Shown here: piece by piece, positions 1 to 40,651 of the stretch
Numbering within the stretch: the first letter of the stretch is position 1
Layout of the letters: each line of letters begins with the position of its first letter
Origin: a virus
Length of the DNA: 40,651 bases
Virus record (IMG/VR): IMGVR_UViG_3300038950_000002
Span: 1-40,651 of that record
Direction: 5' to 3' (one strand)
Position numbers and translations under genes: made by a program
Notes under the pieces: generated by a model
The model's input: the letters and a program-made list of their open reading frames with translations, nothing else
Told to the model about the DNA's origin: nothing
The model's database searches: none

Positions 1-475
1 CCCTGGCGGCAGCCCTGGCGGCAGCCAACTCTTTTCGTGATAGATTGTCAGAAGCGAACAACCTGGCCGCTGTTATTGCCTGTCGTGGTCGCTTGTCGTT
101 TGGATATTCTCTTTCAAACACATGGATCACATGCTCCGCGCAATCGGCGGCAAACAGTCTCGCTGTGCGCTCGTTCCATTCTTCCACTCTACACAATAAA
201 CGGACGTGAGTCACCACAACTTTGTTGTCCTGTAGTGCATTGAGAATTAGTCCACAGTTGTAAGCACCACGATATTCGGCTTCGTAAATAGTCTCGCCAA
301 GCCAGCAAACCAAATCTTGTGGGCGGCAAAGGTGATAGCCGTAGACGCAAGGATTAAGACTGCCGTGTAGCGGCGGCATCCACTCCCCATGTTGTCCATT
401 GGTAGGGAGTGCCCATTGTGCGCTACCACCGTGACAACTGTAGCCATCTGCACTTAGGATTTTGTATAGTTTCAT
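1..475 (-). CDS. Conserved phage protein, 5' part (continues at 40572-40651)
   Basis: This is the first 158 codons of a gene that runs off position 1. The ATG at 475-473 follows the SD GAAGGAGAA. The protein opens MKLYKILSADGYSCHGGSAQ and ends here in repeats of the type AAAR. I recognise the pattern (CHGG-x-QW, a YHLC segment, ERTARLFAADCAEH, DKRPRQAI, then Ala-rich AAAR/AAWD repeats and an EREWQ tail) as a family common in phage genomes with no known function. The missing tail is at the other end of the window in a compatible frame, giving about 184 residues if the ends are joined. No membrane segment or catalytic motif is visible. Confidence 0.8.
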   Translation of the reverse strand, partial: MKLYKILSADGYSCHGGSAQWALPTNGQHGEWMPPLHGSLNPCVYGYHLCRPQDLVCWLGETIYEAEYRGAYNCGLILNALQDNKVVVTHVRLLCRVEEWNERTARLFAADCAEHVIHVFEREYPNDKRPRQAITAARLFASDNLSRKELAAARAAAR

Positions 476-491
476 TTGCAGTTCTCCTTCA

Positions 492-518
492 GGCACCCAG
501 TGTCGGGTTCTGGGTGCC
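492..518 (-). promoter_or_regulatory. Stem-loop in the 5' leader of the Ala-repeat gene
   Basis: A perfect 9-bp stem (492-500 with 510-518) has a 9-nt loop. It ends a few bases before the SD of the gene starting at 475. No U-tract follows, so it is unlikely to be a terminator. A leader structure or an mRNA-stability or processing hairpin is more likely. Confidence 0.5.
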
Positions 519-539
519 CGTACAACAGTGCACCGTGCG

Positions 540-773
540 TTAGTCGCTCTTTGGAGCGGGCGAAAGAATGTCGCTGAGATAATTCTGGACAGTCTTTAAG
601 CAATCTATCGCATCCTGATAGGACCCAGCGAGTGCCTCAAATCCGTCAGCATTCATTCCACCGCGCACTGCTGCTTGTGTTCTCTGTTCTCTGACGGCAT
701 CAATCCGTTTTTTCAACCACTCGATCTTCTCTTCGGCGATTTCTGCAACTGGTCTCTTCACTTTCTTTGTCAT
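540..773 (-). CDS. Small charged coiled-coil protein, unknown
   Basis: A 77-residue protein starting MTKKVKRPVAEIAEEKIEWL, with the SD CAGGAGA just upstream of the ATG. The N-terminal half is rich in Lys, Glu and Arg and predicts a long helix. No known domain is recognised. It follows the SSB-like gene by 11 nt in the early operon, so a role beside recombination or replication is possible, but this rests on position alone. Confidence 0.7.
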   Translation of the reverse strand: MTKKVKRPVAEIAEEKIEWLKKRIDAVREQRTQAAVRGGMNADGFEALAGSYQDAIDCLKTVQNYLSDILSPAPKSD

Positions 774-784
774 GGTTTCTCCTG

Positions 785-1195
785 TTAGAATGGTAAGTTG
801 TCATCATCCTTTGCACTCTCATACGGGGCAACGCTATCCGCTATGAGGTTTGCGTATGTCTGGTTATTCCATTCGTTGTGTGCGACTTCAGCCTGAAAGC
901 ATTTCCCCACCAGTTGCTCCGAATCATATCCACCTTCCGATCCCATGCCAATGGCTTCACAGATCATCTTCAGCAAATAGCCCTTTTCGCTACGCACAGG
1001 AAAAATAACCATATTCACATGGCCTTCGGCTTGATCGCCCACCGCATCAAGAGATATTTTGTATTTATCGGGATAACCGGACGTATTGTTTTTTGAAACA
1101 TAATCGTCCACCCTGACGATCTTGAAAGCAAAAGGACCTCCCTCAGCATGAACTTCAAACGGCTGTGCTTTGCTCGTATTCGGCACTCGGCTCAT
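785..1195 (-). CDS. Single-stranded DNA-binding-like protein (DUF669-like) with acidic tail
   Basis: A 136-residue protein starting MSRVPNTSKAQPF. The ATG at 1195 has the SD AGGAGA and is preferred over longer in-frame starts, which would overlap the ATPase gene much more. Residues about 10-115 have the beta-rich composition of the OB-fold phage SSB/DUF669 group. The last seven residues, DDDNLPF, match the acidic SSB tip (Asp-rich, then x-Pro-Phe) that docks partner proteins. The gene overlaps the 3' end of the RecA-like ATPase by 41 bp, the usual pairing of an annealing or strand-exchange ATPase with an SSB. Probable role: coating ssDNA during phage replication and recombination. The family call is from pattern, not alignment. 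Confidence 0.7.
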   Translation of the reverse strand: MSRVPNTSKAQPFEVHAEGGPFAFKIVRVDDYVSKNNTSGYPDKYKISLDAVGDQAEGHVNMVIFPVRSEKGYLLKMICEAIGMGSEGGYDSEQLVGKCFQAEVAHNEWNNQTYANLIADSVAPYESAKDDDNLPF

Positions 1196-2345
1196 CAGCT
1201 TCTTCTCCTTTCTGTTCTGGTCCTCTTGCTTCAATCGGCATATCGAGCGGCTCCATCTCTTCTTTCTCACGGTCTGCATTGACATCATTGACTATCGACC
1301 GAAATCCAGCGCGAAGCTCAGACACACAACGTTCTTCGACTGATTTCCATGACATAGTGCCAAATGCGTTTTGTAAAAGCTCTTTCTTGCGCTTGGTTTC
1401 GGCTGCTGTCTTGCCGGATATGGCATACGGAATAAATTCAGATATTGCCTCAAGCACAATGGCCTTTTCTTTCCGCTTGCGTTCATAGTCACCCTGACCA
1501 TCAGGGAACATACCCTCAGAAGTCCGGGACACATCAAGTCCCATCTGTTCGCCGCCAAGATTCAGGCGCGAGATATGAGGCAGAAGAGCCACAAATACTG
1601 GATTATCCCCGTTGCGCTTCTCAGGGTCGAATTCAAGCGTCTGACCAACGATACTCGAATCAGGCCAGCGATCTTTGAGAACGGTAATGGTATAGACGAA
1701 TCCTTTTGCCGTCGCATCCTCATAAAGTTCGACCTTAGAAATGCGTTCATTTTCCAAAACCAAACTTGGCTCAAATCCGAATTCCTTCTCAGCTGCCATT
1801 TTTGTTCCGGTTTTGCGAAGTTCCATCTTGCCGGTTTCATCCTTGAAATAATCCCATTCATTCCCGGCACGTCCGCAGACAATCATGTGCAGTCGATTGT
1901 TCACGAATGAATCTGTAAACTTGCGCCATTCGCCCTTGAGGTAATCCCAGTGCTGAAAAGCCAACCGACCATCCTCTGACATTCTCTTTTTCTTGATGAG
2001 TGACCTCTTGTAAGCATCAATCAATTCACGCCAGAAGTGTGTTGCAGAATCGACGATAGCAATATCACAAGTTCCTGCGGCCTCTTCCAAACCCTCAAGC
2101 AGATCAGAGAATGCCCTTGTTTTGGCGACTACGGGACGTGTACCCGTTAGTTGCTCTATCTGATCAATCCAGAAATCTGATCCGGTCTCACTGTCGAAAA
2201 ACGCGATTGGTTTCTTCGATTGTGCCAGATTTGCAAGACCTATGGCAATCTGTGCGGCAGCGTATGTCTTGCCAGCACCGGACCATCCGTAGATGTTGCA
2301 CTTCAGACACGCTTGTGTCGTTTTCGCTGTTGTTAAAATTGACAT
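1155..2345 (-). CDS. RecA-like/AAA_24 ATPase, Sak4-like recombination protein
   Basis: A 396-residue protein. The ATG at 2345 lies 8 nt after AAGGAG; a GTG two codons upstream is too close to the SD. The Walker A motif GWSGAGKT is at residues 20-27, and a Walker B-like strand IAIVDS is near residues 95-100, followed by a conserved THFW. The N-terminal 220 residues fit the phage RecA-like NTPase group (AAA_24, Sak4-type single-strand annealing proteins). The C-terminal third is charged and variable. The SSB-like gene follows directly with overlap, which supports a DNA-recombination or replication role. A DnaB-type helicase is less likely because no DnaB motifs are seen. Confidence 0.75.
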   Translation of the reverse strand: MSILTTAKTTQACLKCNIYGWSGAGKTYAAAQIAIGLANLAQSKKPIAFFDSETGSDFWIDQIEQLTGTRPVVAKTRAFSDLLEGLEEAAGTCDIAIVDSATHFWRELIDAYKRSLIKKKRMSEDGRLAFQHWDYLKGEWRKFTDSFVNNRLHMIVCGRAGNEWDYFKDETGKMELRKTGTKMAAEKEFGFEPSLVLENERISKVELYEDATAKGFVYTITVLKDRWPDSSIVGQTLEFDPEKRNGDNPVFVALLPHISRLNLGGEQMGLDVSRTSEGMFPDGQGDYERKRKEKAIVLEAISEFIPYAISGKTAAETKRKKELLQNAFGTMSWKSVEERCVSELRAGFRSIVNDVNADREKEEMEPLDMPIEARGPEQKGEEADEPSAEYEQSTAV

Positions 2346-2347
2346 CT

Positions 2348-2506
2348 TCACTTCTCCTTATCTTCGGGTTGTGTTGGATCGCCCTGGCTCTCGTCTTCCG
2401 GGACTGAGTCGGGGCGGGGCTGTGGTTCATCGTCAAAGAGCCTTACCACCATCGAGCCTGCTGGATATTTTCCTCGTATTATCTGTTCCAATTCAGAGAA
2501 TTTCAT
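2348..2506 (-). CDS. Small acidic early protein, unknown
   Basis: A 52-residue protein starting MKFSELEQIIRGKYPAGSMV and ending in a Pro/Glu/Asp-rich tail. Its ATG overlaps the stop of the upstream gene as ATGA. Its own stop lies 2 nt before the start of the ATPase, whose SD sits in its last codons, so the three genes look translationally coupled. No domain is recognised. Confidence 0.65.
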   Translation of the reverse strand: MKFSELEQIIRGKYPAGSMVVRLFDDEPQPRPDSVPEDESQGDPTQPEDKEK

Positions 2507-2685
2507 CCTTCACCACCTTTCTCGTTAGCCTCGGCGGTGATGGCGGCTTGGCGGGTGGCTGCCGTGATACCAGTTACAGTTTCCGACCATACATACCAAT
2601 GTGGTTCAATACGAAGAGTCGATATTTTTACATCATCGTATCCTTCCATGAACGCATCACACTTCGCGCTTGTCAATTCAATCAT
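2503..2685 (-). CDS. Small early protein, unknown
   Basis: A 60-residue protein starting MIELTSAKCDAFMEGYDDVK. The ATG at 2685 has GAGG six bases upstream and overlaps the stop of the zinc-ribbon peptide gene. A longer GTG start at 2724 has no SD and would overlap that gene. No domain is recognised. Confidence 0.6.
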   Translation of the reverse strand: MIELTSAKCDAFMEGYDDVKISTLRIEPHWYVWSETVTGITAATRQAAITAEANEKGGEG

Positions 2686-2794
2686 CGTCGGCCTCGCTTT
2701 CTTGTGGGCAATCGGCACAAACACCGTAGCAGAGTTCTATCAGTGGAACCAGTTTGCCGCAAACCCGACATTCCTCATAGTGTTCTGATCCCAT
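2678..2794 (-). CDS. Tiny zinc-ribbon-like protein
   Basis: A 38-residue protein with a strong SD (GGGGAGG) before the ATG at 2794. It has a CxxC at residues 9-12 (CRVC) and C22, C26 and C29 (CADC), followed by an acidic C-terminus EADDD. The two knuckles suggest a structural zinc site. The stop overlaps the next ATG. Function is unknown; small zinc ribbons in phage early operons often bind host proteins, but nothing here proves that. Confidence 0.65.
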   Translation of the reverse strand: MGSEHYEECRVCGKLVPLIELCYGVCADCPQESEADDD

Positions 2795-2795
2795 C

Positions 2796-3050
2796 TCATA
2801 CCTCCCCGAGTTCCCGTTGGCTCTTGTCCGCAAACATCAGGGCATCACGACATCGACCCCGTATGTTGCGAAGTGCTATGCGGCAGAGGTTCGGATCATG
2901 CGGGTTGGTATATTCGCCGTTCCTGAAGTTCTCGATTATCTTGTGAGCTTCTTCAACCTGCTCTGCTATGGCTGCGAAGTATGGTATCATTACTGCATCC
3001 TTGTATGGGTCAACACAGATTGATTTTGCTAATGCAAACCAGTCAGTCAT
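2796..3050 (-). CDS. Early protein of unknown function
   Basis: An 84-residue, mostly helical protein starting MTDWFALAKSICVDPYKDAV. The ATG overlaps the stop of the upstream membrane peptide as ATGA and has GGAGGG upstream. It includes the segment NPNDP-like (YTNPHDPNLCRIALRNIRGR), rich in Arg and Asn. No domain is recognised. Confidence 0.65.
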   Translation of the reverse strand: MTDWFALAKSICVDPYKDAVMIPYFAAIAEQVEEAHKIIENFRNGEYTNPHDPNLCRIALRNIRGRCRDALMFADKSQRELGEV

Positions 3051-3208
3051 TTCACACCCTCCACTATCATGTTCACAAGTTCCTGCACTGGTTTCTCGAT
3101 CCCGAACCAGATGCAGAGTAGAGCAATCGCCAATATCCCCATCGGCACGAACAGCAATAGGTCGTCAGCATCGACGCGCCACTTCACTCGGTAGTTGTAG
3201 AGTCGCAT
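3047..3208 (-). CDS. Small single-pass membrane protein
   Basis: A 53-residue protein starting MRLYNYRVKWRVDADD. The ATG at 3208 has GGAGGAG immediately upstream and is chosen over an in-frame start eight codons earlier. One hydrophobic segment (LLLFVPMGILAIALLCIWFG) spans about residues 17-37. It lies in the early operon; early membrane peptides can act in superinfection exclusion or host takeover, but no motif identifies this one. Confidence 0.65.
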   Translation of the reverse strand: MRLYNYRVKWRVDADDLLLFVPMGILAIALLCIWFGIEKPVQELVNMIVEGVK

Positions 3209-3324
3209 AACTCCTCCACTTCCTTCTCCCAAGCCCGCCTCTGCACTATCTCATTCTCACTTCCCAACAGTGCCGCAGTGTCGAGGCGTTGGCTTATGAT
3301 TTCATCTATTACTGATAGTGTCAT
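3184..3324 (-). CDS. Small acidic early protein, unknown
   Basis: A 46-residue helical, Glu-rich protein starting MTLSVIDEIISQRLDTAALL. The ATG at 3324 follows GGAAGGTGG. The gene overlaps the start of the membrane-peptide gene by 25 bp. No domain is recognised. Confidence 0.6.
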   Translation of the reverse strand: MTLSVIDEIISQRLDTAALLGSENEIVQRRAWEKEVEELCDSTTTE

Positions 3325-3327
3325 CAG

Positions 3328-3588
3328 TCACCACCTTCCTGAAGTAGACCGGCAGGACACGGAAAAGCCGTCCGGTGTCCGGTGTGCCCTGCCGGTGGGG
3401 GGTTGTTTCAATGGGGAAATTTCTTCCCTCGGCAGCGACCTGTTCCAATCGTCGGGATGCTGGTCAAAGTTGTGGCCGCCGCCGAGGTTAATTTTAACCC
3501 GGCGAGGGGGAACCATGAAATCCTCGCCGAGCACCCAAACAGGAACCGAAACATGGAGGGTTCCGTTATACATAGCCGATATATTCAT
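3328..3588 (-). CDS. Hypothetical early protein
   Basis: An 86-residue reading frame starting MNISAMYNGTLHVSVPVWVL, between the ribbon-helix-helix-like gene (3 nt away) and the next small gene (3 nt away). The tight fit supports it. The SD is poor (GGGAAAG, distant), and the Arg/Pro-rich C-terminal half looks low in structure. The N-terminal 40 residues look like beta strands. Confidence 0.5.
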   Translation of the reverse strand: MNISAMYNGTLHVSVPVWVLGEDFMVPPRRVKINLGGGHNFDQHPDDWNRSLPREEISPLKQPPTGRAHRTPDGFSVSCRSTSGRW

Positions 3589-3591
3589 TGT

Positions 3592-3756
3592 CTAAACTTT
3601 CCCGTCAGGAAAATTCCTTCTATGTGCCGCCATGATAATCTGATGCACTGTCTTTGCAATAGACAAGCCCTTCTTCTCCACCAAATCATTGAGCAGCCGT
3701 GCTGTCTGTTTCCATATTCCTATGTTTTGGAAATCTCTCAAGTTGTCCTCACTCAT
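3592..3756 (-). CDS. Ribbon-helix-helix-like small DNA-binding protein, first early gene
   Basis: A 54-residue protein starting MSEDNLRDFQNIGIWKQTAR. The ATG at 3756 has GAAAGG seven bases upstream. The segment from IGIWKQTARLLNDL through KKGLSIAKTVHQII resembles the strand-helix-helix pattern of CopG/Arc-type repressors (short strand, helix, turn at KKGLS, second helix). It is the first gene after the strong early promoter, the right place for a regulator of that promoter. The fold is inferred from pattern only. Confidence 0.6.
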   Translation of the reverse strand: MSEDNLRDFQNIGIWKQTARLLNDLVEKKGLSIAKTVHQIIMAAHRRNFPDGKV

Positions 3757-3786
3757 AATGAGCCTTTCATTTTAAGTTTCGACAGC

Positions 3787-3814
3787 AATATACCAAACCT
3801 TGAATGTTTGTCAA
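3787..3814 (-). promoter_or_regulatory. Strong early sigma70-type promoter
   Basis: On the minus strand a consensus -35 TTGACA (3809-3814) and a -10 TATATT (3787-3792) are separated by 16 bp. An A/T-tract region upstream (about 3815-3845) resembles an UP element. A 5-bp inverted repeat at 3849-3853/3859-3863 could be an operator but is weak. Transcription would start near 3780 and enter the ribbon-helix-helix-like gene and the early operon. Confidence 0.8.
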
Positions 3815-3879
3815 GTCTTTTTTCTAAAAACTTGAAAAAAGTTGTAATTCACTCTCTAAGTGACTATGACACAATAAGA

Positions 3880-3905
3880 AATACCGCCCCCAAAAGAGCG
3901 GTATT
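3880..3905 (-). terminator. Rho-independent-type terminator of the late operon
   Basis: An 8-bp perfect stem (3880-3887 with 3898-3905) has a 10-nt loop. On the minus strand it is followed by TTTCTTATTGT. It lies 27 nt after the stop of the last late gene and before the early promoter, so it separates the late and early units. Confidence 0.7.
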
Positions 3906-3931
3906 CCAGGAGAAGTGCCCAGGGAAGTGAG

Positions 3932-4414
3932 CTATTTTCCGAAAAACGTCGTGATCTGCAAGCTCCCAGTCAAATCTCGTGTGCCTGGCTTGTAGGCAAA
4001 TCCCAATGTCCCACCAACTCGTTCCGTGCCGCTATCCAATAGATTGCCCCACGGGAACAGTGTCAACGATCCGGTTATTACGGCATACCCGATAGCACCT
4101 TCATTTGTCTCAGATTTGATACCTGACAGGCTTCCGGTGACGGTGAAGAACTTCGACAAGATGTAGCCGTATGTTCCCTCAAGTCCGTAATCTTCGCCCG
4201 ATTCATTGATGGCTCGACTATACTGTGCCGATCCCACGACGTAAGCATTCTTGGTGATAAATGTCGCCACGCCGGTTTGTGCTACATTAGATACGTTTCC
4301 ATCCATGTCCATGCTGAAGCCCGCAGAACTAAAGTTGAACACGTTCTGAGCCAGCCCTATCGGGCACAGCATCAGAACCAAACAGATTGCGATTAGTAGA
4401 TTTTTCGGTTTCAT
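3932..4414 (-). CDS. Exported beta-rich protein, last late gene
   Basis: A 160-residue protein whose start ATG overlaps the RyR-gene stop (ATGA), with the SD AAGGAGA. Residues 1-22 (MKPKNLLIAICLVLMLCPIG then LA-Q) form a clear Sec signal peptide with likely cleavage after LAQ or LA. The mature part alternates polar and hydrophobic residues with Gly-rich turns (YVVGSAQYS, LTLFPWGNLL, VGGTLGFAYK) and ends in an aromatic residue near the C-terminus (TFFGK). This is the look of a small outer-membrane beta barrel or a secreted beta protein. No family is recognised. A surface or superinfection role is a guess. Confidence 0.65.
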   Translation of the reverse strand: MKPKNLLIAICLVLMLCPIGLAQNVFNFSSAGFSMDMDGNVSNVAQTGVATFITKNAYVVGSAQYSRAINESGEDYGLEGTYGYILSKFFTVTGSLSGIKSETNEGAIGYAVITGSLTLFPWGNLLDSGTERVGGTLGFAYKPGTRDLTGSLQITTFFGK

Positions 4415-4788
4415 CTTGTCTCTCCTTCTTCCTGATCGCCGTCTACTTGGTCTCTCAGGATATTTACAATACCAAGAAACAGACTGTCTTTTACTTTTTG
4501 CTCACTCGGCAGATCACCGTACGGCACCATGCAGGGGTGCTCCAATTTCTGGACATCCTTGATTTCGCCGTACTTCCAGCCTTCCGCCTCTTTGGTCTTC
4601 AGCCATTCCTTGTGGCTATCTTCCGGTGTGGCATTAGGGTTAGCCAGATGAAACCGGACTCCTTCAACAGCACTCTTCTTCTGCCATTCGGGAGCTACTT
4701 CCCACAGGGTTTGAGTGCAGTCCCCCAAGCTCTCGCAATAGATGCGGTTTGCCTCGTGACAAATTTCCGCGATTTGTGCGGGTATCAT
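4411..4788 (-). CDS. RyR-domain protein
   Basis: A 125-residue protein. Residues about 29-108 match the ryanodine-receptor repeat (RyR, PF02026) pattern: a WEVAPEWQKKSAVEGVRFHL helix, TPEDSHKEWLKTKEAEGW, the YGEIKDVQKLEHPCMVPY block and a final helix after LPSEQKVKD. RyR proteins occur in many phages and bacteria, where their role is unsettled. Links to nucleotide-derived ligand binding have been proposed for related proteins. It sits between the lysis genes and the last exported protein, with ATGA-type overlaps on both sides. Confidence 0.8.
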   Translation of the reverse strand: MIPAQIAEICHEANRIYCESLGDCTQTLWEVAPEWQKKSAVEGVRFHLANPNATPEDSHKEWLKTKEAEGWKYGEIKDVQKLEHPCMVPYGDLPSEQKVKDSLFLGIVNILRDQVDGDQEEGETR

Positions 4789-5297
4789 TCTGCGTCCTTT
4801 CCTATGATAGTGATTGCGTTGTCACTCGGTAGCGGTGTCAGCGTAGCTATCGGCATACTTGCTGAACCATTGATCCGAACGCCCATTTGCGTGTCTGGCT
4901 TTACGTTATCCCATGAGGGCGGTGGCGGCCCGAACTGAATCTCGCCGTCCTCAATCTGTTTCCAATGACCATCTGCCATCACAGTCGTCAACACACCCAG
5001 GCCAGCCCGACATTCCGTGATCTCACTATTGACAATCAGCTTGAAGTAGGCATAGCCCTGACTGTCATAGCGTTCGGTCACGATTCTCACGTAAGGATAT
5101 GCGGAGCACTGATACACCTTGCCAGATAAGTCCGGTGCTGTTACCCGGTCACAGTTGCCGATAAACGTAGCTGAGAGAGCCATCAGGACTGCCACTACTG
5201 CGATCAGCAGAAACCAGTTGCGCCGACTTGCCGGACGTAACCGCTTGCGTTCCCTGAGTGCCCACTGAGCGTCTTGTGAGAGATTTTGGTTGTTCAT
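4785..5297 (-). CDS. Membrane-anchored periplasmic protein, possible spanin-like
   Basis: A 170-residue protein. The SD AAAGGAAAG precedes the ATG at 5297. A basic N-terminus (RERKRLRPASRRN) is followed by one membrane segment at about residues 27-46 (WFLLIAVVAVLMALSATFIG), then about 120 soluble residues with Cys residues and a Pro-rich stretch FGPPPPSW. The N-in/C-out topology and the position after two holin-like genes would suit a spanin or lysis accessory protein, but the C-terminal domain is not the usual coiled coil, so the function stays open. Confidence 0.6.
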   Translation of the reverse strand: MNNQNLSQDAQWALRERKRLRPASRRNWFLLIAVVAVLMALSATFIGNCDRVTAPDLSGKVYQCSAYPYVRIVTERYDSQGYAYFKLIVNSEITECRAGLGVLTTVMADGHWKQIEDGEIQFGPPPPSWDNVKPDTQMGVRINGSASMPIATLTPLPSDNAITIIGKDAE

Positions 5298-5298
5298 A

Positions 5299-5520
5299 CT
5301 ACTTTCCTTTCACCATCTCGTTGAATTTCTTCCGATCAACCCCGGCTGCCACTGCAAAGAGGGCTATCAGGCTGCCTACCGTTGCCTCCACAAAGACCGT
5401 CACCTTCTCGCCCAGGGCTATGACCATAATGGCTAAAAGGCCACAGACACAGGCAGAGAAGGCAACAGCCTGCCAGCCTTTGCTGGCAAAAGCCTTGTGT
5501 AGCAAATTCAGGTCAAGCAT
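5299..5520 (-). CDS. Small two-pass membrane protein, holin-like
   Basis: A 73-residue protein starting MLDLNLLHKAFASKGWQAVA. Two hydrophobic helices (about 18-36 and 43-60) and a basic tail DRKKFNEMVKGK fit a class II holin or antiholin. It overlaps the previous holin-like gene by 8 bp and lies just after the endolysin. The SD is weak (AAGAAAG), which suggests coupling. Confidence 0.6.
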   Translation of the reverse strand: MLDLNLLHKAFASKGWQAVAFSACVCGLLAIMVIALGEKVTVFVEATVGSLIALFAVAAGVDRKKFNEMVKGK

Positions 5521-5701
5521 CTTTCTTCATCTTGTGCTCGACCACATTAGCCGCAGTGAACGCGCCGACAATGGTGGGGAGTACCCACTTCATCATAGCC
5601 GACACTTCCTCGGACGTTAGCGGCCCCCATGTGGCTATGACCCCGACCACTATCAGGGCAACCACACTGACGATCAGTTTCCGGTTTCCTTCAATCTTCA
5701 T
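5513..5701 (-). CDS. Small two-pass membrane protein, holin-like
   Basis: A 62-residue protein starting MKIEGNRKLIVSVVALIVVG. The ATG at 5701 is preceded by a near-perfect SD, AGGAGGT, so the upstream in-frame ATG at 5716 is not needed. There are two helices (about 9-24 and 37-53) with a charged tail VEHKMKKDA. With the neighbouring 73-residue protein it could form a holin/antiholin pair for the M15 endolysin. Confidence 0.6.
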   Translation of the reverse strand: MKIEGNRKLIVSVVALIVVGVIATWGPLTSEEVSAMMKWVLPTIVGAFTAANVVEHKMKKDA

Positions 5702-5712
5702 ACTACCTCCTG

Positions 5713-5790
5713 TCATGTCTCAGAGGCATCCCAAGCAGACTCTCGCTGGCAGGGCGGCTCGACGAAAATCCTATCTTCAGAATGCCTCAT
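5713..5790 (-). CDS. Possible 25-residue peptide
   Basis: A short frame (MRHSEDRIFVEPPCQRESAW then DASET) fills the gap between endolysin and holin-like gene. AGAGGTAG lies seven bases before its ATG, and its stop is just before the next SD. It is too short to judge; it may only carry ribosomes to the next gene. Confidence 0.3.
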   Translation of the reverse strand: MRHSEDRIFVEPPCQRESAWDASET

Positions 5791-5802
5791 ACATCTACCT
5801 CT

Positions 5803-6225
5803 TCAAATTAGCTCAAAATGATAAGCGTCAAAAATGTGAGCTGGCATAAAATCTGGCCCGTATCTCACATATATCTTCAAATGCTCCGCTATCTGCAAGA
5901 ATCTGCCGGCCATGCGCCCGATCTGGAGCATATCATCCCAGAGACATTCCCGTTTGCTTGCCGACCATAGCACAAGATCAACAGCCTCAGAGCGTCCAAC
6001 CAACTCTCCCGTCTCAGGATCAGGAGCTTCTACATTGTGATTGCTCTCTGGCCAATGACACATAGATCGTCCCATATCAAACATTAACTCTTGAGTATCT
6101 TTGTCCCTGAACCCGCACACTACATGGACATCTTCCCACTTGATAAGCTCCCTGCAAATCCTTATCAAATTAGGGTGGCAAGTTGCAAGCCGCGATTCTG
6201 ATACTTCACCGTATATATAACCCAT
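5803..6225 (-). CDS. Endolysin, M15-type peptidoglycan peptidase
   Basis: A 140-residue protein. The ATG at 6225 has AGAGGTAG upstream; longer in-frame starts have no SD and overlap the previous gene. The opening YGEVSESRLATCHPNLIRIC is typical of phage L-Ala-D-Glu/VanY-like M15 endolysins. Zinc ligands fit: H63 in ESNHNVE, D83 in SEAVDLVLW and H136 in DAYHFEL, with E138 next to it. An unusual 13-residue insertion (PDPETGELVGR) sits between the first His and the Asp. It cuts peptide cross-links of peptidoglycan at lysis. No signal peptide, so it would need the adjacent holins. This is odd in a phage whose neighbours nearly all carry signal peptides. Confidence 0.8.
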   Translation of the reverse strand: MGYIYGEVSESRLATCHPNLIRICRELIKWEDVHVVCGFRDKDTQELMFDMGRSMCHWPESNHNVEAPDPETGELVGRSEAVDLVLWSASKRECLWDDMLQIGRMAGRFLQIAEHLKIYVRYGPDFMPAHIFDAYHFELI

Positions 6226-6227
6226 AA

Positions 6228-6638
6228 CTACCTCTTGAAATTCTCCAGTATATCCTCGAGCGAGATCGAAGCCGAATCCGGCACATAGCCATTGAAACTC
6301 TTGCTGATTGTGTACTTTGGTCCTTGCTTCGTCTTGATCTCGAACGTGTAACTCGAAGTGGTGTCCATCACGGCATTTGGCACGAGCCACAGATATGCTT
6401 TGCCGTCAGCATCGGTATGCTCAATCGCTTTCGAGGGTAGTATCAACGTATCACCTACCATCGTGGTATCTTCCGAGATATTCAACTCAGCCGAGAAGAT
6501 AGCCCCGGCCAATGCGCCCTGCTCGACGCTGTGGATCTGCACATAGACAGAACATTGCGAGGCCGCCTGAAGCTGTGCAATGAAGAGGGTTGATAGTATG
6601 GTAAGACAGGCGACCCCGACTACTATGAATCTATACAT
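6228..6638 (-). CDS. Exported fibre-accessory protein, paralogue of the preceding fibre C-terminus
   Basis: A 136-residue protein with a Sec-type signal peptide (about residues 1-25, ending QLQAAS). Residues 28-136 match the C-terminal 100 residues of the protein at 6639-8621: both begin CSVY, both have a beta core with a PNA-x-x-DT segment, and both end GYVPDSA or VYVPDSA then (S/T)-x-x-x-x-DI/DL and NF-(K/N)-R. The domain has the look of a transthyretin-like or Ig-like beta sandwich. It probably arose by duplication and may form a tip or cap on the fibre. Confidence 0.65.
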   Translation of the reverse strand: MYRFIVVGVACLTILSTLFIAQLQAASQCSVYVQIHSVEQGALAGAIFSAELNISEDTTMVGDTLILPSKAIEHTDADGKAYLWLVPNAVMDTTSSYTFEIKTKQGPKYTISKSFNGYVPDSASISLEDILENFKR

Positions 6639-8621
6639 CTACTTTCCCTTCCTATTGAAGTTCTTCACCAAATCTATGAATTTCACTGTCGCCGAATCCG
6701 GTACGTACACATCGAAGTGACTCAGTATCGGCATTCTCTTGTGGTGACGGATAATATCGACACTGTAACATGAGGCCGTGTCGAGCAGGGCGTTCGGTAT
6801 CACGTTGATTGACCAGTACCCATTTTGATTTGACTCGGTAATCGTCCTGCCTTTCAAATAGGTCACATTGTCATAGTACAGGGTATCCTGATCGGAAGTC
6901 AACTCAAAAATGATTGTCGCCCCGGCCACTGAGTCAGATTCCACGTCGTACAGCCAGCCATACACTGAGCAGGCTTCAGCCGATACAGGTGCCCCTGGAC
7001 TCCACTGAGTACCCCAGAGTGTGTCTGTGTCCGTCCCTGCTCCCTTTACAATCGAGTCTTGTGTGAAACTCCACCCCGCTGCACTTGTAAGCATCAACAA
7101 CTCATCACCTTCTGACATTCCAAATACGGCAAGTCCCGATCCGTCCGTCAGAGCATAATACCTCGAACCTGAAGCGTCGTATTCCGTGTTGACGGTAATC
7201 ATAATGTCATTGATTGCTGTCGAGTCGTCAGTGTTCAATGCGTAGACATGAAGGGGATCTGTGCCGCCGCCCGTACAAGCACCCTCAGCATTAGCAGAAT
7301 CCGCGAATCCAGTCGTTTCTGTGGACTTGTCGAGGGTGCCAGTGATATTGTCGAAATCAGGCCGGATAGCGACAGTGCTGCCATCAATCACTTTACCGTC
7401 AGGATTGTAGGCTGCATTGAGAGCAGTGCTCCAAACATATATCATATTTGTTAATCCGAGTTCTGTGGCATACGCCAATGTGGTTGTCGTGTCATCAATA
7501 ACATTTTGCTTGATCTCACCAACAGTCAATACACCTGCCTCGGCTCCTGCTTGTGCCGAATCTGCCAACCCAAGACCGAACAGCTTTGCATGGATCACAC
7601 CTGCCGAATCTAATAAACTATCCACCTGCGCTTGTGACGGCGCATTAGCCGACAGTGCTTCTACGGTATCTTTGAGACTGTCAACTTGTGCATGTTCGGC
7701 ACATTGCACTCTGTTCGTGTCCACGGGCACATACTGGCCGAGGATCATAAACTCCAACCCGTCAGGCGGAATGACATCCTCTGTGCTGTAGTCATAAGTG
7801 GGTGCTCCGTTATAGATTGCACACTTCAGAGGCGCATTTATTTCCACCCAGGGGCTATCATCTGAGACATCCACAAATCGTCGCACCTGTGGCATGATCG
7901 TTGTATCGCCATTCTCATAATAGGTCAGGTATTCATCCCCTCCCGCATTGAACTCATAGAAGATGACAAGCTGATCTATCCAGTTATCGTTACCGTAATT
8001 CTGTAGAGTTGAGCCAACTTTGAACTTTGTTGTCGTATTCCAGCTATCACCGGCAGTAACGACATTGGACTTGACCGGAGCAAGCGCAGCCAGTATCTCA
8101 CGCGCCCTGGCGTTTGTGGAGTGCAAGCTGATCCATTCGTCCCATACGTTGTCGGCGATATTAGCCTCAACAGCGAGAGCGGAGACGTTAGCCTTGAATT
8201 CATCCTCATTGCTACCATCAATAAATTCAGCATATACACTGGCAGGAATTCCAGTCGTATCAGCAACTTCAGCCCATGCGTTGTTCGTATCTGCCAGCGT
8301 GTCCCATGCGGTAAACGTGAAGGTATGATCCAACCTTACACTCTCGCTGTTGTCCACAAACTGCATCCAAATCAGATAATCGCCGGCTTCAGCCACAGTG
8401 CTGTCGAATTGATATGTGCTGGCTGTTCCCGAAAGAGGCGTAGTCAGAACATGAGTGACTGAGGAATCCCCACCGTACCACCATTTGACATAGACGGTAT
8501 CAAGAGCCGTTGCCGTACCGTCCAGATTGTACGGTTCGGTCGGATCAAATCGGTAGTATGCCGCCTTCAAAGGCACCGGCAACAGCGTCAGAATCAGGAC
8601 TATGAGGATGAGGCGTTTCAC
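6639..8621 (-). CDS. Large exported fibre-like protein
   Basis: A 660-residue protein. The GTG start at 8621 overlaps the upstream stop as GTGA, with GGAGG upstream; the longer frame lacks this. Residues 1-20 (MKRLILIVLILTLLPVPLKA) are a Sec signal peptide. The rest is Asp/Ser/Thr-rich beta protein with a coiled stretch near the middle (QVDSLKDTVEAL, QVDSLLDSAGV) and a C-terminal beta-sandwich domain shared with the next gene. Size, composition and position suggest a tail fibre or receptor-binding protein. No enzyme motif is seen. The signal peptide is not expected for a cytoplasmically assembled virion protein. Confidence 0.65.
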   Translation of the reverse strand: MKRLILIVLILTLLPVPLKAAYYRFDPTEPYNLDGTATALDTVYVKWWYGGDSSVTHVLTTPLSGTASTYQFDSTVAEAGDYLIWMQFVDNSESVRLDHTFTFTAWDTLADTNNAWAEVADTTGIPASVYAEFIDGSNEDEFKANVSALAVEANIADNVWDEWISLHSTNARAREILAALAPVKSNVVTAGDSWNTTTKFKVGSTLQNYGNDNWIDQLVIFYEFNAGGDEYLTYYENGDTTIMPQVRRFVDVSDDSPWVEINAPLKCAIYNGAPTYDYSTEDVIPPDGLEFMILGQYVPVDTNRVQCAEHAQVDSLKDTVEALSANAPSQAQVDSLLDSAGVIHAKLFGLGLADSAQAGAEAGVLTVGEIKQNVIDDTTTTLAYATELGLTNMIYVWSTALNAAYNPDGKVIDGSTVAIRPDFDNITGTLDKSTETTGFADSANAEGACTGGGTDPLHVYALNTDDSTAINDIMITVNTEYDASGSRYYALTDGSGLAVFGMSEGDELLMLTSAAGWSFTQDSIVKGAGTDTDTLWGTQWSPGAPVSAEACSVYGWLYDVESDSVAGATIIFELTSDQDTLYYDNVTYLKGRTITESNQNGYWSINVIPNALLDTASCYSVDIIRHHKRMPILSHFDVYVPDSATVKFIDLVKNFNRKGK

Positions 8622-8989
8622 TCTGTCGAATCCTCCGGCCACGGTTGTTGAGATACTTTTCCGAAGCGAGTGCCGTGGCAATTATGTTCATAGGTCGCTA
8701 CCGGAATACAGCTATCCATAACCACCTGTGTGCTGTCGGTATAGTCAAAATAGACATCCACCGTATGATAGATCATCGGTGATTGCCCATCCTGAAATAT
8801 GAACTCCAGCAGAAATATGACATCATCCATATCGATATTGCCCGACCCATTAGCGTCGCCGACAAGCACAGAGTCGGCAAGCGGCAACCATTCGGTGTGA
8901 GTAGTGTCTCTGGTTTCAACCCAAACAGTATCGGCCGCCAGACACGAGGTTCCAATCAGGAACATCAAGATGATTGTTAAGTGTTTCAT
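8618..8989 (-). CDS. Exported protein with dockerin-like calcium-binding motif
   Basis: A 123-residue protein. A Sec signal peptide (MKHLTIILMFLIGTSCLAA) ends near residue 19. Residues 44-71 (GDANGSGNIDMDDVIFLLEF then IFQDGQSP) match one dockerin type I-like loop-helix: D45, N47, S49, N51 and D56 are in calcium-ligand positions. Only one of the usual two repeats is clear. Such single repeats are frequent in secreted proteins of Zixibacteria-like and other FCB-related bacteria. In the fibre operon it could dock another exported partner by calcium-dependent binding. The loop is clear; cohesin partnership is a guess. Confidence 0.65.
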   Translation of the reverse strand: MKHLTIILMFLIGTSCLAADTVWVETRDTTHTEWLPLADSVLVGDANGSGNIDMDDVIFLLEFIFQDGQSPMIYHTVDVYFDYTDSTQVVMDSCIPVATYEHNCHGTRFGKVSQQPWPEDSTE

Positions 8990-8998
8990 TATATCTCC

Positions 8999-10162
8999 TT
9001 AGTCTATCGTATAGGTAATTCGCACACCCACTTGAACTATATCCGCATCCGGTTCTGCGTTGAACCGTATGTAGATGCACTTGTTTGCAGCTACGGTGGC
9101 ATCGTCAAAACCGGAAGCAATTGCCGTTGTGCCGTTGGTCGTGTTCATCTCATCTATCACCACTCGATTAGCGTTGCCAATAAAGGCATCAGCCCACATA
9201 AGATCGAAGTCCAGTTCCGTATCAGGGTCAGCATCACAGGTCACGTCAATTCGCGTAACTGTTATAGCCGCTGCGCTTCTTGTGTCAACCAGCACCAACA
9301 TTGAATCGGCAGACCAGAGACCGTTCGGATTATATATTGTGGCGAGATACCGCGAGTCTGTCTCCAATTCGTCCACGTCATCAGTAGCAGCATTCACCTT
9401 ATTCGCCCATGAAGTCAGCGAATCTGTGGCTGCGTTCACCTCGTTTGCCCACGATGTAAGTGAGTCCTTTGCCTCATTCACAAGATTGCCCCATGCTGTC
9501 ACAGAATCCCAAGGTTCGCTATCAACCACGAAATCAATGTCATTGGTAGCATCCTCATAGGTAACTGAGATGCGGGTTTCAGTACCTCCGAGCATGCCGC
9601 CGACAAAATCCTCAACCTCTTCTTCGGATAGCTGAGTATTGTTATCCGCGATAAAAGCCGCCCAATTAGCTTGCAGCGAGTCATTTATAGCTGCTCGATA
9701 GGCTGTCACTGTATCATTATTATCTGAGATAAAAGCCGCCCAATTTGCCTGAAGTGAATCGTTTATCGCTCCCCTTACCGCCGTTGTTGAGTCCATCAAA
9801 TCGTAGAGAATCTTCGTGGTGTCTCCGTAGACATAGAGGCTGTCCCACCATTTGATCGCTGAACCACCGGCTACGGCTGCGAGATAAAGCGAATCGGCAT
9901 CCCAATCGTAACAGACAAACCAGCCGTCCATTCCTGAATATCGGGAATTGACCAACCTGCGAGCGTCTATTATGCCATCATCGTCCATGTCAAAGCAACT
10001 GTCATTAGAGCCGATACCGACATTTGTAATATCTACCACTATGTCGAAGCAGTCACCACCCACACCATCATCACAGTTTGGTGCGGCATAAGCAGAGATT
10101 GCTACTTGCGCTTCAGTCATCACGGGACATAAGAGAATTAACAATATGATGAACTTCTTCAT
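8999..10162 (-). CDS. Exported fibre-like protein with internal repeats
   Basis: A 387-residue protein. The ATG at 10162 overlaps the previous stop (ATGA). Residues 1-18 (MKKFIILLILLCPVMTEA) are a Sec signal peptide. A 26-residue repeat occurs twice (AINDSLQANWAAFI core), then a block SEEEVEDFVGGMLGGTETRI with SVTYEDATNDIDFVVD. I know that block as a recurrent trimerising element of phage tail fibres. It is followed by a 14-15-residue repeat (DSLTSWANEVNAAT type, about three copies) and a C-terminal beta domain. This is the strongest fibre signature in the cluster. Confidence 0.7.
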   Translation of the reverse strand: MKKFIILLILLCPVMTEAQVAISAYAAPNCDDGVGGDCFDIVVDITNVGIGSNDSCFDMDDDGIIDARRLVNSRYSGMDGWFVCYDWDADSLYLAAVAGGSAIKWWDSLYVYGDTTKILYDLMDSTTAVRGAINDSLQANWAAFISDNNDTVTAYRAAINDSLQANWAAFIADNNTQLSEEEVEDFVGGMLGGTETRISVTYEDATNDIDFVVDSEPWDSVTAWGNLVNEAKDSLTSWANEVNAATDSLTSWANKVNAATDDVDELETDSRYLATIYNPNGLWSADSMLVLVDTRSAAAITVTRIDVTCDADPDTELDFDLMWADAFIGNANRVVIDEMNTTNGTTAIASGFDDATVAANKCIYIRFNAEPDADIVQVGVRITYTID

Positions 10163-11418
10163 AATCCACGCCCCGTCGTCATATTGCAACCGCCTGGACA
10201 AAGGTTCGCATTCTGCGAAGTGGTCATACGGTAATCCTCAGTCCAGCCGTTGCTATTTGTAACCGAGATCGTCTGAGTCGTGCGAAAACCACCGGGCAAC
10301 GCACCGATCTTGAACTCCAGATCATCATCGGGATCAACACGTACAGGCCATGCAAACATCACGTACTCGCCCGGCCCTGCCGTTATAGGCCATACGCCAA
10401 CCTCGTTGTTGTTGATCGTCGAATCGTCGGCTGCGTGAATATCAGCCTCATCCCATGCACTTGAGTCAGTTTCGGTCGTTACACCATAGTGAATCCAGTT
10501 GATCGTGCCACCACTTGTATAGGTCGTCAACTGGTCATTACCGAGATTGGTGACTGTGGACGCCCAAACGTCATAGTTTTCGGAATAGCCCAGATCATTC
10601 TCAATACTTATAACTTCATGCGCGTCAAGCATCGCGCAAGTGAATGAGTTCCACCGAAAGTCACTGTCGCCGTCATCCTCATAATCATCGCCTCCGTCAA
10701 GTTGCGTCAGTGTTGTCGGATAGGCAAAAACGACATATTCACCGACACCAGCATTGATGTTCCACGTTTGAGTGTGATCCGTAGAACGAGTTGAATCCAG
10801 CGTATGAATATCAGCATCGGCAAAACTACTGCCTATATCGTCATTCCCGTAATATAGCCAGTTGAGAAAAAGCACCGATTCCGTGTCTTGATCGTCCTCG
10901 TCTGCTGTCGCAGCATTGAGCGTAAAGGTCACTGTCACTGAGCTACCTGACTTCGTTGGATAATCAAGCGAATCGGTATTGACCGTCGGCCCTTCACAAC
11001 TGCCGGTCATAGAAAGCGAATCCCACGGAGTTATCCCCGTACCGGAGACAGCAACTTTGCATGATACCGGCGGGCCATTGTTGTATGTCGCTGTGAAACT
11101 CGCATCACTGGCCGCTAACCACGCCTTGTCATCCGGCCCGATAGTGTGACTATTGCTCTGATTGTCGGCGAATGTGGCAATCACAAAGACCAGGCTGGTA
11201 TCATAAGGTGCCCAAATCGTCTCCGATCCCGTCCACATCAGAACGTCGTACTTGTCCCTGACAGTGCTGTCCACGTCGATAATCCGTGTGTTGGAGGTCG
11301 AATCTCTGACAACGGTCATAACCTCGGCAGAGTCCAGACCGCCACCTGTCACCACGTTGACAGCCAATGCCTGACCGCTCAAGCATAGACACACCAGTAT
11401 TGTCAACCATTTAGTCAA
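10159..11418 (-). CDS. Exported beta-rich fibre protein with duplicated domain
   Basis: A 419-residue protein. The start is a TTG at 11418 (AGGTGA six bases upstream), needed to include the signal peptide MTKWLTILVCLCLSGQALA. Two copies of a domain about 110 residues long are visible: each has an NW(L/I)(Y/H)YG strand, a DADIH/EADIH segment, then GVGEYVVFAYP or GPGEYVMFAWP, and a later SENYDVWAS or TEDYRMTTS strand. Such repeats occur in phage fibre and tip proteins. No enzyme motif is seen. It overlaps the upstream gene by 8 bp. Confidence 0.65.
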   Translation of the reverse strand: MTKWLTILVCLCLSGQALAVNVVTGGGLDSAEVMTVVRDSTSNTRIIDVDSTVRDKYDVLMWTGSETIWAPYDTSLVFVIATFADNQSNSHTIGPDDKAWLAASDASFTATYNNGPPVSCKVAVSGTGITPWDSLSMTGSCEGPTVNTDSLDYPTKSGSSVTVTFTLNAATADEDDQDTESVLFLNWLYYGNDDIGSSFADADIHTLDSTRSTDHTQTWNINAGVGEYVVFAYPTTLTQLDGGDDYEDDGDSDFRWNSFTCAMLDAHEVISIENDLGYSENYDVWASTVTNLGNDQLTTYTSGGTINWIHYGVTTETDSSAWDEADIHAADDSTINNNEVGVWPITAGPGEYVMFAWPVRVDPDDDLEFKIGALPGGFRTTQTISVTNSNGWTEDYRMTTSQNANLCPGGCNMTTGRGL

Positions 11419-13120
11419 TGATAATCACCTGCCCTGCAGCTTCGGCTACCGTATACCGAAATCGGAAATACGGTAATGCCGGACTACCGTTGATGTCGCC
11501 GGTCGTCTCTGTACTCGCTGTCTTTATCGAACCATTCAATCGTGCATACATAATCACCCCGTTTTCTGCCGCATCTCCGTCATACCAGTCTTGTGCGAGG
11601 GAAGTCGTAATCGACCACGCCCAATACTGGGAGGAAGCATTCACATAATTTGTAGACATGTATGTTTCTGTCCGATCAGCCCGCGCTGAAACACAAGTGC
11701 CGCCATTTTCCACATTGTCCACACCGTCATCGTCTGCGCAACTTGGGCCACTGTACGGCAGGGCGTCGTCCTGTGTCCAGTAATAGCCATTACAGGCGCT
11801 AACTCTGAACTTTAAGCCCTGAAAAAAGACCCATGTCATACCACTATCGGGATCAGGGATGTCAGCCGTCTCCTCACCCTCGATGGCGTATTTGAATAGG
11901 CGATACAGGTCAAAATCACCAGCCGCATCCACAGCAGTGACAGGTATATACAGACTGCAACTGTTTATGGTTGCACCCGCTACACCAATCTGAGCAGCAA
12001 TGTTTCTTGCAGCCCAGAATCCCAATGTATCTTCTTCGTTTATCGGGTCTGATCCTACATAAATATCTACAGATGCACCGTAGTTATAGCACGCTTTATC
12101 ACTTGCAATATAGGCATCCGCAACGCCAATATCCTCTATGGATTCAGTCGCGCCATGCCAGACTTCTCTGTTCGGGAATACCGTATGCAGGCTGTCCAAC
12201 TGCCACATCATCAGATACTCGCAGAGATAGAAGGTGCGAGCCTTCTGGGGTGCTTTGCGCCATTCTTGATAGATAGGGATTTTCGGCAGATTGTCATCGC
12301 CCGCAAAGTGGAGTCTGTGAGAAGTGATCGAGAACAGCCGCTGACCGAACTGAAACAGCTTCTTCCTTTTCATGCCCGGATGCTCTTCCAGTTTGTCCAT
12401 CAAACTGTCGCTTACCCCGACAATCTCATACTTGAACACCGTCCCAAAGGCCACCCGTTCAGGCAATGTAGTAATCACGGGGATTTGCACCAAGCCAATC
12501 GAGTCACCCTCTTCGTCCCAGTACAGACTGTCGACCATCGTGGTTATCGAATCGAGCGGCACTTTATCGTAGACCGTACAAATACTGTCCAGAAACGCCT
12601 TCTTGAACAGGACTTGCGCGGCTGTTCGACCGGCATCTTTCTTCAGTCTGTAGTTGCCTCCCGGAAAGTTCCACGTCAGAGTCCGGCCATGCCTGTTGAA
12701 GTTCGAGAGTGGTATATCGGTTATCAGGTCATAGCGATCCCACGTCAGAGTGTCTATCAGTATGAATCTATCAAGGGTGCGCCTGAGAGTGATGCTATCG
12801 GCACCACGAGCCACAGTGACCTCAGATACGCCGTCAGGCCACGCAGCACAGGTGATAACAGCCTTGTTGATAACGAACAAAGTGTCACCTATCGACTGCC
12901 ATGTCGTGTCAATCTGTTCCCAAACGCTATCTGCTCTCTGATAGTTCTGGGGTACACCACCTATGTCTGTAACGTAGTGCTTTCCGTCTTTCCACGTGTT
13001 GAATCCGGCGGGTTCCCACTCTGAGGCATGGCAGCGAACAGCAGAAAGCATCAGACACACCGCTACGAGGATCGCCAAAGCAATGAATCCGGTGAATATG
13101 TTATCGTGCTTAGTTGCCAT
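11411..13120 (-). CDS. Large exported or membrane-anchored structural protein
   Basis: A 569-residue protein. SD AGGAGCAGG precedes the ATG at 13120. A hydrophobic segment at about residues 10-30 (FTGFIALAILVAVCLMLSAV) is followed by RCHASEW, fitting a signal peptide cleaved after HAS or an N-terminal anchor. The remainder is a beta-rich Asp/Tyr/Trp protein with no recognised fold. It heads the fibre cluster, after the internal-virion genes, so a tail spike or fibre base is the best guess. Confidence 0.6.
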   Translation of the reverse strand: MATKHDNIFTGFIALAILVAVCLMLSAVRCHASEWEPAGFNTWKDGKHYVTDIGGVPQNYQRADSVWEQIDTTWQSIGDTLFVINKAVITCAAWPDGVSEVTVARGADSITLRRTLDRFILIDTLTWDRYDLITDIPLSNFNRHGRTLTWNFPGGNYRLKKDAGRTAAQVLFKKAFLDSICTVYDKVPLDSITTMVDSLYWDEEGDSIGLVQIPVITTLPERVAFGTVFKYEIVGVSDSLMDKLEEHPGMKRKKLFQFGQRLFSITSHRLHFAGDDNLPKIPIYQEWRKAPQKARTFYLCEYLMMWQLDSLHTVFPNREVWHGATESIEDIGVADAYIASDKACYNYGASVDIYVGSDPINEEDTLGFWAARNIAAQIGVAGATINSCSLYIPVTAVDAAGDFDLYRLFKYAIEGEETADIPDPDSGMTWVFFQGLKFRVSACNGYYWTQDDALPYSGPSCADDDGVDNVENGGTCVSARADRTETYMSTNYVNASSQYWAWSITTSLAQDWYDGDAAENGVIMYARLNGSIKTASTETTGDINGSPALPYFRFRYTVAEAAGQVIIID

Positions 13121-13136
13121 CGCCCTGCTCCTGCGA

Positions 13137-13472
13137 CTATGGGGAGTCGCCGTTTTTCATGTTACGTATCTCTCTTAAAAGTTCTTTATGTCTGAGCGAA
13201 TCGACTACAGCCTTAACCTGCGCCTGTGTCAATAGCGAGTCCACGCTCTTCTGGACACACTGAACCGCTTGGGTGTTTTTGACGATAGCCTTCTGAATCT
13301 CCGGGTGTGCCGTAGCTGAGTCGTCGTGATGCTTGATAGCGATAGGAACAGAGTCCTTTACACTGTCCACCTGCACCAAGCTTTGTGCGATACTGATACC
13401 GACGCCAACAGCGATCACCGCTATTATCAGCACAAGATGCAGCGTTTTCAGACCTGAGTTTTTCGTGACCAC
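13137..13472 (-). CDS. Membrane-anchored coiled-coil protein
   Basis: A 111-residue protein. The start is GTG at 13472, behind the strong SD AGGAGG. One membrane segment lies at about residues 11-29 (LHLVLIIAVIAVGVGISIA), followed by a coiled coil with QVDSVKDSV, SVDSLLTQ and VVDSLRHKELLREI. N-in/C-out topology. It resembles i-spanins in shape, but it is far from the lysis genes. The QVDSL-type segments also occur in the 660-residue fibre protein. Function is unknown. Confidence 0.6.
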   Translation of the reverse strand: MVTKNSGLKTLHLVLIIAVIAVGVGISIAQSLVQVDSVKDSVPIAIKHHDDSATAHPEIQKAIVKNTQAVQCVQKSVDSLLTQAQVKAVVDSLRHKELLREIRNMKNGDSP

Positions 13473-13481
13473 TTAGCCTCC

Positions 13482-16400
13482 TTATCTGATTATCCTGATC
13501 TGATCCTTCGGGTGTTGATTATTCCAACGAGTCTGCTTGCTCAACGCTGATGAGCGTTTTCCTTCTTTTGATAAAGCCCGAATCTTTTCTTTAGCAGCCT
13601 CTTTGCGGCTGTAGGTATTTACGCCAACACCGAGAAATGCCAAACCCGCTGTCAATCCGGCGCGTCCAGCACCTTCTAATCGCCAAGCATCAGCCACATC
13701 CTGATAGACGAGCGGAATCATAGCGCGAACGGCGGTTTCCGTAGGTGTGGTAGGCTCATTGACCATCGTCTTGCCCCGGTACAACTCAAGAGGCACAGTC
13801 ACGCTTGGAGCCAGCTTATATGCTGAAAATCTGCCTGTTATTTCAAGTGGGTCTACGTCTTTCTGATAATCAGTTAGGTCTTTCCCAGTCCATCCTGCCT
13901 TATCCGTGATGCCAAGCCCGATTCTTGCAACCACTCTCATCGGCTGCTGCATGCCAGCCCATAGATCAACTCTGGTATCACCGAATTTCATCTTGCCCCA
14001 ATCGGGGCTACGGGGATCGGTTCCAACTTCAGCACCAGCGAGATAAGCCAGAGTCAAGGCTGTCGCGCCGAGCGATGCCGTAGCTACCATGTCTTTTGCA
14101 ATCTCTGTCCGCACTCGCGGTTTCTTGATGTGTTTGAAAAACATATATGGAGTCTGAATGCGGCTGACAGAGAATCGAGGAGCGAATATCACCGTAGACA
14201 TCACATTCGCCATACCAGCAGCACTACCCAGATTACCGCGTCCTGATGCTACGTTTACAAAGTCAGCCCATGCACTCAGTTCAGCGTGAGTAGCATTCGG
14301 GTATTTCTTCAAAAACTGATCGAATGCCGCCGTCCTCATCATGTTGAGATATGAAGTCATGTGCCGATCTGAGGCTTTGACAATCCGCCCGATTACAGGC
14401 CATTTCTCAATCGATCTCGCCATGAACATTTCTTCACGAGCAGTCAGACGAGTAGAACCGCGCTCTGACAGATAGAGCTTTGACTTTTCCCTCAGATAGT
14501 GATGCGGTGCGGATCGGATCGCGTTATCAATCGCATCTGCTGCATTTTCGCTGAAGAACGCCTTGACTGACTTGCCGAATGATTTGGTTGCCGCACCGGG
14601 ACGACGCACCGACAGTACAAGCCCCTGTCTCAATGTGGCCGACATATCAGCAGTCGCCTTCAGCGTACGAAGAGTATTTATAGCTTCAACAGTAACGCTC
14701 TTGGCTGTAGCGGGCTTCAAGTCATCAATAGCCATGCGAAGTTCGCGCCGCGCTCTTTTGAGTGCTATCTGTTGACGTTCGAGTTCTGGCGGTATTGGTT
14801 TTGTTTCAGGCTTCTGCTTGAGTTCAAAGTTTCCTGTACGCAACTGATCCTGTGCTTTGACAAGCTCATCCTGTACGTGCATCGTCTTGCGAATCTCTTT
14901 GATTTTCTCACGCGCCGCCGTCAGTTCCGGTGTCTCTACGGGTTTCTGCTTTTTGACATTTCGATAGTGATTTGCCAACTGATCCTGAAGCTCGTTAATA
15001 GTCTTGATGGCATGCTCTAATCGAGCGGCGGGTAACTGAGACTTGTAAGCCTCAGCCCGTAAGTCGCGCAATCTCTTCTGTAGCTGCTTGATTGCAGCAG
15101 GTTGTCTTATTTTCTGTCCAGGTTTTGTAATTGGCTCAAATACACCCTTCTCTGCATTCTCAATCTCAAGGAGTAATCGCGCCTGTGTTTTCATCTGACT
15201 GATTCGCTTAACAGTCTCGACGCGAGCCTTCTTCTGCATCTTCGGGTCTTTGGTGATAAGAGCCTGATATACGTCACGCTTAGTCAACTGCGGTATGTCG
15301 GCAATGACCTTCTTGACAACAGCATCAAGCGTAACCGCACCTTCTTTGATGTAGCTCACGGCAAGCCTGCCGACAAGATATGAGCCTTCAGCCGTAACAC
15401 CTGTCACGTCATTAACTCGATAGCCCATATTGGTAAGTTGCTTCTTGATGTCAGCGCGTTCTGTCTGTATCTTCTCGCGCAATCGGGTCTTGCGGCGTTC
15501 GATCTTCGCTTTCTTGGCCTCAACCTGAGTCACTCTTTCGGCAGTTAATCTGTCACGTTCAGCAAGCAGGTTATCGTAATTGGCTTCAAGCTCTTTGAGC
15601 TTCTTCTGAGTGCGGCCATGCTGATCGACAAGGTTCTGAATTCGAGCCGTTTCCTTTGTTGACAGCCTCGATCCCTTTGAAGCCTGTGCTCGCTGCATTA
15701 CATGAGCAAGAGAATATCCTTCACGGTTGACCATCATGCGGCGGATTGACAACGCCCTTGCCGCTTCACGTCCCGCCGTGTTGCTCGCTTCAGTCAGCTT
15801 GTCAATCTGATCGAGTATGGACTCAGCCCTCGACCGTTCGAGTCTCGCAGCCGCCGTATTACCCCTACTAACATGTGTACTGACATCAGCAACCGCAATA
15901 TCATACTCATTTGCTAACTGTGCGGACTTGACAACCATTCCGGCATGTTCAACGTCAGAGACAGCACGACCCGACTTGATAATCTCATCAGCAGAAGCAA
16001 CCGCCTTCTCGTCAAACTTTTCATTCTTGGCGCGATGCAGGACTTCTTCCCATCCACGACGTTCGGCGGCTTCAAGTTGATCGAGACCAGTATTCTTGCG
16101 AATACTCTCAATCTCGGTTTTCTTCAACCCGATGGTTTTCTCCTCAAATGCTGGCTGCTTAGGCTGAGTAGTCTTGTCGTACTTACCAGCCATTGCAATC
16201 GGTTGACCTACTTCTTCGGCTTTGGGGGTCGCTTGACGGTGCGCTTGTCTTTCGGTTTGCGCTTGCCTTTGCAGGGCATCGGGTGCCTCCTTTGGTTTAA
16301 TTGTTGTTCTCTTGCCTACAACTTCTATCTCAGGGACTTCGAGGGTGCGTTGTTGCTGTGATATGCGGACATCTTCAGGGAGCGCCGCCATTTCAGCCGC

Positions 16401-17126
16401 CACTGGAGCGGCTGCGGCCTTTCTCAGCCCCGTTTCACCCGTCAGCTTGCGGCTCATCGCCTTGCCGTTCTTGCGGATACCTATAAGCGCCGCCAATGGC
16501 ATAAATATCTCAAATCCGGTTTCTACAGGATAATTCTCAATGGCATACTTCAGATTTTTCTTTGCTTCCTCATCACCTACAATAGCTTTGGCTATCTCTC
16601 CATATCTGACGATTCCACCTTTGATTAGCTCGCCCATGTCGGCAGCCGCCTTCACCGGATTGGTCACAAGATCGGCTTTCCATGCAGCGATCCCAAACGG
16701 TGCTCGTCCGAGGCCAGCCGCGATATTTGCACCTGCAAGGGTAGGTTTCTTGAGCGGCACCCCGAACCGATCAGTTGACGGTGCAGGCATCTTCGCAAGA
16801 TCATCTTCGGAAACGTGAGGAAATAGCTGCTCACCAAGTCCGGCAATGCTCTCAGAAACCATCGAGGGTCGCCATGCGGCCTCATCCGCGCCTGGCAAAG
16901 CACCCGGAGCGCGTTGCCCCAACTGGCCCGGCATGAAGTGAGTGCTGGGCACGAGGTTAGAGGGTGTCTCGAAGCCCGGAGAAGCTACTGGAGGCCCGGA
17001 TGCTGCGGCTTGAGGATCGACAGAGAGACCCAAATCAGGGGCCCCCTGACTCGCAACCCGAGCCTTGACAGCATCGATCCTCTGCCTCAACTCGGCGATT
17101 CTCCTGTCAGCCTCAGCGTAGGTCAT
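13482..17126 (-). CDS. Giant internal-virion or ejection-like protein
   Basis: A 1214-residue protein; the ATG at 17126 follows GAGGTGAT. The N-terminal 250 residues are Pro/Ala-rich with a loop-forming segment. Residues about 290-790 are a very long, Lys/Glu/Arg-rich coiled coil. The C-terminal 400 residues are helical and moderately hydrophobic (GATALTLAYLAGAEVGTD, VVARIGLGITDKAGWTG) and look like the large polyvalent-protein associated (LPD38-like) region of phage giant proteins. The position after two Gln/Gly-rich and coiled-coil proteins, as in N4- and T7-like phages, suggests a protein carried in the head and ejected with the DNA. No polymerase or transglycosylase motif was seen. Confidence 0.65.
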   Translation of the reverse strand: MTYAEADRRIAELRQRIDAVKARVASQGAPDLGLSVDPQAAASGPPVASPGFETPSNLVPSTHFMPGQLGQRAPGALPGADEAAWRPSMVSESIAGLGEQLFPHVSEDDLAKMPAPSTDRFGVPLKKPTLAGANIAAGLGRAPFGIAAWKADLVTNPVKAAADMGELIKGGIVRYGEIAKAIVGDEEAKKNLKYAIENYPVETGFEIFMPLAALIGIRKNGKAMSRKLTGETGLRKAAAAPVAAEMAALPEDVRISQQQRTLEVPEIEVVGKRTTIKPKEAPDALQRQAQTERQAHRQATPKAEEVGQPIAMAGKYDKTTQPKQPAFEEKTIGLKKTEIESIRKNTGLDQLEAAERRGWEEVLHRAKNEKFDEKAVASADEIIKSGRAVSDVEHAGMVVKSAQLANEYDIAVADVSTHVSRGNTAAARLERSRAESILDQIDKLTEASNTAGREAARALSIRRMMVNREGYSLAHVMQRAQASKGSRLSTKETARIQNLVDQHGRTQKKLKELEANYDNLLAERDRLTAERVTQVEAKKAKIERRKTRLREKIQTERADIKKQLTNMGYRVNDVTGVTAEGSYLVGRLAVSYIKEGAVTLDAVVKKVIADIPQLTKRDVYQALITKDPKMQKKARVETVKRISQMKTQARLLLEIENAEKGVFEPITKPGQKIRQPAAIKQLQKRLRDLRAEAYKSQLPAARLEHAIKTINELQDQLANHYRNVKKQKPVETPELTAAREKIKEIRKTMHVQDELVKAQDQLRTGNFELKQKPETKPIPPELERQQIALKRARRELRMAIDDLKPATAKSVTVEAINTLRTLKATADMSATLRQGLVLSVRRPGAATKSFGKSVKAFFSENAADAIDNAIRSAPHHYLREKSKLYLSERGSTRLTAREEMFMARSIEKWPVIGRIVKASDRHMTSYLNMMRTAAFDQFLKKYPNATHAELSAWADFVNVASGRGNLGSAAGMANVMSTVIFAPRFSVSRIQTPYMFFKHIKKPRVRTEIAKDMVATASLGATALTLAYLAGAEVGTDPRSPDWGKMKFGDTRVDLWAGMQQPMRVVARIGLGITDKAGWTGKDLTDYQKDVDPLEITGRFSAYKLAPSVTVPLELYRGKTMVNEPTTPTETAVRAMIPLVYQDVADAWRLEGAGRAGLTAGLAFLGVGVNTYSRKEAAKEKIRALSKEGKRSSALSKQTRWNNQHPKDQIRIIR

Positions 17127-17127
17127 A

Positions 17128-17910
17128 TCACCTCAGAGACGCTTCGATCTCCTGAAGTCGCTTCTCAAGTTCATCGATGGCATTTATCTGCTCAGGAGTC
17201 GCCTGACGCTCCGATCGTGCCACTATGCGGCTCTGTGGGCTTTCTGGGGGTATTCCGTACTTCTCTACCTGTTCAGGATAGCCACGCCATTGCTCAAAGG
17301 TCTCATCCTCATCAAGTTCTAAACTATGCTGCTTTTTGGCATCAAACACCGCCCTGGCCTTCTTCTCTTTCTGAGCCTGCTTTCTCAACTCAGCCGCAAC
17401 TTTGACGTTACCCTTGCCCCACTTGCCAATTTCTTCCTGTGTCATCATTCCCTGAGTCGTAGGCCGGAAATGCTTCTCTTTGGCCTTGCGCTCTGCCTCA
17501 AGAGTCTTAGCTTTGGCCTGAAGCTCCTTGACAGCCCCATTCACTACCGTAAGAGCCTGTCCGGTCGTACCGGCAGAACCCACCCGTTCCATGACGAATT
17601 CCATGTCCTGAGTATTCAAAAGCCCTTTGTCAAGGTATGGTTTCAGGCGTTTATTGGCTATCTGGAACCGTCGTTTCTGCTCGGCTACTTGAGCCGACGC
17701 TTCCTTAGTCTCTTTGGCCGCAGCATCAAGTTGCTTCTTGCGATCCTTAGCCCAAGCGATTCGCTGTTTTCTCAGATCCTCAGATCGTCTCTGAGCAGCC
17801 AATTTCCTGAGACGTTCCTGATTAGTCTCAAATCTCTTGTTGACTCCATACTCATCTGCACCTTGCTGATAAGCTGGCAGAAATGCTTCAAGAAACGGAT
17901 TGTTAGCCAT
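17128..17910 (-). CDS. Coiled-coil internal-virion-like protein
   Basis: A 260-residue protein starting MANNPFLEAFLPAYQQGADE. It is almost entirely Lys/Arg/Glu/Gln/Ala helix (residues about 25-185) with a short structured tail. The gene stands directly between the Gly-rich 532-residue protein and the giant protein with only 1-2 nt gaps. Such triplets are typical of ejection proteins in short-tailed phages. A chaperone or core role is inferred from context. Confidence 0.6.
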   Translation of the reverse strand: MANNPFLEAFLPAYQQGADEYGVNKRFETNQERLRKLAAQRRSEDLRKQRIAWAKDRKKQLDAAAKETKEASAQVAEQKRRFQIANKRLKPYLDKGLLNTQDMEFVMERVGSAGTTGQALTVVNGAVKELQAKAKTLEAERKAKEKHFRPTTQGMMTQEEIGKWGKGNVKVAAELRKQAQKEKKARAVFDAKKQHSLELDEDETFEQWRGYPEQVEKYGIPPESPQSRIVARSERQATPEQINAIDELEKRLQEIEASLR

Positions 17911-17911
17911 C

Positions 17912-19510
17912 TCAATATCCTAACGCCATGTTGTTACCCCAATATCCACCGGGATTACCGCCGCCTGTGCCTGTTTGATTACCGCCGCCAGAAAGGAGAT
18001 TGGCAAGCCAATTCCCTCCAACTGCACCGACCGGCCCGAGAAGTGAACCACCAAGTGCTCCGCCGATTCCGGCCAGAGCACCACCGACACCGCCGCCTCT
18101 CGCCCTTTCTCTCTCACCAGACCTGAATTCGCGGCCCCTGGCCTCCATGCCGCCCCTTGTCAATTCCTGGTTCATCACATTCAGCAGACCCTCGAGACCC
18201 GTTCCGGTCATGCCGGAGAGCAACTGTCCGATCAACTGCTGATTGTTGAGATTCATACCTTGACCTGTCAACTGATTGCCCTGTCCGGTAGCCCATGCCG
18301 ACTGATCCTGACCACCGGCATTCAGCAGGAAGTTGGCCAACTGGCTCTGTCCAAATTGTTGCCCCTGCATACCCATACCGAGAGTCTCGAGCATCTGGCT
18401 GGCCTGATCCCTGGCTTCCTGTCCGCCTAAGCCACGCGCCTGAAGCATCCCCTCAAGTTCGGTCTGGTAACGTGCAAGCTGCTGCTGGTTGATGTCACCC
18501 GTCAAGCCCCGTGACATATTAGCTCGTGCCAGAGATTCGTCAAATCCCTGACCACGGGCCCACTGCTGACCTGCACCAACTCTACCGGCTGCCGATTCAC
18601 CGAGTCCACCAAGACCTAAATTGTACTGATTGGCAATCTGTCTGGCTCGCGTACCTATGTCAGCCGCACCAAGACCTTCCGTAACTCCTGCCCTGGCATA
18701 TTCACCAAGGCCGGACGTACCGAATTCCGACGCCCTTTCTCTGGCTGCCCTGTCTTGCGCAGCTAAATTGGCCTGAGTCCTCAAGGCTGCATCCGAAAGT
18801 CTGCGCGTGTAGTCACCCTCAATGTTTCTACCGGATTCGGTTGACCGGCCAAAGCCCCGGTTGGAGGCCGCACCGTAAGCCTCCGTCCGCGCTCGCCCCA
18901 GTTCCTCTCTGACCGGACTCATAGATGCCTCGTAAGCCTGACGCATATCAGACTCAGACATCCCCCCTCCACCTGATTTATTGAGCAAACTCGATAATTG
19001 TGCCTGTCGTGCCTGTTGAACGTCGGGAGTGGCACCGGCATAGCCTCCACCACCCTGTTGAGTGCCACTACCGAGCAACATATTGACGAAATTCCCGCCC
19101 ATGCCATAGCCCGGCGCATTGACTGGAGATCCACCGGCAGCGAATCTCTCCGCTCCGGTCGCTCTCTCCATTCCAGGCATGTTGACAGGCAGATTCTCCC
19201 ATCCACCACCGCCTTGTGGCATAAACTGATTCAGGAAGTTCTGCAAACCAGCCGTATCAGTTCCTTTACCCAATCTACTCATCATCTGCTGATACTGCTG
19301 CTGATATGGATTGCTGTACCCGGTCAATCCGGCAGTGTAGTCACTACCGCCAATCTGATTGAGCAGGTTTTGTAACTGTCCACCAAAGTCTGACGATATG
19401 TTCCCGAAGAGATTGTGTGCCATCAAAGCATTGGGGTCGAGTTCGCCCGGAGGTCTAAAATCGCTGTAACCCTGCGGCTGCCATGTGTTTGAAAATGTAT
19501 TCGGCGGCAT
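17912..19510 (-). CDS. Gly/Gln/Ala-rich internal-virion-like protein
   Basis: A 532-residue protein. The N-terminal 200 residues are low-complexity Gly/Gln/Asn/Pro. Residues about 200-430 are helical with repeated Ala/Arg/Gln patterns (AAQDRAARERASEF, GQEARDQASQML). Near the C-terminus a Gly-zipper membrane-like stretch (GGALAGIGGALGGSLLGPVG) is followed by a Gly/Asn tail. That design resembles ejection proteins that insert into host membranes during DNA entry. No catalytic motif is seen. Confidence 0.6.
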   Translation of the reverse strand: MPPNTFSNTWQPQGYSDFRPPGELDPNALMAHNLFGNISSDFGGQLQNLLNQIGGSDYTAGLTGYSNPYQQQYQQMMSRLGKGTDTAGLQNFLNQFMPQGGGGWENLPVNMPGMERATGAERFAAGGSPVNAPGYGMGGNFVNMLLGSGTQQGGGGYAGATPDVQQARQAQLSSLLNKSGGGGMSESDMRQAYEASMSPVREELGRARTEAYGAASNRGFGRSTESGRNIEGDYTRRLSDAALRTQANLAAQDRAARERASEFGTSGLGEYARAGVTEGLGAADIGTRARQIANQYNLGLGGLGESAAGRVGAGQQWARGQGFDESLARANMSRGLTGDINQQQLARYQTELEGMLQARGLGGQEARDQASQMLETLGMGMQGQQFGQSQLANFLLNAGGQDQSAWATGQGNQLTGQGMNLNNQQLIGQLLSGMTGTGLEGLLNVMNQELTRGGMEARGREFRSGERERARGGGVGGALAGIGGALGGSLLGPVGAVGGNWLANLLSGGGNQTGTGGGNPGGYWGNNMALGY

Positions 19511-19518
19511 ATTGTCTC

Positions 19519-20376
19519 CTATCTGCCCCGCCCCGGTGCGCCCGGATAAGTTGTTGGCGGAAGATCAAATCCCGTTGGCCTGTTGCCCATACGCATCAGG
19601 AATTCTCTGAGCAGTTGATTTGCTCTATTGCCCTGCGCCGCTACCGGTCCACCCGGCATCATAAAGCTAAACTGCTGCCCTAACTGATCCCCGTAGCCCA
19701 TGTCTTGCATTTGCTGAAAAAATTGATTGCCCTGCTGGTTGGTCATAAAGGGATTGTAGGCTCCCGGTGCGCCCGGTGCCCAGTTCTGGTTCTGACCTGT
19801 AATCCCGAGCATATTCAACAGGTTGTTGAACGCCACTTCGTAGGGATCACGATACGGAGTGTTACGACCCTGATCTCCCTGAACCTGGTCATTAACAGGT
19901 GGGGGCAGTGGCGGTGGAACATAAGCATCACCATCGATATTCCGATCTGTTGTATTTCCAGTACGCCCAGAAGTGATTCCGCCGCCCTTGCGGCCAGACC
20001 CGCCTCCGGCGTTGATGATAATCGTGGTTCCCGGATCGCTGTTTGTGGTCGGGCCCTTCGGTTCTGGAAGATCGCCTTTGCGTCCAGGCGTTACAGGCGT
20101 TACAGGCGGCAAATCGGGCAGAGGAGGTAGATTCCCCAGTCCGGCACTACCGGCAATATCTCCCATCGTAGTGTTGGGCAGTCCTCCGGTCGGGGGCGTT
20201 CCAAAATCAGGCGGATTGAAAGTGTTGCCCATTGGTGGCGCAAACGACGGCTGACTCCCGGCTAACGGCTGATTCGGCTTATTCAGCAGACCGCTTGTAA
20301 GTGACGGCAGTTGACCGCCTACACGGAATCTGTTCCTGTCGTTTCCGTAATTCCAGGTGTTCGGCTGTATTGGCAT
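19519..20376 (-). CDS. Pro/Gly/Asn-rich virion-associated protein
   Basis: A 285-residue protein starting MPIQPNTWNYGNDRNRFRVG. Mostly low-complexity Pro/Gly/Asn, including PPLPDLPPVTPVTPG and VPPPLPPPVND, with a Gln-rich C-terminal part. It shares its amino-acid bias and the NPF and NQ(Q)GNQ-type motifs with the following 532-residue protein. It is probably a virion component, but no domain is recognised. Confidence 0.55.
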   Translation of the reverse strand: MPIQPNTWNYGNDRNRFRVGGQLPSLTSGLLNKPNQPLAGSQPSFAPPMGNTFNPPDFGTPPTGGLPNTTMGDIAGSAGLGNLPPLPDLPPVTPVTPGRKGDLPEPKGPTTNSDPGTTIIINAGGGSGRKGGGITSGRTGNTTDRNIDGDAYVPPPLPPPVNDQVQGDQGRNTPYRDPYEVAFNNLLNMLGITGQNQNWAPGAPGAYNPFMTNQQGNQFFQQMQDMGYGDQLGQQFSFMMPGGPVAAQGNRANQLLREFLMRMGNRPTGFDLPPTTYPGAPGRGR

Positions 20377-20386
20377 ATCTATCTCC

Positions 20387-20995
20387 TCAGTAAAGTTTAA
20401 TGATTGTTAGTCCCACACCATTTGCTCGTGTTCTGAACGCCGAAGAACCGGACAGATTCGTGACAAACACGGCAAGACTATCCCCTTCAGATAGCGGCCA
20501 TATAACAACTGCCGACTGTGACGCACCACCGGTTGTAATCCCAGTTATCATTGAAGCCCCTGGTATATTTTCCCATGCTGAACCATACCACCGCAAAGAA
20601 CTTCTTACTCCAGTGGTCGCGGTTGCAGCATAAATCGCAATCTGATACGAAATTTGATAAGTCCCGGCTTCATTGACCGCCACCGCGTAATCATCCGCGG
20701 CGTGTGAGTAGATGCTGCTTTCCACCACTTCTTTGTCGAGATTGATATATGCGCTGTCGCTGGCAGCAATCAGTTGCAGTCCCGTGCTATCAACCGCCTG
20801 AAACACCGATCTGTTCACATGCTCGAAGTAGGCCAGCCATCGCTGTATCTCCCGGAAGTTGCGACCGGAAGCCGGGTCATCCACTCGCTGATGAGGCAAA
20901 GACTGGCAGTAGACGAAAGCCGCCGCAAACGGCAGCAACAGCAGGCTGATTATGGTCACACCCAACGCGAACAGAAGCAATCGCTTACCTGTCAT
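20387..20995 (-). CDS. Membrane-anchored C1q/TNF-like jelly-roll protein
   Basis: A 202-residue protein. The ATG at 20995 (start MTGKRLLLFALGVTIISLLL) has AAGGAAGAG upstream and is preferred to a longer start inside the nozzle gene. A hydrophobic signal or anchor covers about residues 4-28. After a short helix (REIQRWLAYFEHV), the C-terminal 130 residues (EAGTYQISYQIAIYAAT, LSEGDSLAVFVTN, GVGLTIIKLY) have the strand pattern of C1q-like trimeric domains found in phage fibres and bacterial surface proteins. It may be a membrane-tethered trimer. Exact role unknown. Confidence 0.6.
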   Translation of the reverse strand: MTGKRLLLFALGVTIISLLLLPFAAAFVYCQSLPHQRVDDPASGRNFREIQRWLAYFEHVNRSVFQAVDSTGLQLIAASDSAYINLDKEVVESSIYSHAADDYAVAVNEAGTYQISYQIAIYAATATTGVRSSLRWYGSAWENIPGASMITGITTGGASQSAVVIWPLSEGDSLAVFVTNLSGSSAFRTRANGVGLTIIKLY

Positions 20996-23357
20996 AGCTC
21001 TTCTCTTCCTTCTCTGCCACTTCCAAAGCAATTCGTGAAATCCAACTTTCACCTTTCACCGCGTACATATTCAAACCGAGTTGCAGGAACCGACCGTGAG
21101 CCTTGCCGCCCGTCACATTCCGGCGTTTGTCCTTGTAGGTCTGAGTCGTGGCGTCGGCTTTCAAGCTGTCAGCCCACGCTACGGTATCTCTCGGTGCAAT
21201 ATCCACAGACAGCGTACAACTTGCTGACTTGTCGTAAGTAATGTAATAACCGAGCACTTCTTTGATCGCCTGACTGCCGAACATATCCCAGCCGGTGCGG
21301 TACTCGGCATAGATGCCATCGCCGTTATCATCGTTGCCCTTGTAGACGTAGACTGCGCCAGTGTCGGCAGAAGCGATCAGGAATTGGTTCGTATCGGCAG
21401 AATTGCGAACTCTGTGAAAATCTCCTGCCACAACCGACATATTGCCCCATTTTCCCGTAGGTACGTGGTATATGAGCGTCCGGTTATTATCCTCTACTGC
21501 ACCCGATGGGTATGAAATCCAGATGTTATCGTTGTAATACTCAGCGCACAACTTATCTTCAGCAGCAGGCCAGTTGATAGAATCTGTGATGATCGGCTCA
21601 ATCTTGCCTGAAATCTTCTCGAATTCCGAACCATCGAACAGGTAAAAGCCAGTATGATGAGGCAGAAACACCCTGCCATCCATCAACTGAGCCATGCCCT
21701 TTGGTCCCGTAGACATACCGACACCCTGAGCTACCGTCACGATATAGCTGGCCTCTGAACCGGGATCTTCAGTCATCATCATCGTGTTATTGCGCGTGAA
21801 AATGAAGAGCATTCCCAACATCGAGTACATATTCTGAATGCGGTTGCCGTCGCTCAAATCCAAACCGACAACTTCATACGTGGACAAATCCTGCGGCGTG
21901 AACTTGACTGAATACCGCAATTCATCAGGGTTGTCTGCCCTGACCGTGAACAACCTGTCCTTGTAGACTTCCAGACAGAGATAGCTGGCACCTGATTGTT
22001 CCACCTTCACTCGCCGCACCGCCTCAACAGTCACAGGATCAGTCGAAGTCGTATTGTACGGCCCGTCACAGGCATAGAAAGCGGTATCTGTTCCGGTTTC
22101 CCAACGCATGCCAGGTATCGAAAAGAACTCAGTTTTGCGGTATACCGCATTGCAAGTATCACAACTCGGTATCCTGAGCACCCAATCGCCGGTCTCAAAG
22201 CGTGTCGAATCCCAGGTTGAGTCGGCGGGATAGAACTTATTGAGTATGACGTCATTTTCACCTGATCCGAACGTGAACACTTCGGCAACAATCGAATCGA
22301 CAAGGAACTGAATCGCCGTAGAACTGTCGGTTTCGACCTCATAGATCGCCGCAATGGTCGTGCTATCGGAATCCGGGCGCATAGCCGCACCCCACGTCTT
22401 GATTGAACTCGACACGATATGAACAGGATACTGCATCGTGTACCACAGATGGCGGGTTTCATCTGCCTGAGTCGCCGTATCTGAGAGCGTCGGATTCATG
22501 GAAACATAGAGCACATGGTTCTTACCGAGCCCCGGCTCTACCGGCATCCACGACAGTCGACCATGATAGTCGTCATAGACCGGATAGTCGGCTGTCAGAG
22601 TCAGGCTGGTATAGTCAAGACTGTCAACGAATGCTATGCTGTCGCCGTGATAGCGGATCAGTCCCAAATTGGTTGCCACGAAGTAGTCACCGTTGCAGGT
22701 TGCCGCGTCGTGTATCTCGAAGTCCTGTAGTGTGATTACATAGGTTGAATCAGCACCCGCAAACAGATTGCTGTCGAGCTTGATGAGAGTATCTTCGAGG
22801 ACGGCCACGATCCTGTATTCGGAAGCGCGAGTACCGATTGTCACCTTCAGATCAACACCAGCACCGAGCAAAGCCCGCCAGAAGTGGTTGCTGTCAACAT
22901 GGCCTATGTGCAGCATCGGATCGCTGGCGTAGCAATCCACTATACCCTGATCGATATTCCAACCTTGAATCGTGTAGTATGTCCAGTCAGTTTCGTATGA
23001 CAGTGGCAGCCAGCAGGTATCTTCGGAACCGACAAGATAATAGGTGTTGCCGCTTTCAGGCACATAGGAACCGAGAAAGGTTATCGGCTTGGGATATGTC
23101 GTAGCATTCCACTGGTCGATACCGTTTCTGACGCGAATGCCTGACTGTCGATCAAATACGAAGTTGACACATTCCCGGGCAGCACCCGTAGGCAGATTTG
23201 TAGGCGTACCCGTCAAGTCGAGTCCGGTAAATGGTACTGCATACGTACCAATCTCAACAGGAGTGCCGGTCAAAGAGACGCCAGCCGCAATACATACCCA
23301 GGCCAACAACAGGATCAGCCAGACCCATCCATAGAATGTCGGTGGACGTGATTTCAA
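20985..23357 (-). CDS. Nozzle-like tail protein (tail tubular B/gp10-like) with N-terminal anchor
   Basis: A 790-residue protein. The start is TTG at 23357, overlapping the upstream stop as TTGA. Residues about 9-29 (YGWVWLILLLAWVCIAAGVS) form a membrane segment. The next part, GLDLTGTPTNLPTGAARECV with NFVFDRQSGIRVRNGIDQWN, resembles the start of podovirus tail-nozzle proteins (variable NG/RRG motif). The long middle has beta-propeller-like blades with Asp/Ser-rich loops (DGRVFLPHHTGFYLFDGSEF). It follows the two adaptor-like genes, the expected place for a nozzle. The membrane segment would be unusual for this family. Confidence 0.6.
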   Translation of the reverse strand: MKSRPPTFYGWVWLILLLAWVCIAAGVSLTGTPVEIGTYAVPFTGLDLTGTPTNLPTGAARECVNFVFDRQSGIRVRNGIDQWNATTYPKPITFLGSYVPESGNTYYLVGSEDTCWLPLSYETDWTYYTIQGWNIDQGIVDCYASDPMLHIGHVDSNHFWRALLGAGVDLKVTIGTRASEYRIVAVLEDTLIKLDSNLFAGADSTYVITLQDFEIHDAATCNGDYFVATNLGLIRYHGDSIAFVDSLDYTSLTLTADYPVYDDYHGRLSWMPVEPGLGKNHVLYVSMNPTLSDTATQADETRHLWYTMQYPVHIVSSSIKTWGAAMRPDSDSTTIAAIYEVETDSSTAIQFLVDSIVAEVFTFGSGENDVILNKFYPADSTWDSTRFETGDWVLRIPSCDTCNAVYRKTEFFSIPGMRWETGTDTAFYACDGPYNTTSTDPVTVEAVRRVKVEQSGASYLCLEVYKDRLFTVRADNPDELRYSVKFTPQDLSTYEVVGLDLSDGNRIQNMYSMLGMLFIFTRNNTMMMTEDPGSEASYIVTVAQGVGMSTGPKGMAQLMDGRVFLPHHTGFYLFDGSEFEKISGKIEPIITDSINWPAAEDKLCAEYYNDNIWISYPSGAVEDNNRTLIYHVPTGKWGNMSVVAGDFHRVRNSADTNQFLIASADTGAVYVYKGNDDNGDGIYAEYRTGWDMFGSQAIKEVLGYYITYDKSASCTLSVDIAPRDTVAWADSLKADATTQTYKDKRRNVTGGKAHGRFLQLGLNMYAVKGESWISRIALEVAEKEEKSYDR

Positions 23358-24025
23358 TTTCCAGGTTCCTCAGTGGTTATGACTGTAGCACTCGGCGAAA
23401 CATCTTGTCTCTTGCGCTTGATCGCCTCCAGATATTTCGTCAGCATAGCCGTTGCGTCCTGATCTCGCTGGTTTGCATCATAGTAGAGAAAGGCGGCATA
23501 CTGCACAGCAAGCCATCTGTGGCTTATCTGCGGCAAATCGCATTCATCGGCAGCCGAAGTGATGTAGGACGGTTCAGCCTCATAGGTCACGATCATAGTA
23601 CAGGCTTGAGCCGTTCCTTCAGGATAAACAGTCAGCTTTTCCCCGTAGGTATAGAATGTCTGAGGGCAGCCGGTTTCATCACCAAGCTTGCCAATTTCAG
23701 ACGGAGGAACCTGAACCATGCCATATCTCATACCTTCACTCTTCAATTCAATATGATTTACGCCGCCGAGCAGGAAATCACTGTTTAGAGCATAATCGCT
23801 GTTGCCGTCCGAACTTACGATCGTATCTTTCTTCGGCAGACAGCGCAAATCCTCGGCAACCTGGTGCATGCCGGCGTTGACATAGAGCGTGGAGACAGAA
23901 TCGGCAATCGTGGCGTTGTTCACCATCGCATGAAATGCCGACTGCAAATCTTTCAAAGTGAGCATGTCGCCAGCCTGGGCAACAGATACCAGCAGTATCA
24001 GAGTCAGAAGAATTCTAATCGTCAT
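23354..24025 (-). CDS. Adaptor-like tail or neck protein with signal peptide
   Basis: A 223-residue protein. SD AGGAGG precedes the ATG at 24025. Residues 1-18 (MTIRILLTLILLVSVAQA) are a Sec signal peptide. The mature part (LSEG-like strands, KLTVYPEGTAQACTMIVTYE, then a helical end SHRWLAVQYAAFLYYDANQR with DQDATAMLTKYLEAIKRKRQ) resembles the beta-then-helix layout of phage tail-adaptor or neck proteins, and it follows the other adaptor directly with an 11-bp overlap. The combination of adaptor-like body and signal peptide is unusual. Confidence 0.55.
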   Translation of the reverse strand: MTIRILLTLILLVSVAQAGDMLTLKDLQSAFHAMVNNATIADSVSTLYVNAGMHQVAEDLRCLPKKDTIVSSDGNSDYALNSDFLLGGVNHIELKSEGMRYGMVQVPPSEIGKLGDETGCPQTFYTYGEKLTVYPEGTAQACTMIVTYEAEPSYITSAADECDLPQISHRWLAVQYAAFLYYDANQRDQDATAMLTKYLEAIKRKRQDVSPSATVITTEEPGN

Positions 24026-24713
24026 CGAATTCGCCTCCTATCTCAAGAGCTATCTCCATTTCGCTTTGTGGAGAGACATAGCCTGGAGTCCTCATTTGTC
24101 CGACACGCTTACGGCTCGGACTGTTAATCGCCAGCGCATCCTGTAACGCAATCCTGTAGACCTGCTGCTGATATGACCTGTATTTCATCGGCAGGGCATA
24201 GAGAAGAACGGCCTCCATGTAGACATCTGCGAAATTGTCAGGGATCAGATTCAGACGACTCAACTCCCACCCGAGCGTGTAAGTCACATCAACCGTATAA
24301 CCGGAGTCAGGCGGTGGGAAAATCGAAAAGTAGAGATACCCATTCTTGAAAAACAGTTTGTACCTCGTCGGCTTGGTAGTGGTCTCCGATGTCGGATACG
24401 GAAAGAGCTTGTCGAATGTCTCAGGCGTCTCTTCGATCATGTTAAAACCGTAATCACTCGACGTTAGCACTCTAATGCCGATTATGCCGTCTACACCCGC
24501 CTCTAACTTATCCTGAGTGCCATATTCGCATGTACTCGCTGTCAGCGTGATTTCTTTGTGTCTCTCCTTGAAATACCACGGTTCACGCCAGAACAGACCA
24601 CCACCCAACAGGGCAGCCGTTTTCATTACTCCGGCAGAGACAGCGGCATCAATCCCCAACAGTTTCAGATGCTCTTTGACGAACTCGTTGATTTCATTCT
24701 GACTTACAGACAT
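24015..24713 (-). CDS. Head-tail adaptor protein (gp4-like)
   Basis: A 232-residue protein. An N-terminal helix-rich part and a middle strand region (YKLFFKNGYLYFSIFPPPDS, YTVDVTYTLGW) are followed by PDNFADVYMEAVLLYALPMK and a helical tail. This agrees with phage head-tail adaptors of the P22 gp4/HK97 gp6 type and with the gene order portal, capsid, adaptor. There is no signal peptide here. It would sit on the portal ring and take the nozzle. Confidence 0.65.
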   Translation of the reverse strand: MSVSQNEINEFVKEHLKLLGIDAAVSAGVMKTAALLGGGLFWREPWYFKERHKEITLTASTCEYGTQDKLEAGVDGIIGIRVLTSSDYGFNMIEETPETFDKLFPYPTSETTTKPTRYKLFFKNGYLYFSIFPPPDSGYTVDVTYTLGWELSRLNLIPDNFADVYMEAVLLYALPMKYRSYQQQVYRIALQDALAINSPSRKRVGQMRTPGYVSPQSEMEIALEIGGEFDDD

Positions 24714-25099
24714 TAAGCTACATTCCTTTTATGCGGTGGAAGTTTACCCCTGCGCCGCATATCTCTCTTTGTGCCCTTCAGGTGATGCGCCCATTCGTGA
24801 CTGTGAGGCCCAATGTCAAATCGATGGTTGCCAGTCCGCAATTCCCGTCGTCTGTGCTCATACTCCGCACCACCACCGGGAACATCGCTGAATGCCCGCG
24901 CCGGATTCCAGTTCCATTTGGTCTCACAGCCCGGTTTATACGAGGCATTCATCACATTGAACGAGGTCAACGGGAAATGACGCTTGAGCGTAGCCTCACA
25001 AACAGGACATGACTGAGGAGTATAGGATTCATCGGCTTTGACGAAATAGAGATCATCTCTCCATCCGCACTTTTCACATTCAAATTCGTAAAGTGGCAT
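24713..25099 (-). CDS. FmdB-like zinc-ribbon protein
   Basis: A 128-residue protein. The ATG at 25099 has GGGGA upstream. The opening MPLYEFECEKCGWRDDLYFV is the FmdB/regulatory zinc-ribbon signature, with C8/C11 and C31/C34 as ligands. A linker and His/Arg-rich tail follow (HEWAHHLKGTKRDMRRRGKL). Small FmdB-like zinc ribbons are common between capsid and adaptor genes of phages, where the role is unknown. The stop overlaps the adaptor start as TAATG. Confidence 0.75.
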   Translation of the reverse strand: MPLYEFECEKCGWRDDLYFVKADESYTPQSCPVCEATLKRHFPLTSFNVMNASYKPGCETKWNWNPARAFSDVPGGGAEYEHRRRELRTGNHRFDIGPHSHEWAHHLKGTKRDMRRRGKLPPHKRNVA

Positions 25100-25114
25100 A
25101 CCATCCCCAGTTGA

Positions 25115-25136
25115 GGGGAGACCCAAAAGTCTCCCC
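25115..25136 (-). promoter_or_regulatory. Stem-loop after the capsid gene
   Basis: A perfect 8-bp stem (25115-25122 with 25129-25136) has a 6-nt loop (CCAAAA on the plus strand). It lies 10 nt after the capsid stop and just before the next SD. No U-tract follows, so it is probably an mRNA-stability or partial attenuation hairpin that keeps capsid expression high, not a true terminator. Confidence 0.5.
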
Positions 25137-25146
25137 ATTGTTTCAG

Positions 25147-26370
25147 TTACGCCATCGCAGTTGCACCGCAAAGCAGTAACACCGAACCAAAGGCGTTGAC
25201 TGTCTTGACGGCATTGATGACCTTCCATCCAATAGTCTCGAACTGATCGAGCGGATCGCTCTTATCCGGGCCGGTCACAACGATGATGTGCTTGCCCTGA
25301 CCCTTCAGCGTCAACATGCGGATAGCATCCTTGCCAAAGATCGGCACGACATGCACCGCACCCGTTGCGCTGTACTGATAGGAGTTGATCGCGTGACGCC
25401 ACGGCTGAGTGGTCTGCACCCAACGTATGCCGTAAGCAGTACCCAATTCACCGTTGAGCAACCACTTCACGTCATCCTTGTACGTGGCGACGTTCTTCCA
25501 GTCCGTATCCTTGCGCAGATCGTATGCAACCATCGAATCGACTATACCGACAAAGTACCCATGATCCAACGGCTCGGCCTCATTATCCTGAAGCGTCGCC
25601 AGTGCCATGTTGATGTTGGTATAGCTGATTACGTCGGTTGCAGCGATGTCATGCACGGCAGCCATACGAACGGCATCCGCAGTCGTGATAGCAGCCGCTA
25701 AGGAGTCAGGATATTCCGAACCACCGGAGAACTTGGCTATGTCCTCATCAGCGTGACCACCGAGGCTGTAGACTTCAGTAGTCGCACTGTCCCCGACACA
25801 GAATCCGGCCAGGTAGTTCGGGCCGTCCGGATCGGTAAACACGCCATGAGCACCGTTCCAGTCGTCATTTGCGGCACAGACAATCCCTGTGGCGGTAAAC
25901 TCATCGGTTCCGCCGGTAGTTACCTGTCCCGAACCACTGAAATCGGTATCGAGGTCAGCCCTGATCGGCCAGCCTCCAGAGAGGCACGCTTGCGACATGG
26001 CCTTGATGTCAATCGACTCAGCGGCCTGTGTGCTGACGACCTCCCTGTATTTCTTCAAGCCGGGATCACGCCCGACCATCTTGAAAAACGTGCTCGGCTT
26101 GTACCACTCACCCAGAGTTTCAAGCGTCGCACGTATGTTGACAATGTACATGTTGCTTTCTGTACCGGAAGCTCCCTCAGTCAGATGCGCAGTCTTGGGA
26201 TCGCGCCGAGTGTACCGAATCATGTCGATCGTATCTCCTTCATGCTTCGGAAACGGCTCTTCGCTACAGACCTGCTTCATCTTGGTCTTCTTCTTTATCA
26301 GCTTCAGAAAGTCATTGTCGTATTTTAGCTGAACACCTTTCGATAAGGTTGAGGTGGTGTCTACAGACAC
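25147..26370 (-). CDS. Major capsid protein, N4-gp56-like family
   Basis: A 407-residue protein. The start is GTG at 26370 (MSVDTTSTLSKGVQLKYDND) with AGGTGA upstream. The N-terminal half fits the N4-gp56 capsid family: an FPKHEGDTIDMIRYTRR block, a strand region with NIRATLETLGEWYKPSTFF, and a helix carrying EVVSTQAAESIDIKAM. The size is that of a HK97-fold subunit. The scaffold lies immediately upstream and adaptors follow. The protein forms the icosahedral shell. There is no cleavage site or protease gene nearby. Confidence 0.75.
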   Translation of the reverse strand: MSVDTTSTLSKGVQLKYDNDFLKLIKKKTKMKQVCSEEPFPKHEGDTIDMIRYTRRDPKTAHLTEGASGTESNMYIVNIRATLETLGEWYKPSTFFKMVGRDPGLKKYREVVSTQAAESIDIKAMSQACLSGGWPIRADLDTDFSGSGQVTTGGTDEFTATGIVCAANDDWNGAHGVFTDPDGPNYLAGFCVGDSATTEVYSLGGHADEDIAKFSGGSEYPDSLAAAITTADAVRMAAVHDIAATDVISYTNINMALATLQDNEAEPLDHGYFVGIVDSMVAYDLRKDTDWKNVATYKDDVKWLLNGELGTAYGIRWVQTTQPWRHAINSYQYSATGAVHVVPIFGKDAIRMLTLKGQGKHIIVVTGPDKSDPLDQFETIGWKVINAVKTVNAFGSVLLLCGATAMA

Positions 26371-26394
26371 TTAGGATCACCTACTTTCTATCTA

Positions 26395-27258
26395 TCAGCG
26401 ACCCTCCTCCGCAGCTATTGCAGCATTGATTTCGGCGTCCGTTAGCTCTTCGCCTGCGTTAAATCTCTTCTGCAATTCATCAAGTGACGCCACGGGAGGA
26501 GCACCGCTTCTTCTTTTTCCGGTTTCCAGTCCGGCTCGACGTTTCGCCTCCGCCGCAGCCGCACCATCCTCAAACCCATCCTGCCGAACCTTAGTCGCGT
26601 TAAGACTTACCAGAGTGCGAGCATTTTCATACGAAGCACGGACATCATCAGCCGTTATGACCTGACCTGTGTTGCGCTTGAGTGCAATCACACGGTCATT
26701 CATCATGTGTGGCGTTAGCTGTGCCAGTTCGTTCTGGTCAACAGTTGTCATCCACTGAGTAATAGCCTGATTCTGTTGAAACATCTCCATCTTGCGCGCC
26801 TGCTCCGCCCGTTTGGCCTCGCGATCAGCCACACGTCTTTCGATGTAGGCATTCGGATCGGCCAACAGTTCATCGACCGCTGTGTCGTCAGCAGCCGGTG
26901 TGACATCGGGTGCGCCGTCAGGCGGAACAGTCTGTGGAAACGTCGGAGGCATTGCCCCTTCTGACGCTTTTTCCAGTCTGCTTGCAAGCTCTCGAAAACC
27001 TTTCATCTGCTGCATCGCTCGTCTCACGGATGCTTCAGGGTCATCGATCTTTGCAAAGTCCTGTTCCTCTAAACCGTACTCAGTAGCGTACTTCCTTAAA
27101 ACGCTCAGTGGTATTGAAGGATCGTCGGATGGCGGTGTCTTAGGGGTTTGTGGTTCCCCTTCGGCAGCCTCTTCGTCTGTCTGTTCTTGCGGCTCAAGCT
27201 CCTCTGAGGTCGTTTCCTCTTCGGTGTACTCAAGGTCGTCTTTTTCTTCTTCTGTCAT
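26395..27258 (-). CDS. Head scaffold protein
   Basis: A 287-residue protein. SD GAGGA precedes the ATG at 27258. The first 50 residues are extremely acidic (MTEEEKDDLEYTEEETTSEE). Residues about 60-100 and 150-240 are helical and Glu/Gln/Arg-rich, with a short basic C-terminal block (KRRAGLETGKRRSGAP) and a final helix ELQKRFNAGEELTDAEINAA. Acidic N-terminus, coiled core and a position just before the capsid gene fit a scaffold that is lost during maturation. Confidence 0.7.
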   Translation of the reverse strand: MTEEEKDDLEYTEEETTSEELEPQEQTDEEAAEGEPQTPKTPPSDDPSIPLSVLRKYATEYGLEEQDFAKIDDPEASVRRAMQQMKGFRELASRLEKASEGAMPPTFPQTVPPDGAPDVTPAADDTAVDELLADPNAYIERRVADREAKRAEQARKMEMFQQNQAITQWMTTVDQNELAQLTPHMMNDRVIALKRNTGQVITADDVRASYENARTLVSLNATKVRQDGFEDGAAAAEAKRRAGLETGKRRSGAPPVASLDELQKRFNAGEELTDAEINAAIAAEEGR

Positions 27259-27265
27259 TGTGTCC

Positions 27266-27538
27266 TCATTCTGGATTCATGTCGTCAAAATCATTTAGCA
27301 ACTCGTCCTGTTGCAATCGCATCATCCATGCTTCAGGCTCTTGCAATAGATCCCGTCGCATGGTTATGGCCGCCTGCAACCTGGCAACCCTTACGTCCGT
27401 CGTCTCTATTGTCTCAAGTTGGGATCTCAAACGTTCGACCTCGTTGGCGATGTTCTCCAGAAGCATCTTGGTCAAACGCTGAGACTTCCAAAGTGCTATC
27501 TCCTGACGTGCAAGTCTTTGATCTTCGGACTCGCTCAT
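27266..27538 (-). CDS. Small coiled-coil head protein, unknown
   Basis: A 90-residue helical protein starting MSESEDQRLARQEIALWKSQ, with a heptad-like Glu/Leu/Gln pattern through most of its length. The ATG overlaps the previous stop as ATGA. It lies between portal and scaffold, so it may take part in prohead assembly. No family is recognised. Confidence 0.6.
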   Translation of the reverse strand: MSESEDQRLARQEIALWKSQRLTKMLLENIANEVERLRSQLETIETTDVRVARLQAAITMRRDLLQEPEAWMMRLQQDELLNDFDDMNPE

Positions 27539-27933
27539 TTCTTTGGAACAGCCTTCACAGCCTTTTTCGTAATCCCGGCTATCTCAGCAAATTCCTTCGC
27601 TGTCACAATCTTGCAACCGTTGAATGGCACTGCATCAAAAACCTTGATGCGCCTAACTCGACCATCGGGGTCTTTCTTTTCGACTTTGTACCTGTCGGGA
27701 ATCCTGTGGACTTTCAGGCTGTCGACAATGACCTCGGGGAACTTGCCGTCCTTGTCTTTTCCCACGTAGACCACCATCGGGCGACCTTTCTTCATGTCCA
27801 GCTTTTCACCGAACGGCGGGTTTGGTTCATCGAGAACGAACTCACGATGTAACAACTTGAAATCACCGTAAACCCGGTTTGATTTCAAATCTACACCACC
27901 AACTACAAAGAATTGCTTGTGTTGGTCTCTCAT
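27535..27933 (-). CDS. Head-module protein of unknown function
   Basis: A 132-residue basic protein starting MRDQHKQFFVVGGVDLKSNR. A strong SD (AGGAGGT) and an ATGA overlap with the portal stop show coupling. The body alternates beta strands (RPMVVYVGKDKDGKFPEVIV, RRIKVFDAVPFNGCKIVTAK) and ends in a Lys-rich helix (EFAEIAGITKKAVKAVPKK). No family is recognised. Confidence 0.65.
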   Translation of the reverse strand: MRDQHKQFFVVGGVDLKSNRVYGDFKLLHREFVLDEPNPPFGEKLDMKKGRPMVVYVGKDKDGKFPEVIVDSLKVHRIPDRYKVEKKDPDGRVRRIKVFDAVPFNGCKIVTAKEFAEIAGITKKAVKAVPKK

Positions 27934-29879
27934 ACCTGACCTCCTACTTGAACTGCATTTCTATTATTTATACTCGATAGTAAATCTTGTGCGTTTGATA
28001 CCTGTGGCATGTTTGTCATTCCCCCACCTGCATTGGGAGCAGCAGCCGTTGGCGGAGGCAATCCCCTCTGTGCGTTAATCTGTGCCGTGTACATCTCAAG
28101 CTGCTCATAGTATTGGAGCTTCTGCTGCATCCACTGTAGCCTGTCCTGGATCATCTCTCTGTGCGGCAGGTTGAACTGATCAGTCAATGCAAGAAAAATC
28201 ATCGGTGTGAGCTGCTGCAACTGAGGATCGCCACGTACCACCTGCAACAACTGCATCAACTGCTGGATATTAGTGCTCTTGTCGACTTCCCTGCTCGAGC
28301 CAAGTGCAACAAAATGCACCTGCCCGGCAATGTCTTCCGGTGTGATCTTGCGCCAACCAATACCCTTCCGCCCAATGACTCTGACCACTTCAGCCTGATC
28401 CATGAATTGCAGGTTGATCTTCTGCATCTTGTCACAGAGCGGAATCAAGCCAGTATCTTCTATCTCTCGCAGCAGCAATTTGAACTTGGCCGACGCTTGC
28501 CGGAATGTCCGATCTACTGCTGTTGCAGTTTGAGATTCACTCGGCACCTGACCACGCATGAACTCAGTCCTGCCTGATGCCTCACCCGCCCAATCCTTGT
28601 ATGTGCCCATAGCGTTCCAGACGTCAGGAGCTACCGACTGCGGGTGGAGTTGCTTGAAATAGTTCTCCATGTTCTCACCATCTTTACGGCGTACATGGAT
28701 GATTTGACCTTTGCGATTGACCAACTCGCTTTGGTTTGGAATACCCCTTTCATCCACTAACCTCGGAGGATGCACCCCCTGATACAAAGCGTCGAGCATC
28801 GTGTTGTTCAGAGCATTGACACCGTGAATCATCGGATGCTGCTTCTCTATCGCTCCTATACCCCAGAATTCTCCCGGGATTCGGTTGATACGAGGACAGA
28901 TATAAGGTCCGTCCTGATCGTGGTAAGGAAGAGGTTCGTCGCGCAATACGATACCGTCCTCAGTAACCACGCAAACGCTATTGGCTCGCTTACCACTGTT
29001 GTCGATGTCATACATGCCGACCCACTCATAACACTCTATGCCCTTCTGTGTTGCTCCGTGACCTCCACCGCCACGAGCAAGCCTGCGTCGCTCTTTCTTC
29101 GGTTCGCTGTCAGTCTGTTCCTCTTCGTCCAGATTCGCATGATCCCAGTTGATATACCTCGTATTCTTGAACAACCCCTGGCGGGATCGTTCCTCAACCA
29201 TCTCCGGTGTCGCTATAAACCTGTGAATCTTCGGCAATGGCTCTTCCGGCTCCACGAGGTCGGGATGAGGAAAGAAATCGAAAATATCTACAGGCACAAG
29301 CGTCGGCCCTCGATACACCATCTTCTCAGACTCTATCTTGGCATAGCCTACCACAGCACCGAACATATCTCGGATTTCTTCCTTGTCCGTGAAAGTGCCC
29401 CACCGCTCGACATAGACGACCTTAGCCACAGAGGTTCCGAACATGACTGTCGTCTTGCTCAGATCACTCCACGCTGCCGACATCCCATCCACATAAGCCT
29501 GATGCAGAATCAAATCCTTGTTCGCCTCGGCCTGCATCTCGTCAGTGCCCTCGGTCGGCTGCGTATCAATCAACAAGCCATCAGAATTGACCGTGTTGGC
29601 CATTACATCCGCATGAATGCTGTCAACCGTATCGGAAGCCAAAGGCACAGGCACATTGGCCTGACCCTTCTTGCGCTTCTTCTTTACTTCGTTGTAATAG
29701 TGCGACAGGTAATCGGAAAACTTCTTGTGCTTGGGAATCGCCGCCTCTGCGAACAGAGCAAAGTCCGCCAGCACCATATCGCGGATGCGCTTCTCTCTCG
29801 GCGACATCGGATAAAATGTCAGACCCTTGCCTGAATCATCCCGATCCTTACTCTGTGAATTTAGCGGAGAATCGGCCAC
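27930..29879 (-). CDS. Portal protein
   Basis: A 649-residue protein. The GTG at 29879 is chosen because AAAGGA is seven bases upstream; a TTG two codons earlier (29885) has no spacer. The N-terminal third has the portal wing pattern (PMSPREKRIRDMVLADFALF, SDYLSHYYNEVKKKRKKGQA). The middle shows PYICPRINRIPGEFWGIGAI and NALNNTMLDALYQGVHPPRL, then a helical crown region with SESQTATAVDRTFRQASAKF. The C-terminus is Gln/Pro-rich. This fits the P22/N4-like portal group that forms the dodecameric DNA gate. It lies upstream of scaffold and capsid as expected. Confidence 0.8.
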   Translation of the reverse strand: MADSPLNSQSKDRDDSGKGLTFYPMSPREKRIRDMVLADFALFAEAAIPKHKKFSDYLSHYYNEVKKKRKKGQANVPVPLASDTVDSIHADVMANTVNSDGLLIDTQPTEGTDEMQAEANKDLILHQAYVDGMSAAWSDLSKTTVMFGTSVAKVVYVERWGTFTDKEEIRDMFGAVVGYAKIESEKMVYRGPTLVPVDIFDFFPHPDLVEPEEPLPKIHRFIATPEMVEERSRQGLFKNTRYINWDHANLDEEEQTDSEPKKERRRLARGGGGHGATQKGIECYEWVGMYDIDNSGKRANSVCVVTEDGIVLRDEPLPYHDQDGPYICPRINRIPGEFWGIGAIEKQHPMIHGVNALNNTMLDALYQGVHPPRLVDERGIPNQSELVNRKGQIIHVRRKDGENMENYFKQLHPQSVAPDVWNAMGTYKDWAGEASGRTEFMRGQVPSESQTATAVDRTFRQASAKFKLLLREIEDTGLIPLCDKMQKINLQFMDQAEVVRVIGRKGIGWRKITPEDIAGQVHFVALGSSREVDKSTNIQQLMQLLQVVRGDPQLQQLTPMIFLALTDQFNLPHREMIQDRLQWMQQKLQYYEQLEMYTAQINAQRGLPPPTAAAPNAGGGMTNMPQVSNAQDLLSSINNRNAVQVGGQV

Positions 29880-29881
29880 GA

Positions 29882-30445
29882 TCAATCCTTTCCGAATAAA
29901 GCCCCGCGGACAGCTATCTTTCGGTCGAATTCCTCTGTGTCATTCGTGATCGTATCACCGACGATAATCTCAACCTCAAACCTGTCCATGAATCCAAGCG
30001 AGTCGCTGTCGTAGTAATCAAAGAAGTTGTAGATTTTCTCTATCGCCCCGACCGCGCTATCATGCAGAGTACAATACAACGTGTCATCTGAACCGATATT
30101 GAAATGCACTCGCGTACTGCAACCTGCCGATGTCGCCGGTATTTTCAGGTAAAGCTTGAAGCCATCGAACTGCCATACGTCGAGAAAAGTAATCTCTCTT
30201 GATGCTATACCGTCAGACCGGACAAAACCCTTCATCGCCAACGTGTCCCAGTGATAGTCGTCTGCATGGACTATCTCGTTACCGGATGTGTTTGTGTCAC
30301 TGTGCCAGATCAATGTTTGCTGGTCCAGAGCACCCCACAATGGCAACCGCTTATTCTCAGCCGTCGCCCGATCATACTGCCCAAAGAGTACCAAGCCGAG
30401 TACCATTGCCAACATCACGACGCCAGCCAGTTTATCCTTGCGCAT
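29882..30445 (-). CDS. Exported protein between terminase and portal, unknown
   Basis: A 187-residue protein. SD AAGGAGG precedes the ATG at 30445, which overlaps the upstream stop (TGATG). A hydrophobic signal peptide spans residues about 7-22 with probable cleavage after RATA (MRKDKLAGVVMLAMVLGLVL). The mature part is beta-rich with Cys residues (GCSTRVHFNIGSDDTLYCTL) and Asp-rich loops. It resembles its neighbour in layout. Proteins of this type are not expected between terminase and portal. Confidence 0.6.
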   Translation of the reverse strand: MRKDKLAGVVMLAMVLGLVLFGQYDRATAENKRLPLWGALDQQTLIWHSDTNTSGNEIVHADDYHWDTLAMKGFVRSDGIASREITFLDVWQFDGFKLYLKIPATSAGCSTRVHFNIGSDDTLYCTLHDSAVGAIEKIYNFFDYYDSDSLGFMDRFEVEIIVGDTITNDTEEFDRKIAVRGALFGKD

Positions 30446-31173
30446 CAGTATTCCTCCTTGACGATCATGAAGGCGCGGAACTTCATAACCTGATCGTTAA
30501 CCTGGTCGAGTATCAATGCGCTGTCGCAGATCACGTACCGTAAGCGCAGCCAATCGAGGAACAGAGTAGAGTCAACATCGGAACCACCCTCAACGTCATG
30601 CTTCAGCGACAACACGAACAAACTATCCTCGGCTAAACTGCTATATGTGATCGTGTCAACATGAGCAGCACCAATACCACGCTCCTGTGTTGCTAAGGCT
30701 CTAAGCATAAAGAAATCGCCAGCATTACCCATCTTCGTGCCAAGCTCGGCTGTAACCTCTACCCTTGCCGTGTCAGTGTTGCCGTGAAGTGAATCCCAAT
30801 CAGCTATCCCATAGCCGAGCCACCCACCGTCGTAATCAAGGATGTGAAAGTAGAAATCCAGTGTATCGTAGAAAAGACCTGTACTATTGCCAGAACCGAG
30901 TGAATCTACGCCGTTAGTCGCAGAATCGCCATGCGCCGGATCGTATGTCCATGAGTAGATGCCCAAATTGCCCTTGCTGACAGGATGCACTTCGTTGTTG
31001 TCAGTCGGTTTCCACATGCTGTCTAAGGCACCACCGGTCTTACCTGTCACGGCCACGATCTCATACGGATAGAGCCGTGTTTTCTTCGCTGCATCCACCT
31101 CCGGCACATTCCACACGAGTACAGCCCCTATGCACAGCACCACGACTGCAATCCAAATCTGCCTTTTGCTCAT
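30445..31173 (-). CDS. Exported protein between terminase and portal, unknown
   Basis: A 242-residue protein. The ATG at 31173 follows GGAGGTTAGG directly after the terminase stop, and is preferred to a longer start inside the terminase gene. Signal peptide MSKRQIWIAVVVLCIGAVLV is followed by WNVPEVDAAKK with likely cleavage after VDA. The mature part is beta-rich (LDFYFHILDYDGGWLGYGIA, DTARVEVTAELGTKMGNAGD, SLFVLSLKHDVEGGSDVDST). Together with the next gene it forms an exported pair with similar architecture. A surface or head-decoration role is only a guess. Confidence 0.6.
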   Translation of the reverse strand: MSKRQIWIAVVVLCIGAVLVWNVPEVDAAKKTRLYPYEIVAVTGKTGGALDSMWKPTDNNEVHPVSKGNLGIYSWTYDPAHGDSATNGVDSLGSGNSTGLFYDTLDFYFHILDYDGGWLGYGIADWDSLHGNTDTARVEVTAELGTKMGNAGDFFMLRALATQERGIGAAHVDTITYSSLAEDSLFVLSLKHDVEGGSDVDSTLFLDWLRLRYVICDSALILDQVNDQVMKFRAFMIVKEEY

Positions 31174-31174
31174 C

Positions 31175-32668
31175 CTAACCTCCAAACTCATCTGTTTCTT
31201 CTGCATATTCTTCGTATCTCGGGAACGATTTCTTTCTACTCTCTCGAACCTCCTTGTTGATATTCGATACTACCATGCGAAGTCCATCCTGCGGATCGTC
31301 ATACCAATGATCCTTGAAAGGCTCCTCTACCGGCACGTTTATTTCATGCTGTCGCCGCTCCGGGTAGTGGTAGCCGCCCTGAAAGCCCTCCACGAGTTGC
31401 GGGCATTCGTCAGCATTGATGAGTAAACCTGGGTTGTGGTCTCCTCTGAGTTTCAGCGAGTGACGCACATCCTCGAGACCAGCCTGCAAGCCGACACCGT
31501 TGATGATGTCCACCGACATCTCCTCTTCTTCCATGATGTCAATGAACGACTGCGCGGCCTTCTGCTCAGCCATGAAACTCTTGTTCCGAGCATCATGCGG
31601 AACGATATTCCGATACTTGCACTTGGGAAACATCGCAGCACTGATCTCTTTGACATTGCGCAGGAATGTTCTACCGTCCATATCGGTCGGCGCATACTCC
31701 TTGAGCACACAGAGCTGGTCAATAGCATTGCGCCAGACCCAGATGCAAGCCGGGTGCCTGTAACCGATATCCAATCCGCGATAGATCACCACGTCGATAC
31801 TCGGATTAAACTTGATCTTAGCAGTATGCGTGGTCTGGTCAAATGTCGGATAGACCGGTTGACCTGCCATGACCACGAATGACATCTCGTATTCCCGGAG
31901 CCATTGTTGAGGATCCATCCGAGCTTTCTTCCGTTCAGCCCATACGTCATCTCTGTCAGGATGAGCCGACCAATGCAATCTGTGTCGAGCGAAGTCTGCA
32001 TACCGCTCTTCATCAAGCCAGAACTTGGCATATAGATCAAACTTGGAATTCGGTGTACTCACACAATCGATATGCGGTGTAGTCGGCTCAAGAGCAGACC
32101 ACATCTGACGGGCATACGGCCAGAATGCCATCTCGTCACACAAGGCATCACTAAATCCGAATGTCCGGGCACCATGCTGAGTTGCAGGCAGCGAGACTAT
32201 CTGACCGCCATTACGGAACTTGATTGCCGACTTCGTACAGTCGGCAGGATTCGCCAACTGGTAGATCTCGGGCATGTTGTTGAGCATGAATACGGCACGA
32301 TCTATCAGATCGAATGCCTCACGCTCGCCTTGCGACAGGAATACAGACTTGTATGCTCCGTCGACAGACGAATTGATAGCCCATGCCTTGTGCAGTCTCT
32401 TGAGTACGTGGTGAGTCGATACCAGCATCCGACGCGATTTAAGCGTCAGTGTGACATCAGCAGTAGAAAGAAAGTTATTGTATTTGTGGAGAAAGTCGTA
32501 TTCAACAGGGTAGGGACGGACAGCGCGATTCTCGAAGTCCTCCGTCTTGACATGCTTCGCAAATTCCCAGAAGTCCCTCTGAGCCACACGAACGTCCAGA
32601 GTATTACAGAATAGCTTCTGCTCATCGCGTGGCAGTTCGGCGACTGCTGCTGCTATACCGGTCGTCAA
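31175..32668 (-). CDS. terL: Terminase large subunit
   Basis: A 497-residue protein. The start is TTG at 32668, overlapping the previous stop as TTGA; the SD GGAG is distant, so coupling is likely. The Walker A-like motif is atypical: KSRRMLVST at residues 77-85 instead of GxxxxGK(S/T). Walker B fits DALCDEMAF with D178/E179. Coupling motif STPNS is near 204-208. The nuclease domain starts at GLDIGYRHP with D300, followed by HDARNKSF and later an acidic region NPGLLINADE. It cuts and drives DNA into the prohead with the small subunit and portal. Confidence 0.85.
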   Translation of the reverse strand: MTTGIAAAVAELPRDEQKLFCNTLDVRVAQRDFWEFAKHVKTEDFENRAVRPYPVEYDFLHKYNNFLSTADVTLTLKSRRMLVSTHHVLKRLHKAWAINSSVDGAYKSVFLSQGEREAFDLIDRAVFMLNNMPEIYQLANPADCTKSAIKFRNGGQIVSLPATQHGARTFGFSDALCDEMAFWPYARQMWSALEPTTPHIDCVSTPNSKFDLYAKFWLDEERYADFARHRLHWSAHPDRDDVWAERKKARMDPQQWLREYEMSFVVMAGQPVYPTFDQTTHTAKIKFNPSIDVVIYRGLDIGYRHPACIWVWRNAIDQLCVLKEYAPTDMDGRTFLRNVKEISAAMFPKCKYRNIVPHDARNKSFMAEQKAAQSFIDIMEEEEMSVDIINGVGLQAGLEDVRHSLKLRGDHNPGLLINADECPQLVEGFQGGYHYPERRQHEINVPVEEPFKDHWYDDPQDGLRMVVSNINKEVRESRKKSFPRYEEYAEETDEFGG

Positions 32669-32877
32669 GTCATTTCGCTATCTCCGCCCAGGCCAAGAGT
32701 TTTATCCTGATAGTCTTGCATCACCAATGCCTTAACATCTTCTTTCACAATTTGGAACACTTCTCTTAGTATCGTGCCGTAATATGCCTTACTACCCTCA
32801 TCACCTTCTGGTAGCGCAGTACGATACCGATGGATCACTTTGACTACCTGCTCATATTTCTCTGCCGCCGTGGTCAT
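32665..32877 (-). CDS. Small helical protein beside terminase
   Basis: A 70-residue protein starting MTTAAEKYEQVVKVIHRYRT. The ATG at 32877 has AAGGAG eight bases upstream and overlaps the upstream stop (TGATG). It ends four bases into the large-terminase start. It is helical and Lys/Glu/Val-rich. No family is recognised; a packaging accessory role is inferred from position. Confidence 0.6.
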   Translation of the reverse strand: MTTAAEKYEQVVKVIHRYRTALPEGDEGSKAYYGTILREVFQIVKEDVKALVMQDYQDKTLGLGGDSEMT

Positions 32878-32990
32878 CACGAGCACTCCTTATCCTCAAT
32901 AGGCGGCCACCTGTCGCCTGTTTGCGCCTGATAGAGCCATGCCTCACAGCACAGACCCTCAATCGCTTTTGATAAATCAACAGTAGTCAT
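32877..32990 (-). CDS. 37-residue peptide, unknown
   Basis: A short gene (MTTVDLSKAIEGLCCEAWLY then QAQTGDRWPPIEDKECS). It begins MTTVD, much like its neighbour (MTTAAE), has GCGGAG upstream, and its stop overlaps the next ATG. Four Cys residues are present but not in a clear zinc pattern. Confidence 0.5.
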   Translation of the reverse strand: MTTVDLSKAIEGLCCEAWLYQAQTGDRWPPIEDKECS

Positions 32991-33021
32991 CACGAACGCT
33001 CCGCTACGTTGGGTGGATTTG

Positions 33022-33435
33022 TCATTCCAACTCCTTCGCGATCTGCTTCACTTCGCCGTGGATCTGCTTGAGTTCCTTCACGTCTGCGCCCTGGACCATA
33101 GCCAAGCAGGCTGCGAGTTTGTCAGAAACATCGACTTGGTGTTTATGCTCTTTCTTGTCAACCCATTCGCCATGTCTTTGCATGCGCTTCTTAATCATCT
33201 CACCGCCAGCAATCAGAGTTTTGTGAATGATGTCAGCACGGTCCTTGTCGAGTTTGTTATATTCTGTCTGCGCAAGTAGCCATCTCAGACCACCTTGTAT
33301 GCTCCAGTAAGATGCTAAGTTAACTTTAGATGGGGGTGTTAAAGGTGGAAATTTGTCTCTATGTTGACCGCCGCGAGCTTTTCTTTCTGCGATGATTCTG
33401 GCGTTTTCCGCAGTATTCTTCTTTTTGACAGCCAT
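33022..33435 (-). CDS. Possible terminase small subunit or DNA-packaging protein
   Basis: A 137-residue protein starting MAVKKKNTAENARIIAERKA. The ATG at 33435 has GAGGT eight bases upstream. The basic N-terminus is followed by a helical region (NLASYWSIQGGLRWLLAQTE, KDRADIIHKTLIAGGEMIKK) and a coiled Lys/Glu/Val C-terminus (VQGADVKELKQIHGEVKQIA). It is the first gene after the candidate late promoter and lies two small genes before the large terminase, where a small terminase usually sits. Sequence alone does not prove it. Confidence 0.5.
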   Translation of the reverse strand: MAVKKKNTAENARIIAERKARGGQHRDKFPPLTPPSKVNLASYWSIQGGLRWLLAQTEYNKLDKDRADIIHKTLIAGGEMIKKRMQRHGEWVDKKEHKHQVDVSDKLAACLAMVQGADVKELKQIHGEVKQIAKELE

Positions 33436-33469
33436 AGCCACAAACCTCTTATCTTAGTGACCTAAAGGC

Positions 33470-33498
33470 ATAGAAACCAATAGTTTTTGGATTGTCAA
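33470..33498 (-). promoter_or_regulatory. Candidate promoter of the packaging and virion genes
   Basis: A consensus -35 TTGACA (33493-33498) lies 17 bp from a weak -10 TTCTAT (33470-33475). Transcription would begin near 33463, just upstream of the possible small-terminase gene. The -10 is poor, so it may need an activator. The -35 overlaps the stop codon of the small ORF before it. Confidence 0.5.
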
Positions 33499-33593
33499 GA
33501 GAAAAATCGTCTATTTTGCCGAAACGAGACGGTCCTGACAATACGCGACTTCGCCTCCCACACCGGGCACTTGGCAATCTTTTGCTCAGTCAT
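33495..33593 (-). CDS. Possible 32-residue peptide, zinc-ribbon remnant
   Basis: Starts MTEQKIAKCPVWEAKSRIVR. A very good SD (AAGGAGG) and overlap with the upstream stop support translation. The KCPVxxAKSRIVRT layout looks like one knuckle of a zinc ribbon whose second CxxC has been lost, so this may be a truncated gene. Low certainty. Confidence 0.35.
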   Translation of the reverse strand: MTEQKIAKCPVWEAKSRIVRTVSFRQNRRFFS

Positions 33594-33822
33594 CATCGTC
33601 CTCCTTTCTAAGATCAGACACTGGGACGCGAGACGTCCACTTATTTCCATCAAATCTGACACAGGCAAGTTGTTCTGCGTTCGGCTTTCTCCAATGCTTA
33701 ACCGTATGCCGAATCAATCCATAATAAGTGCCGGTCTTTGTTCTTCTCGTGCTTGACCGACTGTTGAGATGGTGGGTGTATGTCCATTTGACTCTATCCC
33801 CGGACTTTATTTGCTCAGTCAT
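33586..33822 (-). CDS. Small basic protein, SH3/KOW-like strands
   Basis: A 78-residue protein starting MTEQIKSGDRVKWTYTHHLN. AAAGGA lies upstream of the ATG at 33822. Repeated short strands with GDRVKW, GTYYGLI and VRFDGNKWTSRVPVSDL give an SH3-barrel or KOW-like look. Ends in an acidic tail. The first residues are like those of the following small ORF (MTEQ). Function is unknown. Confidence 0.55.
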   Translation of the reverse strand: MTEQIKSGDRVKWTYTHHLNSRSSTRRTKTGTYYGLIRHTVKHWRKPNAEQLACVRFDGNKWTSRVPVSDLRKEDDDD

Positions 33823-33988
33823 CACTCTGTCCTTTCTCGTCGGGCGGGTCGGGTTTATTGATCTTCGGTATAACCCTTGGCCTCTGTAATTCTATCAGCC
33901 GATCAGCATATTCAATCACGGTTTGTTGCAACACCACGATTCGAGCCTCAGATTGTATAGCCCTTTCTCGCCAGTTTTGCTTAGTCAT
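33815..33988 (-). CDS. Small helical protein, unknown
   Basis: A 57-residue protein starting MTKQNWRERAIQSEARIVVL. The ATG at 33988 has GGAGGTGG upstream and overlaps the YopX-like gene stop (ATGA). A coiled N-terminal helix is followed by a Pro/Lys/Asp-rich tail. No family is recognised. Confidence 0.55.
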   Translation of the reverse strand: MTKQNWRERAIQSEARIVVLQQTVIEYADRLIELQRPRVIPKINKPDPPDEKGQSDD

Positions 33989-34485
33989 TTCACCACCTCC
34001 AATAATTCCCGCACTTCCTCCGGCCACCGATCCGGCTGGTCGATGTGGCCGACGATGGTAAGTTTTTGAAATGGCTCACCAGCAGAATGAGATGTAATTC
34101 CAGATTCGCTCTCACTAAAGAAATTCGTGCGACCAGATTTTATATTTTTGACTTTCCAACCATCAAAAACAGAATCCCAATAAACAAGCAGCAACCAACA
34201 CATACTGGGTAACTCAATTGTAACTATATGCCCCCCGTACACCTCGTTCTTCTCGCTGTCGGTGAGACCGGTGAATTGGTGGATGTGGCATTCGGAAAGA
34301 AGGTGCCCCGCCTTACCGGGTTTATTGGGATCGAAGATTACAGTTTCTACCCCATTATTACTAACGTCCCTCAGTGTAAACACGAAAGGCTGTAACTCAC
34401 TATGCGGCCTATCGCCATTCTTCGGCACCGCCATAAACTTCTTCGGCTCACTGTTCGCCAGCTTTCTGAGTTCTTCAAGTTTCAT
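33985..34485 (-). CDS. YopX-like protein
   Basis: A 166-residue protein. The start overlaps the upstream stop (ATGA) with SD GGGAGAG. Residues about 65-166 follow the YopX (PF09643) pattern: CHIHQFTGLTDSEKNEVYGG then HIVTIEL, a middle with VYWDSVFDGWKV, and an end LTIVGHIDQPDRWPEEV, as in Q(Y/F)TGL..YEGDIV...VIGNI.ENPEL. YopX proteins are common in phage early regions with no settled function. Here the family D of GD is replaced by H (GGHIV). Confidence 0.7.
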   Translation of the reverse strand: MKLEELRKLANSEPKKFMAVPKNGDRPHSELQPFVFTLRDVSNNGVETVIFDPNKPGKAGHLLSECHIHQFTGLTDSEKNEVYGGHIVTIELPSMCWLLLVYWDSVFDGWKVKNIKSGRTNFFSESESGITSHSAGEPFQKLTIVGHIDQPDRWPEEVRELLEVVK

Positions 34486-34769
34486 TTCTCACTCTCCCTG
34501 CGAATAATCCTGACTGAATCCCAAAGCGGTAGATACGCTCTACCGGTGCTATCGTAATTCGCTAACAGAATAAGACCATCACAATCCTCGACAATCAAGA
34601 ACGTGTCTTGACCGGCGACGGCCACATAGGAGAGGGTATCAACTGTCAAACACCCTATCTCTGTAGACGGTACATTATCGCTTTTCTCCGGCATTACCAC
34701 AATGATATATCCTGCGTAAGCAACCAGAGCAGCCACGATTAAACCGATCACAAATTCCAGTACCTTCAT
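34482..34769 (-). CDS. Small membrane-anchored protein
   Basis: A 95-residue protein with an N-terminal membrane segment (MKVLEFVIGLIVAALVAYAG then YIIVVM) and about 65 external residues with two Cys (EIGCLTVDT, IVEDCDGLILL). SD AAAGGAGAG precedes the ATG. The SD-start region is nearly identical to that of the next gene (GGAGAGTGAGAAATGAA in both), pointing to a local duplication of the leader. Function is unknown. Confidence 0.6.
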   Translation of the reverse strand: MKVLEFVIGLIVAALVAYAGYIIVVMPEKSDNVPSTEIGCLTVDTLSYVAVAGQDTFLIVEDCDGLILLANYDSTGRAYLPLWDSVRIIRRESEK

Positions 34770-34921
34770 TTCTCACTCTCCTTTGTAAATATCACAGATC
34801 CGCACTTCTTGCCAGCATTCTCACACTTCCCGAAGTTCGTGCAGACATAACCGTACTCAACCGATGACCAGATTGTCGGGGCACCGCACTTCGGACAGAT
34901 GCCAGAGGGCTTACGGTTCAT
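34766..34921 (-). CDS. Small zinc-ribbon protein
   Basis: A 51-residue protein starting MNRKPSGICPKCGAPTIWSS. CxxC knuckle at residues 9-12, with C27, C33 and C40 as further possible ligands (YVCTNFGKCENAGKKC). The ATG at 34921 has AAGGAG upstream and overlaps the nuclease stop. Likely a structural zinc protein of the early operon; function unknown. Confidence 0.65.
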   Translation of the reverse strand: MNRKPSGICPKCGAPTIWSSVEYGYVCTNFGKCENAGKKCGSVIFTKESEK

Positions 34922-35244
34922 CACTCACTCCTTGTAAGGTTCAAACTGTGCTTCAGCCTATCCAACTCTTTCGCGTAAAGGTCAAAGCAATCAATTTCGT
35001 TTCGGACTATGTAGATCGGGGCACCTTTCCAAATCTCGTGAAACTTCATCTGATCTTTAAGCAACTGTGTTTCGGGCGCATTGGGTGAATCTATCTTGAA
35101 TTCTACAAGCACGACAACCGGATCACGATAGCAGACAGCATCAGGGAACCCCCCGCCCTGACTTGTTGTGTAGACTACTTGCCACCCGCACTTGACCAGA
35201 AACCCACGAAGGAAGTTCTGGTTATCGTCGTGACGCGATCTCAT
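34921..35244 (-). CDS. PD-(D/E)XK nuclease (VRR-NUC/resolvase-like)
   Basis: A 107-residue protein. The nuclease core is visible: helix RHDDNQNFLRGFLVKCGWQV, then the catalytic PD at 34-35 (GGGFPDAVCYRD) and E48-x-K50 in VVVLVEFKIDSP, followed by a helix (ETQLLKDQMKFHEIW) and a strand (APIYIVRN). This is the compact VRR-NUC or Holliday-resolvase-like fold common in phages. It would cut branched DNA made during replication or before packaging. The stop overlaps the zinc-ribbon start. Confidence 0.75.
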   Translation of the reverse strand: MRSRHDDNQNFLRGFLVKCGWQVVYTTSQGGGFPDAVCYRDPVVVLVEFKIDSPNAPETQLLKDQMKFHEIWKGAPIYIVRNEIDCFDLYAKELDRLKHSLNLTRSE

Positions 35245-35269
35245 ACCGGCTCGCCTGTGATGTTAAGCG

Positions 35270-35449
35270 TTAGCATTGTGATTCCTTGCACCAGTAGTCA
35301 CTGCTTTCAAAATTCAACTGTTTAAGCTCCGATACTGATTTTTCGACTGTGCCAGCGTCTTTCGCTTCATCGCACATAATAATACCTTGCCAGCAGCAAG
35401 CACGCAGACAACTATCACAAACGGTAATCATACGTTCCGAATCTTCCAT
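35270..35449 (-). CDS. Small Cys-rich protein
   Basis: A 59-residue protein starting MEDSERMITVCDSCLRACCW, with GGAGG upstream of the ATG at 35449. Cys residues lie in CDSCLRACC and later at IIMCDEAK, DYWCKESQC. Metal binding is likely, but the pattern is not that of a standard ribbon. It follows the replisome-organizer-like gene directly. Confidence 0.55.
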   Translation of the reverse strand: MEDSERMITVCDSCLRACCWQGIIMCDEAKDAGTVEKSVSELKQLNFESSDYWCKESQC

Positions 35450-35452
35450 CAC

Positions 35453-36196
35453 TCAGTCCTCCATTATTTCTCTGATCGATCGCGTTTGGCCGCGCTTGGT
35501 GCCGTCGTCTTGTTTGTGGGCGCGGCTTTCGATTTCTGGTATATCTGAAGCCCTCTGATACGTTGCTGTGGCTGAAGCTATCAGGTGGCTCGCGTCTTTG
35601 CACAAGCAGAATATGTCTGATTTCTGTCTCAGGACCTCACAGGTGAACACAGCATCCTTTTTGTAGATATTGAAAAGTTTTCCGGCTATCCCGTATGGAT
35701 TCTTGACACCCTTCATGCAAGGCCAAGCACTGATGATTTTGACCACCCCTTCTAAATCTTCCCGTCTTTGGATTTCGTAGGGGTCTAACCCTTGAGCGGT
35801 TTTGCCGCTAAGATTCTGGTCTGGTCTTTTCTTGTCTGCTCTGCTCTGGTCTAATCTGCTCTGCTCTATATTAGGGGGAATGTTGTCTTTCATCGCTCTA
35901 AGCTCTTGGTATTTCTTGTAGTTAGGTAGTGCAACCACCATAGTTCCGTTGGACAAGCGGCGGACAGACTGCGGACACTTCGTTTGTATTTTTGCCAGCA
36001 TTCTGTCCATAGTCCGCCGGTTTACTGCGCATTTGTCGGACAACTGTTGGACAGATCGTGTGCATATTTGCCCTTGATCTGACCCACGCTTCATCAGAAT
36101 TATAAGCTGCAAAAATATCCCTCGCTCGATCCCGGACAGACCCACAAACCACTCATCATCGAATATCGTAGTCCAGATTTTAGCGAAGTTAGGCAC
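35453..36196 (-). CDS. Replisome-organizer/initiator-like protein
   Basis: A 247-residue protein. The start is GTG at 36196 with GGAG seven bases upstream and an 8-bp overlap with the HNH gene. The N-terminal 100 residues look like the winged-helix domain of phage replisome organizers: FAKIWTTIFDDEWFVGLSGI, a helix with FLQLIILMKR, ICTRSVQQLSDKCAVNRRTM and a strand-wing GTMVVALPNYKKYQ. A charged linker (SRLDQSRADKKRPDQ) and a second helical domain follow. It probably binds the phage origin and helps recruit the host replication machinery, since no phage polymerase is present. Confidence 0.65.
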   Translation of the reverse strand: MPNFAKIWTTIFDDEWFVGLSGIERGIFLQLIILMKRGSDQGQICTRSVQQLSDKCAVNRRTMDRMLAKIQTKCPQSVRRLSNGTMVVALPNYKKYQELRAMKDNIPPNIEQSRLDQSRADKKRPDQNLSGKTAQGLDPYEIQRREDLEGVVKIISAWPCMKGVKNPYGIAGKLFNIYKKDAVFTCEVLRQKSDIFCLCKDASHLIASATATYQRASDIPEIESRAHKQDDGTKRGQTRSIREIMED

Positions 36197-36767
36197 TCAA
36201 ATGCTCCACTTTTCTAAATTCAGTCAAACGATTTTTCAGGATTGCAGTCAGATATTTAGCTGCCGCAACTTCATGGGTATTACCCATTGAATTGATCTCT
36301 GTTTTTCGCACCGCTAAATCTATGTCATCTTCAATATCAACATAGCTCATTTTCTTGAGAGCACCCGCAACGATTATGCGAGGAAACTCATCTTCTGCAT
36401 ATTGAGTATTATCAAAGCAACCACTAAAATAGCCAACTAAAAAAACTAATTCGTTGGTCTGCCTTTTTTTAATTTCTGCTTTGAGTTGATTATATTCTCG
36501 CAACTGGATTTCTCGTTCGGCAAGCAGTACAGTCTCTTCGTGAATATCTTTATCCTTTAGGATCGTACTCAGTGGTGTTTTCCCCTTGCCTCTATTACAC
36601 TCAAAGCAGGAAGTGGTTAGATTATCTTCTTCATCAGTACCATCCTCAGCCTTTGGAATGATGTGGTCTAATTCCAAGACTATTTCTGGTGTACGCCGAC
36701 CACAATACTGACAGGTGAAATCGTGTTTTTTGAATATCTCAAACCGGACTTTGGGTGATACAGACAT
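36189..36767 (-). CDS. HNH endonuclease-like protein
   Basis: A 192-residue protein. The ATG at 36767 has GAGGT five to six bases upstream. The HNH/zinc core lies at residues 10-62: C19-x-x-C22, the catalytic D34-H35 in LELDHIIPKAEDGTDEEDNL with N49, and C54-x-x-C57 in TSCFECNRGKG. The C-terminal 130 residues are helical (TVLLAEREIQLREYNQLKAE) without a known fold. It has its own leader with a structured RNA and a promoter. It could be a homing-type element or a packaging/restriction nuclease; free-standing HNH proteins in phages serve both. Confidence 0.75.
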   Translation of the reverse strand: MSVSPKVRFEIFKKHDFTCQYCGRRTPEIVLELDHIIPKAEDGTDEEDNLTTSCFECNRGKGKTPLSTILKDKDIHEETVLLAEREIQLREYNQLKAEIKKRQTNELVFLVGYFSGCFDNTQYAEDEFPRIIVAGALKKMSYVDIEDDIDLAVRKTEINSMGNTHEVAAAKYLTAILKNRLTEFRKVEHLSA

Positions 36768-36786
36768 CTCCCCACCTCTTATCAAA

Positions 36787-36886
36787 GCTCAGTCGGGAGC
36801 ACGTGGACACGACAAAGGATTCCGTGAGGAATCACTCCCGACTAAGCAGCTTATGTTGCAAATTGAATATCCTTTATCATGTCCAC
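36787..36886 (-). ncRNA. Structured RNA leader of the HNH gene
   Basis: On the minus-strand transcript three helices form. P1 pairs 36869-36886 with 36803-36820 (18 bp: 16 Watson-Crick and 2 G-U on this strand, but C-A mismatches on the other). P2 pairs 36835-36843 with 36791-36799 (9 bp) plus three outer pairs after one mismatch (36787-36789 with 36845-36847). P3 is the hairpin 36828-36833/36818-36823. P1 and P2 are interlocked, so they either form a pseudoknot or exclude each other. The predicted start site of the promoter at 36892-36920 coincides with the first base of P1. Confidence 0.6.
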
Positions 36887-36891
36887 ACCCT

Positions 36892-36920
36892 ACCATACGA
36901 CATTTGTTGAAAAAAAGCAA
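36892..36920 (-). promoter_or_regulatory. Candidate promoter of the HNH leader
   Basis: -35 TTGCTT (36915-36920) and -10 TATGGT (36892-36897), 17 bp apart. The segment AAAAGACTTG just upstream is shared with the early promoter at 3809-3824. The predicted start near 36885 is the 5' end of the structured leader. Confidence 0.55.
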
Positions 36921-36956
36921 GTCTTTTCTCAGTCCATATTTTGGCGAATTGCGGCA

Positions 36957-37584
36957 TCAGAGTAGTACCTCTTGTGCAAGTCGCTGCTTTGCGATCTCAG
37001 CATATTTTGGCTCGATTTCTATCCCAATGAATTTCCGTCCGAGATTCTTGGCGGCCACAGCCGTCGTGCCCGATCCGAGGAACCCATCGAGAATAATGTC
37101 ACCGCTTTTGCTGTATTTAGATATGCACCAATTCATTAGCTTTACTGGTTTCTGTGTGGGATGATGGCGATGCTGCTCTTTGCCTATCAAGCCATTCCAT
37201 TCAATAGTAACCTTGACTACCGACTTGCGAGGACTGCTTGTCCATGCCAGTTCACAATCACCAAAAGTCGGCATTGTTTGTAGTTTATCCCACACGATCC
37301 AATGAGTGCCTTGTGGCAGAACATCTGCAAAATAATTCCCACCCCAAATGATCAACAGCTTAGCAATAGCCAATATCATAGGCCACACTGTCTGTGATGG
37401 TCTTTCTGAATCCCAATTATCATTTTCAAAACGTCTGCGAGCAATGGGTGCCCCAAAGCCCCCAGCTCTTGTCCGGCAACAAGGGCAGTACGGATAAGCA
37501 ATCCGCACAGATAATGACACCAGCAGGTTCCCTGTAATAGATCAAATCCTCTGGAACATTTTTTACAATCTCAGCGATTTCCAA
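36957..37584 (-). pseudogene. Broken DNA methyltransferase gene (motif IV deleted, frameshift)
   Basis: Two frames hold the two ends of one methyltransferase. The first (37426-37584, TTG start at 37584) gives IYYREPAGVIICADCLSVLP then LLPDKS, like the intact paralogue (EYHREPAGVIYCGDCLEILP then LLPDNS). It then runs into a stop. The second (36957 to about 37464) carries the target or middle part (GGFGAPIARRRFENDNWDSE, IIWGGNYFADVLP) and the AdoMet-binding part (IILDGFLGSGTTAVAAKNLG). The DLVLTDPPY segment, the catalytic motif IV, is absent at the joint near 37464. It is probably a deletion; a sequencing or assembly error is the alternative. Confidence 0.7.
37015..37082. repeat. 68-bp direct repeat, copy 1 (copy 2 at 39143-39210)
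   Basis: Matches 39143-39210 at about 65 of 68 positions. It encodes the FLGSGTTAVAAKNLGRKFIG region of both methyltransferase copies. The near identity at DNA level contrasts with the dissimilar middle of the two genes and points to recent gene conversion or recombination. Confidence 0.75.
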
Positions 37585-38083
37585 ACTGCGTTCCCTTCCC
37601 AACCTCAGGACTTGCTTGTGCATCGATCTCATCCCTGATCCTGTCGAGCAAATCAGGGAATCGCCTGTACGCCGCTTTCCAGTTGATCTTGTTGTATCGC
37701 GGCTTCGGTTTGCCAGCCATGCGCATCTCCATTGGTTTCCGTAGTTCCTCGACAGACTCAAGACCTAAACACTTGACGATAATATCAGCATCTTCTCTGG
37801 TTGGCAGGATGATCTCAGTCTCAATGCGGTGCATATAACTGGGGTGGCGACCGAGTTTTTCTGCGATGTGATCCTGCCTGATGTGCCTGTTCTCGCGCAG
37901 TATCTTGATGGTACGGCCACAAACGACAACCTTTTCAGGCTTGTGAGATTTGGGTGTTCCATGCTTGAGGCTATAACACATCTTGCATATAGCCCGTACT
38001 CCATACTTGCCCTTCGGGTCTTTGTGGAATGCTGACAAAAACAACCACTCTTTGCAGACGGTACACTGTTTGATATTACTCAT
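37571..38083 (-). CDS. Zinc-ribbon/XRE helix-turn-helix regulator
   Basis: A 170-residue protein. C7-x-x-C10 and C33-x-x-C36 (CTVC...CKMC) form a zinc ribbon of the kind seen in phage HNH-associated proteins. Residues 57-115 (RTIKILRENRHIRQDHIAEK, LGRHPSYMHRIETEI) are an XRE/Cro-CI type helix-turn-helix. A basic C-terminal domain (NKINWKAAYRRFPDLLDRIR) follows. The start overlaps the upstream stop (ATGA). It probably binds operator DNA and controls early genes. The broken methyltransferase starts inside its 3' end. Confidence 0.7.
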   Translation of the reverse strand: MSNIKQCTVCKEWLFLSAFHKDPKGKYGVRAICKMCYSLKHGTPKSHKPEKVVVCGRTIKILRENRHIRQDHIAEKLGRHPSYMHRIETEIILPTREDADIIVKCLGLESVEELRKPMEMRMAGKPKPRYNKINWKAAYRRFPDLLDRIRDEIDAQASPEVGKGTQFGNR

Positions 38084-38343
38084 TTCGCCACTTCCCCCTT
38101 CTCGACATTGACTATCTGCCAGCCTTCTTTGTCGAGAGTGCTACTTAACCTTTTGAAATATGCTATGCCAAACCGATCCAGACGAGAGCTGACCAGATGA
38201 GGGAAGTAATAGAACCGAGCACAAGTATATCTCCATCCAGTTTTGGTCTTACGCCGACCGCAAATCAAATAGATGTGATTCCAATCTGGCTGTTTTGCTG
38301 AATGCAGGAACGTCCCAATGTCCAGTGGATGTTTGAGTTTCAT
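38080..38343 (-). CDS. Small protein behind a structured leader, unknown
   Basis: An 87-residue protein starting MKLKHPLDIGTFLHSAKQPD, with SD AAAGGAG. It has aromatic and basic residues (WNHIYLICGRRKTKTGWRYT, ARFYYFPHLVSSRLD). No family is recognised. The three-way-junction RNA lies immediately upstream of its SD, so its translation may be controlled by that structure. Confidence 0.6.
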   Translation of the reverse strand: MKLKHPLDIGTFLHSAKQPDWNHIYLICGRRKTKTGWRYTCARFYYFPHLVSSRLDRFGIAYFKRLSSTLDKEGWQIVNVEKGEVAK

Positions 38344-38360
38344 TGTGGCTCCTTTCTTCT

Positions 38361-38417
38361 GAGGCTCCGGCCAACATCCGTGTTAGCACTCAATGCGTCA
38401 ATGCAAACCGGAGCCTC
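38361..38417 (-). ncRNA. Three-way-junction leader RNA
   Basis: A perfect 10-bp GC-rich stem P1 (38408-38417 with 38361-38370) encloses two hairpins: P2 (38400-38404 with 38386-38390, one G-U) and P3 (38381-38385 with 38372-38376, CGGA loop). The junction strands are only 3, 0 and 1 nt. It ends a few bases before the SD of the gene starting at 38343. No U-tract follows. It could be a cis-regulatory element or a processed small RNA. Confidence 0.55.
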
Positions 38418-38466
38418 GTGTTTCTTTAATACCGTGTAGGGCTGTGCGATCACGCATCCATAGGCA

Positions 38467-38718
38467 TCACCGTCCTTCTGTGTTGACGTTGGAGTGGCAT
38501 CCCCCGGTGTTGGTTTTCATTAACTGCTCCATGAAATGCTGAATGTCGGCAAGGCAGTCGGGGCTGAACATAGTCAGATCATCAGGGTGGAACGTGTAGC
38601 ACCGCCACTGCTTGCAGTATTCTGTATAGCCCAAAATGTCGTTAGTGCGGTTGTTGTGACATACCCAGTGATGATCGCCACACTCAACAAATCTGATGAA
38701 CTTGTACTTCGTTTTCAT
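38467..38718 (-). CDS. Small Cys/His/Trp-rich protein, unknown
   Basis: An 83-residue protein starting MKTKYKFIRFVECGDHHWVC. Cys/His residues (C13, H16/H17, C20, C35, C40) may bind metal. The SD is distant (GGGAG about 11 bases off). It lies within the R1 repeat at its 5' end. No family is recognised. Confidence 0.55.
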   Translation of the reverse strand: MKTKYKFIRFVECGDHHWVCHNNRTNDILGYTEYCKQWRCYTFHPDDLTMFSPDCLADIQHFMEQLMKTNTGGCHSNVNTEGR

Positions 38719-38764
38719 TCTGCCGTCAACTCCCTCATTTGAAAGAATCCCTCAAATTCTGGAT
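38713..38764. repeat. 52-bp direct repeat R1 (R2 at 39825-39876)
   Basis: R1 and R2 agree at about 48 of 52 positions. In R2 the sequence encodes the end of the 107-residue protein (EGFFQMRSLTAE); in R1 the same sequence lies in a different frame at the end of the DUF4406-like gene (NLRDSFK). Confidence 0.75.
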
Positions 38765-39085
38765 GTCATCAAGGGAAAAGAATCTCTTCAGTCCTATCTC
38801 TCTGGCGACTTCAATCTCGGCAATCGATCCTGCTGATTCTGTCCATCCCTGAATCGGATAGACCGCATCAACCCCCTCAAGCAGTCGTATCGCATTCTTG
38901 AGAAAGTGATCCTCTGGCATAAGGCCGTTCAGGAACGCCATCATCGTGTGCGGACAAATGACGTAGTGCCCGCGCTTCAGAATCTCGATCATGGCTTGCC
39001 GGGCGCGCTCGATGTTCTCACGAACGCCGTTGATCGTCTCAGCCCGTATCGGGCCGACGATCTGGATTAGTAGGGGAGTGGTCAT
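38735..39085 (-). CDS. DUF4406/nucleoside deoxyribosyltransferase-like protein
   Basis: A 116-residue protein. GAGGT lies upstream of the ATG at 39085, which overlaps the methyltransferase stop (ATGA). The pattern LLIQIVGPIRAETINGVREN, YVICPHTMMA (44-47 CPHT), LLEGVDAVYPIQGWTESAGS and E90 in SIAEIEVAREIGL fits DUF4406, a group related to nucleoside 2-deoxyribosyltransferases. It may act in nucleotide or base modification metabolism, and lies next to the DNA methyltransferase. The last residues (NLRDSFK) come from the repeat R1. Confidence 0.65.
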   Translation of the reverse strand: MTTPLLIQIVGPIRAETINGVRENIERARQAMIEILKRGHYVICPHTMMAFLNGLMPEDHFLKNAIRLLEGVDAVYPIQGWTESAGSIAEIEVAREIGLKRFFSLDDIQNLRDSFK

Positions 39086-39783
39086 AGTGCAAGCACCTCT
39101 TGTTTGAGTCGTTCGACTGCAATGGCACAGTACGCCTCAGATATTTCTATCCCGATGAACTTCCGTCCGAGATTCTTGGCAGCCACAGCCGTCGTGCCCG
39201 ATCCGAGGAAGGGGTCGAGGATGGTCTCGTCATCATTTGTTGACCATCGCATCAACCGAATCAGCACATCTTCCGGCTTTATTGTAGGATGTATTGGCAT
39301 TTGTGTCGATGACCAGTCATATCGAAGCACCGTTCGGGGGCGTGACCCATTGATTGGCCTGCGACCTTTCATCCCATAGAATATCGCTTCCCATGCTTCA
39401 CCAAAACCACACTGAAGATCACCAACGGTTCCCCGATCTCCCTTATCCCACGCTATAATATGCTTATATGGCTCTAAAATCTTTTCAGCCGCCCCTATTC
39501 GTCTTGGTGACATAAAGGAATACCAGTGTCGATCCACTGATAGCTTTGTGAGACAAATAGGCCATGCCAAAGATAGGGTTGCTAATGATTTGTCACCAGC
39601 GACGGGTACACGCAACTTATCCCCACGTGACCGCCTGGCGGTCACGTAATCTACCCCATACGGCGGATCAGTCAGCACCAGATCAACGCTGTTGTCCGGC
39701 AGCAACGGCAGGATTTCGAGGCAGTCACCGCAATAGATCACGCCTGCCGGTTCCCGGTGGTATTCGTAGTCTGAGAGCTTCAC
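39082..39783 (-). CDS. DNA methyltransferase, beta-class (N6-adenine/N4-cytosine)
   Basis: A 233-residue protein. The start is GTG at 39783, with GGAGG upstream. Motif IV DPPY lies at residues 39-42 (LVLTDPPYGVDYV) and the AdoMet motif I at 189-198 (LDPFLGSGTTAV). The order IV before I marks a beta-class enzyme. HPTIKPEDVLIRLMRW (165-180) is the usual block before motif I. No paired restriction enzyme is near, so it is an orphan that may protect phage DNA from host restriction. Its 3' part nearly equals that of the broken paralogue. Confidence 0.85.
   Translation of the reverse strand: MKLSDYEYHREPAGVIYCGDCLEILPLLPDNSVDLVLTDPPYGVDYVTARRSRGDKLRVPVAGDKSLATLSLAWPICLTKLSVDRHWYSFMSPRRIGAAEKILEPYKHIIAWDKGDRGTVGDLQCGFGEAWEAIFYGMKGRRPINGSRPRTVLRYDWSSTQMPIHPTIKPEDVLIRLMRWSTNDDETILDPFLGSGTTAVAAKNLGRKFIGIEISEAYCAIAVERLKQEVLAL
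39143..39210. repeat. 68-bp direct repeat, copy 2 (copy 1 at 37015-37082)
   Basis: See copy 1. It covers the FLGSGTTAVAAKNLGRKFIG codons of the intact methyltransferase. Confidence 0.75.
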
Positions 39784-39824
39784 GAGTCTTGCCCTCCAAG
39801 ATTTCTCTCTCGTTCGCGCATGTA

Positions 39825-39876
39825 TTTCATTCTGCCGTCAAACTCCTCATTTGAAAGAATCCCTCAAACTCTGGAT
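39825..39876. repeat. 52-bp direct repeat R2 (R1 at 38713-38764)
   Basis: Near-identical to R1. It forms the 3' end of the 107-residue gene. The two repeats bracket the DUF4406-like and methyltransferase genes, so they mark the edges of a recombined cassette. Confidence 0.75.
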
Positions 39877-40150
39877 ACTGCTCCACGATCAGCCGCGCAT
39901 ACCGTGAACTGTAGTTGTTGTTGATCTTGAAGTGTGGATCGTTGGTCTTGATCTGTATGTGCCAGCGTGTGATCTGCATTAGCGCGTGCATACCGTAGTG
40001 CCTGAATCCCATGTGTTTCATTCTCCTTGCCAGCTTCACGAATTCCTGAAGGACATGCGGATTCTGCTCGTGGAACCGATCAAACTGAGACTGGATCGAG
40101 TCCCTCTGTCGTGTTGGTATGTTCAAGTCCATTTGGAGATTGTCGTCCAT
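39827..40150 (-). CDS. Conserved phage hypothetical protein
   Basis: A 107-residue protein. CAGGAAAG lies upstream of the ATG at 40150. The pattern FHEQNPHVLQEFVKLARRMK, GFRHYGMHALMQITRWHI, NNNYSSRYARLIVEQYPEF then FEGFFQMR is one I recognise as a frequent phage early protein of unknown function. The end lies in repeat R2. A 16-codon frame after it leads to the methyltransferase GTG by a GTGA overlap. Confidence 0.65.
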   Translation of the reverse strand: MDDNLQMDLNIPTRQRDSIQSQFDRFHEQNPHVLQEFVKLARRMKHMGFRHYGMHALMQITRWHIQIKTNDPHFKINNNYSSRYARLIVEQYPEFEGFFQMRSLTAE

Positions 40151-40174
40151 GACTTTCCTGTTGTGGTGTCCTAT

Positions 40175-40549
40175 TCAACCCTTCTTCAGTCCCGTGCAGC
40201 CCCCGCAGTACAAATGCTTACATACAGGCAGTTCCGGCAGTGCTGTCAGTCCCGTGCAGCCCCAGCAGTACAAATGCTTACATACAGGCAGTTCCGGCAG
40301 TGCTGTCAGTCCCGTGCAGTCCGAGCAGTACAAATCTCTACAATCGGGCAACCTATTAGGCAACCACTCCTCAATTATACCATGTTTCACAGCCCACCCG
40401 AAATTGGCATAGGCGATAGCCAGCCATTCTTGTTCGGTCGAGGCTGACTCTAACTTCTCGAACTCTTGCTTGCAGGGATTGTGCTTCCGGCACGCGGCCA
40501 GGACAGCCTCTCTGTGTTGCCAAGTTTCTGTTACTTTCATCTGCAACAT
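40175..40549 (-). CDS. Cys-rich LRR-like tandem-repeat protein
   Basis: A 124-residue protein. The ATG at 40549 has AAAGG six bases upstream. The helical N-terminus (HREAVLAACRKHNPCKQEFE, WLAIAYANFGWAVKHG) is followed by a 20-residue repeat (LPELPVCKHLYCWGCTGLTA type). There are about two and a half copies with Cys at fixed positions; they read like a Cys-rich leucine-rich repeat. The gene ends soon after the third copy (TGLKKG). It may be a protein-binding or adhesion-like module. It lies just downstream of the contig-junction gene. Confidence 0.65.
   Translation of the reverse strand: MLQMKVTETWQHREAVLAACRKHNPCKQEFEKLESASTEQEWLAIAYANFGWAVKHGIIEEWLPNRLPDCRDLYCSDCTGLTALPELPVCKHLYCWGCTGLTALPELPVCKHLYCGGCTGLKKG
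40187..40335. repeat. 60-bp tandem repeat in the Cys-rich gene
   Basis: Two full 60-bp units (40187-40246, 40247-40306) and a partial third (to about 40335). The full units differ at very few bases, so the array is young and may vary in copy number. Confidence 0.8.
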
Positions 40550-40571
40550 CTTCAACCTTTCTTCAGGCGGC

Positions 40572-40651
40572 TTAGAAATTCAAATACTCTAACAACTTCT
40601 CAGTTTGCCACTCGCGCTCGGCATCCCTGGCGGCATCCCAGGCGGCAGCCC
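40572..40651 (-). CDS. Conserved phage protein, 3' part (continues from 1-475)
   Basis: The last 26 codons, including the TAA at 40572-40574, of the gene begun at 475. It reads AAWDAARDAEREWQTEKLLE then YLNF, the standard ending of this family. One base from the left end and two from the right make one codon, so joining the ends keeps the frame; a 3-bp overlap of the ends would keep it too. Confidence 0.75.
   Translation of the reverse strand, partial: AAAWDAARDAEREWQTEKLLEYLNF

Follow-up and report, generated by a model that had tools for sequence, protein, structure and literature searches.

Sec-type signal peptides on the tail and fibre proteins of a clade of uncultivated short-tailed phages suggest export of tail parts before virion completion

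In the clade of short-tailed phages described here, the predicted fibre proteins, and in one member also a neck adaptor, the tail nozzle and a knob protein, carry Sec-type signal peptides (SPs) at their N-termini whilst those of the head, packaging and ejection functions carry none, a division which is well supported. The window, meaning the whole stretch of DNA analysed, is a 40,651-base IMG/VR virus record from an uncultivated podovirus-type phage. An earlier, sequence-only reading had listed 12 genes in it that open with an SP and two that open with a single anchor (13137-13472 and 4785-5297), and all of these were recovered on the minus strand. The best explanation, to which we would give a little less than an even chance, is that the clade exports the distal tail via Sec and that the tail parts join filled heads near lysis.

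The gene order, all on the minus strand, runs from a replication-type block through the terminase large subunit (terL, 31175-32668; PHROG 2, E 7e-19), the portal protein (27930-29885; PHROG 1216, E 6.5e-39), a scaffold-like acidic protein (26395-27258, so named for its place before the capsid gene and its composition), the major capsid protein (MCP, 25147-26370; PHROG 1357, E 2.9e-35) and neck adaptor 1 (24015-24713; adaptor profile E 5.6e-7) to neck adaptor 2. Next come the tail nozzle and a knob of BclA type, then four internal-virion-type proteins, the fibre module (13137-6228) and the lysis genes. The four comprise a Pro/Gly-rich protein which, from its position, is probably an internal virion protein (19519-20376), a putative ejection or internal virion protein (17912-19510), a putative internal virion protein of basic character (17128-17910) and a large internal virion protein (13482-17126). 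The fibre module opens with a small protein which has a single N-terminal anchor by signal predictor and start check (13137-13472). The lysis genes would consist of an M15-peptidase-like endolysin without an SP (5803-6240; family suggested by a sequence motif, exact start uncertain), two holin-like small membrane proteins (5299-5716, as 5513-5716 and 5299-5520) and a possibly spanin-like protein (4785-5297) that has one anchor at its N-terminus.

Relatives could be found only with alignment queries, as scans of IMG/VR with the single nozzle, MCP and portal proteins gave no matches. Three sister phages, G008 (45,201 bases), G009 and G010, were found via the capsid protein and have the same gene order; the contigs of G008 and G010 are presumed to be circular, and each gene spanning a contig end was read in two parts. 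The large internal virion protein and its G008 counterpart are 46% identical over the aligned length; as a query against IMG/VR it retrieved G008 again, with no further relative. The endolysin has a match (E 7.5e-13) to a peptidase-like gene of G008 that follows the fibres there. No match to the nozzle, adaptor 2 or the fibre protein F1 was found by tblastn against 50,697 phage records, and a scan of GTDB gave three distant portal matches and identified no host. Relatives with an MCP of the Bacillus/gut type (alignment A1) were rejected as close kin, having little in common with the window phage beyond the capsid protein.

Signal peptides were predicted with a purpose-written heuristic Sec/SPI predictor (cut-off 5.5), standing in for SignalP, which scores three features at the very start of a protein: a positive n-region, a hydrophobic core of 8-18 residues and small residues at -3/-1. 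The sequence-only reading was to be abandoned if a predictor rejected most of its SPs; all 12 were retained, with scores of 6.2-9.3. On a 49-kb stretch of E. coli K-12 the predictor found all nine known exported proteins (scores 6.4-7.7), and three inner-membrane proteins also exceeded the cut-off, so that SPs and N-terminal anchors are not separable by it. No SP was predicted in terL, portal, scaffold, MCP, adaptor 1 or any of the four internal-virion-type proteins (19519, 17912, 17128 and 13482). When the N-termini of 24 late proteins were shuffled, a mean of 0.3 and a maximum of 2 SPs arose, as against the 12 observed. The rate of 12/41 genes here compares with 36/1273 in related phage loci (Fisher p = 5e-9), a noisy comparison in that the background, called genes of at least 100 aa, contains some spurious open frames. 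Annotated genes are free of that noise, and by the same predictor SPs were absent from the annotated virion genes of lambda (0/21), T7 (0/13) and SU10 (0/17), in contrast to the adaptor 2, nozzle and fibres of the window phage, as well as from those annotated structural genes of phi38:1 and crAss001 that were examined.

The mature chains of the 12 proteins have no further membrane-like segment (maximum 19-aa hydropathy 1.28) and have a net acidic charge in every case; the four ejection-type proteins are mostly basic or neutral and contain no Cys. Cys content was rejected as proof of periplasmic folding, being too weak an indicator when the capsid and terminase also contain Cys. In most of the SP proteins the cleavage-type endings are clean and of AXA type (AQA, ALA, LQA, TEA, LKA). 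Judged from their predicted features, the 12 N-termini are very likely genuine Sec signals.

Two of the carriers are certain tail proteins. Neck adaptor 2 (23354-24025), identified by Pfam, profile and fold, begins with a cleavable-type SP (MTIRILLTLILLVSVAQA, with GDM following the predicted cut). Its match to Pfam SU10_adaptor (PF24175, E 1.4e-14) starts at residue 23, it matches the adaptor profile at E 8.5e-13, and its AlphaFold model (pLDDT 76) finds its best PDB matches among the tail or portal-tail adaptors of cyanophage A4, Pa223, SU10, VP1 and N4. The tail nozzle, of the tail tubular B type (20985-23357; PHROG 3287), is matched at E 3e-34 by a profile of 87 nozzle relatives built without it, and its alignment profile matches tail tubular protein B (E 1.7e-10) and also nozzle gp16 in the PDB. 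Its identity comes from these profiles, its AlphaFold model (pLDDT 45) being unusable for a fold search, and of the window proteins searched none but this SP-bearing one gave a nozzle match. The homologous cores begin directly after the SP, which in the adaptor alignment (A7) forms an N-terminal insertion of 18-20 residues. Since SPs are found in 0/41 adaptor and 0/87 nozzle homologues, they represent a clean N-terminal addition here, and one found in a single genome, that of the window phage. The SU10 adaptor links the portal with the nozzle and also holds the long fibres (PMC9509320). A third carrier in this part of the genome is a short fibre or knob protein with a BclA_C domain (20387-20995; Pfam PF18573, E 1e-9; SP score 9.25).

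Adaptor 2, the nozzle and the knob are joined by all six fibre-module genes as carriers. Three larger fibre-module proteins come first: one with a weak CBM96-like stretch (11411-13120; E 0.02), one with a homologue in G006 (10159-11418; 35% identity over 377 aa) which has no SP and sits among fibre-like genes, and one whose SP, MKKFIILLILLCPVMTEA followed by Q, was assigned by predictor and start check (8999-10162). A small protein in which a dockerin-like EF motif can be read, with no Pfam match (8618-8989), precedes fibre F1 (6639-8621), which is orthologous to SP-bearing fibres of G008-G010, and a short protein related to the F1 C-terminal domain (6228-6638), 34% identical to F1. As the F1 C-terminal profile of G008-G010 matches both of the latter (E 2e-10 and 3.7e-7, respectively), the F1 SP is kept in all four phages, and this although their proteins are only about 20-37% identical. 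In the sister phages, as in the window phage, the genes flanked by the large internal virion protein on one side and the endolysin on the other carry SPs. Taking the four fibre modules together, SPs are present in 15 of 16 genes; the head, neck and ejection genes of G008-G010 have SPs in 0/37 cases, with none hidden upstream in those frames. A G009 SP gene (28771-29976) in the same place as the window gene at 11411-13120 encodes a clear CBM96 domain, and there are weak CBM/Ig-like matches in other SP proteins.

Homologues lacking the N-terminal segment had been named as grounds for doubt, and here the result is mixed: the homologues of the nozzle, the adaptor and one fibre protein do lack it, whereas the F1 orthologues of the three sisters have kept it. 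The suggestion of independent selection for export is supported for the fibre module.

The remaining three SP genes lie outside the fibre module. Between terminase and portal is an SP-like protein (30445-31173; score 6.7, SD GGAGG) whose c-region contains charged residues and ends in VDA, so either an SP or an anchor, and the next gene, which overlaps the portal gene start by 4 bases, encodes another (29882-30445) with a RATA or LFG ending. Neither has a Pfam or PHROG match; their c-regions are the least ideal of the 12, and on this reading of the residues they could be anchors. The third is a small secreted protein in a Lom-like position after the lysis genes (3932-4414; SP score 8.0), which has no Pfam match, is beta-barrel-like by sequence pattern alone and resembles a small protein of the outer membrane. 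Given this placement and character it falls outside the tail anomaly.

A second family of SP proteins adjoins terL or portal and has SPs in 3/3 cases (L194, L115 and L099); in L099 a late called start of a fibre-like gene hides an SP which an upstream GTG start restores. Beyond the sister clade, four further uncultivated lineages have fibre-like genes that carry SPs. There are five in a row in G001/L135, three in G016/L126, where an adaptor and a nozzle of the normal kind are interspersed, three in G002/L102, and one in MW202801 beside the stabilization protein. Most portal relatives are without such genes (SPs in 18/755 genes of L113-L177), and long apparent SP matches in L055 and L072 were discarded as antisense frames of other genes. 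By these predictions the SP trait is scattered among lineages but constant within the sister clade.

The division between head and ejection proteins on the one hand and tail and fibre proteins on the other fits periplasmic assembly or an action at the cell surface. Under Sec export of the distal tail, the SP-bearing tail proteins would be exported and trimmed by signal peptidase, after which they would fold and wait in the periplasm or another extra-cytoplasmic space. Heads would meanwhile be filled with DNA in the cytoplasm and closed by the portal and, we infer, adaptor 1. Once holins breached the inner membrane, the heads and the exported tail sets would meet, and the fibres, here also adaptor 2 and the nozzle, would be added just before lysis. 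As the sister phages would export fibres only, their step would be fibre addition alone. A fuller version, in which heads and ejection proteins are cytoplasmic, the nozzle, distal neck ring and fibres are Sec-exported and the two are joined at lysis, with a graded series from the fibre-only sisters to almost the whole tail in the window phage, is put forward more tentatively. Against the export model, the usual way to build a podovirus tail is step by step on the portal. Adaptors of the T7/SU10 type contact the portal clips, and a further step would therefore be required for assembly across a membrane.

Sec-type signals on virion proteins have a precedent in filamentous phages, whose coat proteins pVIII and pIII carry them and are held outside the cytoplasm until they join the DNA. 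Those phages are extruded through the envelope, whereas the window phage has holin-like and endolysin-like genes and would package its heads in the cytoplasm; a membrane-staged virion of the filamentous type, as made by single-stranded DNA phages that have extrusion machinery and lack head packaging genes, does not agree with the terminase, portal, major capsid and endolysin-like genes. With the short tail of SU10/T7 type the window phage shares adaptor and nozzle homologues, gene order and ejection proteins in the head (PMC9509320). Sec-exported proteins, as proposed here, are also known from tailed phages in the form of SP-bearing endolysins, for example that of fOg44 (cited in PMC8878798), and of lambda Lom and Bor, but these serve lysis or lysogenic conversion, number one or two in each phage and are not tail modules. 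In a set of five rumen phages, the Bacteroides phages phiBrb01 and phiBrb02 have 2 and 1 SPs and the other three none (PMC5723332); unlike those of the window phage, they are not tied to tail proteins. The lack of SPs has been taken as a mark of phage origin for receptor-type proteins (PMC6199706). The claim that so many SPs are unrecorded in a tailed phage stands as far as openly licensed literature shows (PMC5723332, PMC6199706), in which searches found no account of tail proteins regularly bearing SPs, though a subscription paper may be missed.

The main rival to Sec export of the tail, unlikely but to be taken seriously, is that the SP proteins act on or outside the infected cell, as adhesins or carbohydrate binders which mask receptors, prevent superinfection, attach to debris or hold cells together. 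The CBM96 domain in G009, the weak CBM/Ig-like matches and the dockerin-like motif of one small SP protein would suit such a role, and phages do export proteins of this kind, such as lambda Lom and Bor. It leaves unexplained, however, the SPs on the neck adaptor and the sole recognised nozzle. The module also occupies the place expected for fibres, from internal virion protein to endolysin, in a window with no other apparent fibre genes, and the SP-less G006 homologue of the protein at 10159-11418 itself sits among such genes.

It is rather improbable that the N-termini are uncleaved signal anchors, tethering tail proteins in the inner membrane where heads dock or serving as a membrane-active tip at infection. 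Four proteins (those at 30445, 29882, 20387 and 20985) do have long hydrophobic cores with imperfect cleavage regions, and those at 13137 and 4785 are anchors, but most of the SPs have short cores and clean AXA-type endings like the E. coli SPs used for calibration. More improbable still are SPs with no virion function, either relics of captured host secreted genes or hydrophobic docking peptides which resemble SPs. Such an origin would account for domains common to secreted bacterial proteins and for SPs gained in some lineages and missing in others; against it, SPs were gained by the adaptor and nozzle, which are proteins of phage origin, the F1 SP has been kept across phages with such divergent proteins, and no head gene has one.

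Most SP starts have an SD of AGGA/GGAGG type or overlap the preceding gene by 1-11 bases, and these overlaps with phage genes place the SP genes in the same operon. The sequence-only reading had named good alternative starts just after the SPs as a ground for refutation, and none with a comparable SD was found downstream of the hydrophobic stretch in any of the 12 genes. An error of gene calling, with true starts after that stretch, has in its favour two TTG starts, one GTG start and the lack of an SD at 8999-10162, but is very improbable given the strong SDs and overlaps elsewhere and the same N-terminal pattern with ATG starts in the three sister phages.

Tailed phages are taught as cytoplasmic assemblers. 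The pattern of predicted SPs suggests that in this clade tail parts are exported before the virion is complete, for which no tailed-phage report was found in openly licensed literature. If fibres are indeed exported in this clade, and in one member the nozzle and a neck ring too, then virion assembly can span compartments, and receptor-binding proteins could exploit periplasmic folding and disulphides. The rule that an SP marks a protein as not being a phage structural protein, which has been used for gene sorting (PMC6199706), would then fail. SPs on tail genes provide a simple genomic mark for virome searches, and they predict that trimmed N-termini will be present in the virions.

The C-terminal domain of the signal peptide-bearing fibre at window 6639-8621 is repeated, at 34% identity, in the short gene which it precedes (window 6228-6638), and the latter resembles a duplication of the fibre tip with a signal peptide of its own. 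Within the small signal peptide protein of the same module (window 8618-8989) there is a dockerin-like EF motif, GDANGSGNIDMDDVIFLLEFIF.

A strong signal peptide was also predicted on a fibre-like protein (L006, 27247-28632) of MW202801.1, a complete uncultivated podovirus genome originating from Manatee Spring. Locus L089 was taken from positions 194655-236061 of MW495066.1 (273 kb), a record named Microcystis phage MaAM05 which looks like a piece of bacterial chromosome, with aspS, proS, lepA, ftsH, purB and a tRNA; a small podovirus-type module lies within it at L089:18681-28498.

A DNA methyltransferase is apparently split into two overlapping frames (window 36957-37520 and 37426-37761; span 36957-37761), a related intact gene adjoins at 39082-39783, and a protein near the contig end, at 40175-40555, contains Cys/Leu-rich repeats, CTGLTALPELPVCKHLYC. 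In relatives, glycosyltransferase-, methyltransferase- and sugar-epimerase-like genes are found inside or adjoining the head gene block (L194, 8406-8885; L195, 1847-4585; L188, 4413-10266).
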